From Clostridiaceae bacterium (GTDB lineage: Bacteria; Bacillota; Clostridia; Acetivibrionales; DULL01): 64,000 bases of DNA. Positions 1 through 64,000 of this stretch are shown in pieces. The number at the start of each line of letters is the position of its first letter. Within the stretch, counting starts at the first letter, position 1. The notes under the pieces are model-generated. The model did not search any database. It was not told the origin of the DNA and saw only the letters and a program-made list of their open reading frames with translations. The DNA lies in contig DULL01000050.1 of NCBI GenBank assembly GCA_012840395.1, positions 1 to 64,000 on the forward strand, written 5' to 3'. Position numbers and translations under genes: made by a program.

Positions 1-120
1 ACAGTGGTGGGGTGCCGCCCAGGCTGACAAACCATATGGGAGATGCTTGTTGTCAAGGGCATTCCGGAAATACGCGATATCAGGATGATTCTTTGCTTCT
101 TTTCCCTACAGTAAATTAAC
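1..120. other. Unidentified left-edge sequence, possible 3' end of an upstream gene
   Basis: The first ~90 bases are visibly richer in G+C (about half) than the AT-rich DNA that follows. Two plus-strand frames are open from the window edge, stopping at 86-88 and 117-119, so this may be the tail of a gene lying mostly outside. Neither peptide resembles a family I recognise, and a minus-strand frame is also open. I make no functional claim. Confidence 0.3.
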
Positions 121-163
121 GCTATCTTTTTGTAAGGTTAAGTAAGTCAAAATTAATTAAATA

Positions 164-172
164 TGCTATAAT
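164..172 (+). promoter_or_regulatory. Extended -10 promoter of the prolyl-tRNA editing gene
   Basis: TGCTATAAT is a perfect extended -10 element about 84 bases before the start codon. The matching -35 region is poor, as is usual for extended -10 promoters. The 11-base core ATGCTATAATT recurs upstream of two other plus-strand genes in this window. Confidence 0.5.
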
Positions 173-220
173 TCTATAATAGATTTGTCAAATTCATAGA
201 CAATAATTACGTTAAAAAAA

Positions 221-250
221 CAGGAGTATAGGTGAACAGGAGTATAGGTG
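221..250 (+). promoter_or_regulatory. Tandemly duplicated ribosome binding site
   Basis: The 14-base unit CAGGAGTATAGGTG occurs at 221-234 and again, identically, at 237-250, separated by AA. Each copy carries an AGGAG Shine-Dalgarno core. Only the second copy is close enough (about 12 bases) to the ATG at 256 for ordinary initiation, so the first is a duplicate or a standby site. Confidence 0.6.
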
Positions 251-255
251 CATAA

Positions 256-807
256 ATGAGTACAATAAGAATTGATGAAACATTATTTTATAATAAGCCT
301 GCTGAAGGCAACAGATTGGATAAGGAAATAGCCGTATATGATATTTTAGAAAAGTTGGAAATACCGTATATCGGAGTTGATCATGATCCGGCATATACTA
401 TCGAAGACTGTCTAAAAATAGAAGCAGTGTTAGGCACTGAAATATGTAAAAACCTATTCTTACGCAATGGACCAAAAACTGAATTTTATCTATTACTGAT
501 GTCTGGCAATAAAAAGTTCATTACAAAGAATGTATCAAAACAAATTGGTAGCTCAAGGTTATCCTTTGCCGAAGCAGAATATATGGAAAAATACCTGAAT
601 ATTACCCCTGGTGCTGTCAGTATTTTAGGATTAATGAATGACAAAGAGTATTGTGTTCGTTTGCTTATGGATAAGGATATTTATGAGTCTGAATATATTG
701 GTTGCCACCCCTGCGTAAATACATCCAGCCTTAAAATCAAAACTTCTGATATTTTACAGAAATTTCTGCCTTATACCGGACACCAGCCATTTATAGTTGA
801 ATTATAA
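256..807 (+). CDS. Stand-alone prolyl-tRNA editing protein (YbaK/ProX family)
   Basis: This 183-residue protein matches the YbaK/EbsC/ProX fold of trans-editing deacylases that hydrolyse mischarged tRNA(Pro), typically Ala-tRNA(Pro). Visible family features are the N-terminal segment ending in VDHDPAYT (residues 50-57), the CKNLFLRN strand, the KKFITKN lysine-rich loop, the LTPG-like turn NITPGAVS, and the late GCHPCVNTSSLKI segment. Family length is 150-180 residues, so it appears complete. It is probably monocistronic, with an extended -10 promoter and a duplicated RBS. The same window encodes a ProS without a cis-editing domain, which makes a proofreading role plausible. The exact misacylated substrate cannot be read from sequence. 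Confidence 0.85.
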   Translation: MSTIRIDETLFYNKPAEGNRLDKEIAVYDILEKLEIPYIGVDHDPAYTIEDCLKIEAVLGTEICKNLFLRNGPKTEFYLLLMSGNKKFITKNVSKQIGSSRLSFAEAEYMEKYLNITPGAVSILGLMNDKEYCVRLLMDKDIYESEYIGCHPCVNTSSLKIKTSDILQKFLPYTGHQPFIVEL

Positions 808-839
808 AGGCAGAAGGCTATAGCTAGCAAAATTATCAG

Positions 840-1739
840 CTAAATCATTACTATTTCATCATATCCCAACCTGGGCAGGAATCCAACTTGACCTGTAGAA
901 AGGACTTGGACATAATCGTAGATTTGTATACCTCCTACAGGTCCTTCTTCACCAGTGGGGCTTGGAATTCTCCACTTCATTACTATTACAGGTGTGCCTT
1001 CATGTAATAGTACAAATGGTGACGTATATACCGGATTCACAAATAATCTGTTATTTTCCCCAATAGTTACATGGACTCTTTTCCCGATATCCTTTACCAA
1101 TCTTATCCTTTTTAATGCTAAAGTTGCAATGTTTACTACACTTTCATCAGGATCCTTTAGCATTTGAGTTAGGCTCCATATAACTTTATCTCCATCAGCT
1201 ATTCTTCCCAGGCTTAAAACTGTGAAAAATCGTACTTCCGGGCAGGGATGATTAAGTAATTTAGTTAAATAGGTCATCCCCTTATACCCCAGAGCCTGCC
1301 ATAAAAATGTGCCAATATAGTATATTCCATGTATTTGCAGAGAAGACATTTGGCCACAGTACTTGTCTCCTGTTGATTTCCAAGTATTAAATAATTCTTC
1401 TGGAACCGGGATATCATAGGTAATCAGCAATTCTGTCCCTGGATAGATAAGATCAGGATTTTTTATATCATTTCCCTCTATTAAATTATCAACAGTTGTA
1501 TTAAGTTGAGCAGCTATACAATATAAACTATCTCCTGGCAAAACAATATAATAAGGGTGTCCACCAGCTTTTAGTAATTCATGGTTTGAATGGTTTGATT
1601 CAGGAATTATTAATGGCTGACCAGGGAAAATAATATTTGGATTGCAGATAACATTAGCATTCAGAATATCTTGAACAATCACATTAAACCTTCTGGCTAT
1701 GCTATATAAAGTATCCCCGTTGCCTACGAAATATAACAT
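840..1739 (-). CDS. LysM-HEAT repeat protein
   Basis: The 299-residue protein begins directly with a LysM domain (residues 2-45, GDTLYSIARRFN) and has a second at about 63-107 (GDSLYCIAAQLN). A HEAT-like helical segment follows (about 150-215, CPEVRFFTVLSLGRIADGD). The C-terminal beta-rich part (225-299) contains GTPVIVMKWRIPS and GFLPR and resembles a bacterial SH3-like module. LysM binds N-acetylglucosamine polymers such as peptidoglycan, and many clostridial spore-coat and cell-wall proteins carry it, but no signal peptide or membrane segment is visible here. A spore-coat or internal structural role is therefore as likely as wall binding. It is convergent with the tRNA-editing gene, with a 32-base gap. 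Confidence 0.7.
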   Translation of the reverse strand: MLYFVGNGDTLYSIARRFNVIVQDILNANVICNPNIIFPGQPLIIPESNHSNHELLKAGGHPYYIVLPGDSLYCIAAQLNTTVDNLIEGNDIKNPDLIYPGTELLITYDIPVPEELFNTWKSTGDKYCGQMSSLQIHGIYYIGTFLWQALGYKGMTYLTKLLNHPCPEVRFFTVLSLGRIADGDKVIWSLTQMLKDPDESVVNIATLALKRIRLVKDIGKRVHVTIGENNRLFVNPVYTSPFVLLHEGTPVIVMKWRIPSPTGEEGPVGGIQIYDYVQVLSTGQVGFLPRLGYDEIVMI

Positions 1740-1877
1740 ACAATCTCTCCTTACGATATAACAAATACACTATATACTATGAAAATTTAGAGATTGTGTT
1801 AAATGAAATGTGCTTAATTAATATGTTTATTAAATTATAACTGGGCAGATTAAGAAGTACAAAATATGCAAAAAAAG

Positions 1878-1902
1878 AAGGACTGTCCCCTACTTTTCCC
1901 AC
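1878..1902. repeat. Half-copy of a clostridial GGGGACAGTCC-type palindromic repeat
   Basis: On the minus strand this reads GGGAAAAGTAGGGGACAG then TCCTTCTTTTTTT. It resembles one arm of the dispersed palindromic elements common in Clostridia, of which a complete relative lies at 53532-53602. It overlaps the last codons and the TAG stop of the gene ending at 1890, and its T-tract could aid termination. Confidence 0.4.
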
Positions 1903-2804
1903 AACAGTTTGCCATCTCTATCGCTTATTTCTGTTAGAGTTCTAATTTGAAAGTCACCAAACTCTTTATCAGGATTACCATTCTCATCTATTCTAAAAGC
2001 ACTAATTACATACTTATATACTAAACCATTGCGGTCAGTTATAAGCAAATAATCAGTATGTATATCTTTGGCAATAAGTTTAACACTATCCTTAACATCA
2101 AATTGTACACCATAATTATTCCTTAGTTCATTTAAGGACTTTTCCTCGATAATTTTTCCATTAACTTCACGTATATATTGAATATGTTCAGTATAATTAT
2201 CATTTTTGCTAAATATGTCAATATTAATTTTTCCTTCTCTGGAGTAATTGCCATCGCTACGGCTATACTTCGTCTGTCCATTAAACCCCCCATCTATATG
2301 CAGTAAATACCTTTCTCTCATATTATAGTAATAAGAATTATCAAAGGTTTCTGTAGTATTTTTTTCTCCATCTGTGACAACTATCTTAACTTCATCAGGC
2401 TGAAAATTCTCAAACACACTTATTTGAGTATCTAATTCAAACGAAGCGTTTTTTCGTGTCATTGGTAGAATTTTATCATTCCAAATAAGCTCAGCAGTAA
2501 TCGTATCTGACATAATCTTTGGAGTAACCTCAATATGCAGAGGAACCTTTAAACTCTGACTGTCCAGATCTCCAAGCTCAACCGCTATATTGTCAAATAT
2601 ACTGGCCTGCTTTTTTAATTGTTTATCTACATTATCATAAATATTGTTTATTTCACTTCTTATTCTGTTGGATTCATTGTTAATTTCTCTACGGTTTTCC
2701 TGAACTTTTAATTCAAGATAATTAACCTTCTGAAAAAGGTATATATTACTGATTATCAGAGATATTATAACAATATATCCTAATGTTTTTCTTTTCCTAG
2801 ACAT
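1890..2804 (-). CDS. Membrane-anchored coiled-coil protein of unknown function
   Basis: I do not recognise this 304-residue protein. It has a short basic N-terminus, one transmembrane or uncleaved signal segment (about 9-27, LGYIVIISLIISNIYLF), then a charged coiled-coil stretch (30-75) and an exported beta-rich domain (about 90-304). The exported part alternates short strands with polar loops and has no cysteines. It lies upstream of no obvious partner. The small lipoprotein gene at 2942-3586 is on the same strand 137 bases upstream, so co-transcription is possible. Its stop codon lies inside a repeat-element fragment, so the original C-terminus may have been altered. Confidence 0.6.
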   Translation of the reverse strand: MSRKRKTLGYIVIISLIISNIYLFQKVNYLELKVQENRREINNESNRIRSEINNIYDNVDKQLKKQASIFDNIAVELGDLDSQSLKVPLHIEVTPKIMSDTITAELIWNDKILPMTRKNASFELDTQISVFENFQPDEVKIVVTDGEKNTTETFDNSYYYNMRERYLLHIDGGFNGQTKYSRSDGNYSREGKINIDIFSKNDNYTEHIQYIREVNGKIIEEKSLNELRNNYGVQFDVKDSVKLIAKDIHTDYLLITDRNGLVYKYVISAFRIDENGNPDKEFGDFQIRTLTEISDRDGKLLWEK

Positions 2805-2941
2805 TTTTAACTTCCTCTTCTACTCACTCATTAAATTGTATTCCTTTTATAGAATAGTACATCTCATGATACGAAAGCCAGCTATACTTGCATATAAACC
2901 GATAATAAGCATAATTTATAGTAATAAACTTATGCATTATA

Positions 2942-3586
2942 TTAATCAAAGTGTTTCCAATATGCAAGTATTATTTCTTCAACTTTTGAGTCCGAGGCAA
3001 TGTTGCTATTTATTACGGCATTATCTGATTTGTCAAAATCAAAAATCATGACAGTTCCATCCCCTACAAGGTACCAACCTTCCAGTATCTCATCACTGTG
3101 TCTGCTTTTAGCTTCTTCAAATTTTGGTTTATATGCATTAAATACAGTTTCTGCATCATCACCAACTTTGATTCCCATGTCAGTCTGAAAATCCGGATTT
3201 TTTGATGTAACACTCAGTACCTTCCCTGTCGTTTCCCCTATCCTTATAACAATACCATTATCATAACTCCAAACAGTTATATCCTCACCCATAATCCCAA
3301 AATAATCAGGTTCAGTAGATTCAATATAATTATCACCAAGAATATTGACAACCATTTCCGGGGAATATCCCAGAGATATTCCTCCAAGGCTTGAAACATT
3401 TGCAGTCTCTTGATTTGAAGCATCAGAACTATTTATCTCGTTTTTGTCCTTTTCAATTTCATTTTGGTTTTCGGATATTTTATTTTTGTTATATTCGATT
3501 CTATTTTTTTCATCAACATATTTAGAACAACCATAAAGTATAAGCAGCGACACTGTTAGAACAATTAAAATTGTCTTTTTTATCAT
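2942..3586 (-). CDS. Small lipoprotein of unknown function
   Basis: The 214-residue product starts with a lipoprotein signal peptide: KK, a hydrophobic core, and a lipobox LYGC with the modified Cys at about 20. An Asn/Lys/Glu-rich linker (25-65) follows, then a compact domain (about 68-200) beginning LGGISLGYSPEMVVNILG. That beginning, a helix-strand unit before a TVWSYDNGIVIRIG hairpin, recalls small exported DUF4309-like or SmpA-like domains, but I cannot assign a family. The ribosome binding site AAAAGGAG lies 9 bases before ATG. It follows the small ORF at 3603-3815 by 16 bases, suggesting an operon. Confidence 0.65.
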   Translation of the reverse strand: MIKKTILIVLTVSLLILYGCSKYVDEKNRIEYNKNKISENQNEIEKDKNEINSSDASNQETANVSSLGGISLGYSPEMVVNILGDNYIESTEPDYFGIMGEDITVWSYDNGIVIRIGETTGKVLSVTSKNPDFQTDMGIKVGDDAETVFNAYKPKFEEAKSRHSDEILEGWYLVGDGTVMIFDFDKSDNAVINSNIASDSKVEEIILAYWKHFD

Positions 3587-3602
3587 AACTATCTATCTCC
3601 TT

Positions 3603-3815
3603 TTATCTTTGTTCCCAGTCTTTACGAGTTAAGGCTCTTGGCTCATGCTCCTCTCCTGCCAGCCAGGACCAGAACGCATTCTTATCCAATATATCTCTGA
3701 AATTGACAAAATCAATGATATCTGTTTTTCCATCCTCGCTGTATTTTATTCTCTTAAGATATATAGCTATCCTTTCTGTTTCACTTGTTTCGTTCTTGTT
3801 GAAAATAGCAGCCAT
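3603..3815 (-). CDS. Small hypothetical protein or gene remnant
   Basis: This 70-codon ORF encodes a charged, soluble peptide without recognisable motifs. Support for it is that it sits 16 bases before the lipoprotein gene on the same strand. Against it, no Shine-Dalgarno sequence precedes the ATG, and an in-frame TAA lies 15 bases upstream. It could be the C-terminal remnant of a longer decayed gene. Confidence 0.35.
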   Translation of the reverse strand: MAAIFNKNETSETERIAIYLKRIKYSEDGKTDIIDFVNFRDILDKNAFWSWLAGEEHEPRALTRKDWEQR

Positions 3816-3917
3816 CGAATGTGTACTTAATTATATAGACGCGCTAATACAGAAAACGTTTCAAAAAACTTCTTTTCTAAAATTACCATCTCAGTTAGAT
3901 AATAGCCTTATAATAAA

Positions 3918-3954
3918 AAGCTGTCCAACAAATTCTATATTTACTGGACAGCTT
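3918..3954 (-). terminator. Rho-independent terminator of the giant surface-protein gene
   Basis: AAGCTGTCCA (3918-3927) pairs perfectly with TGGACAGCTT (3945-3954) around a 17-base loop. Read on the minus strand the stem is followed by TTTTATT. It lies 66 bases beyond the stop codon at 4020. Confidence 0.75.
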
Positions 3955-4019
3955 CATTTCATATAATTCTTCTAAAATAATTATACTGTTAGAACAAATA
4001 TTCTTCTATTTGTTATTAA

Positions 4020-4560
4020 TTAATTATTATAAATTCTGTACAAGAATACTGCTGCTTCTGCTCTGGTGGTTTTACCTAAAGGATTAATCCGGATTCCATC
4101 ACCTTTTATTAATCCTTCTCTTACTAAGGCTTCTATGCTTTCTCTTGCATATGCAGCAATTTGTTCATTATCACTAAACTTATTAATTTCTGTAATAGAT
4201 GAAACTTTGTCTATCATATTCAGCATTCTTAACGCTCTTTCTGTCAATACCATCATATCCTGTCTTGAGATGGTATCTCTTGGATTAAATAAGTTATTGC
4301 CCTGACCTAAAGCGATACCTAATTTCCGTGCAATACCTATAGCTTCATAGTAATAGTCTCCTTGTTTAACATCTTCAAAGTTTTCTTCAAAATCAGCATT
4401 CAGGCCAAGTGTTCTGACTAACAGCAGTACAAAATCTGCTCTGGTAATGTTGGCATTGGGAGCAAACTCTTTTTCATTGATACCTTTAATGATTCCTTTC
4501 GAAGCCAATACTTCAATTTGTTTCTTAGCCCAGCTTATTTGTTCAATATCTTCAAAGGTT
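4020..4560 (-). other. Three SLH cell-wall anchoring domains of the giant protein
   Basis: The last ~180 residues hold three SLH units, recognisable by WAKKQIEVLASKGIIKG, the ITRADFVLLLVRTLGL and ISRQDMMVLTERALRM helices, and TTRAEAAVFLYRIYNN. In Firmicutes, SLH triplets bind pyruvylated secondary cell-wall polymer, which places the rest of the protein outside the cell. Confidence 0.9.
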
Positions 4561-7500
4561 TTCTTAACATATACTACTGCAAACTGGCTGAAATGTGTAA
4601 CACTGAACGTTACCATACCTGTTTCGGGATCATAACGTCCATTACTTATGGGTATGACATTTCCTGCTCCGTCAATATACCATACAGTGATATGCTCAGG
4701 GTCAGCCAACTCTTCTTTGGTAGGCTTATAAGGAATAGACACTTGTACCGGAGCGTTTTTATTCTCCCAATCTATCTTTTTGCCATCTATTTCTAATTCT
4801 AACTTAATAAGTGGTCTATTGCCTATTTCTGCCTGTAATTCTTCTGACAAACCTGACTTATCTCCTGGAGCTACTATTAAAGATACCTTTTTATCCTTGA
4901 TCCTTGTTCCCGGTGAAAGCATGTTGGACGGTAAGATAATAGTAGCAATTTCAGTTTTTATTACAGTTGCATTACTTAGTTCTGTGGAATTAATGGCGCC
5001 TGAGGGCATAGTAAGCTTATATGCCACAGCATCCTCAACAACCGGTATATCAATGGTAACTGTCTTAAGTCCTGTTTCATCAGTTTCTGTATTCTCTAAT
5101 ATATCCCCTAGAGTAGCTTCATCAATTTTCGCTTCGGCGATATTTGTATCACTGTCAATCTCCAGTTCAATATTAATATTAATATCACCGTTGCTCACTA
5201 CTGCATTTAAGTCAGATTCTTCTTTGCCTGTATCTGGTTTTTCTTTGTCAGGACCGGTTTTATCCTTATCAGGATCAGGCGGTATTATAATTATACCTCC
5301 TCCACCTCCAGGAGTCTGCATTATCATAATGTTATAGGTTGCAGTTTTCCCATCTATTGTTATAGTCAATGTTTGAGATACTACAGGTCTGCTGCTATCG
5401 AAGCCACTTATGTTATTGACTGTTATTTGAAGTACTGCGGTTGTACCGTCGCTGAATGTTCCTGTTACAACTAAACCACTTATATCAAGTGCTTCTCCTA
5501 CATAGTAGGTCAACTTGCGTGCAGGAGAAGTTATTTCTATTCTTTCTAATACTACTACTGTGAAGTTAATTGTATAAGTCTTGGTTGTTGCTCCATCAGC
5601 TGCCGTTACTTGGATTGTTGCTGTACCTGGCAAGCTTGCTGCCTGGGTTACGGTTACAGCGGCGTTAGCATCTGTTGCTGTTGCTGTTACTTCGGGTACT
5701 TCTGTTGTTCCATATGGCAGAACTATATCATAATCTGTGATCAAAGGATCAAATCCTTCCACAGTCTCTCCATCCACCTTCAACTCTCTCAGGCTTGCAT
5801 CGGTGTTAGCTGCCACGGTGAATCTGATTGTATAAGTCTTGGTTGTTACTCTGTCAGCTGCTGTTACTTGAATTATTGCTGTACCTGGCAAGCTTGCCGC
5901 CTGGGTTACGGTTACAGTGGCGTTAGCATCTGTCGCTGTTGCAGTAATCACAGGTACCACTGTAGTTCCATAAGGAAGAACTTTATTATAATTTGTGATA
6001 GAAGGATCAAACCCATCTATAGTCACTCCATCTATCTTCAGGTCACTCAAGTTTGCATCGGTATTAGGTGCTACTATAAACTTAACAATATATATCTGCT
6101 CAGTAATTCCATCAGCAGCTACAACTCTAATCGTTGCTGTACCGGTTACACTTCCTGCCTGAGTTACAGTTATAATTGCATTGATATCATTTGCTGCCGC
6201 TGAAACCACAGGAACTACTGTCGTTCCAAAAGGAAGTTTCACTGTATATGCATAAACTCCCGGATCAAATCCGCTTATATCTGCTCCATTTACTTTTATC
6301 TCCTTTAATGTAGCATCATTGCTGCTTGCTACATTAAAGTATACAGCATAAGTATTCCTGGTTATTCCGTCTTCAGCTGTAACAGCTACCACAGCCACAC
6401 CTTTTGCTGTTGCAGCCTGTGTTATCTTCACATCCGCCTTACTGTCGCTGGCAATTGCACTTACCTCAGGCACTTCTGTCGTTCCTGAAGGAAGAGTTAC
6501 ATAATACTCAAACACATTCGGTGCAAATCCTGCTATCAACTGGCCATCAACCATCAGGGCAGCTAACGAAGCGTCTTTGCTATATACAGGACCTGTACCG
6601 GTTATTACTACCTGCTGTGCTGTCGTCGGCTCACTGTATACTCCCAAAAGATTTACCGATCTGGCTGATATCTGGTAAGTACCAGGCTGGTACAATAACA
6701 AGCTTGCACTGAATTTTCCGTCTTCGTCAACCGGCAATAATGCAGCCGGTGCTTCATCTATCAGTATGCAAACTAATGGTTTGCCGTTAACCGTTCCTTC
6801 AACTTTAACAATATTAGGAGTGGAAGTCTCCGGATCATGTACAATAAATTCATATGGTGCTTCTGGAATTGAAGTATCCAGAACAAAGGAAATCGGGCAA
6901 GAATAGGTCAACTTATTATAGATTGGTTTTCCGGATTCTACTTCAGTCCAGCTTTCAATTTTCCATGAAGCTCCGGGAACATTATCAGGGAATTTCCCTG
7001 TAATACTATACAATCCCGGATTGAGATTAGTTCCTTCTATTGTTATGGAAACAGTTCCCTGGTATTTGCCGTCAGGTATATTTTCCGGTACATCTATCTG
7101 CCCAATTACTCTAGTTCCTCCTCCTGCCGGCAGATATACGGGTAAATCGGTTCCGTCCCTGCCCGTGAAGGTTATAACTTCAACAGGTATGATATTTCCG
7201 TTTTCGTCTGTAAGATCAGTGATTGAGTAACTGATAGTATCAATATCGTATTTCATTCCGGTTTCAAAAATCTGGACTTTAAATGCAGCTTCCCTGTCTC
7301 CGCTATAAACCTCTCTCTGCACAATAATTTCAGGTACAACGCCTAAATCCGGGATCTCCAGAACACCCACTGTATAACAGGTATCAAGGCTATCTTCCGG
7401 TACTGATACACTTACTGTATATTTTCCTCCTGAAGGATTTGTTATCCTGATATAATCACCGTTATTATACAGTTTGCCTACCTCAGCATTGCTTATATTA

Positions 7501-10500
7501 TTAATTATCGTTCCATTTTCTGTATTAAGTGTTACAGATATAATATTGCCATTGGGATCAGTAAGGCTCCATTCTAATCCGGCACCTGGTTGTGCTGCCA
7601 GGAAGAGCCGCAGCTCTCCGGTGGTTCCAGATACATTGAATTCCTGCCTATCCTGTTCACCTGCGCCTATCTCCCTGCCCAAAGGCTGTGAAGTCTTATA
7701 ATTTGCGCGTACAGCATCTATTTCTGCTCTGGAACCTACAAAGAAGTAACTCAGGTAAGGTCCTTGCGTTCCTCCGATAGACATTGTCCCTGGTTCGGAA
7801 ACATCGAACATCACGGCTCCAAAAAATCCACCTGCGTCAACCAATGTCGACCTAGGAATATAGAAAGGAATGTTGAGGACTGTTGTTTCACCGGGCAGTA
7901 TTGAAACAGAATCTCCGTCATTTACGCTGATCAGCCCTTTATCATCGAATATTAGCAAATAGGGAGCAATATCCAAAGTTCCGCTATGGTCATTCCTGAT
8001 AACAAGTATCGCACTGCTTTCGGATGTATTACCTCTTTCCATTACTACATCCGGAATCTGGAAACTCCTCGCCGTCAAGGGCAGAGGCGGGTCAATCTTA
8101 CGCCATTTATCCACAGCTTCCAGTACATTCAGAACTGACTGTGCCACGCCCACTTCACGGTTGAGAGTGTTGGCAATTACCATATAGTTATTGGCCAGTT
8201 GCTCTCCTACGATAGAATTTAGCGAACCTTGCCGCTGAGCAAGAGTGCTCTCCCACATTCCAAGAGCATCATCGTAGTAGCCGGTTATGGTATCTATTCC
8301 CATGCTTACCGCAGTACCTGCTATACCTCCGCTTAAGCCACCCATCATTCCCATCGTCAGGTTAACTATCATACCCATAGTCTTATAGGTTTCTATCATG
8401 TAGCGCTCTTCAAGCAGGCTGCTGCCGCTTGCCAGGGTCATGTAAAATTCGTTCTGAGCGCGGTAAGTTTCTCCAAGATTGTAGTTCAAAGGTACTATCT
8501 GGTCATCATATCCGTCATAGAGCCAGAGGTTGGGATAATTACCCAGTTCCCACCCGTTCTCCAGTTTTGTATTGACACTCTTTAGGTAATTTATCAATAC
8601 TTCAGTGGGATAATATGAAGGAGTATCAGCAGGATGTTCATAAACTTCAAGAATTGCCCTTGCCTGGTCAAGCAACTCAGTGACCTTTTCCTGCATCTCA
8701 AAAATATCAAATTTTTCAGCTCCTTCAATTTCATTTCTTATTTCCAGTACCATTCTTTCCGTGGACTCAGGTATGAAGTTTCCGTCATCTCCGGCAAGAG
8801 AATTCCTGCTTACGTCCGCATAGAAGGGTAGGTACATGATTGCTTCGGTAAGCAGCCGCTTGGTTCTCTCACTATCTATGTTAATTTGCTGCAGTTCACT
8901 GATGAATTCATTCATTTGATCTTCAGGAATTTCCCTGCCACCGGTTAAGGCATATATTTCATTCACATAATTCTGCAAGAGCTGCCCCATCTTATCAGGA
9001 GCATATCCTTCCATACGGGCATTATATGCAAGATTTCCCAGGGACTCTGCCCATTCAGGCAGAATATCAAAAACAGCTGTTAATTCCTTCAGATCCGTAA
9101 GAGCGTTATATATATCAGTTATCTTGCCCAAATTCGGAGCTCCAAGGTCAATTATCTCCACATCAATATGATTTTCAAACAGATGCCCTTCTATCTTTGC
9201 CTTACGACCTTTCAGTTCCTCAAGTTCCAGCTCACGTTCATACTGAGCCTGAACCAGCTTCAGAGGTTCATTGGCAAGCAGGACCTTTTCAAGATATACT
9301 TGCCTAAGCTTTTCCAGAAGAGCTTTCACTTGATCGTGTGCTTCAAGGATTAAACTGCTCAGGGCACTTTCCGCCAGGATTTGGTTCTCCTTTGCCGCTC
9401 TGAAGAAATCCTTACCCATATTAATCCATACTGTCTTTTGTTCACCTGTATGCATCTCGGCAGAACTGAAAGCAACTCCCGCCTGCTCCAGATAATAATC
9501 AGCTTCTTCCTTGTACGAGGTAAATTCTTCTCCCTTTACCTCCCAGTAAATAAAGATGCTATCGTTTAAATGCTCAATAAGGCTGTCTTCTTCTTTTTGC
9601 AATGTTCTTACTGCTGCAATAGACTTATTGATTGCTGAAGGCCTTTCTTTTTTGATTTTTTCCAATTCTTCCTCTATCTGATCAATTTCTTGTAATATTT
9701 CCTTTCTCTTAGTCAGGTAATAGGCCATTAACGCAATATCATCCTCAGTCATGCGGTTCAAAGATTCAATCGTCGATAATATCCTTGATGATTTTTCAGG
9801 AGCTGATTTTAGCAACGAATTCATGTTGGATTTAAGAGCATCCTTTAAACTATCCCAATAAACACTCTTTGTATTAAAGTATATGGGGCTATTCAGCAGA
9901 CTCTTCTGAGAATCAGCCTCCATAGGATTGTCATAAAACTCAATGGGTAAGTCATAATTTGTTTCGCCGTCGTCCTCCTTGAAGAAATCGATGAGACTTC
10001 CTGTTTTGGGTTTGAAAGAATTAGCAAAATTAATTAAATTGATAAAGGCTTTGGTGTGGTTTATCATGCTGCTCCAGGAAACTACTGCCTGCTGCTGCCG
10101 GGCGAAATCAAAAGCATCTACCACAACTCCGCCCAGGTCACTTCCTGCTCTCTCCATTATTTTATGGAGGTTCTCTTCCAGCCTGTCAATTTCATTTCTT
10201 AATTCGTCAAAGTCACTGTAGTAAGCCCGTTGCATGGTAAGAGGCACTGTAATAATATTAGGATTGAATGGACTCCTCTTTGTTTCCACAGTAATAGTAG
10301 GCAATTTCGCTATATTTTCAAGGCCGGCACCCATAATTGTGAATTTTCCTGCCGCTGTTTCACCCGGCTGAATATTACCCACATTCAGGGATCCTCCTCC
10401 CTGCCTTTCACCTGCATAATCTGAATAAGAGGAAAGCACCTGGATTATCTGCCCTTCGATCATCCCCGGTATGGAGGGCATTCCAAAGGTTACATTACGG

Positions 10501-13500
10501 GCTGTCCCTTCACCGGCATTGGTAGCTTTTATTATCAGGTCATATATCTCTCCTTCTTGTTTCTCCAGTGCATAGCTGACAAAGAGTTTAGGCTGGGGTT
10601 CAATCTTTATGCGCTGTCCCTTTGTATAACCTTCATACAATTGACCCTCAAGGATAAAGCTGTAGCGTATATATGCAGTATAAGTGCCTGCGTTTTGTAT
10701 ATACTCAGCAAGATCCAGCAGCTTGCTGTCCAGTTCATCATTAAACATTCTGGTTTCGGCAAGGCCCGGGTCGGCATTAAGCTGCCAGAGCACAGAAAGC
10801 TCGCTTTCCGGCATGACTACCCAGTTATAAATTCCATTTCCTAATGAGTCATCATAATCTCCATCCTCAACATCCGGTTCACCCGGTTCGCCAGGTTCCG
10901 AACTGATGGACTTTCCATTTATTGCTATCAAAGGTCTAATGTTAAACCTGTTGTTATATATCCTTGCTCCCTCTGACAATCTGCCATTCTCATCGATGGT
11001 CCCATCAGTTACAATCACTTCTAATTTGACATTTTCCAACAACTTATATTTAGAAGGATTGAACAGGTTAAATTTGGCAGTAAATACTTCCTGCTCGGTG
11101 ACTACTTCCTGAGAGAATGAAAGATCTCCTATAGCTGGTCCTATTTGTTCAGGTTTTTCTTTAGGTACCGAAGTTATGAACTCAAGGAAGTTTTTACTGA
11201 AATACCTGCTGTCTCCTTCGCCCTGTTCATACATCTGCCATGCCCTTAGTTGAGCTTTTGTAGGAGGATACCAGGGATAAGTCCTCTTCTTCTGCGCCGG
11301 CGGAGTCTTTGATTGTTTAGTAAAAGCTGCCATAACTTTTGTCTCCTGCTTGTCGTCAGCAGGTACAGGTACCGATATGGCATCATATGGCTGATAATGG
11401 AGACGTACGGGTACTTTATAAGAGATGCTTTCCCATTCGCCGCTGGTAGTAAAGCGGTTACCTGTAAACTGTATATTAAAATCAAAGATGTAGTTGTCTC
11501 CATAGAACTTAGGTATCCTGTTGTCAGGAATATAAGGTTGTGCTACGGTATTCTTTGGTACTATATGATATTGGTAGACTCCCGTTTCTTCATTATAATC
11601 CAGCTTTAGTACAGTATGGTTGTATCCAAGTATTTTCTCCCATGCAGCAATCCGCTCAGGAGTAGTTCCTTCAGGGAATATAACCTGATAATCCCATTCT
11701 GCTTCCATAGGCAGAATATCCGCTGGATCATAGAATTTTTCCAAATCTACATCCCAGTATATCTCTTCAACAGCTTCAGGGCCAAATTCCCCAAGGCTTA
11801 GCACAGAGGTTCCGCCAACCTGATTCTTAAACCTCAACCTGATTGAACCTTCGGGAAGGGCTTCATCCTGATCAGCTATTCTTGCCTCAACATCATAGAC
11901 ACTTCCTTCAGTAGAAGGATTTCTTACTGCAAAATTGTTGCCCGCTTCAGACAGTTGATAGGTATACCAGAATTCCGAACCTGGGAAGTTTGCTTCCAGG
12001 CTGGGTATAGCCGCAGCCGGAGGCATAGTTGCCCTGAGCACGGCGTCTTCATAATTCCCTCCGGTAACTATGGCTGATTGAGTTTCAATCAATGTTCTAT
12101 AATCATAACTCAAAGTAAATGGTATTTTTTCCATTTGCACAGGCAAGGGTTCGAGATCAATAAGCGCCGGAACTTCCAAGGTCATTTGCACATCATTGTG
12201 ATATGCAGCTCTGGCTGTTAATGTATAGGTTCCTGCCTGTATATTCATAAATGTAACTGTACCGTCATAGTAGGTTGTTCCCCTGTGGACTACAGGAGTA
12301 GCAGGTTGCTCACCCGGTGTGGAGTGAGGTCCATAGAGAGTTACAACCGCTTCAGGAACAGGAATATAGTCCTGATCCACAATCTGTAGTACAATTGTAC
12401 CTACCTTGTCCGGACCTACATATATCGTCAGTGGTACCTTAGCATCTCCTGCGTTGGAGGTAATTATTATTTCATCATTATATGTTCCCGGCGGCACCTG
12501 TATCTCCGGGGTAATGGTCACAAGAATGCTTGCAATAGTATTTTCATCCCTGATGGTTCTGCCTTTAATGGGTAAAACTAATTCTGTACCGCTTGCACTT
12601 ATTGTAACCCATGGTAATTTAGCAGGTGGTGTCACATGGATATCCACGATTGGTGCAGTACCTATATTTGCCACATGAACAATCTGAGTGGAAGTTTCGC
12701 CCGGCTTTAATGCTGCAGCAACAATCTTTCTGGCCTGTTCTCCGTTTACATCAATACTGTACTTTGGTACAGCTTCTTCAACAATGATCTTTACTGACAT
12801 ACTGGTAAAATATCCTTCCCGGGTCTGAACAGTGAATATTGTCTCGTACTCACCAGGTTCAGCATCTGAAGCTGCACTTATTTCCAGAGTAAATGTTTCC
12901 TGGCGGGCAGGTCCCAGAAGCTCTGGAATATTTCCGGTTAATGCTGCGCTTAAGTCCGCACCCTCAGGGAATTGTGAACTAAACTCAAAACCTGTAAGAT
13001 TAATTGTTCCCACATTAGTAATAGATACTTCCTGTTTGACTGAATAGCCCTGGGTAATCTTTATTTCTTGGGGCATGGCAAGGTAAGGCCCCTCAACATA
13101 GAAGACCCTGGAGTTGCTTGCCTTTTCTGCTCCTCCAAAATTGGCGAATGCGGTAAGAGAATAGGTCCCTCCATATCCATAGGGAAGGAGCAGGCTTGAA
13201 GTAAACTTTCCTTCCTCATCCGATACAAGAGGTACAAGCTTTCCTTCTTCTTCATTATATTCGCTATCGCATATAAATTCCTCTTCACCCACTACTCTCA
13301 GCATAACGGGTATTCCCGGCAAGGGATTTCCTTCGGTGTCCAATACCTGCCCGTTCATCAAAATTGGTTCATCCACGTTATAGGTTGTTTTTTCTATGTT
13401 GACAGTTACTGAATAATCCTGTACCAGCTTGAAAGGTATAGCTGAGGCTGCCTCTTCTTCACCTCTCTGTGCAACCACGTATGCCCAGTAATTTCCAGGG

Positions 13501-16500
13501 TCTAGCCCTTCTCCAATTAGTGATGGCTCGATTTCTCCTACGAATGCCCCTTCGAGGATGTCATAAGTCATATTGCCATTCCACAGTGGTTCACCCTCGG
13601 TAATACCCTCGACTACGTTTTCAAAATCATATACATATATTGTTGCTGAAACACCGTTTTCGGGTCCTAAAAGCCTCCAGGGTTCATCCGTTGACCTGGC
13701 AAGCAGCTTAAATACCGGTTTCTCAGCCACAGTCCAGGTTTCTCTTTCGCTCCATCCATCTATTTCAAGAGCACCTGTCACAGTATATACTGTGTTAAAG
13801 GTGGCCTTTTCACGATTAGCAAGATTCACCGCGCCACTTACATCGGCAAATACCGCCAGCTTGTAATAGGGACTTGTGGGTACTGTTTCAGCTTTCCACT
13901 CAATTGTGCCAACGGTAGTCTCTCCGGGCTGCAGTCCGTTTGATGTTATAAAGGATCCCACCTGTTTGTTATTTACAAACAGTGCAGTTGTAAATCCTAT
14001 ATTAATTGGTGCCTCACCGGTATTTTTCAACTGCACGGACGTAATCAATGTATCTCCAAACTTAGCTGTACCGGTAGGCGGTAATGTTTCCACACTCTCA
14101 ACTGTCAATTCCGGCAGTTTAACATACATCTCAGGTGTTACTGCTTCAAATGTGTTATTTTCTTCGTCAGTTTCCTTAATATCATCCCGTTCATCTATAA
14201 TCGCCCTGACTACATTAATTCCCGGTTGTGGTCTGTTCCATACAAAGGCAATATTTGCCTCCTGTTTCCCTCCCAGTTCTCCTATCTCTTTAATGCCTAA
14301 ATATTGTCCTCCGGCATAGAATGTTACAGTGAAGGGGCTATTTGTAGAAGTTTCTCCGTTATTTACCACGGTCGCAAGTATTACCAGCGGCTGCCCCGGT
14401 CTTAGAACTCCGTTATTGGGGCTGAAATCCATGTTTTTGATGGTTATATCCGGATAAATAAGTCTTATATCCGGAGTTTCAATTTCTAAGGCATTGTCCT
14501 CCTGGGAAAGTTCAACCAGATGCGGAATGGGAGAATCGGCAACTACTCTTATTGTATGGATTCCAGGCTTGGTTACCTTCCAGTCCATACCAACAATCAC
14601 TTTGTTTGAACCGGGGCTGGAGGACAGTCCGGGAACTCTTTGAGTCCATACCATTTCATCGTCTATTAAGAAAGCAACGTTAAAGCTTTCGGCATCTGCC
14701 GTACCGTCATTCTCTATTTCTGCGGTAATGGTAACAGTATCATTCCAACCGCATCTTCCGTTTATTGGTCCACCCCAACTGATACTATTTACCTTTACAT
14801 TGGGGAAATAGGCATGATCTGTATCAAGTGGAATACTCCTCTGGTTGTTCTCAAAATCTGCTTCATCCACCGGATGGCCAAAGTCGTTGGCTTTAATGGT
14901 AAACATGTGATTGCCGGGAGTATTCACCCAGGTAAAGGCAACATTTCTGGATTCGCCGGGAGCAATAGGATCCATTATACGCACATAATTCTGATATTTA
15001 TAATCTACATAGAAGCTTACCAGGAAGGGCTTATCAGTAACGGCATATCCACCGTTATAAACTGTACCTGTAACAGTAACAATTTCTCCTTCTTCCGGAC
15101 TATCTGGTGAAATCCGGATATCTGTCACTCTTAAATCTGCCCTTGTTTCCCTTACAGTAATTTGCATTTCTGCTGTACTTGAAGCCCAGTTATTATCCGT
15201 TACAGTTACCTTTACTTTATATGTTCCTGAGTTCAGATACTTGTGAGTAGGTGTCAACCCTCCTGCTGATTCTCCGTCTCCGAAATCCCAGATTGCACTC
15301 ACTATAAATCCATCTTTATCAAAAGAACGGGTACCGTCAAAACGGGTAGGTGTTAATACATCTGTAAAGAAGTCCACCCCAGCATCGGCATAGGGACGGT
15401 AGTTCACCTGCATTAGCGTTTCGCCGGTTGCCTCCGGAGAATCGTTATTTTTAATCCGTGCAATTATCTTGTAATTGCCTCCTTCTTCCGAGGTCCATTC
15501 CGTATAAACATATTGATTATACAAAGGTTCCAGACTGAAGCTTCCCTGCCCTATCTTTATCTCCTGGTCTGAATCCTCTTTTACAATGAAAAACTCTACT
15601 ATGCCGCTTTCACTGTCGCTGCCGGTATTATATACACATGCCCTTATAGACACTTTATCACCTTCATCAGGTAGATGACCTATATCATACCAGACCAGGT
15701 ACCTGTCTTTTTCCCAATCACTGGCAAGACCTTCAAAAGCCCACTGTGCATATTCCACTGCTGTAATCTGGGCACCGCTTCTAAAGTCTACCAAATATGA
15801 ACATTGATAATACTGTTCATTATCCCTGGGTATTTCATCTACGATATAAATGTTTCCGTTGGCCTTCCAAACATTGTTGTAGCTGAGAGTTGCATTTAAG
15901 CTCTCATTGCCCTCTACAATTCTCTGTACCGAACGGATAGAAACTCCAGGGAGAGGATCCTTCAAAAGCAGCACCTGGTAATGTGGAGTATCCGGCGCCA
16001 TGGGATCTCCTTCCGGAGCAGGAACCCTGAACATGAGAGTTCTGTCCAGAGGCTCGGGCTGCTTGGTAACCTCCAGAGACTCCGGTACATATACAGGCAG
16101 TCTTATACCATACTTCATATTAATCAAGTGGCTCGGGAATCCTGTATATCCTTCATCAATCAGTGTCAGTGCCATATCAGGATCCACGGCATCGGCAAAG
16201 AGGTTATCTCTACCTATTATCTCGGTGGTTACGCCCACTATAAGGGGATTTAGCTGCACACCCTTATAATCCCTGTGGCTTAATGTAGCTGTAAATTCTC
16301 TGAATTCTCCCTTGGGTGGTCTACTGTAATCCTGGGTATCTTCGTAAGAAGTCCACTTTACAATCCAATATCCTCCTACCTGGCCGTGTGGAGGAATATC
16401 ACCCAGGGTAAGCCTAAATCCGCCTCCACCATAAGATCCAAAAGAAGTGCCAATTATTCTTATATCCGCCAGGACACCTGCCTGGTTGGATTCAATTTTA

Positions 16501-19500
16501 ATCTGTCCGGAATCGATGGTCAAATTTCTGCCCCAGCCATCTCCGATATTTTCTGCAATTACTCCAAGTCTGAATGGTTCTCCGGCAGTAACTTCCTTCG
16601 GCAGATAGTAATGAAGTATAATCTTTGGTTGTGGAACAATTGTAATCTCTTCTGACTGTGTCTGAGTTTCTACATAACGTCCATCTATATAATATGAAAT
16701 AATAGCTTTTGCAAGATAGACCTGACCATCAGGATCGGTACCTCCCAAACCTTCCCCGGGAATCAGCTGCCAGTCAGCCACCATGGTTTTGGCCGGACTT
16801 AAGGAATCTGAACCGTCCAAAGCAGCCATGCCTGAAAGTCCGGTAGGTATAATAAACATATTTCCTGTTACTTCATTGCCGTCCAGATCGGTAATAACCA
16901 CCCGTACAGATAAATTCTCCAGCGCTTTGCTGCCATAACCGTTTGTAATTTTCAAAGTGGCATTAAAGGCCTGCCTTTCCAGATTGGCTTTCTGGTCCAG
17001 AGTCAATGTCATTATCTCGTATACTCCGGCACCGGTTCCGCTGCCGTCTCCGCTGCCGCTACCAACAGCAGGCGGGCCTCCGCCGGTCATTTTCAATCCG
17101 CTTCCCATATTCATCTCCATTTTTATGGATTCCTCTTCTTCATCTCTTCTGATTTCTATCTCTACTTTTTGCGGTGTAGGATTGCAAAGGGGTATCTTTG
17201 CCTCTATTCCCTCCGGCGGATACATTGGCAGGCCGGTATCAGGATCAAAACTTACATAATTGCCATGGAATCTTATGAAATTCAATGGACCTTTTTCGTT
17301 GTCACTGTTCATAATATAGCGTCCCGGCGCCACCCTGATTTTTATTTTGGCGCTCTCGTGGGCTGCCAGCTCTCCTATATAACCTCCACCCACAATACTG
17401 ATACCTGTATCAGTGAAGTTTTCCCGTACTACCTCAGCCACTACATCAGTAATGGCAATAAGGCTGAGATTGACTACTGTTGCCTCAAAAATCATCGGTT
17501 CTTCAACCTGGGTTGGTATATTAATCCAGGGAGGCATTATCCCAAGCTTAGGTTTAGGCAGGTTTGCTCCAAATACCATCTTTAACTGAATATCATACTC
17601 ATCTGCAATAGTGGTGGGTGTTACAGTCCATTCTATTTTAACCGGTTCATTTTCTACTGTAACTGTAACCAGGGTTGCTTCTGAAGCAGGCATAATCTGA
17701 GTCTCGCCATCTAAGGTCCTGGTACCAAGGGATCGTACAATATATCTGTAATCTCCGATAGGTTTATCATCAAAGGTGGCAATTCCGTTTTCATCTGTCC
17801 GGGCCAAATAATTCTGATAGTAATATGATTCCTTGCCGCCCACAATCTTGACATAGGGTTCTTTGCTTATCAGGGTCACTTCTGCATTGGATACTCTGAC
17901 TCCGCCTTCATCCTGTACCAGGAAACTCACGGAACCGGTGTTGGCGGTTGTCACTTCCACTCCAATATCCAATGATACACTGTATTTCCCGTCTGTAAGG
18001 GTTATCTTATCCTGGTAGTATCCAAGAGGTGTGTTTTCCGGAGGTGAAACCAGAATATCAAAGGTAGTCCATTCACCCGGCTCTAATTCTGTATCTCCTA
18101 AACCTTGTGGTATTACCCAGGGTAATGTGGCAGGAGGTACTATTCTAATATCAGTCATCCTGCCCAGACCTTTATTGGTAAGTTTAACGGTGCGTGCAAG
18201 ACTCTTGCCCGGATTGGAAGCCAGGAAAAATGAATAGGTATCCAATACAGGGAAAGGAACTGCAGGCCGCAGAAGTAATTTTATATTTGTAGTGGCTGTT
18301 GCGCCTTCTGCGGTAGAGAATATAATTTTATATTCCGCCGTATCACTTACATCAAGAGGTGCATTTACGTTCATAATAACACTGGCAGATTCTTCAGAAG
18401 GAATAACTGTGCCCAGTGTTGAAGTATCCAGGGTTACACGCACATTACTTCCCGGAGTAAGATCTATGAGCTGAGCCGTAAGCCCTGTAACAGCTCTGCC
18501 GGTGGTAGGATTAAACACTTCAATTACTACCGGAAATTGTGAATTCTTTGATGCTACAAAAGTGAGGTTGGAAGGTTTAGTGTACAAACCCCAAACAGTA
18601 AAATCGGTGTAACCACAAGACATTTGATCTACCGTTATCTGTGCAAAAAAATCTCCTGGTGCAAATACTTTTGAATATTCAAATCTTCCCTCTTCATCCA
18701 CCTGAACAGGATAATAGGTGTTATCAATTTTTATGGCTGCAGTGGCTATATTTGCTGCCGGTGTACCGTCCTTATAGCGCAATACACCGCTAAATGTAAC
18801 AATTTCTTCACGTTGATATTCATCTTTATCAGTATCTATTAAGCCAATCAACTCCCGGATAATCATTATATCAACATCCTGGGTAACTGTTTCAATTCCG
18901 TCGGTACCTTCCAATATAAGGGTGTACATACCGGTTTCTAAGCGTAAAATAGGTATTTCTCCTTTAAATTCCCTTTTATTGGAATCAAATCCTAAGTAAC
19001 CTGTAATCACTTCTGCATTTTCATCAGCAGGGTCCAGGATATACGAAACACTAATACCCTCTTGCGGTCCCAGTTTATTCGCAGTGTTGCTGCCAAGATA
19101 CAACTCAGCTGATACAGGAATATAATCGCTTCCGGTAGTGTAAATGGCATATCTCAGATCAGGATCTTCCTTTGGAGATTTTACTTTCATCATTAAAGCG
19201 TCTTCTATTTCAAAAGTTCTCTCCCAGACTCTTCTTGTGTCCGGTCCGGGAGGACTTAAGGTCAGCTTGTTTTCATCGTCAATGACAACTTTCACATTGT
19301 GAGTGCCGACCAGGTTTGACCCCCAGGTTAGTCCCACAATGGCAGTGCTGTGTCCTCTTAATCCATCTACACGTCTGCCTGTTACTCTTTCACCATCCAC
19401 ATAGAGGGAAACATAAAAGCTGTCAAAAACTGTGGCTACACTCTGATTGCTTACCCGGACCACAAAACTTACCATTCTGCCATATTTTAACGTTAATGGC

Positions 19501-22500
19501 GACCAGGTAATATCCGTTATTGTAAGATCTGGATAAATCAGTTCAAGTTCGGGAGTTTCCGCTTCTTTTATTGTTCCGTAGTCCCCTTCACAAACAGTGC
19601 TCTGAGAATCGGCAATTACCTGTATTGTATGCACACCCGGGGTAACTGGCCAGCGTACCCAGAGTTCCTTTTCTTCTCCTGCAGCCAGTCTATCCACAGG
19701 CAAGCTCTTTATCAGGATTCCGTCTACCAGGAAATCTACCCAGAAACGGTGAGTTATATCTAAAGCGCTGATATTTGCAACTTTTGTCTCAATTGTCAGG
19801 GAAGTTCCGTCAGTAAGCACGGTTTCCACCGGCCTCCAGGTAATATCTCCTATGGCAAGTTTCGGATAGGTTACAGAAAATTCAGGTGTTTTAACAGACA
19901 TGGAATTATTATTGGTTTCCAGTTCAACTAAAACAGGAACTGGATCATCTGCTTTTGCAGTAATTGTGTGGCTTCCGGAAAGAGGCTTCAGAACAAAACT
20001 GAGATCAAGAGTGCTTCCAGGTGACAGGTAATTAACGTGCTGTTTAGCCTGCCACTGTCCATCTATATATAATGAAACAAAGAATCTTTCTGCAGCACTG
20101 CTTCCTTTATTTGCAATCCTTACACGATATACAAATGGTTCCTCACTTGAAAGCTCTAGCTTGTCATCAGGAGACCAGGTTACAGAAACTACTTCCACAT
20201 CAGGAAAATTCACTGCCTGAGAACTCAAAGCACAGGTTTTTGAGTTGTTTTCAAGAGTAGTTTCCTTTAAATTATCTAATAGGTCGTTGGCTACAACCTT
20301 CAAAACATGAATACCTGGTGTTGCAACCCAGCTAAAGGGTACATTGATTGTTTGCCCCACTTCAAGATGCTGCTCTACTTTTCGGTATCCCATATATTTG
20401 CCGTCAATATAGAAACCTACCAGGAAACCCATATTGGCAGTTCCGTAACCCTGATTTCCAATAGTAACGTTAATTTGCACCGTATCTCCTTCCAGTGGAT
20501 CCAGGGGCATCCAGGAAATATCTGTGACAATCAGGTCAGGGCGGTTTTCACTGACATTGATTGTGGCGGTAGCTTTTGATTCACAATTATCGTTATCGCG
20601 GACGGTAAGTTCTATGGTGTATTCTCCTGGAATTTGATACATGTGAGTTGATATGGAACCTTTTTTCTCAATATTTCCATCCCCTGTACTCCACATGTAG
20701 GATACAATACTTCCGTCATCATCCTTTGAGGAGCTGCCATCAAGAGTTACCATTTCTCCTGATTTTACCGAATCAGGCACAATAATTTCTGCAACTGGCG
20801 GCTTATTCAGCCTGAAGGTCTGCACCGCCTGATTGTTATTTTCATCAATATCTACTGTGTCAGTATCAGTATTGACCTGAGCATATATTCGAGCCGGAGA
20901 AGAAATCCCCTGAGGAACAGTCCAATTAATTACAGCTTCTCCTCTTTCACCCTGACCCAGGACGATTTCAGTCCTGCCGATTTCCTCACTGTTTTCTCCT
21001 TCTCCAAGTGTAAAAATTACTATACCTTTTGCCCTGGCAAAACCAAAGTTTGTAACAATTGCTGCTAATTTTGCACTCCTGCCATAGGCAGGTGCAATGG
21101 GATCAGCTGTCACTTCAAGCATCGCCAGATCACTTTTGGCTGTAGGAATAGCTCCCACCCATTGAGTAAAATCACTGGCATTACCTGCTCCATCAATAGC
21201 TTTTATAATATAGTAGTAAGTTTTTCCATTGATCAACCCTATGTCCCTGTATACCAAACTCCTGGTTTCACCGATCTTTTCAAAAGTACCATTAGGGTCT
21301 TCACTTCTATATATTTCATAGTGGTCAGTATCCTCAGCTATGCTGCGATTCCAGGAAATAGCAAGTTCTCCTCCGCTTTGTGGGTCTGTAACAGTAACTT
21401 CTGTAGGTGCATCAGGAGGAATCCTGTCAATCAAATATCTTTTTATTAAGGTATTTTCTATATTACCATAGTTTATTGCCGTAGCCTTAAGTGCGAAGTA
21501 ACCCGGAGGAAGTGAGGATACATCCCAGTTAAGAGTGGACATATAGGAATTGCCTTCTAATGTCGGAATTACATCAGCTATTTCATGCCAGACCAGATCG
21601 TCGGGAATAAAAGTGGAATCTCCAAGAATAGCAAATTCATACTTTATACTTGCAATTCCTACCAAATCGCTTACCTTTACAGTTATGACAGCATTGCTGT
21701 TAAACCTGCTGAATTCAGCCGGATTTAACTCAGTAATAACAGGCAGGGTGGTTTGATGCAATGATCTGCCGGATACAATATCAGATAATTCACTTTCACG
21801 GTCAAGGTCATTTACCACAGAAACTCTATAATAGTATGTTTTGGCGGGGTCACATTTCTTATCAACATAAACAGTTGAAGTGGTGTAATTGACTATTAAT
21901 TCCCATGAGCCTCCTTCTTCCATACGGTAGACCTTATAGTGGTCTACATCAGCCCTGTTGATAGGTGCCCAGCTTACCACCAGTTTCCACTCTGCTGCAT
22001 CCACTCTCAGATCCTGAGGAGGTGCAGGAGGATTATTTGCCAGGGTATACTCATGTATCCTTTCAGATCTGTTTTCATTTACGTCGACAGCAATAACTTT
22101 CACTTGGTAATTTCCGTCAGGATAGAGAGGCTCTCCTTCAGTTCCTGCAGCCAGAGTATTCCAGAGTAGAACTACATCCTCTTCGCCGGTTGACTCTATC
22201 TCACCCAAAACAGTCCAGACTACTTCACCAGTGCCTGAACCGGCATCTGTATCTGTATCTGTATCTATATCCCCATTACTATCCATACCGGTACCTGTAA
22301 AAGAATAATAGAATATATATTTTTCCACTCCTACATTATCAACTGCATGAACAGTCAACAGTACCTCTCCTCTTAGGGGTGTGCTGCTGAGAGGTTCAAA
22401 TTTATCAATCTCCGGAGGAGTAATATCTTTGCCGGGACGAAGCTGCACAATATTCGACCTGGCACTTTCATTACCCAATTCATCTGCAGCAGAAACTGCA

Positions 22501-25500
22501 TAAAAACTGTCTTCATTGGCGGGCATGGTGGTATCGGTATAGACAGTATCTTTTGTCTGTCCGATAAGTTGAAAGTCCCCTTCGCTGGAAAAGGCTCTAT
22601 ATATATTGTAATGGTCAATATCGTCCAATAGACTTCCAGGCTGCCAGGTAAGAATGACTTTCAGCTCTGACGGACTTCCGGCAAGTACCGGAGCTATGGG
22701 TGCTTTATTGTCAACGGTATATGTTCCGGTAAGAACAGCTTCATTACCGGCTCCATCCCTGGCAGTGGCTTTAATGTAATATATACCATCAGGTATTTGA
22801 TCTAAGGTATACCATATGGTGCTTCCGGAAGTATCCCTCTGTATATCAGTCCATGATTCTCCATCATCTGAGTAGGCAAAATCTACAGCTGCAATACCTA
22901 CATTATCCGATGCTACTACAGCTATGCTTACGTTTCCGTTAACTTTGCTGCCCTCTGCCGGTATAAATCCTGAAATTACAGGAGGAGTTTCATCTGGCAG
23001 GACAATTACTGTATCTGAGATAACAGGCATACTTTCATGTCCATAGGTATCAACGGCAGTTACCTTATATGAATAGTTTCTTCCTGCTTCTACATTAGTA
23101 TCGATAAAGGACAGAAGATTAGTTTCCTTAACAAGTACATATTCTCCTCCTTCTGTACTCCGGTAAAGCCTGTAAAAGTCCAGATCGGCATCATTAACAT
23201 TTTTCCAGGATAAATCTATCCTCATTTCTCCTGCTACGGCATTGATATACTCCGGAGCCTCGGGGGGACTGGTTCTGATATATATAATAGTAGATAATGG
23301 AATACTGACATTGCCAGCCTGGTCAAAAGCACGGATCCTTACTTCATAATATCCGTCAGACAAGCCTGACGTATCCCAGAAATAAGAAACAGTAGTTTTT
23401 ACATTTCTTCCGCTGTCAACCAAAACTGGTTCAAGTTCATACCAGATATTGTTTTCGTTATACGCAAAGGATACTGTTTTTACTCCTATATTATCAATTA
23501 CTTCAGCACTAAGCTTTAATATGTCTCCGGTTCGGGAAGTCTTAAAATTGGATGCAACCGGTGGAGTAATATCGGAAAAAGGAGTAGCTTCGGCAGAATC
23601 CGAACGTTCACCTTCATTTCCGTAAATGTCCACGGCTAAAATCTGGTAACGGTATGGTATTCCTGCTTCTACATTAATATCTTTATATGTTGTAACAGTA
23701 TTTTTAATATTGTCAGCTATAAGTACATATTCTCCCCATTGATCTCCCACATAAGTACTACGGTAGATACGGTAATATTTTATATTAGTTCCGGTAACCG
23801 GCTTCCAACTTATATTCACTTCCACCTCAGCAGGTTCTGCCGCAACTTCAGCTGGTGCAGCCGGTATGACCACATTGGCTGTAAATTCAACCTGGGCGGA
23901 TGCATGGCTTGACAATCCGGTAAGGGTAAATGTATGTGAACCAGGATGGACATTTTTTACAAAACGCCAGCTAATAATGACGTTGCCGTTCATATCTGCC
24001 GCCTTGCGGGCTATAAAAGTATCTCCGTCCATAACGAGTTCAGTGCTCTCTCCTGGTTTATATCCTGAACCTGTAAAGATTAATGTCTCCTCGGGACCAG
24101 CTGTCTCAGGTGACAATGTCAAAACAACCTCGTAATCCTTGACGGTTACTTCTATTTCCACGGATTTTTCGCTTTCATTGCCTAAATCATCAAAAGCCGT
24201 AATAGTGTAATAATATGTGGCTCCAACACTTACATTAGAATCTATATAGGATAATATATTCTTCTCAATAGTCTTAATATTGGTCCATTGACTGCTATCT
24301 GCGTGACGCCGGTAAATCTTATATCCGGCTATGTCATCTGAAATTACAGCACTCCAGGAAAGATTTACTATACCAGAATGTGATAAGGCAGAAAAGCCTT
24401 CCGGCACAGGTGGCGGAGTATTATCCAGTATAAGATTGATAATTATGGAGTCCCTGTTCCCTCCCTTATCAATTACTTCAGCCTTAACCCGGTAAATCCC
24501 GTTCAGACCTGCAGTATTCCACTCGGTATTTGCACTGTAAACATCTCCACTTAACAAAGCAGTAACTTCTTTAATAATAGTCCATTCATCACTATTCTGA
24601 GGTGCATAAGAGAATATAATTTTTTCTACTTTATAATTATCACTTGCTTCAGCAGTTAAATTAACCTTTCCGGAGGTTCTGGTTCCATCTGTGGGACTTA
24701 TACTTAACATTTCCGGAGGGATTGTATCAAATATAGGCTCTGCACTGGCTATTTGTGAAAGGGCACTTTCGTTACCCAGATTATCCACAGAGGAAACTGC
24801 GAAATAAACAGTTTCACCGGGAGTTAGGTCTAACTTGGTTATAGTTGTTATGTCGCTATTAACTGTTGTCCAATAGGCTAAGCTCTCTTCACTGGCACCA
24901 TAGTACACTATATAACCCTTCAAATCCTCTGCCGTAACCGGCTGCCAACTAAGCTGCACAGAAAGCACTCCTGCTATAGCCTCAACACCAGTTGGAACAG
25001 GAGGAGCTTCATTATCAAATCTATATGTTTTAATTAAAGGTTCACTTTCATTGCCCACAGAGTCCCTGGCAACAGCCCGTACCTGTATCTCTCCATTTAA
25101 ATTTGAAGAATCCCATATGAAGGTAGTTGTTCCCATGGTTGCATTGGTAGCAATTTTAATCCATTCAGAACCATCTATAGAATAGGACAGGGTAATGCTG
25201 GATAAGGCAAGATTATCAGTAGCTGTAACCGTTATATTGGATGTTTTTCCGAATAAAGTGCCCTCTTCAGGCTGCATAGCAACAATAGCCGGCGGCACTG
25301 TATCTGATACTGCAGCTGCATAAGCAATGTTAGAATCCATACTGGTTAATCCTACGGCATCAGTTGCAGTGACTTTATAATAATATGTCAGACCGACCTG
25401 AACATTGGTGTCCTGCCAGCTGGTATTGGTACGGCCGTAGTTGGTTCTTATTAAATTATATGGGCCTTCAACACTGTTGGCACGATAGATATAGTAATGG

Positions 25501-28500
25501 GAAACATCTGTATCCTGCGGTGGCTCCCAGGACAGATCAATTCTTTCGGTACCGTAAGTGGCTATGAGATTTTCCGGAGGTCCAGGAGGTGTCAGGTCAA
25601 CCTGGTATTCCGCTGTTATTTCGGACCAATTCCCCCATTTGTCGTACACCTTGTAACGCACACTTAATGAACCCGTAGCTAGGTTTTCTGCCGGTATTTC
25701 ACCGGTAAAATAATATCTATTATAATAATCGGTGTAAGGGCCGGCCACTGAATCTACAGGATTCCAGTCAGAACCGTTTAAAGAATATTCCATTGTAGCC
25801 GAAGCGCCTGTTCTACCAGAATTATCGGTAAAATATACACTGAAGGAAAAGCTGGAAGAAGTTCCTCCAATTGTTGTCTGGGCTGCCGGACTGACAAAGG
25901 ATATGCTCGGCGGTGTCTCATCTTCCGATGTTGTGGCTTCGACAGCTTCACACCTTGCTGTATTTCCAAATGTGTCAACAGACTCCACCAGATAATAATA
26001 AGTTGTGGCGGGAAGCAAGCCAGTGTCTGTATAATATGTCTGGTTTTTACTATAAATATTGGCGATGCTGTTATAGGGACCTTCGGGGCTGTTACTGCGA
26101 TATATGGTATATGGATAGGTGGATTTAAGATCCGGATCATCTACAGGATCCCATTCTATCGTAATACTGCTTTCTCCGGCTGATACAAGTCTCAGATTGG
26201 TTACGGCACTTACTTCAAGATCCAGAGTCCAGGGTGTTTCTGTTATTAGTTCGCCTACATTGCCTGCCCCGTCCACCGCCTTCACTTTTATTAGATATGA
26301 ACCTGAATTTAAGCCTTCGGTATTCCAATAAAAATTGGTGTAGAATGAGGCTCCGCTCCTGCCAAAGTATAATTTTGATATGCCCTGTGAGGACCATGTG
26401 GCACCTTCATCATAAGAATATTCTGCGTCCATTGACACAACTTCCTTGTTATCGGTGGCATAGGCATTAAAGTATATACCTGGTCCTCCTGTGGATGTTC
26501 CACTCCCTGGGCTATATAATTCGATTTCAGTTACCTCAGGGGGAGTCATGTCATCCATAGGCTTTGCAGAAACTATTCCAGATTCGCTGCTATTTCCCCA
26601 GCTGTCATATGTTATGATTTTATAATAATAGGTGGTACCTATTGTTCCTGTTTTATCTTCATAAGTAGTACTAGTCCTGGTTCTAATTGTTGTCAGCCAC
26701 GAATAACTGCCGTCAATGCGATCCGACCGGTATATCTCATACCTGTCGAAATCAGTATCCGGTACTGCATCCCAGGTCAGGATTACCTTCCCTTCTCCAG
26801 GGACAGCATTTAAATTTGCCGGGGTGGAAACATTAACATCAAGGTTTATATTACGAACAGCATAGGTGCTGTTTCCTGAATTATCTTCAGCTGTAAACTT
26901 CAATAAATACTCTCCTGAAACAAGCCCGTCAGTATACCAGTAAATGGTCTGGGTATAATCGCTGCTCTGGGAGGTTGACGATAATACAATTGTCCAGGAC
27001 TCTCCGCCATCAACGGAGTATTCAAACTGTAATTTCTTAAATCCTTTGGGGGAATTATCAGTTGCCCTGAATGATAACCTGACGGTTGGACCTCCTAAGG
27101 TCAAACCGTTAGTAAGAATCACATTGGTTGAACCAATATATGCATTCAAACTTCTAATTTCAGGAGGTGTTACATCTGGCAGTGGAGAAGCTGAAGCTTC
27201 GTTGGAAAAGCCGCTTTCATTACCAATTCTATCTTCCGCGGTAATTACATAATAATAGGTAACTCCAGCCTGGACTTTATTATCTGTATAACTTGTGTAA
27301 GATGTATATGTAATGTACTCATACCCCTCTCCGGGAACGGTTGACCTGTAAATATTGTAAGGGCTGCTTGCAAGGTCTGTTTCAGTGTTTGCAGACCAGT
27401 TCAGAATTATTCTGTCTTCTGATGGAGTGGCTGTTAAATTAACAGGTGCCGCCGGTGGAGTATTATCAAGTACCCATATCCTTACAGGGGTTCCGTTAGA
27501 TGCATTGCCTGCCCGGTCATAAGCAATAGCCCTGAATTTATATGCTCCGTCTTCAAGTTTCCCCAGGCCCTCAATATCTGCAGTGGTATCCCAATAATAG
27601 TAGCCGTAGGAATAACTAGAATAATGGGTCATCTCATCTTTAATAATTGAGCCTATAGTATACCAGGTATTTCCATCATCAGGTGATGCTTGTATTTCTA
27701 TATGTTCTATCTTTGAGTAGTATCCATCACTTGCCTGTACATAAATTGACACTCTTTTACCGCCAATAGTGGTATTTTCATTCGGTGTGAAACTGTAAAT
27801 GGTGGGAATCTGGGTATCCAGAATTACTGTCTGAATTTTTTTATGAGTTCCGCTTGTATTGGAAGCAATAACCGTTATTGTATTTGTTCCCTCTGAAAGG
27901 TTAATAACCTGGCTGAAAAATCCTTCATCGTCTACTGATACGCTTTCTCCGTTTATTGTAACTTCCGCATCGGGTTCTGTCTGACCTCTTAAGGTATATA
28001 CACTGTTGTTTGTGGCAACATAGGGGCCTCCCTCAAGCTCCAGGTCAGGTCCCTGGTAGTGCTCCCCATAGGTATATGACTTATCGCCCTGGTTGCCTAT
28101 ACTGTCAATTGCTTGTACAGAGTATCTGTATACCGTGTCTTTAACTGCGTTTGCATCAAGGAAGCTACATTCAGGTTCATATATATACCAGGAATCAGAG
28201 TGATACCAGTCATCATCACTGAAATATTCCCTCACAAGATAATATCGATAGGTTCCGGGCATACTGTCCCAGGATAAATATATTCCCCCAGGGACATTTT
28301 CTGCCTTAAAGTTCGTGGGAGCATCTGGGGCTTTCCGGTCAACGGTTACTGTATGGAGCACATAGCTGGTTATATCCGAAATATTGCAAGCCGTTGCCCT
28401 TACCTGATATACTACTTCCACATCAGAAGGCAGTTCCCAATTTCCGCTGACACTATAATAATTATTACTCTTTTTAGGTACAGTATTTCCCTCATTCAGC

Positions 28501-31247
28501 AGTGTCCAGTTTTCCCCGTCAGTGGATATCTCTATCTTAATATATTTGATTTCCTGGCTGTCAATAAAGGTGGCTGAATAATATATGGTATAGTGACTGG
28601 TTTCGGTTCCATCTGCAGGTACAAAACTGTAACATATTGGTCCTTCAACGGGAATTACTCCAAACTTTGATTCAGAACCTGATGAAACATTTCCTGCTCC
28701 ATCAACGGTCAAAATTCTGTATTCATATTCTAATCCGGGTGTCACCAAGGTGTCGGTGTATGTATTATCATTAATGTAGTTAGCAATAGTAGTCCAGGAC
28801 TCATCCCTGTACATGCGGCACTGTATATAAGCATAGTCAAAATCCTCAGGAGGATTAACCCAGCTTAAAACCAGCACTGAATTTTCAATGTCAGCCTGTA
28901 CTGAAAAGTCTGTTACATTTTCCGGAGGTATTGTATCCTTAAGCAATTTTATACTCTGTGAACTATTATTGCCTAACTCATCATATCCCACCGCTTGTAT
29001 CCATATATCTCCATCCGGTAAGCTGCTCAGATTAAACCTGACTTCCCGGTAACCTTCATTATAATATTCATACCAATAAAAATTATAATCATATGTTACT
29101 AACGGTTCCAGGGACTGCCAGTTCTCTCCGTCAGTTGAATAATTGAACAGGATATCCGTCATCCTGTTTTGAGCAGCAAAAACTGCTTCAACCCAAAAAT
29201 TGTCTACATTGTATACATTGATGAAATCATAGTCTGTAAGATACCAGTCCAGAAAAGTAAAAATGTCTTCCACATTTAGTTTTCCTGTGGCTACAGGTTC
29301 ATTTTTACTCTCGTTCCAATAATTGTCACGTACAACTATTTTATATAGGTATGTTTTATAGGGATATACATCATAGTCTGTATATGAACTATCCTCATCG
29401 TAATATACAGTTCTTATGTGGCTCCAGTATTGTTCTGATGACTCGCTGTCATAAACGCATTTATAGATTTGTGCATAATATATATCATCTGGATGCTCCC
29501 AGCTGATTATCAATGCATTATTTTCCTCATTTGGCATTACGGTAAGGTTTTTTACATTTTCCGCCACAGTTTTAACAATCAATTCAGTTTCTTTTGAAAA
29601 AGTATTTCCCTCCGAATCTACAGCCGTTAGTTTTAAATAATAGGTTCCGTCTTTAAAGGATGTCATATTTGCTTCGATTGCCCGGTACCAGTAGTTGTCA
29701 TAACTTTCATATTTTACTTCTGTATCCCAAACCAATAAATCATCAATCGAATGCCAATCGCTCTGATCAGAGGAATACATATAATCTATGGATATTATGT
29801 CATTTTCAGCTGCAAATTCTGAATAAATATAGTAATAATACCTGTTGCCTGAAGTGACAATTCCATAATCGCTCAAGTACCATTCTAGCAGATAAATTGG
29901 ATCACCCTGTATAATTCCTGTTGCTGTCGGAGGGTTCTCTGCTTCATTTCCATAGCTGTCACAAGCCACAACCTTATATAAATATTCCTGATTGGGATAT
30001 ACATCATAATCTATATAAGATGTACCATCTGTGCTGCCCAGGTAATACCAATCACCATAACCGTCTCCGTGATCCTCATATCTGTAAATATCCACATAAT
30101 CAAATTCCTCAGGATTGGTCCAGCTCAATACCAGGCCGTAGCCTTCTTCATTAGATTCAATGGTCAGATTCTGGACATTTTCAACAACCGCTACATACTT
30201 TATGACTGTTTGTTCATCAGGCAGTTCGACAGTCAAGGTATTTTCAAATTCATCCGTGGCAACAGCCTTAAGAAAAATCCGGCCGTTGGGAAGTTCAGAG
30301 AAGTCAACCATTAACCCTCTTGCCCATGATCCATAAAAGAATTCTATTCCATAATCATCTATAATTATAGAACTGTCTATATCCACCCAGTTGGAACCAT
30401 CCAGGGAATAACTGTATTCTATTGATGTTATTGTATGCAATGAATTAAAGAAAGCTTCAAAAGTCCAACCATTTTCAATATAATAGGAATTTATTATGCC
30501 CTCATTTTCCAGGTACCACTCAGATAAAGTTATTGGATTTTCTGTACTTAGAACATCAATTGATTGAAGCTGCTCCTGGTCATTTTCACTTTCAATTAAA
30601 TTATTATGTATATCACGCTGGTCATTATCACTGGCATTATCTGCATTATCTGTATTATCTGTGTCCCCTGTATCTTCTTTATCCTCTGTATATTCATTAT
30701 TTTCTGTATCCGCTGCATTATCTGTGTCCTCTGTATCTTCTTTATTTTCTGAATCATCTTCAATTACATCATTGTTATTACCTATATTACTATCTTCGCT
30801 CTCACCGCTCTTAATATCATCAATATCATTTTCTGTTTCATTTCCGTTGTTATTATCAATTGTATAATTATCCGTAATACCATCATTATCATTGGCTAAA
30901 ACAATATTGTTACTATTATCATCATTACTATTCGTGTCATTGTCATTTTTTTCTATTTTATTATCTCCAAAAGTTCCTGCATCATTTTCTCCAGGATCAA
31001 TAGTGTCATCTCCATTATTCTCCTGTGAAGAAGTATGTTCCTGCCTAGATGTATCTTCCTGCTTGGAAATATCTTCTGCGGCATTAGACGAATTACCTGT
31101 ATAAGATTCAATATTATAAAGAACTTCATTACTCTCTGCAGCTAAGGCAAAAGGAATATAATCTCCCAGCATATTAAATAGGAAAAACAGTATCATCAAG
31201 CAGCTGATTGCCCTATACAGGAATCTACGTGGATATGACCTCTTCAT
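4020..31247 (-). CDS. Giant (9,075 aa) S-layer-anchored multidomain surface protein
   Basis: A single open frame encodes a ~1 MDa exported protein. Approximate order: signal peptide (1-37, ending FALAAES); acidic Asp/Asn/Glu/Thr tail (45-230); about 15 FN3 domains alternating with Ig-like domains (230-3380); superblock A with PKD at ~3480-3560, four CARDB and mixed Ig/NEW3-like domains (3380-5000); a connecting region (5000-5270); superblock B repeating that order (5275-7005); an alpha-helical domain (7006-7720); Ig-like domains (7720-8215); four 86-residue cadherin-like repeats (8220-8564); a Big_3-like domain and a Gly/Pro/Lys linker (8565-8680); a region of unknown type; three SLH domains (about 8898-9075) expected to bind pyruvylated wall polymer. 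The RBS AGGAGAGG precedes ATG by 6 bases. No catalytic domain is visible. Adhesin, scaffold or cell-spacing roles are inferences. Confidence 0.95.
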   Translation of the reverse strand: MKRSYPRRFLYRAISCLMILFFLFNMLGDYIPFALAAESNEVLYNIESYTGNSSNAAEDISKQEDTSRQEHTSSQENNGDDTIDPGENDAGTFGDNKIEKNDNDTNSNDDNSNNIVLANDNDGITDNYTIDNNNGNETENDIDDIKSGESEDSNIGNNNDVIEDDSENKEDTEDTDNAADTENNEYTEDKEDTGDTDNTDNADNASDNDQRDIHNNLIESENDQEQLQSIDVLSTENPITLSEWYLENEGIINSYYIENGWTFEAFFNSLHTITSIEYSYSLDGSNWVDIDSSIIIDDYGIEFFYGSWARGLMVDFSELPNGRIFLKAVATDEFENTLTVELPDEQTVIKYVAVVENVQNLTIESNEEGYGLVLSWTNPEEFDYVDIYRYEDHGDGYGDWYYLGSTDGTSYIDYDVYPNQEYLYKVVACDSYGNEAENPPTATGIIQGDPIYLLEWYLSDYGIVTSGNRYYYYIYSEFAAENDIISIDYMYSSDQSDWHSIDDLLVWDTEVKYESYDNYWYRAIEANMTSFKDGTYYLKLTAVDSEGNTFSKETELIVKTVAENVKNLTVMPNEENNALIISWEHPDDIYYAQIYKCVYDSESSEQYWSHIRTVYYDEDSSYTDYDVYPYKTYLYKIVVRDNYWNESKNEPVATGKLNVEDIFTFLDWYLTDYDFINVYNVDNFWVEAVFAAQNRMTDILFNYSTDGENWQSLEPLVTYDYNFYWYEYYNEGYREVRFNLSSLPDGDIWIQAVGYDELGNNSSQSIKLLKDTIPPENVTDFSVQADIENSVLVLSWVNPPEDFDYAYIQCRMYRDESWTTIANYINDNTYTDTLVTPGLEYEYRILTVDGAGNVSSGSESKFGVIPVEGPICYSFVPADGTETSHYTIYYSATFIDSQEIKYIKIEISTDGENWTLLNEGNTVPKKSNNYYSVSGNWELPSDVEVVYQVRATACNISDITSYVLHTVTVDRKAPDAPTNFKAENVPGGIYLSWDSMPGTYRYYLVREYFSDDDWYHSDSWYIYEPECSFLDANAVKDTVYRYSVQAIDSIGNQGDKSYTYGEHYQGPDLELEGGPYVATNNSVYTLRGQTEPDAEVTINGESVSVDDEGFFSQVINLSEGTNTITVIASNTSGTHKKIQTVILDTQIPTIYSFTPNENTTIGGKRVSIYVQASDGYYSKIEHIEIQASPDDGNTWYTIGSIIKDEMTHYSSYSYGYYYWDTTADIEGLGKLEDGAYKFRAIAYDRAGNASNGTPVRIWVLDNTPPAAPVNLTATPSEDRIILNWSANTETDLASSPYNIYRSTVPGEGYEYITYTSYTSYTDNKVQAGVTYYYVITAEDRIGNESGFSNEASASPLPDVTPPEIRSLNAYIGSTNVILTNGLTLGGPTVRLSFRATDNSPKGFKKLQFEYSVDGGESWTIVLSSTSQSSDYTQTIYWYTDGLVSGEYLLKFTAEDNSGNSTYAVRNINLDVNVSTPANLNAVPGEGKVILTWDAVPDTDFDRYEIYRSDRIDGSYSWLTTIRTRTSTTYEDKTGTIGTTYYYKIITYDSWGNSSESGIVSAKPMDDMTPPEVTEIELYSPGSGTSTGGPGIYFNAYATDNKEVVSMDAEYSYDEGATWSSQGISKLYFGRSGASFYTNFYWNTEGLNSGSYLIKVKAVDGAGNVGELITETPWTLDLEVSAVTNLRLVSAGESSITIEWDPVDDPDLKSTYPYTIYRSNSPEGPYNSIANIYSKNQTYYTDTGLLPATTYYYLVESVDTFGNTARCEAVEATTSEDETPPSISFVSPAAQTTIGGTSSSFSFSVYFTDNSGRTGASATMEYSLNGSDWNPVDSVAGPYTDYYNRYYFTGEIPAENLATGSLSVRYKVYDKWGNWSEITAEYQVDLTPPGPPENLIATYGTERIDLSWEPPQDTDVSHYYIYRANSVEGPYNLIRTNYGRTNTSWQDTNVQVGLTYYYKVTATDAVGLTSMDSNIAYAAAVSDTVPPAIVAMQPEEGTLFGKTSNITVTATDNLALSSITLSYSIDGSEWIKIATNATMGTTTFIWDSSNLNGEIQVRAVARDSVGNESEPLIKTYRFDNEAPPVPTGVEAIAGVLSVQLSWQPVTAEDLKGYIVYYGASEESLAYWTTVNSDITTITKLDLTPGETVYFAVSSVDNLGNESALSQIASAEPIFDTIPPEMLSISPTDGTRTSGKVNLTAEASDNYKVEKIIFSYAPQNSDEWTIIKEVTALLSGDVYSANTEWNTAGLNGIYRVKAEVIDKGGNRDSIIINLILDNTPPPVPEGFSALSHSGIVNLSWSAVISDDIAGYKIYRRHADSSQWTNIKTIEKNILSYIDSNVSVGATYYYTITAFDDLGNESEKSVEIEVTVKDYEVVLTLSPETAGPEETLIFTGSGYKPGESTELVMDGDTFIARKAADMNGNVIISWRFVKNVHPGSHTFTLTGLSSHASAQVEFTANVVIPAAPAEVAAEPAEVEVNISWKPVTGTNIKYYRIYRSTYVGDQWGEYVLIADNIKNTVTTYKDINVEAGIPYRYQILAVDIYGNEGERSDSAEATPFSDITPPVASNFKTSRTGDILKLSAEVIDNIGVKTVSFAYNENNIWYELEPVLVDSGRNVKTTVSYFWDTSGLSDGYYEVRIRAFDQAGNVSIPLSTIIYIRTSPPEAPEYINAVAGEMRIDLSWKNVNDADLDFYRLYRSTEGGEYVLVKETNLLSFIDTNVEAGRNYSYKVTAVDTYGHESMPVISDTVIVLPDETPPVISGFIPAEGSKVNGNVSIAVVASDNVGIAAVDFAYSDDGESWTDIQRDTSGSTIWYTLDQIPDGIYYIKATARDGAGNEAVLTGTYTVDNKAPIAPVLAGSPSELKVILTWQPGSLLDDIDHYNIYRAFSSEGDFQLIGQTKDTVYTDTTMPANEDSFYAVSAADELGNESARSNIVQLRPGKDITPPEIDKFEPLSSTPLRGEVLLTVHAVDNVGVEKYIFYYSFTGTGMDSNGDIDTDTDTDAGSGTGEVVWTVLGEIESTGEEDVVLLWNTLAAGTEGEPLYPDGNYQVKVIAVDVNENRSERIHEYTLANNPPAPPQDLRVDAAEWKLVVSWAPINRADVDHYKVYRMEEGGSWELIVNYTTSTVYVDKKCDPAKTYYYRVSVVNDLDRESELSDIVSGRSLHQTTLPVITELNPAEFSRFNSNAVITVKVSDLVGIASIKYEFAILGDSTFIPDDLVWHEIADVIPTLEGNSYMSTLNWDVSSLPPGYFALKATAINYGNIENTLIKRYLIDRIPPDAPTEVTVTDPQSGGELAISWNRSIAEDTDHYEIYRSEDPNGTFEKIGETRSLVYRDIGLINGKTYYYIIKAIDGAGNASDFTQWVGAIPTAKSDLAMLEVTADPIAPAYGRSAKLAAIVTNFGFARAKGIVIFTLGEGENSEEIGRTEIVLGQGERGEAVINWTVPQGISSPARIYAQVNTDTDTVDIDENNNQAVQTFRLNKPPVAEIIVPDSVKSGEMVTLDGSSSKDDDGSIVSYMWSTGDGNIEKKGSISTHMYQIPGEYTIELTVRDNDNCESKATATINVSENRPDLIVTDISWMPLDPLEGDTVQINVTIGNQGYGTANMGFLVGFYIDGKYMGYRKVEQHLEVGQTINVPFSWVATPGIHVLKVVANDLLDNLKETTLENNSKTCALSSQAVNFPDVEVVSVTWSPDDKLELSSEEPFVYRVRIANKGSSAAERFFVSLYIDGQWQAKQHVNYLSPGSTLDLSFVLKPLSGSHTITAKADDPVPVLVELETNNNSMSVKTPEFSVTYPKLAIGDITWRPVETVLTDGTSLTIETKVANISALDITHRFWVDFLVDGILIKSLPVDRLAAGEEKELWVRWPVTPGVHTIQVIADSQSTVCEGDYGTIKEAETPELELIYPDLTITDITWSPLTLKYGRMVSFVVRVSNQSVATVFDSFYVSLYVDGERVTGRRVDGLRGHSTAIVGLTWGSNLVGTHNVKVVIDDENKLTLSPPGPDTRRVWERTFEIEDALMMKVKSPKEDPDLRYAIYTTGSDYIPVSAELYLGSNTANKLGPQEGISVSYILDPADENAEVITGYLGFDSNKREFKGEIPILRLETGMYTLILEGTDGIETVTQDVDIMIIRELIGLIDTDKDEYQREEIVTFSGVLRYKDGTPAANIATAAIKIDNTYYPVQVDEEGRFEYSKVFAPGDFFAQITVDQMSCGYTDFTVWGLYTKPSNLTFVASKNSQFPVVIEVFNPTTGRAVTGLTAQLIDLTPGSNVRVTLDTSTLGTVIPSEESASVIMNVNAPLDVSDTAEYKIIFSTAEGATATTNIKLLLRPAVPFPVLDTYSFFLASNPGKSLARTVKLTNKGLGRMTDIRIVPPATLPWVIPQGLGDTELEPGEWTTFDILVSPPENTPLGYYQDKITLTDGKYSVSLDIGVEVTTANTGSVSFLVQDEGGVRVSNAEVTLISKEPYVKIVGGKESYYYQNYLARTDENGIATFDDKPIGDYRYIVRSLGTRTLDGETQIMPASEATLVTVTVENEPVKIEWTVTPTTIADEYDIQLKMVFGANLPKPKLGIMPPWINIPTQVEEPMIFEATVVNLSLIAITDVVAEVVRENFTDTGISIVGGGYIGELAAHESAKIKIRVAPGRYIMNSDNEKGPLNFIRFHGNYVSFDPDTGLPMYPPEGIEAKIPLCNPTPQKVEIEIRRDEEEESIKMEMNMGSGLKMTGGGPPAVGSGSGDGSGTGAGVYEIMTLTLDQKANLERQAFNATLKITNGYGSKALENLSVRVVITDLDGNEVTGNMFIIPTGLSGMAALDGSDSLSPAKTMVADWQLIPGEGLGGTDPDGQVYLAKAIISYYIDGRYVETQTQSEEITIVPQPKIILHYYLPKEVTAGEPFRLGVIAENIGDGWGRNLTIDSGQIKIESNQAGVLADIRIIGTSFGSYGGGGFRLTLGDIPPHGQVGGYWIVKWTSYEDTQDYSRPPKGEFREFTATLSHRDYKGVQLNPLIVGVTTEIIGRDNLFADAVDPDMALTLIDEGYTGFPSHLINMKYGIRLPVYVPESLEVTKQPEPLDRTLMFRVPAPEGDPMAPDTPHYQVLLLKDPLPGVSIRSVQRIVEGNESLNATLSYNNVWKANGNIYIVDEIPRDNEQYYQCSYLVDFRSGAQITAVEYAQWAFEGLASDWEKDRYLVWYDIGHLPDEGDKVSIRACVYNTGSDSESGIVEFFIVKEDSDQEIKIGQGSFSLEPLYNQYVYTEWTSEEGGNYKIIARIKNNDSPEATGETLMQVNYRPYADAGVDFFTDVLTPTRFDGTRSFDKDGFIVSAIWDFGDGESAGGLTPTHKYLNSGTYKVKVTVTDNNWASSTAEMQITVRETRADLRVTDIRISPDSPEEGEIVTVTGTVYNGGYAVTDKPFLVSFYVDYKYQNYVRIMDPIAPGESRNVAFTWVNTPGNHMFTIKANDFGHPVDEADFENNQRSIPLDTDHAYFPNVKVNSISWGGPINGRCGWNDTVTITAEIENDGTADAESFNVAFLIDDEMVWTQRVPGLSSSPGSNKVIVGMDWKVTKPGIHTIRVVADSPIPHLVELSQEDNALEIETPDIRLIYPDITIKNMDFSPNNGVLRPGQPLVILATVVNNGETSTNSPFTVTFYAGGQYLGIKEIGELGGKQEANIAFVWNRPQPGINVVRAIIDERDDIKETDEENNTFEAVTPEMYVKLPELTVESVETLPPTGTAKFGDTLITSVQLKNTGEAPINIGFTTALFVNNKQVGSFITSNGLQPGETTVGTIEWKAETVPTSPYYKLAVFADVSGAVNLANREKATFNTVYTVTGALEIDGWSERETWTVAEKPVFKLLARSTDEPWRLLGPENGVSATIYVYDFENVVEGITEGEPLWNGNMTYDILEGAFVGEIEPSLIGEGLDPGNYWAYVVAQRGEEEAASAIPFKLVQDYSVTVNIEKTTYNVDEPILMNGQVLDTEGNPLPGIPVMLRVVGEEEFICDSEYNEEEGKLVPLVSDEEGKFTSSLLLPYGYGGTYSLTAFANFGGAEKASNSRVFYVEGPYLAMPQEIKITQGYSVKQEVSITNVGTINLTGFEFSSQFPEGADLSAALTGNIPELLGPARQETFTLEISAASDAEPGEYETIFTVQTREGYFTSMSVKIIVEEAVPKYSIDVNGEQARKIVAAALKPGETSTQIVHVANIGTAPIVDIHVTPPAKLPWVTISASGTELVLPIKGRTIRDENTIASILVTITPEIQVPPGTYNDEIIITSNAGDAKVPLTIYVGPDKVGTIVLQIVDQDYIPVPEAVVTLYGPHSTPGEQPATPVVHRGTTYYDGTVTFMNIQAGTYTLTARAAYHNDVQMTLEVPALIDLEPLPVQMEKIPFTLSYDYRTLIETQSAIVTGGNYEDAVLRATMPPAAAIPSLEANFPGSEFWYTYQLSEAGNNFAVRNPSTEGSVYDVEARIADQDEALPEGSIRLRFKNQVGGTSVLSLGEFGPEAVEEIYWDVDLEKFYDPADILPMEAEWDYQVIFPEGTTPERIAAWEKILGYNHTVLKLDYNEETGVYQYHIVPKNTVAQPYIPDNRIPKFYGDNYIFDFNIQFTGNRFTTSGEWESISYKVPVRLHYQPYDAISVPVPADDKQETKVMAAFTKQSKTPPAQKKRTYPWYPPTKAQLRAWQMYEQGEGDSRYFSKNFLEFITSVPKEKPEQIGPAIGDLSFSQEVVTEQEVFTAKFNLFNPSKYKLLENVKLEVIVTDGTIDENGRLSEGARIYNNRFNIRPLIAINGKSISSEPGEPGEPDVEDGDYDDSLGNGIYNWVVMPESELSVLWQLNADPGLAETRMFNDELDSKLLDLAEYIQNAGTYTAYIRYSFILEGQLYEGYTKGQRIKIEPQPKLFVSYALEKQEGEIYDLIIKATNAGEGTARNVTFGMPSIPGMIEGQIIQVLSSYSDYAGERQGGGSLNVGNIQPGETAAGKFTIMGAGLENIAKLPTITVETKRSPFNPNIITVPLTMQRAYYSDFDELRNEIDRLEENLHKIMERAGSDLGGVVVDAFDFARQQQAVVSWSSMINHTKAFINLINFANSFKPKTGSLIDFFKEDDGETNYDLPIEFYDNPMEADSQKSLLNSPIYFNTKSVYWDSLKDALKSNMNSLLKSAPEKSSRILSTIESLNRMTEDDIALMAYYLTKRKEILQEIDQIEEELEKIKKERPSAINKSIAAVRTLQKEEDSLIEHLNDSIFIYWEVKGEEFTSYKEEADYYLEQAGVAFSSAEMHTGEQKTVWINMGKDFFRAAKENQILAESALSSLILEAHDQVKALLEKLRQVYLEKVLLANEPLKLVQAQYERELELEELKGRKAKIEGHLFENHIDVEIIDLGAPNLGKITDIYNALTDLKELTAVFDILPEWAESLGNLAYNARMEGYAPDKMGQLLQNYVNEIYALTGGREIPEDQMNEFISELQQINIDSERTKRLLTEAIMYLPFYADVSRNSLAGDDGNFIPESTERMVLEIRNEIEGAEKFDIFEMQEKVTELLDQARAILEVYEHPADTPSYYPTEVLINYLKSVNTKLENGWELGNYPNLWLYDGYDDQIVPLNYNLGETYRAQNEFYMTLASGSSLLEERYMIETYKTMGMIVNLTMGMMGGLSGGIAGTAVSMGIDTITGYYDDALGMWESTLAQRQGSLNSIVGEQLANNYMVIANTLNREVGVAQSVLNVLEAVDKWRKIDPPLPLTARSFQIPDVVMERGNTSESSAILVIRNDHSGTLDIAPYLLIFDDKGLISVNDGDSVSILPGETTVLNIPFYIPRSTLVDAGGFFGAVMFDVSEPGTMSIGGTQGPYLSYFFVGSRAEIDAVRANYKTSQPLGREIGAGEQDRQEFNVSGTTGELRLFLAAQPGAGLEWSLTDPNGNIISVTLNTENGTIINNISNAEVGKLYNNGDYIRITNPSGGKYTVSVSVPEDSLDTCYTVGVLEIPDLGVVPEIIVQREVYSGDREAAFKVQIFETGMKYDIDTISYSITDLTDENGNIIPVEVITFTGRDGTDLPVYLPAGGGTRVIGQIDVPENIPDGKYQGTVSITIEGTNLNPGLYSITGKFPDNVPGASWKIESWTEVESGKPIYNKLTYSCPISFVLDTSIPEAPYEFIVHDPETSTPNIVKVEGTVNGKPLVCILIDEAPAALLPVDEDGKFSASLLLYQPGTYQISARSVNLLGVYSEPTTAQQVVITGTGPVYSKDASLAALMVDGQLIAGFAPNVFEYYVTLPSGTTEVPEVSAIASDSKADVKITQAATAKGVAVVAVTAEDGITRNTYAVYFNVASSNDATLKEIKVNGADISGFDPGVYAYTVKLPFGTTVVPVVSAAANDINAIITVTQAGSVTGTATIRVVAADGITEQIYIVKFIVAPNTDANLSDLKIDGVTIDGFDPSITNYNKVLPYGTTVVPVITATATDANATVTVTQAASLPGTAIIQVTAADRVTTKTYTIRFTVAANTDASLRELKVDGETVEGFDPLITDYDIVLPYGTTEVPEVTATATDANAAVTVTQAASLPGTATIQVTAADGATTKTYTINFTVVVLERIEITSPARKLTYYVGEALDISGLVVTGTFSDGTTAVLQITVNNISGFDSSRPVVSQTLTITIDGKTATYNIMIMQTPGGGGGIIIIPPDPDKDKTGPDKEKPDTGKEESDLNAVVSNGDININIELEIDSDTNIAEAKIDEATLGDILENTETDETGLKTVTIDIPVVEDAVAYKLTMPSGAINSTELSNATVIKTEIATIILPSNMLSPGTRIKDKKVSLIVAPGDKSGLSEELQAEIGNRPLIKLELEIDGKKIDWENKNAPVQVSIPYKPTKEELADPEHITVWYIDGAGNVIPISNGRYDPETGMVTFSVTHFSQFAVVYVKKTFEDIEQISWAKKQIEVLASKGIIKGINEKEFAPNANITRADFVLLLVRTLGLNADFEENFEDVKQGDYYYEAIGIARKLGIALGQGNNLFNPRDTISRQDMMVLTERALRMLNMIDKVSSITEINKFSDNEQIAAYARESIEALVREGLIKGDGIRINPLGKTTRAEAAVFLYRIYNN
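5556..6588 (-). repeat. Four tandem 258-bp repeats encoding cadherin-like domains
   Basis: Each unit is 86 codons, opening with a (T/N/K)DA(S/T/N)L motif and ending near TYxIxFxV. Boundaries fall near 6588, 6330, 6072, 5814 and 5556. The two units nearest the C-terminus (5556-5813 and 5814-6071) are nearly identical over long stretches, sharing for example GTACCTGGCAAGCTTG and CTGGGTTACGGTTACAG, so they duplicated or were converted recently. Confidence 0.85.
8085..10230 (-). other. Alpha-helical/coiled-coil domain inside the giant protein
   Basis: Residues about 7006-7720 switch from beta-rich to helical, with heptad-like segments such as IDRLEENLHKIMERAG and ILQEIDQIEEELEKIKKE. Near its end (8276-8385, residues ~7622-7658) is a hydrophobic, glycine-spaced stretch containing MGMMGGLSGGIAGTAVSMGI. 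I recognise no family; it may be a rod, an oligomerisation unit or a membrane-active segment. Confidence 0.7.
10235..15420 (-). repeat. Superblock B of the giant protein, homologous to superblock A (about 16250-20810)
   Basis: Both blocks run PKD, four CARDB domains (each starting with a (P/R)(D/N/E)(L/V/I)xV pattern), Ig or macroglobulin-like domains, an LPWV-containing NEW3-like domain, a carboxypeptidase-regulatory-like TGSVSF/VGTIVL domain, and a QPK(I/L) domain. The paired motifs PPATLPWV / PPAKLPWV and IVPQPKIILHYYL / IEPQPKLFVSYAL mark the equivalence. Sequence identity is low to moderate, so the duplication is old. Confidence 0.75.
22241..22270 (-). repeat. In-frame hexanucleotide microsatellite (Asp-Thr repeat)
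   Basis: The plus strand reads about four units of ATCTGT ending in ATCTAT. On the coding strand this gives (Asp-Thr)4-Asp, inside a Gly/Ser/Asp insert between YYSF and EVVWTV of one Ig-like domain. The six-base unit keeps the frame whatever the copy number. Confidence 0.7.
30586..31104 (-). repeat. Low-complexity repetitive DNA encoding an acidic N-terminal region
   Basis: Degenerate short repeats related to TCTGTATTATC and TCTTTATC fill this part of the gene. They encode runs of Asp, Asn, Glu and Thr at residues ~48-220. The strongest repetition is between 30640 and 30760. It lies just after the signal peptide, at the free end of the surface protein. Confidence 0.7.
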
Positions 31248-31656
31248 AATTGACCTCTCCTTATATATAATAAATGAAATAGTTAATTTATTATTTAATC
31301 TTTATAACCAGAGCAGTAGAAATATTAGTCTTATAATAAGTTGCTTATACTTGTACATTCCAACATGATATTATTCTAGAGTGTAAATATCCCTAAAGAG
31401 AAATTATATAGAAAATTTTGGTATTTTACTTGCGAAATATTGCTATATTTTAGTGATTAATAATTCCTTATATCTTGTAAAATTTTTCTGTAGTTAAATA
31501 ATATAATTTATATTAGAATAATTATATGCTATAATTATATTTGATGTAAAATATTTCCATATTGTTAAAATAGTCTGATATATTAATAGTTCTGACCTTT
31601 GGCTTCATACCCTGTTATTATCATGTTGTGTATTTTAAGAAGGGTGAGAATAAATC
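31248..31656. promoter_or_regulatory. Divergent intergenic region between the giant gene and the AraC-type gene
   Basis: This 409-base AT-rich stretch holds no gene. On the plus strand an extended -10 TGCTATAAT lies at 31527-31535, with a weak TTTATA at 31507-31512, about 120 bases before the AraC start. On the minus strand TATAAT occurs at about 31403-31408 with a poor -35, a tentative promoter for the giant gene leaving a leader of about 150 bases. Because the two genes are divergent, the AraC-type protein is the natural candidate regulator of both. Confidence 0.5.
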
Positions 31657-32547
31657 ATGAGTATTAATAAACTTAAAATGCTTGGCAATGGTCCCTACCC
31701 TTTACCAATAGATCAATTTTTCAAAAGTGTGGATACATTTGTAAATTCAGACCTTTGTATCATTGCTACAAAACCCACTATTGATTTTCCTGTAAAAGAT
31801 TCCCACACTCATTACAGTTATGAATTTATTATACCACATTCACCAATACCCTATTTAAGTATAGAAAATAAATGTTTTTCAGCTAATGAAGCCAGTATAT
31901 TTCCTATAAACTCAGGACAGGCTCACGGTCCTCATGATCGCATGATTAATAGAAGTATGACTGTATTGCAGGTTGACAATAATTCTTTAAATGATATTTC
32001 CTATTCAATTTTCAAGAAACTTAATCCTTGCTTTAAACATGGCAATTACCCTGTGACCAATGAATTGAAATCCCTGATAGAATTATTCATTGAAGAATAT
32101 AGAAACAATCATTCCAGTCGCGGATTTATACTTAAAAACCTTAGTATACAGATAATGGAACAATTATTAAAACAGATTGAGAATAATTTTTCTTCTCTTT
32201 CATTATCAAGCTATAAAACTGATAAAAAATATATTGATAATGCCATTGAATATTTGCGATATCAGTATGACAAGGATTATTCCCTGGAAGAAGCCGCACG
32301 GGTGGCACATTTATCTCCTTTTCATTTTATCAGGGTCTTTAAAGAATACACCGGCAAGACTCCTTATGAATATTTGCTGCTTATCAAATTAAATAAGGCA
32401 AAAGAACTATTAAGTATGCATAAGTATTCTATAACAGAAATTTGTTACATGTGCGGATTTAACAATTTAAGCAATTTCATTTCCTTTTTTAAGAAAAATA
32501 TAGGAGTTACTCCTTCTGAATACCGTAAAATCATGAGTAAAAAATAA
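31657..32547 (+). CDS. AraC-family transcriptional regulator
   Basis: The 296-residue protein has an N-terminal cupin-like sensing domain (about 20-130, including DSHTHYSYEFIIPH, whose His residues fit a cupin strand) and a C-terminal double helix-turn-helix (about 195-296). The second half shows the classic AraC signature: YSLEEAARVAHLSPFHFIRV, F(K)EYTGKTPYEYL, KAKELL, ITEICYMCGFNN, and FKKNIGVTPSEYRK. It is expected to bind DNA as an activator responding to a small, perhaps sugar-like, ligand. The start is supported by AAGAAGGGTGAG eight bases before ATG. It is divergent from the giant surface-protein gene. Confidence 0.9.
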   Translation: MSINKLKMLGNGPYPLPIDQFFKSVDTFVNSDLCIIATKPTIDFPVKDSHTHYSYEFIIPHSPIPYLSIENKCFSANEASIFPINSGQAHGPHDRMINRSMTVLQVDNNSLNDISYSIFKKLNPCFKHGNYPVTNELKSLIELFIEEYRNNHSSRGFILKNLSIQIMEQLLKQIENNFSSLSLSSYKTDKKYIDNAIEYLRYQYDKDYSLEEAARVAHLSPFHFIRVFKEYTGKTPYEYLLLIKLNKAKELLSMHKYSITEICYMCGFNNLSNFISFFKKNIGVTPSEYRKIMSKK

Positions 32548-32553
32548 TTATAA

Positions 32554-32585
32554 CTCGCTTTCACTGAAGATTCAATGAAAGCGAG
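32554..32585. terminator. Bidirectional terminator hairpin
   Basis: CTCGCTTTCA (32554-32563) pairs perfectly with TGAAAGCGAG (32576-32585) around a 12-base loop. It sits between the convergent AraC and RDD genes. The minus-strand side is followed by TTATAATTATTTTTT, so it is the better terminator for the RDD gene. Confidence 0.7.
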
Positions 32586-32618
32586 AGCAGAACAGGTACG
32601 ATGGAAAAGCTGTAAATC

Positions 32619-33233
32619 TTATCTTGATAAAACAACACATCCCGCCATCATATCATGAAGGGCCTGTTTCTTCTCAGTAAAGGCTGCCATTATATATCCG
32701 ATACACAAAGTAAGTGCAGATACTATTTTCCCGAAATACCTTCCTGTAGCCCTGCCAAATGTAATACGGTTGCCGTAATTATCTGTTACATATATCCCTA
32801 AAGCCATCTTACCCAAAGTAGCTTGTTTCTCAGAGGACTCCATAAGGCTAAAATACAGCCACCCTATTATAGTTGATATAATATAATCTATTCTTCCGGA
32901 TGATTTTCCAAAAACAAAACCTATTAATGCATCAGCCAGTCCTAAAATAATGCCGTCTATTAAAGATGCCGCAAACCTTTTCCAAAAGCCTGCATAAATC
33001 CTATAATACCCATTAGGTGCGTTATCATAGTAATTTTTATTACCATAGTAATTATCGTAATAATTATCGTACATTCTCTGTTGTGCTTGGTATGACGAAT
33101 TGAATGATTGCTCTTCGCTGTTAAAATTTGCATTTAGATTATTTCCGCACCTGCTGCAAAAATTTGCCTCAGGATAATTTGGTTTTCCGCATTTACTACA
33201 GTAAATAACCTTTTCTGAATTATTTACATCCAT
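32619..33233 (-). CDS. RDD-family membrane protein with N-terminal zinc ribbon
   Basis: The 204-residue protein opens with a zinc ribbon at residues 11-32 (YCSKCGKPNYPEANFCSRCG, two CxxC pairs). A Tyr/Asn-rich linker follows (about 40-78) and then an RDD domain (about 80-204). The RDD part has the expected features: GFWKRFAASLIDGIILG at the first membrane helix, a second helix around IISTIIGWLYFSLM, and ATLGKMALGIYVTD with GRATGRYFGKIVS. RDD proteins are small integral membrane proteins, some implicated in ion or compatible-solute transport, but function is generally unknown. Its role here is not indicated by neighbours. Confidence 0.85.
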   Translation of the reverse strand: MDVNNSEKVIYCSKCGKPNYPEANFCSRCGNNLNANFNSEEQSFNSSYQAQQRMYDNYYDNYYGNKNYYDNAPNGYYRIYAGFWKRFAASLIDGIILGLADALIGFVFGKSSGRIDYIISTIIGWLYFSLMESSEKQATLGKMALGIYVTDNYGNRITFGRATGRYFGKIVSALTLCIGYIMAAFTEKKQALHDMMAGCVVLSR

Positions 33234-33365
33234 TTCTTATATCTCCTATCTTAAAAAAGTTATATATTAATAAAATATTCGACAATTTCATAAAAATTCC
33301 TATCAAATTATAAGGTAAAAATAAGAAACAGTATCTTAAGAAATATCGGAAAAACTCAACTGAAT

Positions 33366-34202
33366 CTATCTTAATAATGCTTCAAACAATTCGAAGGGTA
33401 TAAAAAGGTTTCCATATCCTCTTCCTATTTCAATTTCAGGTTTTACTTCCCCGTGAAAGTCAGATCCTCCTGTCACCAACAATTCATTTTTTTTAGCCAG
33501 TTCAAGAAGAGCTATGGTATCATTTATTGTATGTTCTGTGTAATAGGCTTCTATCCCCTTTAAACCAATCTTTTTTAGTTCTGCAAGAAGTTCATTTAGC
33601 TCTTCATAGCTATACCCCAAAGTTAGAGGATGAGCCATCACAGGTATTCCTCCTGCATCGGCAATTTGCATGATTCCTTCCTGGGGAGTTAATTTCGCTT
33701 TACTAAAATATGCAGGAGCACCTACTGAAAGATATTTGTCAAAAGCATCCCTTACACTGTTTACATATCCTTTCTTTTTTAGTACCGTAGCAATATGCGG
33801 CCTTCCGATAATATCCCCGGAAGCTTCTTCCTCCAATTCATCCATGCTTATGTCAATTCCCAACTCATTCAGTCTGTTTATAACCTTATTATTCCTTATC
33901 TCCCTTGCTTTTTGTAATTTTTTCAAAAGGCTGTTTTGCAGATTCAAATAACTATTTCCCGGGAAATACCCCAATATATGTAATTCCGGTTCGTATTCCA
34001 CGCTAATCTCTATGCCGGGTAAAACCTCAATACCAACCTTGTCTGCTTCTTTAAGCGCTTCAGGAATCCCTGCCATTGTGTCGTGGTCTGTTATCGCTAT
34101 TACAGCAAGGTCCATTTTTTTTGCACGGTTGACCACTTCTGAAGGACTCAGGGTACCGTCAGATGCCTTTGTATGAACATGTAAATCAATGTATTTACTC
34201 AT
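33366..34202 (-). CDS. PHP-domain phosphoesterase (TrpH/RNase AM-like)
   Basis: The 278-residue protein is a complete PHP domain phosphatase. Metal-binding motifs are all present: DLHVHTKASDGTLSP near the N-terminus, ITDHDTMAGIPEA, the E of GIEISVEYEPELHILGYF, VMAHPLTLG and GGSDFHGEVKP near the end. Members act as 3',5'-nucleoside bisphosphate phosphatases or trim RNA 5' ends in the cytoplasm. The insertion around residues 95-165, including GRPHIATVLKKKGYV, is typical of this subgroup. It is a single gene, divergent from the Cys-rich gene at 34542. The exact substrate cannot be told from sequence. Confidence 0.88.
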   Translation of the reverse strand: MSKYIDLHVHTKASDGTLSPSEVVNRAKKMDLAVIAITDHDTMAGIPEALKEADKVGIEVLPGIEISVEYEPELHILGYFPGNSYLNLQNSLLKKLQKAREIRNNKVINRLNELGIDISMDELEEEASGDIIGRPHIATVLKKKGYVNSVRDAFDKYLSVGAPAYFSKAKLTPQEGIMQIADAGGIPVMAHPLTLGYSYEELNELLAELKKIGLKGIEAYYTEHTINDTIALLELAKKNELLVTGGSDFHGEVKPEIEIGRGYGNLFIPFELFEALLR

Positions 34203-34541
34203 TTTGTCTCCTTAGTATTTAATATTTAATTTTTTTCAATAATATACCTGTTATTATAATTTCTAAAAAACCTATTATTTTATATCTTGTATATATTAAC
34301 ATCTTTACAGGTACTACTGATTAATATTATACAACAGGAAAACAGTGATTAATATAGGCAATAGCTGATAGTATTTCCCATTAATTACCATTTACAGGTT
34401 CCCTATGCTATAATTTAGTAGATACCTGTTCAAACGGGGACGTTAAGCCTTGCTACCGTGGAAATTAAGCTTAGTTATATCTGTAAGTACTCTATTCTCA
34501 CAAAGTTATAATATACAAATGAAAATTAGGAGGAAAAACTA
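34203..34541 (+). promoter_or_regulatory. Promoter and possible structured leader of the Cys-rich gene
   Basis: This 339-base gap contains an extended -10 promoter TGCTATAAT at 34406-34414. The ~120-base transcribed leader that follows holds a GC-rich island (34434-34470) with ACGG...CCGT complementarity, two TTAAGC copies, and possible GATA...TATC closure. The rest is AT-rich and I see no ORF in it. The Shine-Dalgarno AGGAGG lies 8 bases before the start at 34542. A regulatory RNA is possible but not matched to a known class. Confidence 0.45.
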
Positions 34542-34910
34542 ATGATTCAAAAGAAAGATCCAGCAAGAATATGTGCAAATTGTGTGAAAGGTTCTGTTGT
34601 TGCTGTAAATAATGATATCTTATGTTCAATAAATGGCATCGTTACTCCGGATTATAGCTGTGGAAAACATAGATTCTCTCCGGAAATTATTTCATATAGA
34701 AATAAAAGTAATAAATGTATAGAATGTAAACACTTCATTATTAATTATGAAAAGGATGTGAATGGAAACCATGAAATAGGCTTATGCCAACTGTTTTCCG
34801 TGAGAGAATTCAATGGTTCCGAAAAAAATGCATGTTCTAAGTTTGTCAAAAAGCCTCTCGGCGAAGTAAAAACTAAAGTTAATCCAATTGGTAAAATCGC
34901 CGATATATGA
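34542..34910 (+). CDS. Small Cys-rich, probably metal-binding protein
   Basis: I do not recognise this 122-residue soluble protein as a named family. It has eight Cys: CANC near residues 11-14, single Cys in ILCS and YSCGKH, a second pair CIEC (about 59-62), then GLCQLF and ACSKF. The repeated CxxC-x(n)-C-x(n)-C spacing suggests two zinc-ribbon or iron-sulfur modules. The start is supported by AGGAGG eight bases upstream. A lytic transglycosylase gene follows after 40 bases on the same strand, so the two may be co-transcribed from the promoter near 34406. Confidence 0.65.
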   Translation: MIQKKDPARICANCVKGSVVAVNNDILCSINGIVTPDYSCGKHRFSPEIISYRNKSNKCIECKHFIINYEKDVNGNHEIGLCQLFSVREFNGSEKNACSKFVKKPLGEVKTKVNPIGKIADI

Positions 34911-34950
34911 TATATAATATGATGTATATCAAAAGTTTTAAGGTGGACAT

Positions 34951-35607
34951 ATGTACTATAAAGTTAATGATATACTGGAACAAAAAATCAGCGAAATCCA
35001 GAGCAGGCTGCCTGTTAAAATCAAAAAGCAGGAAACTAAGCTATCCTTTGATCAGGTGCTTAATTCCACTTTAAATAATACTGATGCTAATACTACTAAA
35101 AGTATTAATACCAGTGGTGATAGTACCTCAGTAAATTCACCACGTTCCAGTAATTATGGTTCCATACGTTCCGGTAATCATGATGGTAGTTATGATAACT
35201 TTGAATACAATGACACTTTAATGAGAATAGTAAATAGGAGCATAATTAATTCGGCAGAAAAATACAATATAAATCCGAACTTAATAAGAGCTGTTATAAA
35301 ACAGGAATCTAATTTCAATCCATATGCAGTTTCAAAAGCCGGAGCCCAAGGTTTAATGCAGCTTATGCCTGAAACTTCAATGTATCTTGGGGTTTACGAT
35401 CCCTGGAATATTGAAGCCAATATTGACGGAGGAACCAGATATCTAAAAGACATGCTTAAAACATTTAATGGCGATTTAAAGCTGGCTTTGGCTGCATATA
35501 ACGCTGGTCCAAATGCTGTGAAAAAATATAATGGAATCCCTCCCTATGAAGAAACAAAGAATTATGTTGAAAAAGTATTAGAATACTATGAAAAGTACAC
35601 AAAATAA
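34951..35607 (+). CDS. Lytic transglycosylase, SLT domain
   Basis: The 218-residue protein carries a C-terminal lysozyme-like SLT domain (about 88-215) that cleaves peptidoglycan glycan strands to 1,6-anhydro-muramyl products. Catalytic Glu is in [10 protein letters not shown]. Other family motifs are [23 protein letters not shown], and [20 protein letters not shown]. The first ~85 residues are a polar Ser/Asn/Thr-rich linker. No signal peptide or membrane segment is seen, so export would need another route (flagellar-type or lysis-linked), or the protein may act in the spore or mother cell. It follows the Cys-rich gene at 40 bases, with AAGGTGG as RBS. Confidence 0.88.
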
Positions 35608-35644
35608 GTTTCACAGCATATTTTTTAACACAATGCACATCAAA

Positions 35645-35841
35645 CAATCCACATTATTCACACACTTATCCACAGCCTGCAATGTTTAAAACAAGCCTTT
35701 TGCATCTTATTTCCACAAAATACACAGAATATATTTCAACATTTTCCAACAGTATTCTTCATAAAAATAATAGTTTCAAAAGCCATTAAATGTAGATTTT
35801 AGTGGAAGTATTTTATTTAAAAAACAAGATAATTATCCACA
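35645..35841. promoter_or_regulatory. Cluster of DnaA-box sequences in a convergent intergenic region
   Basis: Two perfect DnaA boxes TTATCCACA lie at 35666-35674 and 35833-35841. A third matching TTWTNCACA (TTATTCACA) is at 35654-35662, and a related AATCCACA precedes it. The region is AT-rich, gene-free and between converging genes. dnaA and dnaN are not nearby. Confidence 0.5.
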
Positions 35842-35856
35842 GTTTATTTTTCCAGC

Positions 35857-36876
35857 TCAATTATTCCCCAGTCTTAAATTGGGAACAGCATTTAAATCCA
35901 AACCTGACCAGTTTCCTCTCCTGTACTGATAGTATGCTGAACAGGCTATCATTGCTGCATTGTCTGTACATAATATCTTATCAGGATAATACAGGCTAAA
36001 CCCATGTATCTCAGCAGCTTCCTTCATTCGTTTTCTTAAGACAGAATTTGACGCTACTCCTCCGGCAAGAGCCACTTTTTTTAACTTTTTTGATTTTGCT
36101 GCAGTAATTGTATTATTTACCAACACCTCGGTAACAGCTTCCTGAAAGCTGGCAGAAACATCTTCAACAGAGTAGCTCTCACCTCTTTGTTCTAAGCTGT
36201 TTATATAGTTTAATACTGCTGTCTTAATTCCGCTGAAACTAAAGTCCAGGCTGCCATCATGAAAATACACTCTCGGGAAATTAATGGCTTTACTGTTTCC
36301 GTTTTTTGCAGCATTATCAATCAAAGGCCCACCTGGATATCCAAGACCAATCGCCCTTGCAACCTTGTCAAAAGCCTCTCCGGCAGCATCATCTCTGGTC
36401 TGTCCCAGTATCTCATAATTATAATAATCCTTTACATGTACAATATGGCTGTGTCCTCCTGAAACTACAAGGCAAATAAAAGGAGGTTCCAACTCGGGGT
36501 ACTGAATATAATTGGCAGCAATATGCCCTTCGATATGATGGACCCCTATAAGAGGTTTATTTAATGAAAAAGCAAGCCCCTTTGCAGCTGACAGGCCCAC
36601 CAGAAGAGCACCTACCAGTCCGGGGCCATAGGTTACTCCGATTGCATCAATATCCTTTAAACTAACACCTGCTTCACCAATAGCCTGATCAATGACAGGA
36701 ATTATAGTTTCAACATGCTTTCTTGAGGCAATTTCCGGAACAACTCCTCCATATATCTTATGTAAGCTTATTTGTGACGATATTATATTTGAAAGAATCT
36801 TCCTTCCGCTTACAACAACCGAGGCAGATGTTTCATCGCAGCTGGTTTCAATTCCTAATATGCAAATATTTTCCAT
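35857..36876 (-). CDS. tsaD: tRNA N6-adenosine threonylcarbamoyltransferase TsaD
   Basis: TsaD transfers the threonylcarbamoyl group from threonylcarbamoyl-AMP to A37 of ANN-decoding tRNAs, working with TsaB and TsaE. The 339-residue length is standard. Diagnostic segments are the N-terminal [15 protein letters not shown], the metal-binding HHIEGH (His114 and His118), [18 protein letters not shown], and the [15 protein letters not shown] nucleotide site near residue 265. It converges on the lytic transglycosylase gene. tsaB and tsaE are not in this window. The ATG follows AAGGGAAGG with usual spacing. Confidence 0.97.
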
Positions 36877-37224
36877 TATATCTACCTTCCCTTGATAAAT
36901 ATGCTGTTATCTTCTAAACACTAAATTTCATGGACTAAAAACTTAACATGTCTATAATAGACTTATTATTTACATCTTTCAAGAGAAAGTGCAAGAAAAC
37001 ACGAAATAAAAAAGCATGGAGTAATAATTTCTGTCCCCATGCCCAAATAAGAGAAATGCTAATGTACTTTTATATTAACAAATACAATTTTAAATAAAAA
37101 TAGGCAATTAGTGCAAAAATATTCGGGGATTTTAGTCCTATAAATAGGTCCATAGTCCTATTTTTATCGAAGAAATTTGTTAATTTATATTTGTTTATGT
37201 TAATTTTTGTATTTATTTGTCTTT
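36877..37224. other. Gene-free region with lonB terminator and a short repeat cluster
   Basis: This 348-base AT-rich interval separates tsaD and lonB, both on the minus strand. It contains the hairpin at 37014-37042, and a repeat cluster at 37133-37161 in which TAGTCCTAT occurs twice, exactly 20 bases apart, with an ATAGG inverted half between them. No ORF of note is present. The tsaD promoter must lie between the hairpin and 36877, but I cannot pin it. Confidence 0.5.
37014..37042 (-). terminator. Terminator downstream of lonB
   Basis: GCATGG (37014-37019) pairs with CCATGC (37037-37042). On the minus strand the stem is followed immediately by TTTTTTATTTC. It lies about 180 bases past the lonB stop, between it and tsaD. 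Confidence 0.6.
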
Positions 37225-38901
37225 TTATACTCCTGATGCAGTTAACATGCTTACAGGACTGCTTTGCACGGTAATATTGCCTGTTTTGTCAAATTTTTCA
37301 TTAAACACTATTTCCAAAATCTCCTGAATATCTTCAACTGGAATTACCTCTATTCCCGCGTCCTCAAACAATTCCTGCCAATTCTCCTTTGGAATGATAA
37401 CTTTCTTTATACCGGCATTCTTGGCAGCTTCTATCTTTGCGGCAACTCCTCCCACTGGTTTTACTTTTCCACGTATAGATAGCTCTCCGGTCATGGCTAT
37501 ATCGCTTCTGACAGCTTTATTTTTGATAGCTGAATAAACTGCAACAGCAATTGCTACTCCTGCCGAAGGTCCGTCTATAGGCACACCACCTGGAAAGTTA
37601 AGGTGAATATCATATTTCTCGGTATCTACATTAAGATATTTCTTTAATACCGTTAGAACATTTTCAACAGATGCCTTGGCAGAACTTGTTCTTTTAAATT
37701 TATACCCTTTTCCGTCCATCTCCTCTTCTTCAACCATACCAGTAACCTTAATGGTGCCTTTTTTATCAGAAGATTCTATGGCAGATACCTCTATATCAAT
37801 AACCATACCGGTGCATCCGCCTAATACAGCCAGTCCGTTCATGCATCCTACCTGTTCACCTGCACTAATTTTCTTTTCAATTCTTGGGCTATAATGTCCA
37901 AATTCTATAACCCATTCAATATCTTTCCGGTATACGGTATCTCTTTGTTCTACCTGAGCAATTCCTCCCGCTATCTGTACTATATTTACAGCATCCCTTC
38001 CATTCTGGGCATAACGGGCAATAAGCTCCTCTACACCATCCTCAACCTTGAATCCGCCCTTCTTTATAGCTTTTTTGGCTATCAGTGCAATCTCATCAGG
38101 ACGCAAGGGTTTAAAATATATTTCCACACACCTGGACCTCAGAGCCGGAGGTATCTCATCTGAACTTCTTGTTGTGGCTCCAACCAGCCTGAAATCCGCA
38201 GGAAGTCCTTTCTGGAATATTTCATGTATATGTGGAGGAATATTTGTATCTTCTGAGCTATAATATGCACTTTCCAAAAATACTTTTCTGTCTTCTAATA
38301 CTTTTAGAAGTTTGTTCATCTGAACCGGGTGAAGTTCTCCGATTTCGTCTATAAACAATATCCCTCCGTGGGCCTTTGTAACAGCTCCCGGCTTGGGCTG
38401 CGGTATTCCTGCAACTCCGTATGCACCTGCTCCCTGGTATATCGGATCATGGACAGAACCGATGAGAGGATCTGCTATACCTCTCTCATCAAACCTTAAG
38501 GTTGTGGCGTCCACTTCTACAAATTTTGATTCAGTTCTAAAAGGCGAAGTACTTGTACGTTTTGCTTCCTCCAGAACAACTCTTGCTGCAGCAGTTTTTC
38601 CCACTCCCGGAGGACCATAAATTATAACATGCTGTGGATTTGGGCCGCACAAGGCTGCTCTTAGGGCTCTTAAACCCTGTTCCTGGCCTACTATATCCTC
38701 AAGGGAAGTAGGTCTTGTTTTTTCAGCAAGAGGCTCTGTAAGCTTTATTTCTTTTAGTTTTCTAAGTTTTTCAAGCTCCTTTTTTGATTCTTTTTCAACT
38801 GCACTTTTATTTCCTTGCTGTGATTTAAGCAAATTAAGAAAATAAATGCCAATTACCAGTGAGAAAAAAAATTGTATAATAAAAAAGGTACTCGCTAGCA
38901 T
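37225..38901 (-). CDS. lonB: Membrane-anchored ATP-dependent protease LonB
   Basis: The 558-residue protein has an N-terminal membrane segment (about 3-24, FFIIQFFFSLVIGIYFLNLL), an AAA+ domain with Walker A GPPGVGKT and Walker B GGILFIDEIG, and a C-terminal Lon protease domain with the Ser-Lys dyad in DGPSAGVAIA and VKPVGGVAAKIEAAK. In Bacillus, LonB acts in the forespore and is encoded between clpX and lonA. Here clpX precedes it, 254 bases upstream on the same strand, but no lonA follows. Three copies of a GGGACTAATTA-type motif lie just upstream of the start and may be an operator. Confidence 0.95.
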   Translation of the reverse strand: MLASTFFIIQFFFSLVIGIYFLNLLKSQQGNKSAVEKESKKELEKLRKLKEIKLTEPLAEKTRPTSLEDIVGQEQGLRALRAALCGPNPQHVIIYGPPGVGKTAAARVVLEEAKRTSTSPFRTESKFVEVDATTLRFDERGIADPLIGSVHDPIYQGAGAYGVAGIPQPKPGAVTKAHGGILFIDEIGELHPVQMNKLLKVLEDRKVFLESAYYSSEDTNIPPHIHEIFQKGLPADFRLVGATTRSSDEIPPALRSRCVEIYFKPLRPDEIALIAKKAIKKGGFKVEDGVEELIARYAQNGRDAVNIVQIAGGIAQVEQRDTVYRKDIEWVIEFGHYSPRIEKKISAGEQVGCMNGLAVLGGCTGMVIDIEVSAIESSDKKGTIKVTGMVEEEEMDGKGYKFKRTSSAKASVENVLTVLKKYLNVDTEKYDIHLNFPGGVPIDGPSAGVAIAVAVYSAIKNKAVRSDIAMTGELSIRGKVKPVGGVAAKIEAAKNAGIKKVIIPKENWQELFEDAGIEVIPVEDIQEILEIVFNEKFDKTGNITVQSSPVSMLTASGV

Positions 38902-38929
38902 TTTATTCCCTCTCCAATCACTTCATAAA

Positions 38930-38973
38930 TAATTAGTCCCATAATTAGTCCCTTTAAATTTGTAATTAGTCAC
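38930..38973 (-). promoter_or_regulatory. Triple direct repeat upstream of lonB, candidate operator
   Basis: The plus strand carries TAATTAGTCCC at 38930-38940 and 38942-38952 and TAATTAGTCAC at 38963-38973. Copy spacing is 12 and 21 bases, close to one and two helical turns. The cluster begins 29 bases before the lonB ATG. No regulator is recognised for this motif. Confidence 0.5.
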
Positions 38974-39094
38974 TAGAAATTACTATTATTATTTGTAATG
39001 CTCGTATTTTTATCCCATTCTGGATGAATTCTATATAAAAATTATTACTAACCATTTTTATTAAAGAGAGTGCATAGAAATAGCAAAATAAATA

Positions 39095-39118
39095 GCGGAT
39101 AATTTTGTAATTATCCGC
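39095..39118 (-). terminator. Terminator of clpX
   Basis: A perfect 10-bp stem, GCGGATAATT (39095-39104) with AATTATCCGC (39109-39118), has a 4-base loop. On the minus strand it is followed by TATTTATTTTG. It lies 37 bases beyond the clpX stop. Confidence 0.75.
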
Positions 39119-39154
39119 CATCTTATCATATTTTGCATTCAAGTCTGCCTTATT

Positions 39155-40450
39155 TTATGAAACTGACTCTCTTTTTAATTTTGACCTTTTATTTGCTGTC
39201 TTTTTTAAAGGTTTTTTATTTTCATTAATAATTAGTTCCGGAGGCATATTTTTTTCTATGGTCTCTCTAGTTATAATACACTTTTCAACATTGGTCGCAG
39301 AAGGAATATCATACATAACATCAAGCAAAGTTTCCTCTAAAATCGCTCTTAGTCCTCTTGCGCCAGTATTTCTTTGAATAGCTTTATCCGCTATGGCATC
39401 TAAAGCATCATCAGTAACCTCAAGTATAGTATCATCCATTTCGAAAAGTTTCTGATACTGCTTTATTAATGCATTCTTAGGCTCAGTCAATATTTGTTTA
39501 AGAGCATTCTTATCTAAAGAGTGGAGCGTAACAATCACAGGAAGTCTACCTACAAATTCCGGAATCAAACCGTATTTTAACAAATCCTGAGGAAGTATAT
39601 GCTTTAATATTTCTCCCATGTCTTTTTCTTTATTATTCTCAATTACAGCTCCAAACCCCATGGATTTTTTTCCGATTCTATTCTGAATAATTTTATCAAT
39701 TCCATCAAAAGCTCCACCACAAATAAACAGAATATTTGTGGTGTCTATCTGTATGAACTCCTGGTGAGGATGTTTTCTTCCACCCTGAGGAGGCACAGAT
39801 GCTATTGTACCCTCCAAAATCTTTAAGAGAGCCTGTTGTACACCTTCTCCGCTAACATCTCTTGTTATAGACGGATTCTCTGACTTTCTTGCAATTTTAT
39901 CAATTTCATCTATATAGATGATACCTCTTTCTGCTCTTTCAATATCATAATCTGCGGCTTGGATGAGTTTAAGAAGTATATTTTCAACATCCTCACCCAC
40001 ATAACCTGCTTCAGTCAAAGCTGTAGCATCAGCGATTGCAAAAGGAACATTCAGTATTCTGGCCAAAGTTTGAGCTAGAAGAGTTTTACCGCTTCCTGTA
40101 GGTCCCAGCATAACAATATTGCTTTTCTGAAGCTCTACATCTCCAGCTCTAACTTTAGAATTTATCCTCTTATAGTGGTTATATACAGCCACCGATAAAA
40201 TTTTCTTTGCAGTATCCTGTCCAATAACATACTGATCCAATATATTCCTTATATCCTTTGGTTTTGGTATCTCGCTAAAAGTAGTATCTGTCTTTGCATC
40301 TTCAAATTCCTCTTCTATTATTTCAGAGCAAAGTTCAATACACTCATCACAGATATACACGCCAGGTCCAGCCACAAGCCTCTTTACCTGTTCTTGGTTT
40401 TTGCCGCAAAAGGAGCATTTCACCTGCTTCTTTTCATCATATCTGGACAT
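39155..40450 (-). CDS. clpX: ATP-dependent Clp protease ATP-binding subunit ClpX
   Basis: ClpX unfolds tagged substrates and feeds them to the ClpP barrel in the cytoplasm. The 431-residue sequence has the N-terminal zinc-binding domain (Cys12, Cys15, Cys34, Cys37), an AAA+ module with Walker A GPTGSGKT near residue 115, Walker [12 protein letters not shown], the GYVGEDVE pore-proximal segment and the IGF loop region replaced by [12 protein letters not shown], which carries the ClpP-contacting GFG. It lies 13 bases downstream of clpP on the same strand, so the two are co-transcribed. A terminator follows. Confidence 0.98.
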
Positions 40451-40463
40451 TTTTCCACCTCGT

Positions 40464-41048
40464 CTATCTTCTTCTTGTCATTACCTCATCAACAATACCA
40501 TATCTTTTTGCTTCTTCTGCAGTCATAAAGAAATCTCTTTCAACATCCCTTGCTATTCTCTCCAGTGGTTGGCCTGTATTCTCGCTTAAGATCTTGTTCA
40601 GTTTATCCTTTATTCTAATCAGCCATTCAGTATGAATTTTTATATCTGTAGCCTGACCTCTGACTCCTCCTAATGGCTGATGTATCATTACTTCACTGTT
40701 AGGGAGGGCAAATCTTTTTCCTTTCGCCCCTGCAGCAAGTAAGAAAGCTCCCATACTTGCAGCCATACCAACACATATAGTTGAAACATCAGGCTTTACA
40801 TACTGCATAGTGTCATATATAGCAAAACCTGCTGTAATTGAACCACCTGGGCTATTAATATATAGCTGGATATCCTTTTCAGGATCTTCAGCTTCTAAGA
40901 ATAACATTTGAGCAACCACTAAACTTGCTGTAACATCATTTATTTCATCGCTTAGAACTATTATTCTATCCTTGAGTAATCTTGAGTAAATGTCATAAGA
41001 ACGTTCACCACGATTAGTCTGTTCAACAACTATTGGCACAAGACTCAT
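40464..41048 (-). CDS. clpP: ATP-dependent Clp protease proteolytic subunit ClpP
   Basis: The 194-residue serine peptidase has the complete triad Ser98 (GMAASMGAF), His123 (MIHQPLGG) and Asp172 (RDVERDFF). It forms the double heptameric chamber used by ClpX, and by ClpC encoded at 53621. It stands between tig (94 bases upstream) and clpX (13 bases downstream). RBS AAGGAGGT precedes the ATG. No CtsR box is visible in its short upstream region, in contrast to the ctsR operon. Confidence 0.98.
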
Positions 41049-41141
41049 ATAATCTACCTCCTTGCCATTTGCTTATAACTTATAATAAATTAACCAGTGT
41101 ATAATATTCTTACCCAAGTACCATGGAAAATAAACCTTTTC

Positions 41142-42428
41142 CTAAATCAATTTTGCGCTACTCACTAGTAAGTCAATTGTCTTCCTTGTAATTAATTCGC
41201 TCTTTATATATTCTATATCATCAGGACTTAAATGTTTCTTAAAATCTTCAACACTTTGCTTGTAATTTTCTGAAAGCTGCTTGATTTCTTCTTCAACTTC
41301 TTCCTCAGAAACATTTATTTCCTCAGTTTTTTCTATTTTTTCCAAAACTAACTGTGTCTTGACTTCTTTTTCTGCTCTTTTAAGGAACTGATCCCTGAAG
41401 CTTTTCTCGTCAAGGCCCATTATTTCCAGGTATTTCCCTAAATCAAGTCCCTGATAGCGCAACCTGAGAGAAAAATCATAAATAAGGTAGTCAATATGCT
41501 TATCAAGCATAACCTGTGGTATATCTACTGTGGCATTGTCAACAACCTTAGAAACAACTTTATCTCTAATCTCATGTTCTGCTCTATGATTTGCTGCTTC
41601 AATAAGCTTCTTTCTCAAATCCTCTTTGTATTCAGCAAGAGTATCAAACTCACTTATATCCTTTGCAAATTCATCATCTATTTCAGGTAATTCCTTCACT
41701 TTTACCTCTTTTATCTTTACTTTAAATAGAGCTGGTTTTCCAGCCAGTTCTTTATGTCCATAATCCTCAGGGAATGAAACATTAACATCAACTTCATCAC
41801 CTGTTTTGGCACCGATAAGCTGGTCCTCAAAACCGGGTATAAATTGGCCTGAACCGATAGTAAGGTTGAAATCTGTTCCTTTTCCTCCTTCAAAAGCTTT
41901 GCCGTCAATAAAACCTTCAAAATAAATTACTGCAATATCGCCCTTTTCAATTCCCCTGTCATCAACAGTTATTATTCTGGCATTTTTTTCAGCAACCATA
42001 TTAAGTTCTTTTTCTACATCCTCATCAGTTACTACAACTTCTGGTTTTTCAACTTCTACCCCTTTATAAATGCCAAGTTCCACTTCCGGTTTCACAACTA
42101 CTTTGGCAGTAAATATAAGGCTCTTTCCTTTTCCAATCTGCTTTATATCAATTTCAGGCCTGTCCACAGGATGTATATCATAATCCTTTATTGCCTGTTC
42201 ATATGCTTTAGGGCAAACTATATTAATAGCATCTTCATACAAAACTTCTTCCCCATAATATCTTTCAACAATAGCTCTTGGTGCTTTTCCTCTTCTAAAT
42301 CCAGGAACATTAAATTTTTTGGCATTTTTAATGTAAGATTTTTGCATCCCGTCATTAAATGTTTCTTCATCCACTTCTATTTCTAATTGTTTCACATTCT
42401 TTTCAAGATCTTCAACTTTAACGTTCAT
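41142..42428 (-). CDS. tig: Trigger factor, ribosome-associated chaperone
   Basis: The 428-residue protein has the three-part trigger factor layout. The N-terminal ribosome-binding domain contains the signature FNVPGFRRGKAPRAIVE near residues 38-54. An FKBP-type peptidyl-prolyl isomerase domain (about 155-245) includes GDIAVIYFEGFIDG, FIPGFEDQLIGAKTGDEV and FPEDYGHKELAGK. A helical C-terminal chaperone domain (about 250-428) completes it. It binds nascent chains at the ribosome exit. The order tig-clpP-clpX-lonB is typical of Firmicutes. RBS GGAGG precedes the ATG. Confidence 0.97.
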   Translation of the reverse strand: MNVKVEDLEKNVKQLEIEVDEETFNDGMQKSYIKNAKKFNVPGFRRGKAPRAIVERYYGEEVLYEDAINIVCPKAYEQAIKDYDIHPVDRPEIDIKQIGKGKSLIFTAKVVVKPEVELGIYKGVEVEKPEVVVTDEDVEKELNMVAEKNARIITVDDRGIEKGDIAVIYFEGFIDGKAFEGGKGTDFNLTIGSGQFIPGFEDQLIGAKTGDEVDVNVSFPEDYGHKELAGKPALFKVKIKEVKVKELPEIDDEFAKDISEFDTLAEYKEDLRKKLIEAANHRAEHEIRDKVVSKVVDNATVDIPQVMLDKHIDYLIYDFSLRLRYQGLDLGKYLEIMGLDEKSFRDQFLKRAEKEVKTQLVLEKIEKTEEINVSEEEVEEEIKQLSENYKQSVEDFKKHLSPDDIEYIKSELITRKTIDLLVSSAKLI

Positions 42429-42662
42429 TTTTTACAATCCTCCATCCATATCCTATTGCATCCTAAATAAAATTATTATAAATTAGAATGTAAACTGATT
42501 CTTCTTAAACAGAAAAATTTCTATTCATGTATAATAATCAATTAATTATAGCATAACATATATAAAAATCCAATAAATAACCAAATAAAAATGCAATAAA
42601 TGCACAAAAGAATAAGAAAATATTCTTTTCCCGAATTTTCAATACATGGTTAGCTAAATACA

Positions 42663-43367
42663 CTACCTGCTTATTTCTATTGGCTTAAATCCCAAATAAT
42701 CCGCAGAAATAAGACTATAGGATATACCTTCTATCGTTCCTTCAACGGCCTTCAGACAGCTTGCCCCGTGCAAATGTCCATAAACACATATTTCTACATT
42801 ATTTTTCTTCATAATATCTATAAAATCAGATGGTTCTCCCTTACTGTTAAAGGGAGGAAAATGCAATACAACCATTATTTTTTCATTATCTTCTTTTTTT
42901 ATGCTGGCAAGTGAAAGTTTCAACCTGTTGAGTTCCCTTTCATATATTTTTCTGTCCTGAGGTCCGAATTCTTCATCACCAGGGCAATTCCATCCTCTGG
43001 TGCCGCAAATAATAATATCTTCAACCTTTATACTGCTGTTCTGTAAAAACTTGATTGTATTAAAATCATTCTCATCTAAAAACTCACACAGTTTTTTCTG
43101 AGTAGTCCACCAATAATCATGATTTCCTTTAGTAATAATCTTATTACCGGGAAGGGAATTTATAAACTTAAAATCTTCATAGGCTTCTTTCAGGTATGTT
43201 GCCCAGGAAACATCCCCTGCTATAATGACATAATCATCATTTGCAACTGTCTCTTCCCAGAACATCTTTAATTTTTCCATGTAATCTTCCCATCTTGGCC
43301 CGAATATATCCATAGGTTTGTGGATACTCAAGGCAAGATGAAGATCTGAAATAGCATAAACAGCCAC
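42663..43367 (-). CDS. Calcineurin-like metallophosphoesterase
   Basis: The 234-residue protein shows the metallophosphoesterase motifs in order: ISDLHLA (DxH) near residue 6, AGDVSWA (GDxx) near 50, GNHDYWW (GNHD) near 80, VVLHFPPF near 166 and VYGHLHGA (GHxH) near 195. These ligate two metal ions for phosphoester hydrolysis. The natural substrate is unknown. It begins 25 bases after proS on the same strand, so it probably shares the proS T-box-controlled transcript, though I see no biochemical reason for that. Confidence 0.9.
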   Translation of the reverse strand: MAVYAISDLHLALSIHKPMDIFGPRWEDYMEKLKMFWEETVANDDYVIIAGDVSWATYLKEAYEDFKFINSLPGNKIITKGNHDYWWTTQKKLCEFLDENDFNTIKFLQNSSIKVEDIIICGTRGWNCPGDEEFGPQDRKIYERELNRLKLSLASIKKEDNEKIMVVLHFPPFNSKGEPSDFIDIMKKNNVEICVYGHLHGASCLKAVEGTIEGISYSLISADYLGFKPIEISR

Positions 43368-43392
43368 CTGAAAAAAGCCTCCTTAATACTCT

Positions 43393-44829
43393 TTAATAGG
43401 CCTTACCCCAGTAAACCATATGCTTTGCTGGTTTATTACAGCACAGGCATGTATCTGAGATTTTTTCTTGAACAAAAGGTATGCACCTGGCAGTAGCACC
43501 CGTTTTTTCTTTTACTTCATCCTCACAGGCTCTGTCCCCGCACCACATAGCTTTTACAAACCCTGGTGTGCTATCAAGTATATTTTTCAGCTCTTCAATA
43601 TTAACTGCTGTATAAGTTTTCTTATCTCTTCTTTCCCTTGCTTTTTCAAGAAGATTTTTTTGTATATCTTTTAATAAACCAGCTACACTCTCCTCAAGTT
43701 TATCCATTGTAACAAAGATTTTTTCATGGGTATCTCTTCTTACCAAAACTACCTGATTCTTTTCTATATCTTTCGGACCCACTTCAAGCCGCACCGGTAC
43801 GCCTTTCATCTCATATTCACTAAACTTCCAGCCCGGCATCTTGTCACTGTCATCAAGTTTTACTCTAACTACTTTTGAAAGCCTGTCTTTTATTTCATTT
43901 GCTTTTTCCAGCACACCTTCTTTATGTTGGGATATGGGCACAATAATTAACTGAATCGGGGCAACTTCAGGAGGAAGAACCAAACCTCTGTCATCACCAT
44001 GTACCATAATTATTGCACCAATCAATCTTGTAGTCATTCCCCAGGAAGTTTGATGGACATACTTAAGCTGGTTATCAGCATCAGTATACTGGATATTGAA
44101 AACTCTTGCAAATCCGTCTCCAAAATTATGAGAGGTCCCTGTTTGTAAAGCTTTACCGTCATGCATCAGACTTTCTATTGTATAGGTTTCTTTTGCACCT
44201 GCAAATTTTTCCTTCTCTGTTTTCTGTCCTTTAATCACTGGTATAGCCAGTATTTCTTCACAAAAATCTGCATACACATTAAGCATTCTAATAGTTTCTT
44301 CCTGGGCTTCTTCTGCGGTTGCATGTGCTGTATGTCCTTCCTGCCATAAAAATTCGAGGGTTCTTAAGAAAGGACGAGTTGTCTTCTCCCAACGGACTAC
44401 TGAACACCATTGATTGTACAGCTTTGGCAGATCCCTGTATGAATGTATAATATTTGCATAATGATCACAAAATAAGGTTTCTGATGTGGGACGCACACAC
44501 AATCTTTCAGTCAGTTTTTCCTGTCCGCCATGGGTAACCCAGGCAACTTCCGGTGCAAAACCTTCAACATGATCCTTCTCTTTTTCAAGAAGACTTTCCG
44601 GAATAAACATTGGCATATATACATTTTCATGTCCTGTTGCCTTAAATCTTGCATCAAGGTTCTTCTGAATATTTTCCCAGATAGCATATCCATATGGACG
44701 TATTATCATACAGCCTCTTACACTTGAATAGTCAGCTAAATCTGCTTTCTTTACTACATCCGTATACCATTGGGCAAAATCAACATCCATGGAAGTTATT
44801 TCTTCAACTAATTTCTTATCCTTACCCAT
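43393..44829 (-). CDS. proS: Prolyl-tRNA synthetase, archaeal/eukaryotic-like type without editing insertion
   Basis: ProS charges tRNA(Pro) with proline. The 478-residue length and sequence ([31 protein letters not shown], motif 2 [20 protein letters not shown], motif 3 [13 protein letters not shown]) fit the archaeal/eukaryotic-like class II group. The anticodon-binding domain follows (about 285-385), and a C-terminal zinc-type domain with clustered Cys ([28 protein letters not shown]) ends the chain. The ~180-residue editing domain of bacterial-type ProRS is absent. Expression is controlled by the T-box leader just upstream. The first gene of this window encodes a plausible trans-editing enzyme. 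Confidence 0.96.
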
Positions 44830-44879
44830 TTTCTCAACTCCTATTATTTATATTTAAATATTAATTAATTTACTATCCA

Positions 44880-45111
44880 TCAAAAAAACCGTCCCACAAA
44901 AACATGGGACGGAGTTATCCGCGGTACCACCCAAATTGGTTTTAAACCCGGCTTTCTAAGCTTATAACGAAGCTCAAACGGCAGCCTCCTCAGCTGCTCC
45001 AACGGGGGTGGGAAGAAAAGCTTTGGTTCAGGAACCTCGCAGCTTCAAGTTCCATTCTCTTCGAACCCGGACTTTTCGCAGTCCCCTATATCGGCTTGAT
45101 ATTACACTTAT
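44880..45111 (-). promoter_or_regulatory. T-box riboswitch controlling proS
   Basis: On the minus strand the leader contains the T-box sequence TTTGGGTGGTACCGCGG (plus 44917-44933), which pairs with the uncharged tRNA acceptor end within the antiterminator. An AAGCTGCGAGGTTCC segment near 45026-45042 resembles the conserved GCTGMGAG region of stem I. A terminator hairpin (44889-44912) follows. By position the specifier should be a proline codon; CC-rich segments exist downstream of stem I's conserved loop but I could not fix the exact triplet. Low charged tRNA(Pro) should promote read-through into proS and the metallophosphoesterase gene. Confidence 0.93.
44889..44912 (-). terminator. T-box intrinsic terminator
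   Basis: CCGTCCCA (44889-44896) pairs perfectly with TGGGACGG (44905-44912) around an 8-base loop, followed on the minus strand by seven T. The antiterminator competes for the upstream strand of this stem. Confidence 0.9.
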
Positions 45112-45117
45112 TTTAAT

Positions 45118-45146
45118 ATAATATATATTTCAATCGGGTGTGTCAA
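45118..45146 (-). promoter_or_regulatory. SigA-type promoter of the proS T-box transcript
   Basis: The minus strand has TTGACA (plus 45141-45146), a 17-base spacer and TATTAT (plus 45118-45123), starting transcription near 45111. A plus-strand TATAAT at 45117-45122 overlaps it and may serve ispF, giving overlapping divergent promoters. Confidence 0.8.
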
Positions 45147-45178
45147 TACTTTAGCAACATGATTAGGAGGCATAGGAC

Positions 45179-45649
45179 ATGAAAGTGGGAATAGGCCAGG
45201 ACAGCCATAGATTTGATTTTAATAATAAAGAAAAAGTACTTATACTTGGAGGAGTAGAATTCCCAGGTCATCCTCCCTTGTTAGGAAACAGCGATGCGGA
45301 TGTTATTCTCCACTCACTTACTAATGCTGTGTCAGGAGTAACCTGTGTGAATATTTTAGGCAAGATTAGTGATGATATGTGTCTGGTAAAAGGAATAACA
45401 GACAGTAAAGTATATTTAAAGGAAGCAATTAAATATCTTGGAAATAGCAAGATTGTTCATGTGTCTATTGCCATAGAGTGCCTGACTCCTAAGATAAGCC
45501 CCAAAATATCTGAAATCAGAGAAAGCATTTCCAGAATAATGGGTATTTCTCCTGAAAGCATAGGGATAACAGCAACTACAGGTGAAGGTCTGACTCCTTT
45601 TGGCAGAGGTGAAGGTATACAGGTTTTTAGCTGTATTACTGTAGAATAA
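45179..45649 (+). CDS. ispF: Divergent IspF-like 2-C-methyl-D-erythritol 2,4-cyclodiphosphate synthase
   Basis: IspF cyclises CDP-methylerythritol 2-phosphate in the MEP isoprenoid pathway. The 156-residue length fits. Metal-ligand motif DSHRF (Asp and His equivalent to E. coli D8 and H10) and the SDADVILHS helix (third ligand His) are kept, as is GRGEGIQVF. However, the usual AHSDxDV His is Asn (GNSDADV), the GDIGKxFPDTD loop reads VNILGKISDDM, and KATTTEKLGF reads TATTGEGLTPF. It may be a clostridial variant or a paralogue with changed activity. Its 3' end lies 6 bases from that of ispD, which supports a pathway link. RBS AGGAGG is well placed. Confidence 0.8.
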   Translation: MKVGIGQDSHRFDFNNKEKVLILGGVEFPGHPPLLGNSDADVILHSLTNAVSGVTCVNILGKISDDMCLVKGITDSKVYLKEAIKYLGNSKIVHVSIAIECLTPKISPKISEIRESISRIMGISPESIGITATTGEGLTPFGRGEGIQVFSCITVE

Positions 45650-45655
45650 TTAAGA

Positions 45656-46378
45656 TTATATCAGCTTATTTTCAATAATAGCTTCCGCTAACAACAGGTC
45701 CTCCGCAGTTGTTATTTTAATGTTGTTATAGCTACCTCTTACAAGTTTTAACCTATATCCAAGTCTTTCCACCAACACTGCATCATCTGTTCCGTAGAAA
45801 CCATCTTCAAAAGCCTTTTTATGCGCATCCAGAATTAAGTCATATTTAAAAGCCTGTGGTGTCTGTATCTGCCACAACTGGCTTCTGTCAGGAGTTTCTA
45901 CCACAAATCCTGAAGAATCCGCCCTCTTGATAGTATCCTTTACCGGTACAGCTACACAAGCAGCCCCATATTCACAGGCAGCGTTTATACATTCAGCTAT
46001 ACTGCTTTCTCTGATAAAAGGCCTGGCTCCATCATGTATTAATACTATTTCAGCCCGGTTATAGACTTCTTTAAGGCCGTTTCTAACCGAGTCCTGGCGG
46101 GTGTTTCCACCTGTAACCATTGATTTGACCTTTGTAAAATCATACCTGTCCACAATTTCCTGCTTGCAATATATAAAATCGTCCTTATTAACAACTAATA
46201 TTATTTCATCAATAAGATTGCAGTCCTGAAACACGCTTAATGTACGTGCCAAAAGAGGAATCTGGCATATTTCCACATATTGCTTATTAATATCCAAATT
46301 CATGCGGGTTCCTTTTCCGGCAGCCGCTATTATTGAGCTAACAAAGAAATTTCTTGTTTTCTTAGACCAAATAGCCAT
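45656..46378 (-). CDS. ispD: 2-C-methyl-D-erythritol 4-phosphate cytidylyltransferase
   Basis: IspD couples CTP with methylerythritol 4-phosphate in the MEP pathway. The 240-residue protein has the nucleotide-binding loop SSIIAAAGKGTRMN near residue 15, QYVEICQIPLLARTL, GGNTRQDSVRNGL, VLIHDGARPFI, VPVKDTIKR, and the WQIQTPQAF signature near residue 170. The first dozen residues before SSIIAAAG are slightly longer than usual. The start lies 8 bases after the PIN/TRAM gene stop with only a weak TAGG as RBS, so translational coupling is likely. Confidence 0.95.
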   Translation of the reverse strand: MAIWSKKTRNFFVSSIIAAAGKGTRMNLDINKQYVEICQIPLLARTLSVFQDCNLIDEIILVVNKDDFIYCKQEIVDRYDFTKVKSMVTGGNTRQDSVRNGLKEVYNRAEIVLIHDGARPFIRESSIAECINAACEYGAACVAVPVKDTIKRADSSGFVVETPDRSQLWQIQTPQAFKYDLILDAHKKAFEDGFYGTDDAVLVERLGYRLKLVRGSYNNIKITTAEDLLLAEAIIENKLI

Positions 46379-46386
46379 CTTTATGC

Positions 46387-47460
46387 CTACATTGCCCTTT
46401 CATCACTTAATTTAGGTTTTGCAAAAATCATTCTTCCTGCAGCAGTCTGGAGAACACTTGTTACAGTAACATTTACATTTTCTCCTATAAACCTTCTTCC
46501 TCCATCAATAACAATCATTGTTCCATCATCCAGATAGCCTATTCCTTGCCCGTTTTCTTTTCCATCCTTAATAACCTGGATTGTCATTTCTTCACCCGGA
46601 AGTGCAATAGGTTTAACTGCATTTGAAAGCTCATTAATATTGAGGACCTGAACTCCTTTGAAACTGGCTACTTTATTAAGATTGTAGTCTATTGTGACCA
46701 CCTTGCCGCCTACTTTTTTCGCCAGGTTTAACAATTCACTGTCTACCTCTCCTCCTTCAGGAACTCCAACATCCTCTATCCTGACCGGATGTTTCAACTC
46801 TTTCTGTATCATATTCAAGACGTCAAGCCCTCTTCTGCCCCGGTTTCTCTTCAATGTGTCCGAAGAATCAGCTATATGTCTCAATTCCTCCAATACAAAG
46901 CTCGGAACTATAAGCTCTCCTTCAATAAAGCCGCTCCTTAGAATATCTACTATCCTTCCGTCAATTATCACACTAGTATCTAAAATTTTAGCATCTGAAG
47001 ATGTTTTCGATAATTTATTATTAAACTTTGAAAAAAATATTCCATTTTGAATTTCATGTTTCTTTGAGAATACTATTGCGATACCAAGGCATCCAAAAAT
47101 AACGTTGACTGAAATTGATATGGGAAGTCCTATTATTTCAATTCTATTGAATGGTATAGTGATCAGATTCGCTACTATCAAACCAATTATAAGTCCTATT
47201 ACTCCAATAATCAGTTCATACAGGGTAATATTCTGTATAGAATCCTCCAGTTTGTCCAGGATTTCAATAAGTGTACATATTATCTTATTGGCAGCAGTAT
47301 AAAATAAAATACCCGCTAAAACTGAAATAATAATAAATAAAAATAATTCCAAACTGTCTGCCAAAGCCAGATTCAGATTATCAAAAATTGTCTTGCTTAT
47401 AGTAAATCCTGTAATAGCGCCTACAAGGGTAAAGGAAATTTTCATAACCTTGTTTAACAC
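46387..47460 (-). CDS. PIN/TRAM-domain membrane protein (YacL-like)
   Basis: The 357-residue protein has four N-terminal membrane helices (about 5-140) and then a PIN nuclease-like domain (about 160-275) opening with ILDTSVIIDGRIVDI. Acidic residues of the PIN site include DGRIVD, ELRHIAD, and DYNLNKVA. A TRAM RNA-binding domain (about 290-345, GKENGQGIGYLDDGTMIVIDGG) ends it. The family, called YacL in Bacillus, is conserved beside ispD and radA in Firmicutes. Its function is not settled. It is co-transcribed with ispD downstream (8-base gap). Confidence 0.92.
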   Translation of the reverse strand: MLNKVMKISFTLVGAITGFTISKTIFDNLNLALADSLELFLFIIISVLAGILFYTAANKIICTLIEILDKLEDSIQNITLYELIIGVIGLIIGLIVANLITIPFNRIEIIGLPISISVNVIFGCLGIAIVFSKKHEIQNGIFFSKFNNKLSKTSSDAKILDTSVIIDGRIVDILRSGFIEGELIVPSFVLEELRHIADSSDTLKRNRGRRGLDVLNMIQKELKHPVRIEDVGVPEGGEVDSELLNLAKKVGGKVVTIDYNLNKVASFKGVQVLNINELSNAVKPIALPGEEMTIQVIKDGKENGQGIGYLDDGTMIVIDGGRRFIGENVNVTVTSVLQTAAGRMIFAKPKLSDERAM

Positions 47461-47568
47461 GGTATCTACTCCCTTATAACAAGATTTATAACAGACTTTT
47501 GCGTTTAAGATCTTTTGTGTTTAAGATTTCGTGATACTTTACACATCATTAAGATCAAATATTCAAGA

Positions 47569-48048
47569 CTATCCTTCAAAACATTGATTGATTTTCACCT
47601 CAATGGTATCCTGATCAAGGCCTTTTGCTAGAACCAGTTCACTAATAAGAATCTGTTTTGCACTATTTAACATTTTCTTTTCCCCGGTAGATAACCCTTT
47701 TTCTTTCTCCCTAAGTATTAGTGTTCTGACTACATCTGCAACTTCAAATATATTACCGCTTTTAATTTTCAGCATATTTTCCCGGTACCTTTTATTCCAA
47801 TTGCTTGTACAATTTTTTTGCTGGTCAAGCAAAATATCAAATACCTTATCCGCATCCTGATTGCTTATAACTTCTCTGATACCTATCTCCCGGCTATTCT
47901 GAATTGGTATCAGTACTTTCATTTCACCTATGGGCATTCTTACAACATAATAACTTTGTTTTTGCCCAAGTATCTCTTTTTCTTCAATTGACTCAATAAT
48001 CCCTGCTCCGTGCATAGGATATACAATTTTATCTCCTATATGAAACAT
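47569..48048 (-). CDS. CarD/CdnL-family RNA polymerase-binding regulator
   Basis: The 159-residue protein is a complete CarD_CdnL_TRCF protein. The N-terminal Tudor-like domain (FHIGDKIVYPMHGAGIIESIEEKEILGQKQSYYVVRMP) binds the RNA polymerase beta subunit. The helical C-terminal part (about 75-159, including NWNKRYRENMLKIKSGNIFEVADVVRTL) contacts promoter DNA upstream of -10. Such proteins stabilise open complexes at many promoters. A strong SigA promoter lies upstream and the PIN/TRAM gene follows on the same strand after about 108 bases, so they may share a transcript. Confidence 0.93.
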   Translation of the reverse strand: MFHIGDKIVYPMHGAGIIESIEEKEILGQKQSYYVVRMPIGEMKVLIPIQNSREIGIREVISNQDADKVFDILLDQQKNCTSNWNKRYRENMLKIKSGNIFEVADVVRTLILREKEKGLSTGEKKMLNSAKQILISELVLAKGLDQDTIEVKINQCFEG

Positions 48049-48354
48049 ACTATCCTCCGCGGTAAATCAAATAGCCCAGGCAAAATAAGTGTACAAAAAA
48101 ATTAAAATATAATATACTTGAATAAGGACTGCATGTCTAAGTATACTATAAATATGCATAATTGTCAAAATTAAATATTCTACCACTTAACAAACGCATA
48201 TGTCAATGATTATTTTTTCCTTAATTTTTGCCCTTTTAATTCTGCCTTTAGCTTTTTAACTCGCTAATTATGCCGTATTTCATTTGACAAAGGCCATAAA
48301 AAAGACTTATAATAAACTTACTAATACATGGTATCCAATATATCTTGCTGAGGA
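48049..48354. promoter_or_regulatory. Divergent promoter region of carD-type and MazG-like genes
   Basis: This 306-base gap has no ORF. On the minus strand, TTGACA (plus 48163-48168), a 17-base spacer and TATACT (plus 48140-48145) form a strong promoter for the CarD gene. On the plus strand, TTGACA (48284-48289), an 18-base spacer and TATAAT (48308-48313) serve the MazG-like gene. In related genomes disA commonly lies about here; it is absent. Confidence 0.8.
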
Positions 48355-48363
48355 GTGAAAACA

Positions 48364-48759
48364 TTGAAGGACATGATAATGGATGAGTTCCAGTATTCAA
48401 TTTCCGAACTTCTTAACCGCAACAAAAGTATTTTGGATCTGATTACCAAATTTCAAGATTCTAATTCCAGAATTAACCGTTCCATCATCAAAGCAGTCAC
48501 TCATTGCGGCTGTTTAAAAATAAACGCAAAAAAACAAGAGTTTTCCGAAAATGCCAGTCTTGAAGAAATGAAAAACCTTTTATCTACCCACCTTGAAGGT
48601 AGTCTTTGCGAAAACTGCCGTGATTTTATAGAAAAAGAAATTGGGAGAAGCATGTTTTATCTTGCTTCCATATGCAATACTCTTGATCTTAATCTGTATG
48701 ATATTCTTATAAAAGAACATGAAAACCTAAAACTGCTTGGTAAGTACAATCTAAGGTAA
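48364..48759 (+). CDS. Small Cys-containing protein with MazG-like C-terminus
   Basis: I place the start at TTG 48364 because AGGAG (48351-48355) is 8 bases from it, whereas the GTG at 48355 overlaps that site; the product is then 131 residues. The protein is helical. Its C-terminal pattern EKEIGRSMFYLASICNTLDLNLYDIL resembles the last helices of MazG-type nucleotide pyrophosphohydrolases, but the acidic catalytic residues of MazG are not evident. Cys occur in THCGCL and LCENCRD, which might bind metal. A consensus promoter precedes it, and its stop overlaps the convergent radA by 9 bases. Confidence 0.65.
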   Translation: MKDMIMDEFQYSISELLNRNKSILDLITKFQDSNSRINRSIIKAVTHCGCLKINAKKQEFSENASLEEMKNLLSTHLEGSLCENCRDFIEKEIGRSMFYLASICNTLDLNLYDILIKEHENLKLLGKYNLR

Positions 48760-50115
48760 AACCAGTTCCAGAGCTTCCTGGACATTTTTTACGTAATAAA
48801 TATTAGTGCCGGGCTCTTTCTTGATTTGATTTGCAGAGTTAAAGTTCCCCAAGGGAACAACGCAGTTCCTAAACCCTAAACGAAGAGCCTCAAGAATTCT
48901 TTTATCTATCTGGCTTATTGCGCGTACTTCACCAGTTAGTCCTACTTCACCCATTATTACAGTAGAACTTTCAACCGACACATTTCTGAAACTGGAAGCA
49001 ATAGCACATATTATTCCGAGATCACAGGCAGGCTCGTCCAGTCTTATTCCTCCTACCACATTTACGTAGGCATCATGATTATATAACTGAAATCCTACTC
49101 TTTTTTCAAGAACCGCCATTAACATATTTATTCTGTTCTGATCAAGGCCGGTAGCCATTCTTCTGGGCATTCCGAAATTGCTTTCACATACAAGTGCCTG
49201 AATCTCTATAAGCATAGGTCTTGTGCCTTCAAGGCTTGATACAACAACAGATCCCGGAACATCTTCCTGTTTTCCGGAAAGCATAGCCAATGAAGGGTTT
49301 TCTATCTCTGCCAGGCCAGAATCTCTCATTTCAAACAGGCCGATTTCATTGGTAGAGCCAAATCTGTTTTTTACAGCTCTAAGCAGCCTATAACTCATAT
49401 GCCTCTCACCTTCAAAGTACAGAACTGTATCCACCATATGCTCAAGTACCCTGGGGCCGGCTATCGCTCCTTCCTTAGTCACATGACCTATAATAATAAT
49501 AGTAGTTCCGGTGCTTTTGGCAAGTCTCATGAGACCTGAGGTTGCTTCTCTTACCTGGCTTATGCTCCCAGGAGCCGAGGTAAGCTGTTCATTGTATATT
49601 GTTTGAATTGAATCTATTATTACAAGTCCGGGCTTATGACTTTCTACCAACTTTTCTATAGAATGGAATCCTGTTTCTGAAATAAGCAGAAGTTGAGATC
49701 TATTGATACCCAATCTGTCAGCTCTGATTTTTATCTGTTTGATAGATTCTTCACCAGAAATATATATAATATCTTTATCAAAGTCTATGCTTTGGCAAAT
49801 CTGGAGCATAAGAGTGGATTTCCCTATTCCCGGATCTCCTCCCACAAGTATCAGAGAACCTTTCACAATACCTCCGCCCAGTACCCGGTCCATTTCTTTT
49901 ATTCCTGTGGAAAAACGTTCTTCATTGACTATCCGGACATCATTTATTCTGACAGGTTTTGCATCACTGACAAATGTCTGCAAGCTTTTTGCAGCATCTG
50001 ACCTGACCTCCTCAATCAAAGTATTCCATTGGTTACAAGAAGGACATTTCCCAAGCCACCCGGATGTCTCATATCCACACTCATGGCAGACATAAACAGA
50101 TTTTAACTTTGCCAC
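48751..50115 (-). CDS. radA: DNA repair/recombination protein RadA
   Basis: RadA is a RecA-like branch-migration helicase used in recombinational repair. I choose GTG at 50113-50115 as start, giving 454 residues (MAKLKSVYVC...), because an AGGAG site lies 8 bases upstream; the longer frame from 50178 adds 21 atypical residues. Domains are a C4 zinc finger (CHECGYETSGWLGKCPSCNQ, residues 10-29), a RecA core with Walker A GGDPGIGKST, the RadA-specific KNRFGSTNEIG motif, and a Lon-like C-terminal domain (about 295-454). The start overlaps the end of the GH15 gene by 13 bases, suggesting translational coupling. Confidence 0.96.
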   Translation of the reverse strand: MAKLKSVYVCHECGYETSGWLGKCPSCNQWNTLIEEVRSDAAKSLQTFVSDAKPVRINDVRIVNEERFSTGIKEMDRVLGGGIVKGSLILVGGDPGIGKSTLMLQICQSIDFDKDIIYISGEESIKQIKIRADRLGINRSQLLLISETGFHSIEKLVESHKPGLVIIDSIQTIYNEQLTSAPGSISQVREATSGLMRLAKSTGTTIIIIGHVTKEGAIAGPRVLEHMVDTVLYFEGERHMSYRLLRAVKNRFGSTNEIGLFEMRDSGLAEIENPSLAMLSGKQEDVPGSVVVSSLEGTRPMLIEIQALVCESNFGMPRRMATGLDQNRINMLMAVLEKRVGFQLYNHDAYVNVVGGIRLDEPACDLGIICAIASSFRNVSVESSTVIMGEVGLTGEVRAISQIDKRILEALRLGFRNCVVPLGNFNSANQIKKEPGTNIYYVKNVQEALELVLP

Positions 50116-52049
50116 AACTTTAACTCCTCTCCATCTATAAGTTCCATAAGCACCAGTATAAACATAGCATGAGACCATGTCAGCGGAATAACCCAGGAAG
50201 GCCTTCCACTTTCCCTGTCAACCTGCTCAGGCAGAAAGCCCATTTCAGTACAGGATTTCACCGCCCAATCGAAGTAGTACTTCGCCTTTTTGTATTGTTT
50301 TATTTTTGCATAATAAAGAGCAATCCATAAAGTTGCAATTACCCATGGATTTCCTCCAATATAATTGTCTTCTTCATATCTTTTGATTCCTTTTGTGGGA
50401 TACGAAGTAAGTCTCTCTTCTATTCTCCTGACAGTGCTCTTAATTTTGAGATCATTTACATCATATACCCCAAAAGGTACTGCCAACCCAATGAGGCTTA
50501 TATCAGCTTTGTTATCCGTCAGGGTTACATCTCTTTTATATCCTTTTTGATTAACCTGAATCACCTTTGTTTCGTTTCCGGGCTCATATCCCCAGGGATT
50601 TAGCTTTGTTAATATACTTCTTAGAAATATACCTTTATCTTCGCTCCATAGATTTTTATCAATAGAATTCCTTAACTCTTCAGCCGCCTTTTTCCATTTT
50701 TCTATATTATTTCCCGGGATACTAAGAATCTCTGCAACCTCAGCCCCTGCACAAATACCTGCATATACTGCCGCAGAAGAGTATGCGTGGACACCAAACC
50801 TTTCTTCCCACAGATCATAGCTGGGTCCTGGAAGACCTGTGCTTTTATCTAAAAATTTAATTAAGAATTCAACACCTTTTTTTACGTTATTCCACATATT
50901 TGTTAGAAAAGCTGCGTCACCAGTCTGTAAATAATGCTGTAATATGCCCCAAATAATAGTGCCTGTTTCATCTATTTGCAATCCCCATGAGGGTGCCAGA
51001 TTACCATCCATAAAATACCTTTGGCTCCATGATCCGTCATCTTCCTGTGTATTTGCAGTCCATTCATAGAATTTGTCCACCATTTCTTTTAATCCGCATT
51101 TATCCAGGGCGCTGGCGATAAAGCCTGCATCTCTTCCCCAACAGTATGCATACCTCCCACATTTGGTAAAATGCTCATCAATTTCTGCAGAAGCTAAAAT
51201 TCCACCTGTCCTGCTGTCAGCCATAAGCCTGAAAACCAGAAGAGATCGTTTATATAACCGGTCTATACTTTCTATACCGGTACAGATTTGCCTTGCACTT
51301 TTCAGATAGTCATGCCAGTATCTTACAGTATCATTATATTCATGATTTATATTGGAACTTTTTATATGTCTTGTAATAGTTTTAACACTTTTAAGTGTGC
51401 TTGCAGCACATATAAAAATAATAATCTTCTTTTTTTCTCTTGGTTTAAATTTACCAAGTTCCCACATCATGGCTCCTTCCGGCACCATTCCTATGCTGTC
51501 ATAACCTTTCAGCACCCCATTCCCGGCATTTTCATAAGCATTATTCCCTAATTGGAATTGCCAGACAATCCGATCTGCAGAAATAGATATATAATGTCCA
51601 TGATTATAATGAATCAGAGCATCGCAATCAAAATCAAACAGTGTACTCCTCAAGTCATAAACAGTGCTTGTGGCAGAAGAATAAAGGATAAACGCCAGAT
51701 TGACTTCATGTATTCCGGTATTTTCTATCTCATATTCTCTGATTATAATATCTCTGTTAATTAGTGCATAGTCATATTGAAGCACTTTGAGATTATTCCG
51801 GCCGTCCTTATGCAAAGTACGTACAATATTAGTGTCTTCCACATAGCTCTGGCTGTGATCCCAGTTTGTTTCGTGAAGCCATGTGGTACTTTGCCGGTCA
51901 ATAAAAAAAATCCCGGTATACATATTTTCTATATGCTGTTGATAATCAATATTAGGCCAAAAAAATCTTATTAATTCACCCTTGTCTGTCAAACATGCCA
52001 ATAACCGTGAATTGCCAATTATAGCGTTATTAAGATAGGATTTCGCCAT
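50103..52049 (-). CDS. GH15 glycoside hydrolase (glucoamylase-like, cytoplasmic)
   Basis: The 648-residue protein has the two-part bacterial GH15 layout: an N-terminal beta-sandwich (about 1-250) and an (alpha/alpha)6 catalytic barrel (about 260-640). Barrel motifs include YCWGRDAGFIASALDKCGL near residue 315, EDDGSWSQRYFMDG, and the catalytic-acid region QIDETGTIIWGIL near 366. A late segment NYIGGNPWVIATLWIALYYA fits the second catalytic acid area. Relatives release glucose from maltooligosaccharides, isomaltose or trehalose. No signal peptide exists, so it should act on internal glycogen or imported oligosaccharides. It overlaps radA downstream. Confidence 0.85.
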   Translation of the reverse strand: MAKSYLNNAIIGNSRLLACLTDKGELIRFFWPNIDYQQHIENMYTGIFFIDRQSTTWLHETNWDHSQSYVEDTNIVRTLHKDGRNNLKVLQYDYALINRDIIIREYEIENTGIHEVNLAFILYSSATSTVYDLRSTLFDFDCDALIHYNHGHYISISADRIVWQFQLGNNAYENAGNGVLKGYDSIGMVPEGAMMWELGKFKPREKKKIIIFICAASTLKSVKTITRHIKSSNINHEYNDTVRYWHDYLKSARQICTGIESIDRLYKRSLLVFRLMADSRTGGILASAEIDEHFTKCGRYAYCWGRDAGFIASALDKCGLKEMVDKFYEWTANTQEDDGSWSQRYFMDGNLAPSWGLQIDETGTIIWGILQHYLQTGDAAFLTNMWNNVKKGVEFLIKFLDKSTGLPGPSYDLWEERFGVHAYSSAAVYAGICAGAEVAEILSIPGNNIEKWKKAAEELRNSIDKNLWSEDKGIFLRSILTKLNPWGYEPGNETKVIQVNQKGYKRDVTLTDNKADISLIGLAVPFGVYDVNDLKIKSTVRRIEERLTSYPTKGIKRYEEDNYIGGNPWVIATLWIALYYAKIKQYKKAKYYFDWAVKSCTEMGFLPEQVDRESGRPSWVIPLTWSHAMFILVLMELIDGEELKLWQS

Positions 52050-52254
52050 TAAACATTACTCCTGTGTCCTTAATAGTTAAGGAATAATTATTAAGGATAT
52101 TATACCATATTCCTTATATTTATTATTCAATCATAAAACTTTGAAGTGAATTTAAGAAAAAAGGTTACATTATTTCCAGGTTGCTAATATTTTTAAGTAT
52201 TAAGCACACAATAATATAAGACTTTTTTAGACTTTTTATGTTCGGAGGATTAAA

Positions 52255-53514
52255 ATGCTTTCGGAATTTGAAAATACTGTTTATAGCATATCTCAAGTGA
52301 TACAGGTTCTTGTATTTGTAGGAGGTTGTTATTTTTTTAGTATATCTATATTTGGATTAATCATGGACAGGGAAAACAGCATAACTCAACACAAACCAAC
52401 AAAAAAGTTTGCTCTCGTTATTGCAGCACATAACGAGGAATTAGTTATAGCCCATATCATCGAAAGTTTACTGAGACAAAACTATCCTCGTAATTTATAT
52501 GATATATATGTAGTAGCAGACAATTGTACTGACAATACCGCAAATATTGCCAGGAATCATGGAGCATTAGTTTTTACAAGGATAAATAACCAGGAAAGAG
52601 GAAAAGGTTATGCTTTAGAATGGATGTTCAGCAAATTGCTTTCTATGGAAAATAAATACGATGCCATATGCGTTTTCGATGCCGATAATCTGGTTTCCTC
52701 TAATTTTCTTGCTGAAATGAACAATCTGTTATGTGAAGGCCATAAAGTTATACAAGGTTATCTTGACAGCAAGAATCCATACGACTCCTGGATAACAATT
52801 TCCTATTCCATAGCTTTCTGGCTGTCAAATCGAATATTCCAGCTTCCCAGGTATAATCTTGGTCTTAGCTGCAGTTTATGCGGAACGGGTTTTTGTGTGG
52901 ACACAGAAGTTCTTCGAAAGATAGGTTGGGGTTCCACCTGCCTGACAGAAGATTTAGAATTTACTATGAAGCTTGCATTAAGTGGAATTAAAATAGCCTG
53001 GGCACATAATGCTGTTGTTTATGATGAAAAACCTTTAACTCTTAAACAGTCATGGAAACAAAGAAAACGCTGGATGCAGGGACACGCAGATTGTGCCATT
53101 CGCTTTGTAGCTCCTCTTTTAAAAAGAGCTTTTACAAAAGGAGATCTTACTTCCTTTGATTGCGCGTTATACTTATTTCAGCCTATAAGGTTCCTGCTGA
53201 TCGGAATTATGACTGTTATGATGTGGGTTCAAACAATATATGTTAATTCTCCCTTCTTTAATATAAAAAGCTTTTTCCCTGATTTTATATGGCAAATATA
53301 TGTTATTCTGCAATTTTTTTATGGCCCTTTTATTATTCTTTTAGAAAAGAAATTTAAAATGGAAACAATGATCGGGTTTATCATATATCCTTTTTATTGC
53401 CTTACTTGGTTACCCATCACCATACAAGGCTTTTTAAGCAAGGACAATAAAATATGGACTCATACCATGCATACCAGAACAATCAGGATAAGTGAGCTGG
53501 AGGAAGCAAGGTGA
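52255..53514 (+). CDS. Membrane glycosyltransferase, family 2 (BcsA/HAS-like)
   Basis: The 419-residue protein has an N-terminal membrane helix (about 16-38), a cytoplasmic GT-A domain (about 45-290), and three C-terminal membrane helices (about 300-325, 340-360, 370-392). Donor and metal motifs are VIAAHNEE, DNCTDNT, VFDADN (DxD, ~143) and TEDLEF. The processive-type QRKRWMQGH motif (QxxRW) lies near 269. This arrangement fits enzymes that build and extrude polysaccharide or glycolipid. The sugar cannot be told. It is divergent from the GH15 gene and ends at a large palindrome. Confidence 0.9.
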   Translation: MLSEFENTVYSISQVIQVLVFVGGCYFFSISIFGLIMDRENSITQHKPTKKFALVIAAHNEELVIAHIIESLLRQNYPRNLYDIYVVADNCTDNTANIARNHGALVFTRINNQERGKGYALEWMFSKLLSMENKYDAICVFDADNLVSSNFLAEMNNLLCEGHKVIQGYLDSKNPYDSWITISYSIAFWLSNRIFQLPRYNLGLSCSLCGTGFCVDTEVLRKIGWGSTCLTEDLEFTMKLALSGIKIAWAHNAVVYDEKPLTLKQSWKQRKRWMQGHADCAIRFVAPLLKRAFTKGDLTSFDCALYLFQPIRFLLIGIMTVMMWVQTIYVNSPFFNIKSFFPDFIWQIYVILQFFYGPFIILLEKKFKMETMIGFIIYPFYCLTWLPITIQGFLSKDNKIWTHTMHTRTIRISELEEAR

Positions 53515-53531
53515 GGAAAAGGAAGCACAGG

Positions 53532-53602
53532 GGAAGCACAGGGACGGTTCTTTTGCTTCCAAGGCAAGCCTTTGGAAGCAAAAGAACCGTCCCTGTGCTT
53601 CC
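53532..53602. repeat. Long perfect palindromic repeat element (REP-like), bidirectional terminator candidate
   Basis: Arms 53532-53560 and 53574-53602 are perfect 29-base inverted repeats beginning GGAAGCACAGGGACGG, around a 13-base loop that itself contains AAGGC/GCCTT. A partial extra copy GGAAGCACAGG precedes the left arm at 53521. It fills the gap between the convergent glycosyltransferase and clpC genes. The GGGACGGTTCTTTTG core is of a type seen dispersed in clostridial genomes. Confidence 0.85.
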
Positions 53603-53620
53603 GAGGGGTGTCACCATACC

Positions 53621-56080
53621 TTAAAACCTTTTTACAGCAGTTTCCTTCTTTTTTACTACCAAATTATCATCCTGTAAATCAATTACTGCATGGTCTCCGG
53701 TCTTGATTTTACCTTCGAGCATTTCTTCTGCAAGCCGGTCCTCTATCATTGTTTGAATTGCACGTCTCAAAGGCCTTGCACCATATATTTGATCGAAACC
53801 TTTGGAAGCGACAAATAATTTTGCTTTTTCTGTAACTTCAAGAGAAATAGCGTTTTGCTGAAGTCTCTTAATCAGGTTGTCAATCATAATATCTGCTATT
53901 TTTCTGACATGTTCTTCTTCAAGCGGATGGAATACAATTATTTCATCAACTCTGTTAAGAAACTCAGGTCTAAAAGTTTTTTTCAGTTCACTTGTTACAT
54001 TTGCTTTCATTTCCTCATAGTCTTTCGCTCTTGTATCTCCTACAGGAGAAAAACCGAGGCGTTTGGGCTCAGTAATCAATCTGGCACCCACATTGGAAGT
54101 CATTATTAATATGGTATTCCTAAAGTCCACCGTTCTTCCTTGAGAATCTGTTAGTCTTCCGTCTTCCAATATCTGAAGTAGAATATTGAATACATCCGGA
54201 TGGGCTTTCTCTATTTCATCAAACAGCACTACAGAATAAGGCTTTCTTCTTACTTTCTCAGTAAGCTGGCCTCCTTCTTCATATCCTACATATCCCGGTG
54301 GTGATCCTATAAGCCTTGAAACGGTATGCTTTTCCATATACTCAGACATATCAATTCTTATCATGGCTTTTTCGTCGCCAAACATGGCTTCTGCCAGTGC
54401 TTTGCTTAATTCTGTCTTTCCTACCCCTGTAGGCCCAAGGAAAATAAAAGATCCAACCGGGCGCTTAGGATCTTTTAATCCTACCCGTCCTCTTCTTATT
54501 GCTCTTGCTACAGCTTTAACCGCCTCGTCCTGGCCTACCACTCTTTTATGAAGAACTTCCTCCATGTTTACAAGGCGCTCAGCTTCTTCCTGTGCCAGTT
54601 TCTTTACGGGAATACCCGTCCAACTTGATACCACTTCAGCTATTTCTTCCTCAGTTACAGTGTTTGTTGTGGTCTGGTTTCTCTGACTCCAGCTATTCCT
54701 CTTTCTTTCAAGTTCCTCTCTTAGAGCCTTCTCCTGATCTCTTAATCTGGCAGCCTTTTCAAACTCCTGACATCTTACTGCTTCTTCTTTTTCCTTGCTG
54801 CATTTTTCAACCCTCTCTTCCAGGTCTTTTAAATCCGGAGGAGCTGTAAAAGATTTAAGCCTTAACCTTGAAGCTGCTTCATCAATTAAGTCAATAGCTT
54901 TATCAGGGAGAAACCTGTCTGTTATATATCTGTCTGAAAGCCTAACAGCAGCTTCAATAGCACTATCGGATATTTTTACTCTGTGGTGAGCTTCATATTT
55001 ATCTCTGATTCCTTTGAGTATCTCAATAGTTTCTTCCTTTGTAGGTTCGCCTACTGTAATGGGCTGGAACCTTCTTTCCAGGGCAGCATCTTTTTCCACA
55101 TGCTTTCTGTATTCATCCAGAGTAGTTGCACCTATAACCTGAATCTCTCCCCTGGCAAGCGCGGGTTTTAATATATTTGCTGCATCTATAGCTCCTTCAG
55201 CTGCTCCCGCTCCTATGATAGTATGCATTTCGTCTATAAATAATATTACATTTCCTGCTTTTCTTATCTCATCCATAGCTTTTTTAAGCCGTTCTTCAAA
55301 CTCTCCCCTGTATTTGGCACCTGCCACCATTGCGGAAAGGTCAAGAGTTACCACTCTCTTGTCTTTTATAGTTTCAGGCACATTACCTTCAATAATTTTT
55401 TGGGCCAAGCCTTCTACTATTGCGGTTTTTCCTACACCTGGCTCTCCTATGAGACACGGGTTATTCTTTGTTCTTCTGCTCAATATCTGAATAACTCTCT
55501 CTATTTCTTTATCACGCCCGATAATCGGATCAAATTTGCCATCCCTGGCCATTTCAGTTAAATCTCTGCCAAACTGCATAAGAGTGGGTGTGCTTGAACT
55601 TCCCTTATATTGTCTTGATAATCCCTCTGATGCAGAAGGACCAAAGCTATTATTTAACAGCTTCATTATCTCATTTATCAGTTTCTGAGGGTCTACTCCC
55701 AGATCCATCAGAATTCTTACTGCAACACTTTCTCCTTCTCTCATTATTCCAATGAGAAGATGTTCTGTTCCGATAAAACTATGCCCTAATCTCCTGGCTT
55801 CAAGGAGACTTAATTCCAGCACCCTTTTTGTTCTTGGTGTAAAACCAAGGGGCTGTTCAACTTTCTCTGTCCCTCTTCCAATCAATTCTTCAATTTCTTT
55901 TATTATTTTTTCTTCATTTACTCCTTGACTTGCTAATACTCTTGCTGCTATTCCCGTACCTTCTTTTACAAGCCCTAGTAATAAATGTTCTGTTCCTACA
56001 TAATTATGGCCTAATGCTGCTGCACTTTCCTGCGAAATATTAATAGCCCTTTCGGCCTTCTCTGTAAATCTTCCGTACAT
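53621..56080 (-). CDS. clpC: ATP-dependent Clp protease ATP-binding subunit ClpC
   Basis: ClpC is the Hsp100 unfoldase that, with adaptors, feeds proteins (including McsB-phosphorylated ones) to ClpP. The 819-residue chain has two Clp_N repeats (1-145), AAA+ domain 1 with GEPGVGKT near residue 207, the UVR-containing middle domain (about 410-460, [20 protein letters not shown]), AAA+ domain 2 with GPTGVGKT near 545, and a D2-small domain. The ClpP-docking IGF-type loop appears near PKRLGFSP (VGF/LGF form). It is the last gene of the ctsR operon, 6 bases after mcsB. Confidence 0.98.
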
Positions 56081-56086
56081 TATTCA

Positions 56087-57121
56087 TCACTCCAATCCTG
56101 CCAGTTTATTTCTAATTATTTCTGCCCGCTTAACATCTCTTTCATCAGGGCCTAGCGCACTTCCAACACCTTTCTGCAGAATAGCCGGCTGAATTATTAC
56201 CATTACCTCATTTAATGTTTTTATATCGATATTTTTAATTATTCCCAAACTCACACCCAGTCTAACATCAGAAAGAAGTTTCAGACTTTCTTCTGCTGAA
56301 ATTACCCGTGCATTTGTTAAAATACCTAAAGAACGGAATACCCTGTCTTCTGTTTTAAGAGGATTTTGTTTATAAAGTTCATTTCTCACGTTTCTTTCCT
56401 GCTCAATAATCTGAGTGATAATATTTGAAATTCCGGCTATTATATCATCTTCAGTCAGACCTAAAGTAGCCTGATTTGATATTTGAAATATGTTTCCGGT
56501 AGCCTCCGAGTGCTCTCCATACAAACCTCTAACCGCCATTCCAAGTTTTCCGCAGGCTTCAAGCACATTTCTGATATATCCTGAAATGGTAAGAGCCGGA
56601 AGATGCAGCATAAATGATGCTCTCATTCCGGTACCAATGTTTGTAGGACAACATGTTAAGTACCCATACCTGTCATTGAAAGCAAAATCTATTTTTTCCT
56701 CAAGGGCTGAATCTATCATCATACATGTTTCTTTTGCCTCATTTATCTGCATACCCGGAAGCAAACTTTGAATCCTGAGGTGGTCCTCTTCATTAATCAT
56801 TACACTTATAATTTCATCTTTGCTTATTATTGCACCGCAAACTGCCTGCTTTTCTGCCATTTCAGGACTTATCAGATGTTTTTCCACCAAAGTCTGTCTT
56901 TCTATAGAATTTAATTGTTGCATGTCATAAAATTTCAGGCCTTTATCAGCAAACAATTTATTATATAATAAAGCATTTTTTACTTTTTCAATAACTTCCC
57001 TGCTTTGTTCAGCTGTTATTTTTACCGGGAAAGGGTAATCCTTAATATTTCGTGCCAGCCTGACTCTGCTACTTATTACTACATCATTTTCAGGTCCTTT
57101 TTCAAGATACCAGCTTCTCAT
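56087..57121 (-). CDS. mcsB: Protein arginine kinase McsB
   Basis: McsB phosphorylates arginines of damaged or regulatory proteins, marking them for ClpCP. The 344-residue protein shows the phosphagen kinase-like catalytic domain (about 20-250): SSRVRLARNIKDYPFP for ATP phosphate binding, and the CCPTNIGTGMRASFMLHLP loop with the essential Cys. The C-terminal part (about 260-344) is the phosphoarginine-binding, dimerising domain. It sits between mcsA (18-base gap) and clpC (6-base gap), the canonical order. Confidence 0.97.
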   Translation of the reverse strand: MRSWYLEKGPENDVVISSRVRLARNIKDYPFPVKITAEQSREVIEKVKNALLYNKLFADKGLKFYDMQQLNSIERQTLVEKHLISPEMAEKQAVCGAIISKDEIISVMINEEDHLRIQSLLPGMQINEAKETCMMIDSALEEKIDFAFNDRYGYLTCCPTNIGTGMRASFMLHLPALTISGYIRNVLEACGKLGMAVRGLYGEHSEATGNIFQISNQATLGLTEDDIIAGISNIITQIIEQERNVRNELYKQNPLKTEDRVFRSLGILTNARVISAEESLKLLSDVRLGVSLGIIKNIDIKTLNEVMVIIQPAILQKGVGSALGPDERDVKRAEIIRNKLAGLE

Positions 57122-57139
57122 ATTCCCGCCTCCTCAGTA

Positions 57140-57649
57140 TTACATGCTGCTCTCCAGAAATTTTATCCTGTCCCTGATGCTGGCAGCTTTTTCATATTCC
57201 TCATTCTGAATTGCAATTGACAGTTGTTCTCTTAGCTTTTCTATTTCTTTAGTTTTCTCGATACCTTTCGCAAATTTCTTAGGTACCTTCCCATTATGCT
57301 TGACATTACCGTGAAGCCTGTTCATCAATGGTCTCAGATTATCTTCAAATGCCTTGTAACAATTACTGCATCCAAACTTGCCTGTTTTTTGGAATTGCTG
57401 AAAACTCAAACCACACCTCTCACAGACTGCATCCATTGGCATGGTAGAAGTAAATGGGGCATTGTTATGATATCCTAAAAGCCCCGCAAAAAACTCACCT
57501 ATATTAAATGGATTTATGCTGAAACCAAAATTAACCTGGCCTTTTTCCTTCGCACATTGTTCACATAAAAAAGCTTCTACTTTTGTATTATTAATAATCT
57601 TTGTAAAATGTACCGTGGCTGCCCTTTTTTGGCAATTCTGGCAAAGCAC
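57140..57649 (-). CDS. mcsA: McsA, zinc-binding activator of McsB
   Basis: The 169-residue protein has four CxxC pairs: CQNC (3-6), CEQC (29-32), CERCG (~76) and CSNC (~93), forming two zinc modules. A C-terminal UVR motif (about 130-165, LREQLSIAIQNEEYEKAASIRDRI) follows. McsA binds and activates McsB and affects CtsR. The first residues MLCQNCQKRAATVHFT are family-typical. It follows ctsR by 83 bases in the same operon. Confidence 0.95.
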   Translation of the reverse strand: MLCQNCQKRAATVHFTKIINNTKVEAFLCEQCAKEKGQVNFGFSINPFNIGEFFAGLLGYHNNAPFTSTMPMDAVCERCGLSFQQFQKTGKFGCSNCYKAFEDNLRPLMNRLHGNVKHNGKVPKKFAKGIEKTKEIEKLREQLSIAIQNEEYEKAASIRDRIKFLESSM

Positions 57650-57732
57650 CGATTCCTCACCCTTTCATATACTACTATATAATTCTATGCAAAATCTCAT
57701 GGAAATCTATTTATAAATTCCGGGTTATATAC

Positions 57733-58197
57733 TTATACAAGCAAGCTCATCAGCATATTCTTTAATATACCTGCCCTTAAAACGTCTCTTTCAGGGAGAG
57801 GAATATTGCCCAAAACCTTGTCACTGGTAGCTGCTTTCAGCAATAACCCTTCTCTTTCCATTAATACATTGTAGTCTATAAAATTATTAATAAATATTTC
57901 CGCTGTTTGCTGAGAAATACTGTCACCCATTGAAGTCACTATATGCATAAGGTATTTGGCTGGAGCATTATTTGAAATGTTCACCCTTCTGATTCTGATA
58001 TATCCTCCTCCGCCGCGTCTGCTTTCAACATAGTATCCATTCTCAACATTAAACCTCGTATCCAAAACATAATTTATCTGAGACGGTACACAATTAAATT
58101 GATTTGCCAGTTCATTTCTCTGTATTTCCACTACACCGTCTGCGCTGGCAATAAGTTCTTTTAAAAAAGATTCAATAATATCACTTAATCTAGCCAC
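57733..58197 (-). CDS. ctsR: Transcriptional repressor CtsR
   Basis: CtsR represses clp genes at normal temperature and is inactivated by heat or by McsB. The 154-residue protein has the winged helix DNA-binding domain (1-75) with the RNELANQFNCVPSQINYVLDTRF recognition region and the glycine-rich wing ESRRGGGGYIRI. A four-helix dimerisation domain (about 80-154) ends it. It heads the ctsR-mcsA-mcsB-clpC operon and has its own operator upstream, so it should autoregulate. RBS AAGAGGTGAG is near the start; the annotated start codon follows it. Confidence 0.96.
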   Translation of the reverse strand: MARLSDIIESFLKELIASADGVVEIQRNELANQFNCVPSQINYVLDTRFNVENGYYVESRRGGGGYIRIRRVNISNNAPAKYLMHIVTSMGDSISQQTAEIFINNFIDYNVLMEREGLLLKAATSDKVLGNIPLPERDVLRAGILKNMLMSLLV

Positions 58198-58250
58198 TAT
58201 CTCACCTCTTTTACCAAGTAGTATTTATATTTATAATAAAGATTACTGAT

Positions 58251-58267
58251 TTTGACTATCTTTGACT
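58251..58267 (-). promoter_or_regulatory. CtsR operator
   Basis: The plus strand reads TTTGACT-ATC-TTTGACT; on the minus strand this is AGTCAAA-GAT-AGTCAAA, a perfect fit to the CtsR heptad consensus RGTCAAA-NAN-RGTCAAA. It lies just downstream of the predicted transcription start, where binding should block initiation. Confidence 0.9.
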
Positions 58268-58276
58268 ATCAATGAT

Positions 58277-58305
58277 ATTATAAAATACTTTGCATTTTAT
58301 TTCAA
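58277..58305 (-). promoter_or_regulatory. SigA promoter of the ctsR operon
   Basis: On the minus strand TTGAAA (plus 58300-58305), a 17-base spacer and a perfect TATAAT (plus 58277-58282). Transcription should begin near 58270, immediately before the CtsR operator. Confidence 0.85.
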
Positions 58306-58388
58306 GAAATTTTTAGCTTTATATTTCTCTTAAATTAATATTCATTATTGTATCCACTTGGAAATCTTGTATGCAATGATACTATTTT

Positions 58389-59444
58389 TTATTCTTCACT
58401 ATTAATTTTTTCATTTTTGCTTTTGTTGTTAAATCTGTTTTTGTTGATTTTTTTGAAAATGGTAAACGCGATTAACAGAAAAATACCTAAAAGTATTAGA
58501 ACCGGAAGTATTTGAACCAGCAGGATAAGCAAATCCCCGCAGAATGAAACAACACCTCTTACGCTGTCCAGAAAACTATCACGAAGCCTTTGACCGTAAG
58601 TTCTTGGCTGTTTATTAACATTACCTGCATATGGATTTTTTTCATACATATTAATTGTTATAGTAGATAATTCTGTCAGTTCGCTAAGTTTTCTAAGATT
58701 ACCTGTTAATCCTTCTATTTCATGTCTGATATCCGTCAATCTGCTTTCAGTTTTAAATATAGTGTCAGGGTCTTCCAATTTCTTTAAATATTCTTCAAGC
58801 CTTTGTTCTTCAAATCGTAAAAGTCTTAATCTTGATTCTATATCAAAATATCTTTCTGTTACATCTTCAGTTCCTATATTTTCCCCTATAACCAGTCCTA
58901 TTCCTTTAATATCGTTTATAACTTTGTCAAATTTATCTTTGTCCACCCTTATAATAATAGTGCCGCTTTTTATAAGTTTAACTTCAGAATTTACATAGAA
59001 TTTTTCTGTATTTATATTTGACTCTTGCACATAACCTATTCCAAGTATAAAGGTGTTGATCTGACTTTGCGCCCGGTCAAAATTTTCAACTTCAACCGTA
59101 ATATTAGCTTTACGTATTATTTTTCTTTCAGCCAATATTGCGTTGCTTACCAATTGACGTACATCGCTGCCTCCTCCAGTAATAGCTGTTGCATCGTCTG
59201 CCACGGTTTTTTCTCCTGAGTTGGCAGAACCTGATACTTCTTTTGTTTCTGAGGGTTTTTCTGAAACTCCATCAAATTCTGTATTTACAACAGGTCCCTT
59301 GCTGGTTGCAGTAGCCTGAATGCCTGCTCCTTCTGATGGTGCAACAGATTTGGCAGAATCAGATTTTTTCCCTGAGGAACATCCAAAGAGTAGTGATACT
59401 GTCAGCATAAGAGAAATAAGCAGGGGAAGTAATCTTTTTTTCAT
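58389..59444 (-). CDS. DUF4349 lipoprotein with C-terminal membrane helix
   Basis: I start the gene at ATG 59442-59444 (351 residues) because AAGGAGGATATAA precedes it; the longer frame from 59507 adds a 21-residue unlikely leader. The product has a lipoprotein signal ending LLFGC, a Ser/Thr/Glu-rich linker (to about 85), and a DUF4349 domain (about 95-275) starting RKIIRKANITVEVENFDRAQSQI, with a central coiled-coil (FDIESRLRLLRFEEQRLEEYLKKL). A hydrophobic helix lies near 305-330 before a Lys/Asn-rich tail. The function of DUF4349 proteins is unknown. An N-terminal lipid and a C-terminal helix would tether both ends to the membrane. Confidence 0.85.
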   Translation of the reverse strand: MKKRLLPLLISLMLTVSLLFGCSSGKKSDSAKSVAPSEGAGIQATATSKGPVVNTEFDGVSEKPSETKEVSGSANSGEKTVADDATAITGGGSDVRQLVSNAILAERKIIRKANITVEVENFDRAQSQINTFILGIGYVQESNINTEKFYVNSEVKLIKSGTIIIRVDKDKFDKVINDIKGIGLVIGENIGTEDVTERYFDIESRLRLLRFEEQRLEEYLKKLEDPDTIFKTESRLTDIRHEIEGLTGNLRKLSELTELSTITINMYEKNPYAGNVNKQPRTYGQRLRDSFLDSVRGVVSFCGDLLILLVQILPVLILLGIFLLIAFTIFKKINKNRFNNKSKNEKINSEE

Positions 59445-59494
59445 TTTATATCCTCCTTGTAATAGAAAACTTATGGCATTGGAACCAATAAACC

Positions 59495-59509
59495 TATTGC
59501 AGTGCAATA
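59495..59509. promoter_or_regulatory. Perfect 15-base palindrome in the DUF4349 upstream region
   Basis: TATTGCA-G-TGCAATA is a perfect dyad 50-65 bases before the DUF4349 start codon. It is the right size for a dimeric repressor site, but no regulator is identified. Confidence 0.35.
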
Positions 59510-59616
59510 ATAGAATTTTCTGGCTATAGTGAACTTTCTTGCTATTTTTTTGTTATAAATTAAGACGTAACAGGAGGATATAAGTTCCAGCCAGTGTAAA
59601 TAAGCATAAAAAAACA

Positions 59617-59640
59617 GCGGATAACCTTATGATCATCCGC
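59617..59640 (-). terminator. Terminator of the EF-G-like gene
   Basis: GCGGAT (59617-59622) pairs with ATCCGC (59635-59640). On the minus strand it is followed by TGTTTTTTTATG. It lies about 53 bases after the stop codon. Confidence 0.7.
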
Positions 59641-59692
59641 ATTAACAGTGTATCAAGTATCAACTTTTATATAATGTTAATTATAATGTTAA

Positions 59693-61780
59693 TTAATCTT
59701 CATCCTCTTCTGTCATTTCTTTCTTAGCCTCATCAATTACCTTCTGGGCAATCATAGGAGGTACTTCCTCATATCTTTCAAACTTTTGTGTAAAATACCC
59801 TCTGCCCTGGGTCATTGATCTTAAATCATTTGCATACTTAAACATTTCTGCCATAGGTACTTCAGCAACAACTTGCTGAATTCCGTCACCCATTGGGTTC
59901 ATACCTAATATTCTTCCTCTCTTCTTGTTAAGGTCGCCAATAATATCACCCATGTAATTATCAGGTATGAAAACTTCAACATGGAGTATGGGCTCAAGCA
60001 ATACTGGAGATGCAGTTGGCAGTCCTTTCTTATAAGCAAGTTTGGCAGCAATTTTAAACGCCATTTCAGATGAGTCAACATCATGATAGGATCCATCAAC
60101 CAAGGTTGCCTTAAGATTAACTACAGGATAACCTGCAAGTACACCTTTGGTTATAGCTTCCCTCAAACCCTTCTCGACAGCAGGGAAGTACTGTTTTGGA
60201 ACGGCACCACCAAAAATCTTTTCTTCAAATGTAAGGTCTTCAGTTTCGCCAGGCTCAAATTCAATCCAAACATGGCCATACTGACCATGACCACCGGTTT
60301 GCTTTTTATGCTTTCCTTCTACCTTAACTTTCTTTCTAATAGTTTCTCTATAAGGAACTTTAGGATCAGCAAGGTTAACAGATACTCCAAATTTAGACTT
60401 TAACTTGCTGATAATAACGTCTAGATGCTGGTCACCTACTCCTGAGATAAGCAGCTGTTTAGTTTCTGAGTTCATTTCTACCTTGAATGTTGCATCTTCA
60501 TCTTGCAACTTCTGCAAGCCAGCGCTGATTTTTTCTTCGTCACCCTTTGCAACTGCTTCTATTGCCAGTGTAAGAGCTGGTGCTGGGAATTTAATCTTTT
60601 CCAGAACTACCGGATTGGATTGAGCGCACAGAGTATCATTGGTATTAGTAAACTGCAGTTTTGCAACAGCCCCAATATCACCTGCAATTAGTTTATCTAC
60701 AGGTATTTGTTTCTTACCTCTTAGCATAAATATCTGTGCAATCTTTTCATTCTTTTCAGTTGATGAATTATAAACTACTGAATCAGATTTCATGGTTCCA
60801 GAATAAACTCTGAACAATGTAATTTTACCTACAAAGGGGTCTGCTATAGTCTTAAATACGAGAGCAGATAAAGACTCTTCAGGATCTGTCTTTAATTCAA
60901 CAGTCTCATCATTTCCTGGTTTCTTTGCCTTAATTGTGGATTTATAATCCGGAGCCGGCATATACTCAATTATTGCATCCATTAACAGCTGTACTCCGCT
61001 ATTATTTATTGCGGAACCGCACAACACAGGAACGATATCTCCGTTTATAATTCCATTCCTTAATCCTTTCTTAATCTCATCTGCAGTAAATTCTTCCCCT
61101 TCAAAGAATTTTTCCATAAGTTCTTCGTCTGTTTCTGCAACTGCTTCCTTCAGGGCTTCTCTTAATTCACTTGCTCTTCCACTTAATGCGGAGGGGATAT
61201 CCATATCTACAACTTTGTCTTTTTCAAATTTTTTAGCATTCATATTAACTATATCTACAACACCTGTAAATTTACCACCCTCCATAATGGGGAGCTGAAA
61301 AGCAATTACTTTATTACCATACTTTTCAACCAGTTGATTAAAGGCTTCATCAAAGTTTGCGTTTTCTTCGTCAATTTTGCTGATAAAGAACATTTTGGGA
61401 ATCCCCTGTTCTTCTGCATAAGCCCAGGACTTCTCAGTTCCAACCTGGAGTCCTCCTTTTGCAGCTACAAGTATTACTGCACCTTCTGCAACCCTTACGC
61501 CTTGTTTAACTTCTCCTACAAAATCAAAGTATCCTGGTGTGTCGATTACATTAATCTTATGGTTTTTCCATTCACAGGGAGCTATTGCTGTGTTGATAGA
61601 AATTTTTCTTTTAATTTCTTCAGGATCAAAGTCAGTAGTTGTATTTCCATCTACTACTTTTCCAAACCTATCAAGCACTCCTGTATTATACAACATCGCT
61701 TCTGCAAGAGTAGTTTTACCTGCTCCTCCATGGGACATTAAACAAATGTTGCGAAGGTTTTTCATGGAATATTCTTTCAT
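59693..61780 (-). CDS. EF-G-like translational GTPase (EF-G paralogue)
   Basis: The 695-residue protein has all EF-G domains in order: G domain (1-280), domain II (about 300-390), III, IV (about 480-600) and V (about 605-690, FIPDNYMGDIIGDLNKKRG). G1 is SHGGAGKTTL, G2 threonines lie in DGNTTTDFDPEE, G3 is DTPGYFDF, and G4 reads SKID instead of NKxD. These differences from housekeeping EF-G (AHIDAGKTT, NKMD) mark it as a paralogue of the FusA2 type, whose role is unclear. It is a single gene with a terminator after it and TAGGGGGA as RBS. Confidence 0.9.
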   Translation of the reverse strand: MKEYSMKNLRNICLMSHGGAGKTTLAEAMLYNTGVLDRFGKVVDGNTTTDFDPEEIKRKISINTAIAPCEWKNHKINVIDTPGYFDFVGEVKQGVRVAEGAVILVAAKGGLQVGTEKSWAYAEEQGIPKMFFISKIDEENANFDEAFNQLVEKYGNKVIAFQLPIMEGGKFTGVVDIVNMNAKKFEKDKVVDMDIPSALSGRASELREALKEAVAETDEELMEKFFEGEEFTADEIKKGLRNGIINGDIVPVLCGSAINNSGVQLLMDAIIEYMPAPDYKSTIKAKKPGNDETVELKTDPEESLSALVFKTIADPFVGKITLFRVYSGTMKSDSVVYNSSTEKNEKIAQIFMLRGKKQIPVDKLIAGDIGAVAKLQFTNTNDTLCAQSNPVVLEKIKFPAPALTLAIEAVAKGDEEKISAGLQKLQDEDATFKVEMNSETKQLLISGVGDQHLDVIISKLKSKFGVSVNLADPKVPYRETIRKKVKVEGKHKKQTGGHGQYGHVWIEFEPGETEDLTFEEKIFGGAVPKQYFPAVEKGLREAITKGVLAGYPVVNLKATLVDGSYHDVDSSEMAFKIAAKLAYKKGLPTASPVLLEPILHVEVFIPDNYMGDIIGDLNKKRGRILGMNPMGDGIQQVVAEVPMAEMFKYANDLRSMTQGRGYFTQKFERYEEVPPMIAQKVIDEAKKEMTEEDED

Positions 61781-62188
61781 AATAATTCCCCCTATTTTAT
61801 ATTGTAAAATGTTAGATCCAAATTAAAAACAGCTTGCAATATTATATCACAAAAAATTCAACTGTAGAGTAATTATTTCACTTTTAAGTGATATTACTAC
61901 TATTATAACCAATATAGGACAAACATTAAACTAAAACCTTAACAAAAATAATAGATAAATAAATATTAATAAAGCAAAATCACTATAACGTTATGCAATT
62001 AACTGCAGCGTTATAATATACTGAATATTAAATACCTAAATACTATTATTGAGTACAATTATTGACATTTAAACATTATCATTGTACATTAATTCTATGT
62101 AGCATGGCAATATGGTTAATAGTATTTGAAAGGACATATATGCAAAATATACTAAGTAGATCATATATGAAGAAAGGAAGTATGGAGT
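61781..62188. promoter_or_regulatory. Divergent promoter region between EF-G-like gene and aroF
   Basis: This 408-base AT-rich gap holds a minus-strand extended -10, TGATATAAT (plus 61841-61849), for the EF-G-like gene. On the plus strand, TTGACA (62062-62067), a 17-base spacer and TACATT (62085-62090) form a candidate aroF promoter. An imperfect inverted repeat TATAACG/CGTTATA spans 61984-62015. A short frame from 62140 to 62211 overlaps the aroF start. Confidence 0.6.
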
Positions 62189-63220
62189 ATGATTATTGTA
62201 ATGAAACCTGATTCAAAAGAGTCTGATATAAAACAAATCACTGATCTTCTTGAATCCTTAGGTTTGGGAGTTCATTTATCAAAAGGTGTTCACAGGACAA
62301 TTATAGGAGTTATTGGTGATAAAAGTCCTTTAAAAAACATTCCGCTTGAGCTAATGCCTGGTGTGGATAAGCTTGTTCCAATTATGGAGTCCTATAAACT
62401 GGTAAGCAGGACTTTTAAGCAGGAAAACACTATTATTGACATTGAAGGTGTAAAAATCGGCGGTAATGAATTGGTTATTATGGCTGGTCCCTGCGCTGTT
62501 GAAAGTAGAGATCAGATTTTTACAGCTGCAATGGCAGTTAAAAAATCCGGCGCCCAGTTTTTAAGAGGAGGCACCTTTAAGCCCAGAACTTCGCCCTACT
62601 CTTTTCAAGGGCTTGAAGAAGAAGGCTTAAAACTTTTAAAAGAAGCCGGAGAAGCAGCAGGGTTATTAACCATCAGCGAAGTAACCAGTGAAAGATCTGT
62701 AGAAATAGCGGATAAATATGTTCATATGTTTCAGATTGGTGCCCGTAATGTCCAGAACTTTCAGCTGTTGAGGGAAGTAGGCCGTTCAAAGAAGCCGGTC
62801 TTGTTTAAGCGAGGTCCCTCTGCTACTATTGAAGAATGGTTAAATGCAGCTGAATATATTGTGAGTGAAGGCAACTACAATGTAGTATTATGTGAAAGAG
62901 GCATAAGAACTTTTGAAACTGCCACCAGAAATACCCTGGATATTAGTGCTGTACCTGTAGTTAAACGGCTCAGCCACCTTCCCATAATTGTTGATCCCAG
63001 TCATGCGGCTGGCAAGCACCAGTATATTGCTCCTCTTTCAAAAGCAGCGGTTGCTGCAGGTGCCGATGGTTTGATAATAGAAGTTCATCCAAATCCGAGA
63101 TGCGCCCTTTCTGATGCTGCTCAACAACTAACTCCTGAGGATTTTGATTCCTTGTGCAGGAATATAGAAAAAATTGCAGAGATAGTAGGCAGGGAATTTA
63201 AGTATCCTGAGCAGGTATAA
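62189..63220 (+). CDS. aroF: 3-deoxy-7-phosphoheptulonate (DAHP) synthase
   Basis: DAHP synthase condenses phosphoenolpyruvate with erythrose 4-phosphate, the first step of the shikimate pathway. The 343-residue protein has an N-terminal ferredoxin-like (ACT-type) regulatory domain (1-68, MIIVMKPDSKESDIKQITDL) and a type I-beta TIM barrel (about 75-340). Barrel motifs include MAGPCAVES, FLRGGTFKPRTSPYSFQGL, QIGARNVQNFQLL, VLFKRGPSATIEEWL, CERGIRTFE and VDPSHAAGKH. The fusion to this N-terminal domain suggests allosteric control by an aromatic amino acid. A tyrA gene follows after 40 bases. Confidence 0.96.
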   Translation: MIIVMKPDSKESDIKQITDLLESLGLGVHLSKGVHRTIIGVIGDKSPLKNIPLELMPGVDKLVPIMESYKLVSRTFKQENTIIDIEGVKIGGNELVIMAGPCAVESRDQIFTAAMAVKKSGAQFLRGGTFKPRTSPYSFQGLEEEGLKLLKEAGEAAGLLTISEVTSERSVEIADKYVHMFQIGARNVQNFQLLREVGRSKKPVLFKRGPSATIEEWLNAAEYIVSEGNYNVVLCERGIRTFETATRNTLDISAVPVVKRLSHLPIIVDPSHAAGKHQYIAPLSKAAVAAGADGLIIEVHPNPRCALSDAAQQLTPEDFDSLCRNIEKIAEIVGREFKYPEQV

Positions 63221-63260
63221 CAAATAAAACAATATTTTATGAAGCTATAGAGGTATAAAA

Positions 63261-64000
63261 ATGTACAAAAACATTAAAATAACCATTATTGGTTTAGGGT
63301 TGATAGGAGGCTCTCTGGCAAAAGCACTTCATGAACGTGCAGGCATAACATGTATATATGCCGTTGATCATGATGAAGAAACATTAAGAAATGCCAAAAA
63401 TGACGGTATTATTATGCATGGCAGCACTACCGTGGATAGGTATGTACATGACTCTGATATTATTTTTATTTGTACTCCGGTAAAATTCACCAAAGATTTA
63501 TTAGTACTGTTGAATGGTACAGTGAACCAGGAGTGCATTATTACTGATGTAGGTAGTATAAAAGGAGAAATAATTAATTTTGCTGATAGCCTCCTAGGAC
63601 TAAATAATTTCATAGGAGGGCATCCCATGGCAGGTAGTGAGAAAGCAGGTTACGAAGCAAGTTACTCTCACTTGTTCGAAAATGCCTATTATATCCTATG
63701 CCCTGGTAAAAAGACTTTGGAAAGGTCAATAAAATTCCTTTCTGATCTTTTAAAAGTAATAGGAGCCATACCCGTTATATTGGATGCCCGGGAACACGAT
63801 TCGATTGTTGCAAGTATCAGTCATGTGCCTCATATAATTGCTTCTGCGCTGGTCAACCTGGTAAGAGAAACAGATACTTCCGAAGGTAAAGCACGAATGC
63901 TAGCCGCAGGAGGATTCCGGGATATTACAAGGATTGCTTCTTCAAACCCGGAGATGTGGGAAGGTGTGATTCTCGGTAATGCCACTGAAACAAAACGCAT
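63261..64000 (+). CDS. tyrA: Prephenate dehydrogenase (partial, runs off window)
   Basis: The open frame starts at ATG 63261 with AGAGG upstream and continues past the window edge; 246 codons are visible. It begins with a Rossmann NAD(P) motif (IIGLGLIGGSLAKAL, residues ~9-23). Prephenate dehydrogenase features follow: IIFICTPV, ITDVGSIKGEI, FIGGHPMAGSEKAGYEAS, the LDAREHDSIVASISHVPHIIA segment with the substrate-site His, and AGGFRDITRIASSNPEMW. The enzyme oxidatively decarboxylates prephenate toward tyrosine. Its place 40 bases after aroF indicates an aromatic biosynthesis operon. Confidence 0.95.
   Translation, partial: MYKNIKITIIGLGLIGGSLAKALHERAGITCIYAVDHDEETLRNAKNDGIIMHGSTTVDRYVHDSDIIFICTPVKFTKDLLVLLNGTVNQECIITDVGSIKGEIINFADSLLGLNNFIGGHPMAGSEKAGYEASYSHLFENAYYILCPGKKTLERSIKFLSDLLKVIGAIPVILDAREHDSIVASISHVPHIIASALVNLVRETDTSEGKARMLAAGGFRDITRIASSNPEMWEGVILGNATETKR

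Follow-up and report, generated by a model that had tools for sequence, protein, structure and literature searches.

The window, a 64,000-nucleotide stretch of contig DULL01000050.1 from a Clostridiaceae bacterium, carries a giant gene on its minus strand (4020..31247). The gene is a single intact open reading frame of 9,075 codons with an ATG start, zero internal stops and zero N. The encoded protein of 9,075 residues was computed to have a mass of 1,001,764 Da (1.00 MDa) and a pI of 4.3, bearing out the uninterrupted frame of about 9,075 residues and 1 MDa claimed in a preliminary description of this DNA. A ribosome-binding-site-like GGAG is located a few bases 5' of the ATG, and the codon preference of the gene correlates with that of 20 neighbouring genes at 0.95. 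Given the 7.4% stop frequency of the +1 frame, the probability of such a frame by chance is about 10^-303, and a chance origin is ruled out.

The divergent neighbour of the giant gene encodes an AraC-type regulator (31657..32547, plus strand), and a 66% identical gene is found at the same place in the genome with the nearest orthologue (G011). No conserved operon was found around the giant gene past this AraC neighbour, which is itself clear in G011 and represented by only 34% identical homologues near two other members. Directly downstream lie two minus-strand open reading frames of 304 and 214 residues (1890-2804 and 2942-3586) with zero Pfam matches, and further on a 299-residue protein with LysM domains and HEAT repeats (840-1739, minus). 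Elsewhere in the window, a RadA-like ATPase frame and a GH15-like frame (48751-50178 and 50103-52049, both minus) overlap by 76 bases as listed, and one of the two start sites is probably placed too early.

The domain census, made with Pfam and a self-trained HMM, gave 16 FN3, about 16 Ig/Big_7-like domains alternating with FN3, 2 PKD, 9 CARDB, 4 cadherin-like, 2 NEW3-like, 1 Big_3 and 3 SLH domains, in close agreement with the approximately 15 FN3, many Ig, two PKD, at least eight CARDB, cadherin-like repeats and SLH triplet proposed earlier. The protein begins with a signal peptide called by eye (aa 1-36, 31140..31247, with a hydrophobic stretch at aa 9-27), as expected for the exported protein proposed earlier, followed by an acidic D/E/N-rich linker (aa 37-237, 30537..31139) and an alternating Ig-like/FN3 array with the 16 FN3 domains (aa 238-3365, 21153..30536), the N-terminal part of which differs among members of the family described below. 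After a tenth CARDB-like stretch seen by eye (aa 3,370-3,478) come the first PKD domain (aa 3482-3566, 20550..20804), four CARDB domains (aa 3570-3995, 19263..20540) and the best-conserved block (aa 4020-5190, 15678..19190), which is all-beta and has few Pfam assignments (NEW3-like at 4345-4430 and a weak CarboxypepD_reg). A fifth CARDB domain (aa 5194-5269, 15441..15668) precedes the second PKD domain (aa 5301-5365, 15153..15347), the second set of four CARDB domains (aa 5371-5789, 13881..15137) and a second copy of the beta block (aa 5800-7009, 10221..13850). A helix-rich segment (aa 7010-7715, 8103..10220), weakly conserved in its first half, leads to conserved beta domains that end the core (aa 7716-8218, 6594..8102), and the C-terminal part consists of four cadherin-like repeats (aa 8226-8565, 5553..6572), Big_3 (aa 8576-8640, 5328..5522) and three SLH domains (4050..4559). 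All of these features lie on the minus strand, and the order PKD, four CARDB, beta block, CARDB, PKD, four CARDB, beta block, helical segment, beta domains is thus present in one frame.

The PKD-CARDB-beta unit is duplicated, with aa 3502-4579 aligning to aa 5303-6416 at 26% identity (E 2e-80), as had been suggested. With a signal peptide at the N-terminus and an SLH triplet at the C-terminus, the product is by its sequence an SLH-anchored surface protein, in line with the original assignment. No known catalytic domain was found in it by Pfam and NCBIfam scans. The suggestion that it may be a scaffold is unsupported in the cellulosome sense: Pfam detected no cohesin in the protein, and a genome search found none in the window genome.

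AlphaFold models were built from the window sequence and three relatives, that is, from shallow alignments. The region aa 4,020-5,210 was predicted to be all-beta with a mean pLDDT of 64, and aa 7,000-8,190 to consist of long helices and then beta structure with a mean pLDDT of only 45; of the helical domain of about 700 residues claimed earlier, the predicted helix richness at aa 7010-7715 stands, at a model confidence too low to define a fold. Foldseek searches with both models returned generic Ig strings at query TM-scores near 0.1. Because the shallow alignments led to low model confidence, these matches were taken as Ig strings and nothing further. A profile search (E up to 1) found no sequence relative of aa 4,020-5,210 in the PDB. 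An alpha-2-macroglobulin-type trap was considered and ruled out, as the window protein contains no C-G-E-Q-like thioester motif and only 21 cysteines. A membrane hairpin in the helical segment is likewise unsupported in the window protein, where the best KD value is about 1.2; some relatives reach 1.5-1.8.

Judged by sequence, the window protein is not an orphan but a member of a family of giant proteins in which the core is conserved and the anchors are swapped. The core (approximately aa 2,680-7,000 and 7,480-8,218) is collinear with proteins of 6,600-11,600 residues, and collinear giant frames were found in 15 genomes besides that of the window, several genomes holding 2-4 giant copies. The closest protein, in G011, is 71% identical over 7,255 residues, and distant members align along the whole protein at 32-42% identity over about 4,500-5,600 residues. 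In comparison with these distant members, identity across aa 3,078-5,478 is 31-63% when scored in 100-residue steps, and gap fractions there do not exceed 0.07; gaps in the core are few up to about aa 5,978 and commoner in places further on, and aa 7,078-7,478, the bulk of the helical segment, shows almost no conservation among members.

A search with a 511-residue core segment gave 10 positive genomes among 58 of the order, 6 among 391 sampled from the class and 4 among 398 sampled from the phylum, the window genome being counted each time. In the genomes searched it was seen only in giant frames or their fragments; frames with a full match have 6,607-11,566 residues, apart from a piece cut short by its contig (G050) and the broken copies of G028. 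The helical segment was matched in 11 genomes from a set of 100 relatives (again including the window's own), mostly in giant frames, the others being contig-limited or shorter. In a profile search of contigs with alignment A1, PKD matches dominated, and among the matches listed only L049 (Clostridium sp. MAG), L050 (Dethiobacter sp. MAG) and L051 (uncultured Clostridia MAG) are clear relatives. Carriers are mostly cellulose-degrading clostridia and sparse in other classes. They include putative Pseudobacteroides cellulosolvens (G028) and putative Acetivibrio thermocellus, formerly Clostridium thermocellum (G045). In the former (L165-L168), two of three giant copies are broken into several frames, and one split copy is joined to, or follows, a membrane-protein stretch that is unrelated to it. 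In the latter (L045/L046, about 1,498,900-1,499,100), the signal peptide and first FN3 domain are out of frame with a 6,899-residue body. A repeated motif, GG.HKVILSG..Q.V.F......FNILE.KN, lies N-terminal to the core in G045, G004, G042d and G028b; the window protein shows no sign of it. This motif possibly forms a different outer tip.

The members diverge past the conserved end of the core, at aa 8,218 in the window protein. The tail is SLH in the window protein, G045 and G054. It is Dockerin_1 by Pfam in G236, G814 and G037b, by eye in G815 and G004, and below the Pfam cut-off in G028c. G037a ends in CBM5/12 and CBM2, and G042 in InlB-like repeats; in the remaining members either no anchor was recognised or the frame reaches the end of its contig, as in G011 and G635. 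Cohesins were found in all six genomes with dockerin-tailed giants (3 to 81 matches), and neither cohesin nor dockerin was found in the window genome, with its SLH tail, or in a carrier from another class (G635). As 12 of the 16 genomes searched have cohesins, the link between dockerin tails and cohesins is tentative.

The dN/dS ratio between the window gene and its G011 orthologue was 0.195 overall, with 0.19-0.33 before aa 3,001, 0.09-0.13 in the core (aa 3,001-7,000), 0.20 in aa 7,001-8,000 and 0.36 in aa 8,001-9,000; the value of 0.83 in the final bin is unreliable because G011 stops at a contig edge. On these ratios, the giant gene is shown to be under purifying selection. Since an open frame of 9,255 residues from a second genome can be aligned along the window protein and the overall dN/dS is low, a collapse or frame artefact is an unlikely source of the 27-kb frame.

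In a phylogeny built from 1,091 central residues, the G635 protein, from another class, is sister to the window and G011 proteins with support of 100/100. Its identity to the window protein over these residues is 77%, versus 47-54% for other members of the window's order. For TsaD, in contrast, the G635 protein is 59% identical to that of the window genome, versus 71-72% for five genomes from the window's order. The MraY encoded about 7 kb from the G635 giant gene shares 70-75% identity with its counterparts in seven genomes of the family to which G635 belongs, versus 47% for the window genome, and the core is absent from all eight other genomes searched in that family. Contamination as the source of the G635 copy is ruled out by this adjoining native MraY. 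Because a genome of a different class has a close copy next to native genes, the 27-kb gene is shown, on phylogenetic grounds, to have moved laterally between classes.

The reading we favour, with moderate confidence, is that the window protein is a C-terminally anchored extracellular megadalton fibre whose body is conserved and whose outer stalk varies, serving attachment or display. Support comes from the signal peptide, SLH triplet, collinear core with low dN/dS and only beta structure in its model, swapped tails, cohesin pattern and lack of known catalytic domains. The protein would be exported by Sec via its signal peptide, and the SLH triplet would seat on a cell-wall polymer. Dozens of beta-sandwich domains and the helical segment would then form a rod of fixed composition, from which the FN3/Ig array would take the N-terminal end outward and hold the cell to a surface, other cells or matrix, or display ligands. 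Dockerin-tailed relatives may reach the same location by plugging into cohesins, and the tail of the CBM-tailed relative may grip polysaccharide. At about 4 nm per domain, the window protein, if fully extended, would span roughly 0.25-0.3 micrometre. The label "adhesin" is one that we infer. A pure spacer or adhesin fits the core poorly: repeat stalks usually differ in repeat number, whereas long parts of this core contain almost no indels. In a plain spacer one would not predict that domain count and sequence are held so tightly.

That same strongly conserved, nearly indel-free core, together with the SLH anchor, would also suit a structural role in the envelope, as a component or organiser: the core would associate laterally with itself or the S-layer into a sheath, and adhesion would be secondary. 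However, dockerin- and CBM-tailed relatives fit an S-layer sheath badly and the family is patchily distributed, so we regard this alternative as unlikely. Somewhat more doubtful still is an unrecognised enzyme, trap or membrane-active part in the core blocks (aa 4,020-5,190 and 5,800-7,009) or the helical segment, with the remainder serving display. The best-conserved block, to which Pfam assigns almost nothing and for which the PDB offers no sequence relative, leaves room for such a function, but its model resembles only generic Ig strings, the thioester motif is missing and cysteines are few, and the helical segment lacks membrane-spanning hydrophobicity. That the frame is decaying or an artefact and yields no product, as the broken copies in putative P. 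cellulosolvens and the N-terminal frame change in putative A. thermocellus might suggest, is very improbable given the intact window frame, the collinear frames in 15 other genomes and the low dN/dS.

Beyond the favoured fibre, we tentatively raise the possibility that this laterally mobile, apparently undescribed megadalton family has a body of about 5,000 residues with a specific, conserved function other than spacing, and that exchange of the anchor (SLH, dockerin or CBM) re-targets it in different hosts. If so, some members would be among the largest known cohesin-docked proteins. Giant bacterial surface proteins are commonly viewed as repetitive and lineage-specific; in this family, members from different classes share a conserved core of about 5,000 residues, much of which shows few indels, the 27-kb gene has moved laterally and the anchors are interchangeable. 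Members in A. thermocellus and P. cellulosolvens (both putative assignments), which are cultured cellulose degraders, make the family open to testing. The preliminary description had called the architecture possibly undescribed, and this holds in so far as no published description of the family, A. thermocellus included, was found in the open literature, subscription journals and preprints being mostly outside that search and absence being no proof; the architecture is, however, family-wide rather than confined to the window genome. The family is one of giant modular surface proteins and is apparently undescribed.

How does this family compare with known giant surface proteins? SiiE, the giant adhesin of Salmonella, is composed of Ig-like domains. 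Like the window protein, it is a very long extracellular protein; it has a mass of 595 kDa, is a type I secretion substrate of a Gram-negative bacterium and, in the available part of that account, differs from the window protein in lacking an SLH anchor (PMC6272769). Instead of SiiE/LapA-like type I secretion and a Gram-negative retention module, the window protein has an N-terminal signal peptide and SLH domains. The anchoring scaffoldins of cellulosomes are, like it, large, SLH-anchored surface proteins of the same bacterial group, some with FN3, but cohesins, absent from the window protein, are their defining modules, and they are far shorter (PMC5590126, PMC6780208). Proteins of more than 5,000 residues with extracellular Big, cadherin and dockerin domains are a recognised size class; the available part of that study does not name the window family, its main text does not contain "Clostridi", and dockerin is stressed there for Planctomycetota (PMC11573180). 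Giant1-5 of Apilactobacillus kunkeei are secreted proteins of 3,000-8,000 residues built with alpha-helical repeats or beta-solenoid tips; their C-termini are SH3b-like, where the window protein has SLH by Pfam; an FN3/PKD/CARDB core and an SLH or dockerin anchor are not among the features described in the accessible part of that report (PMC12863079). As is proposed for the window family, they are elongated and are thought likely to attach by the C-terminus and bind by the N-terminus; they too show signs of exchange, in their case between genera (PMC12863079, same part).
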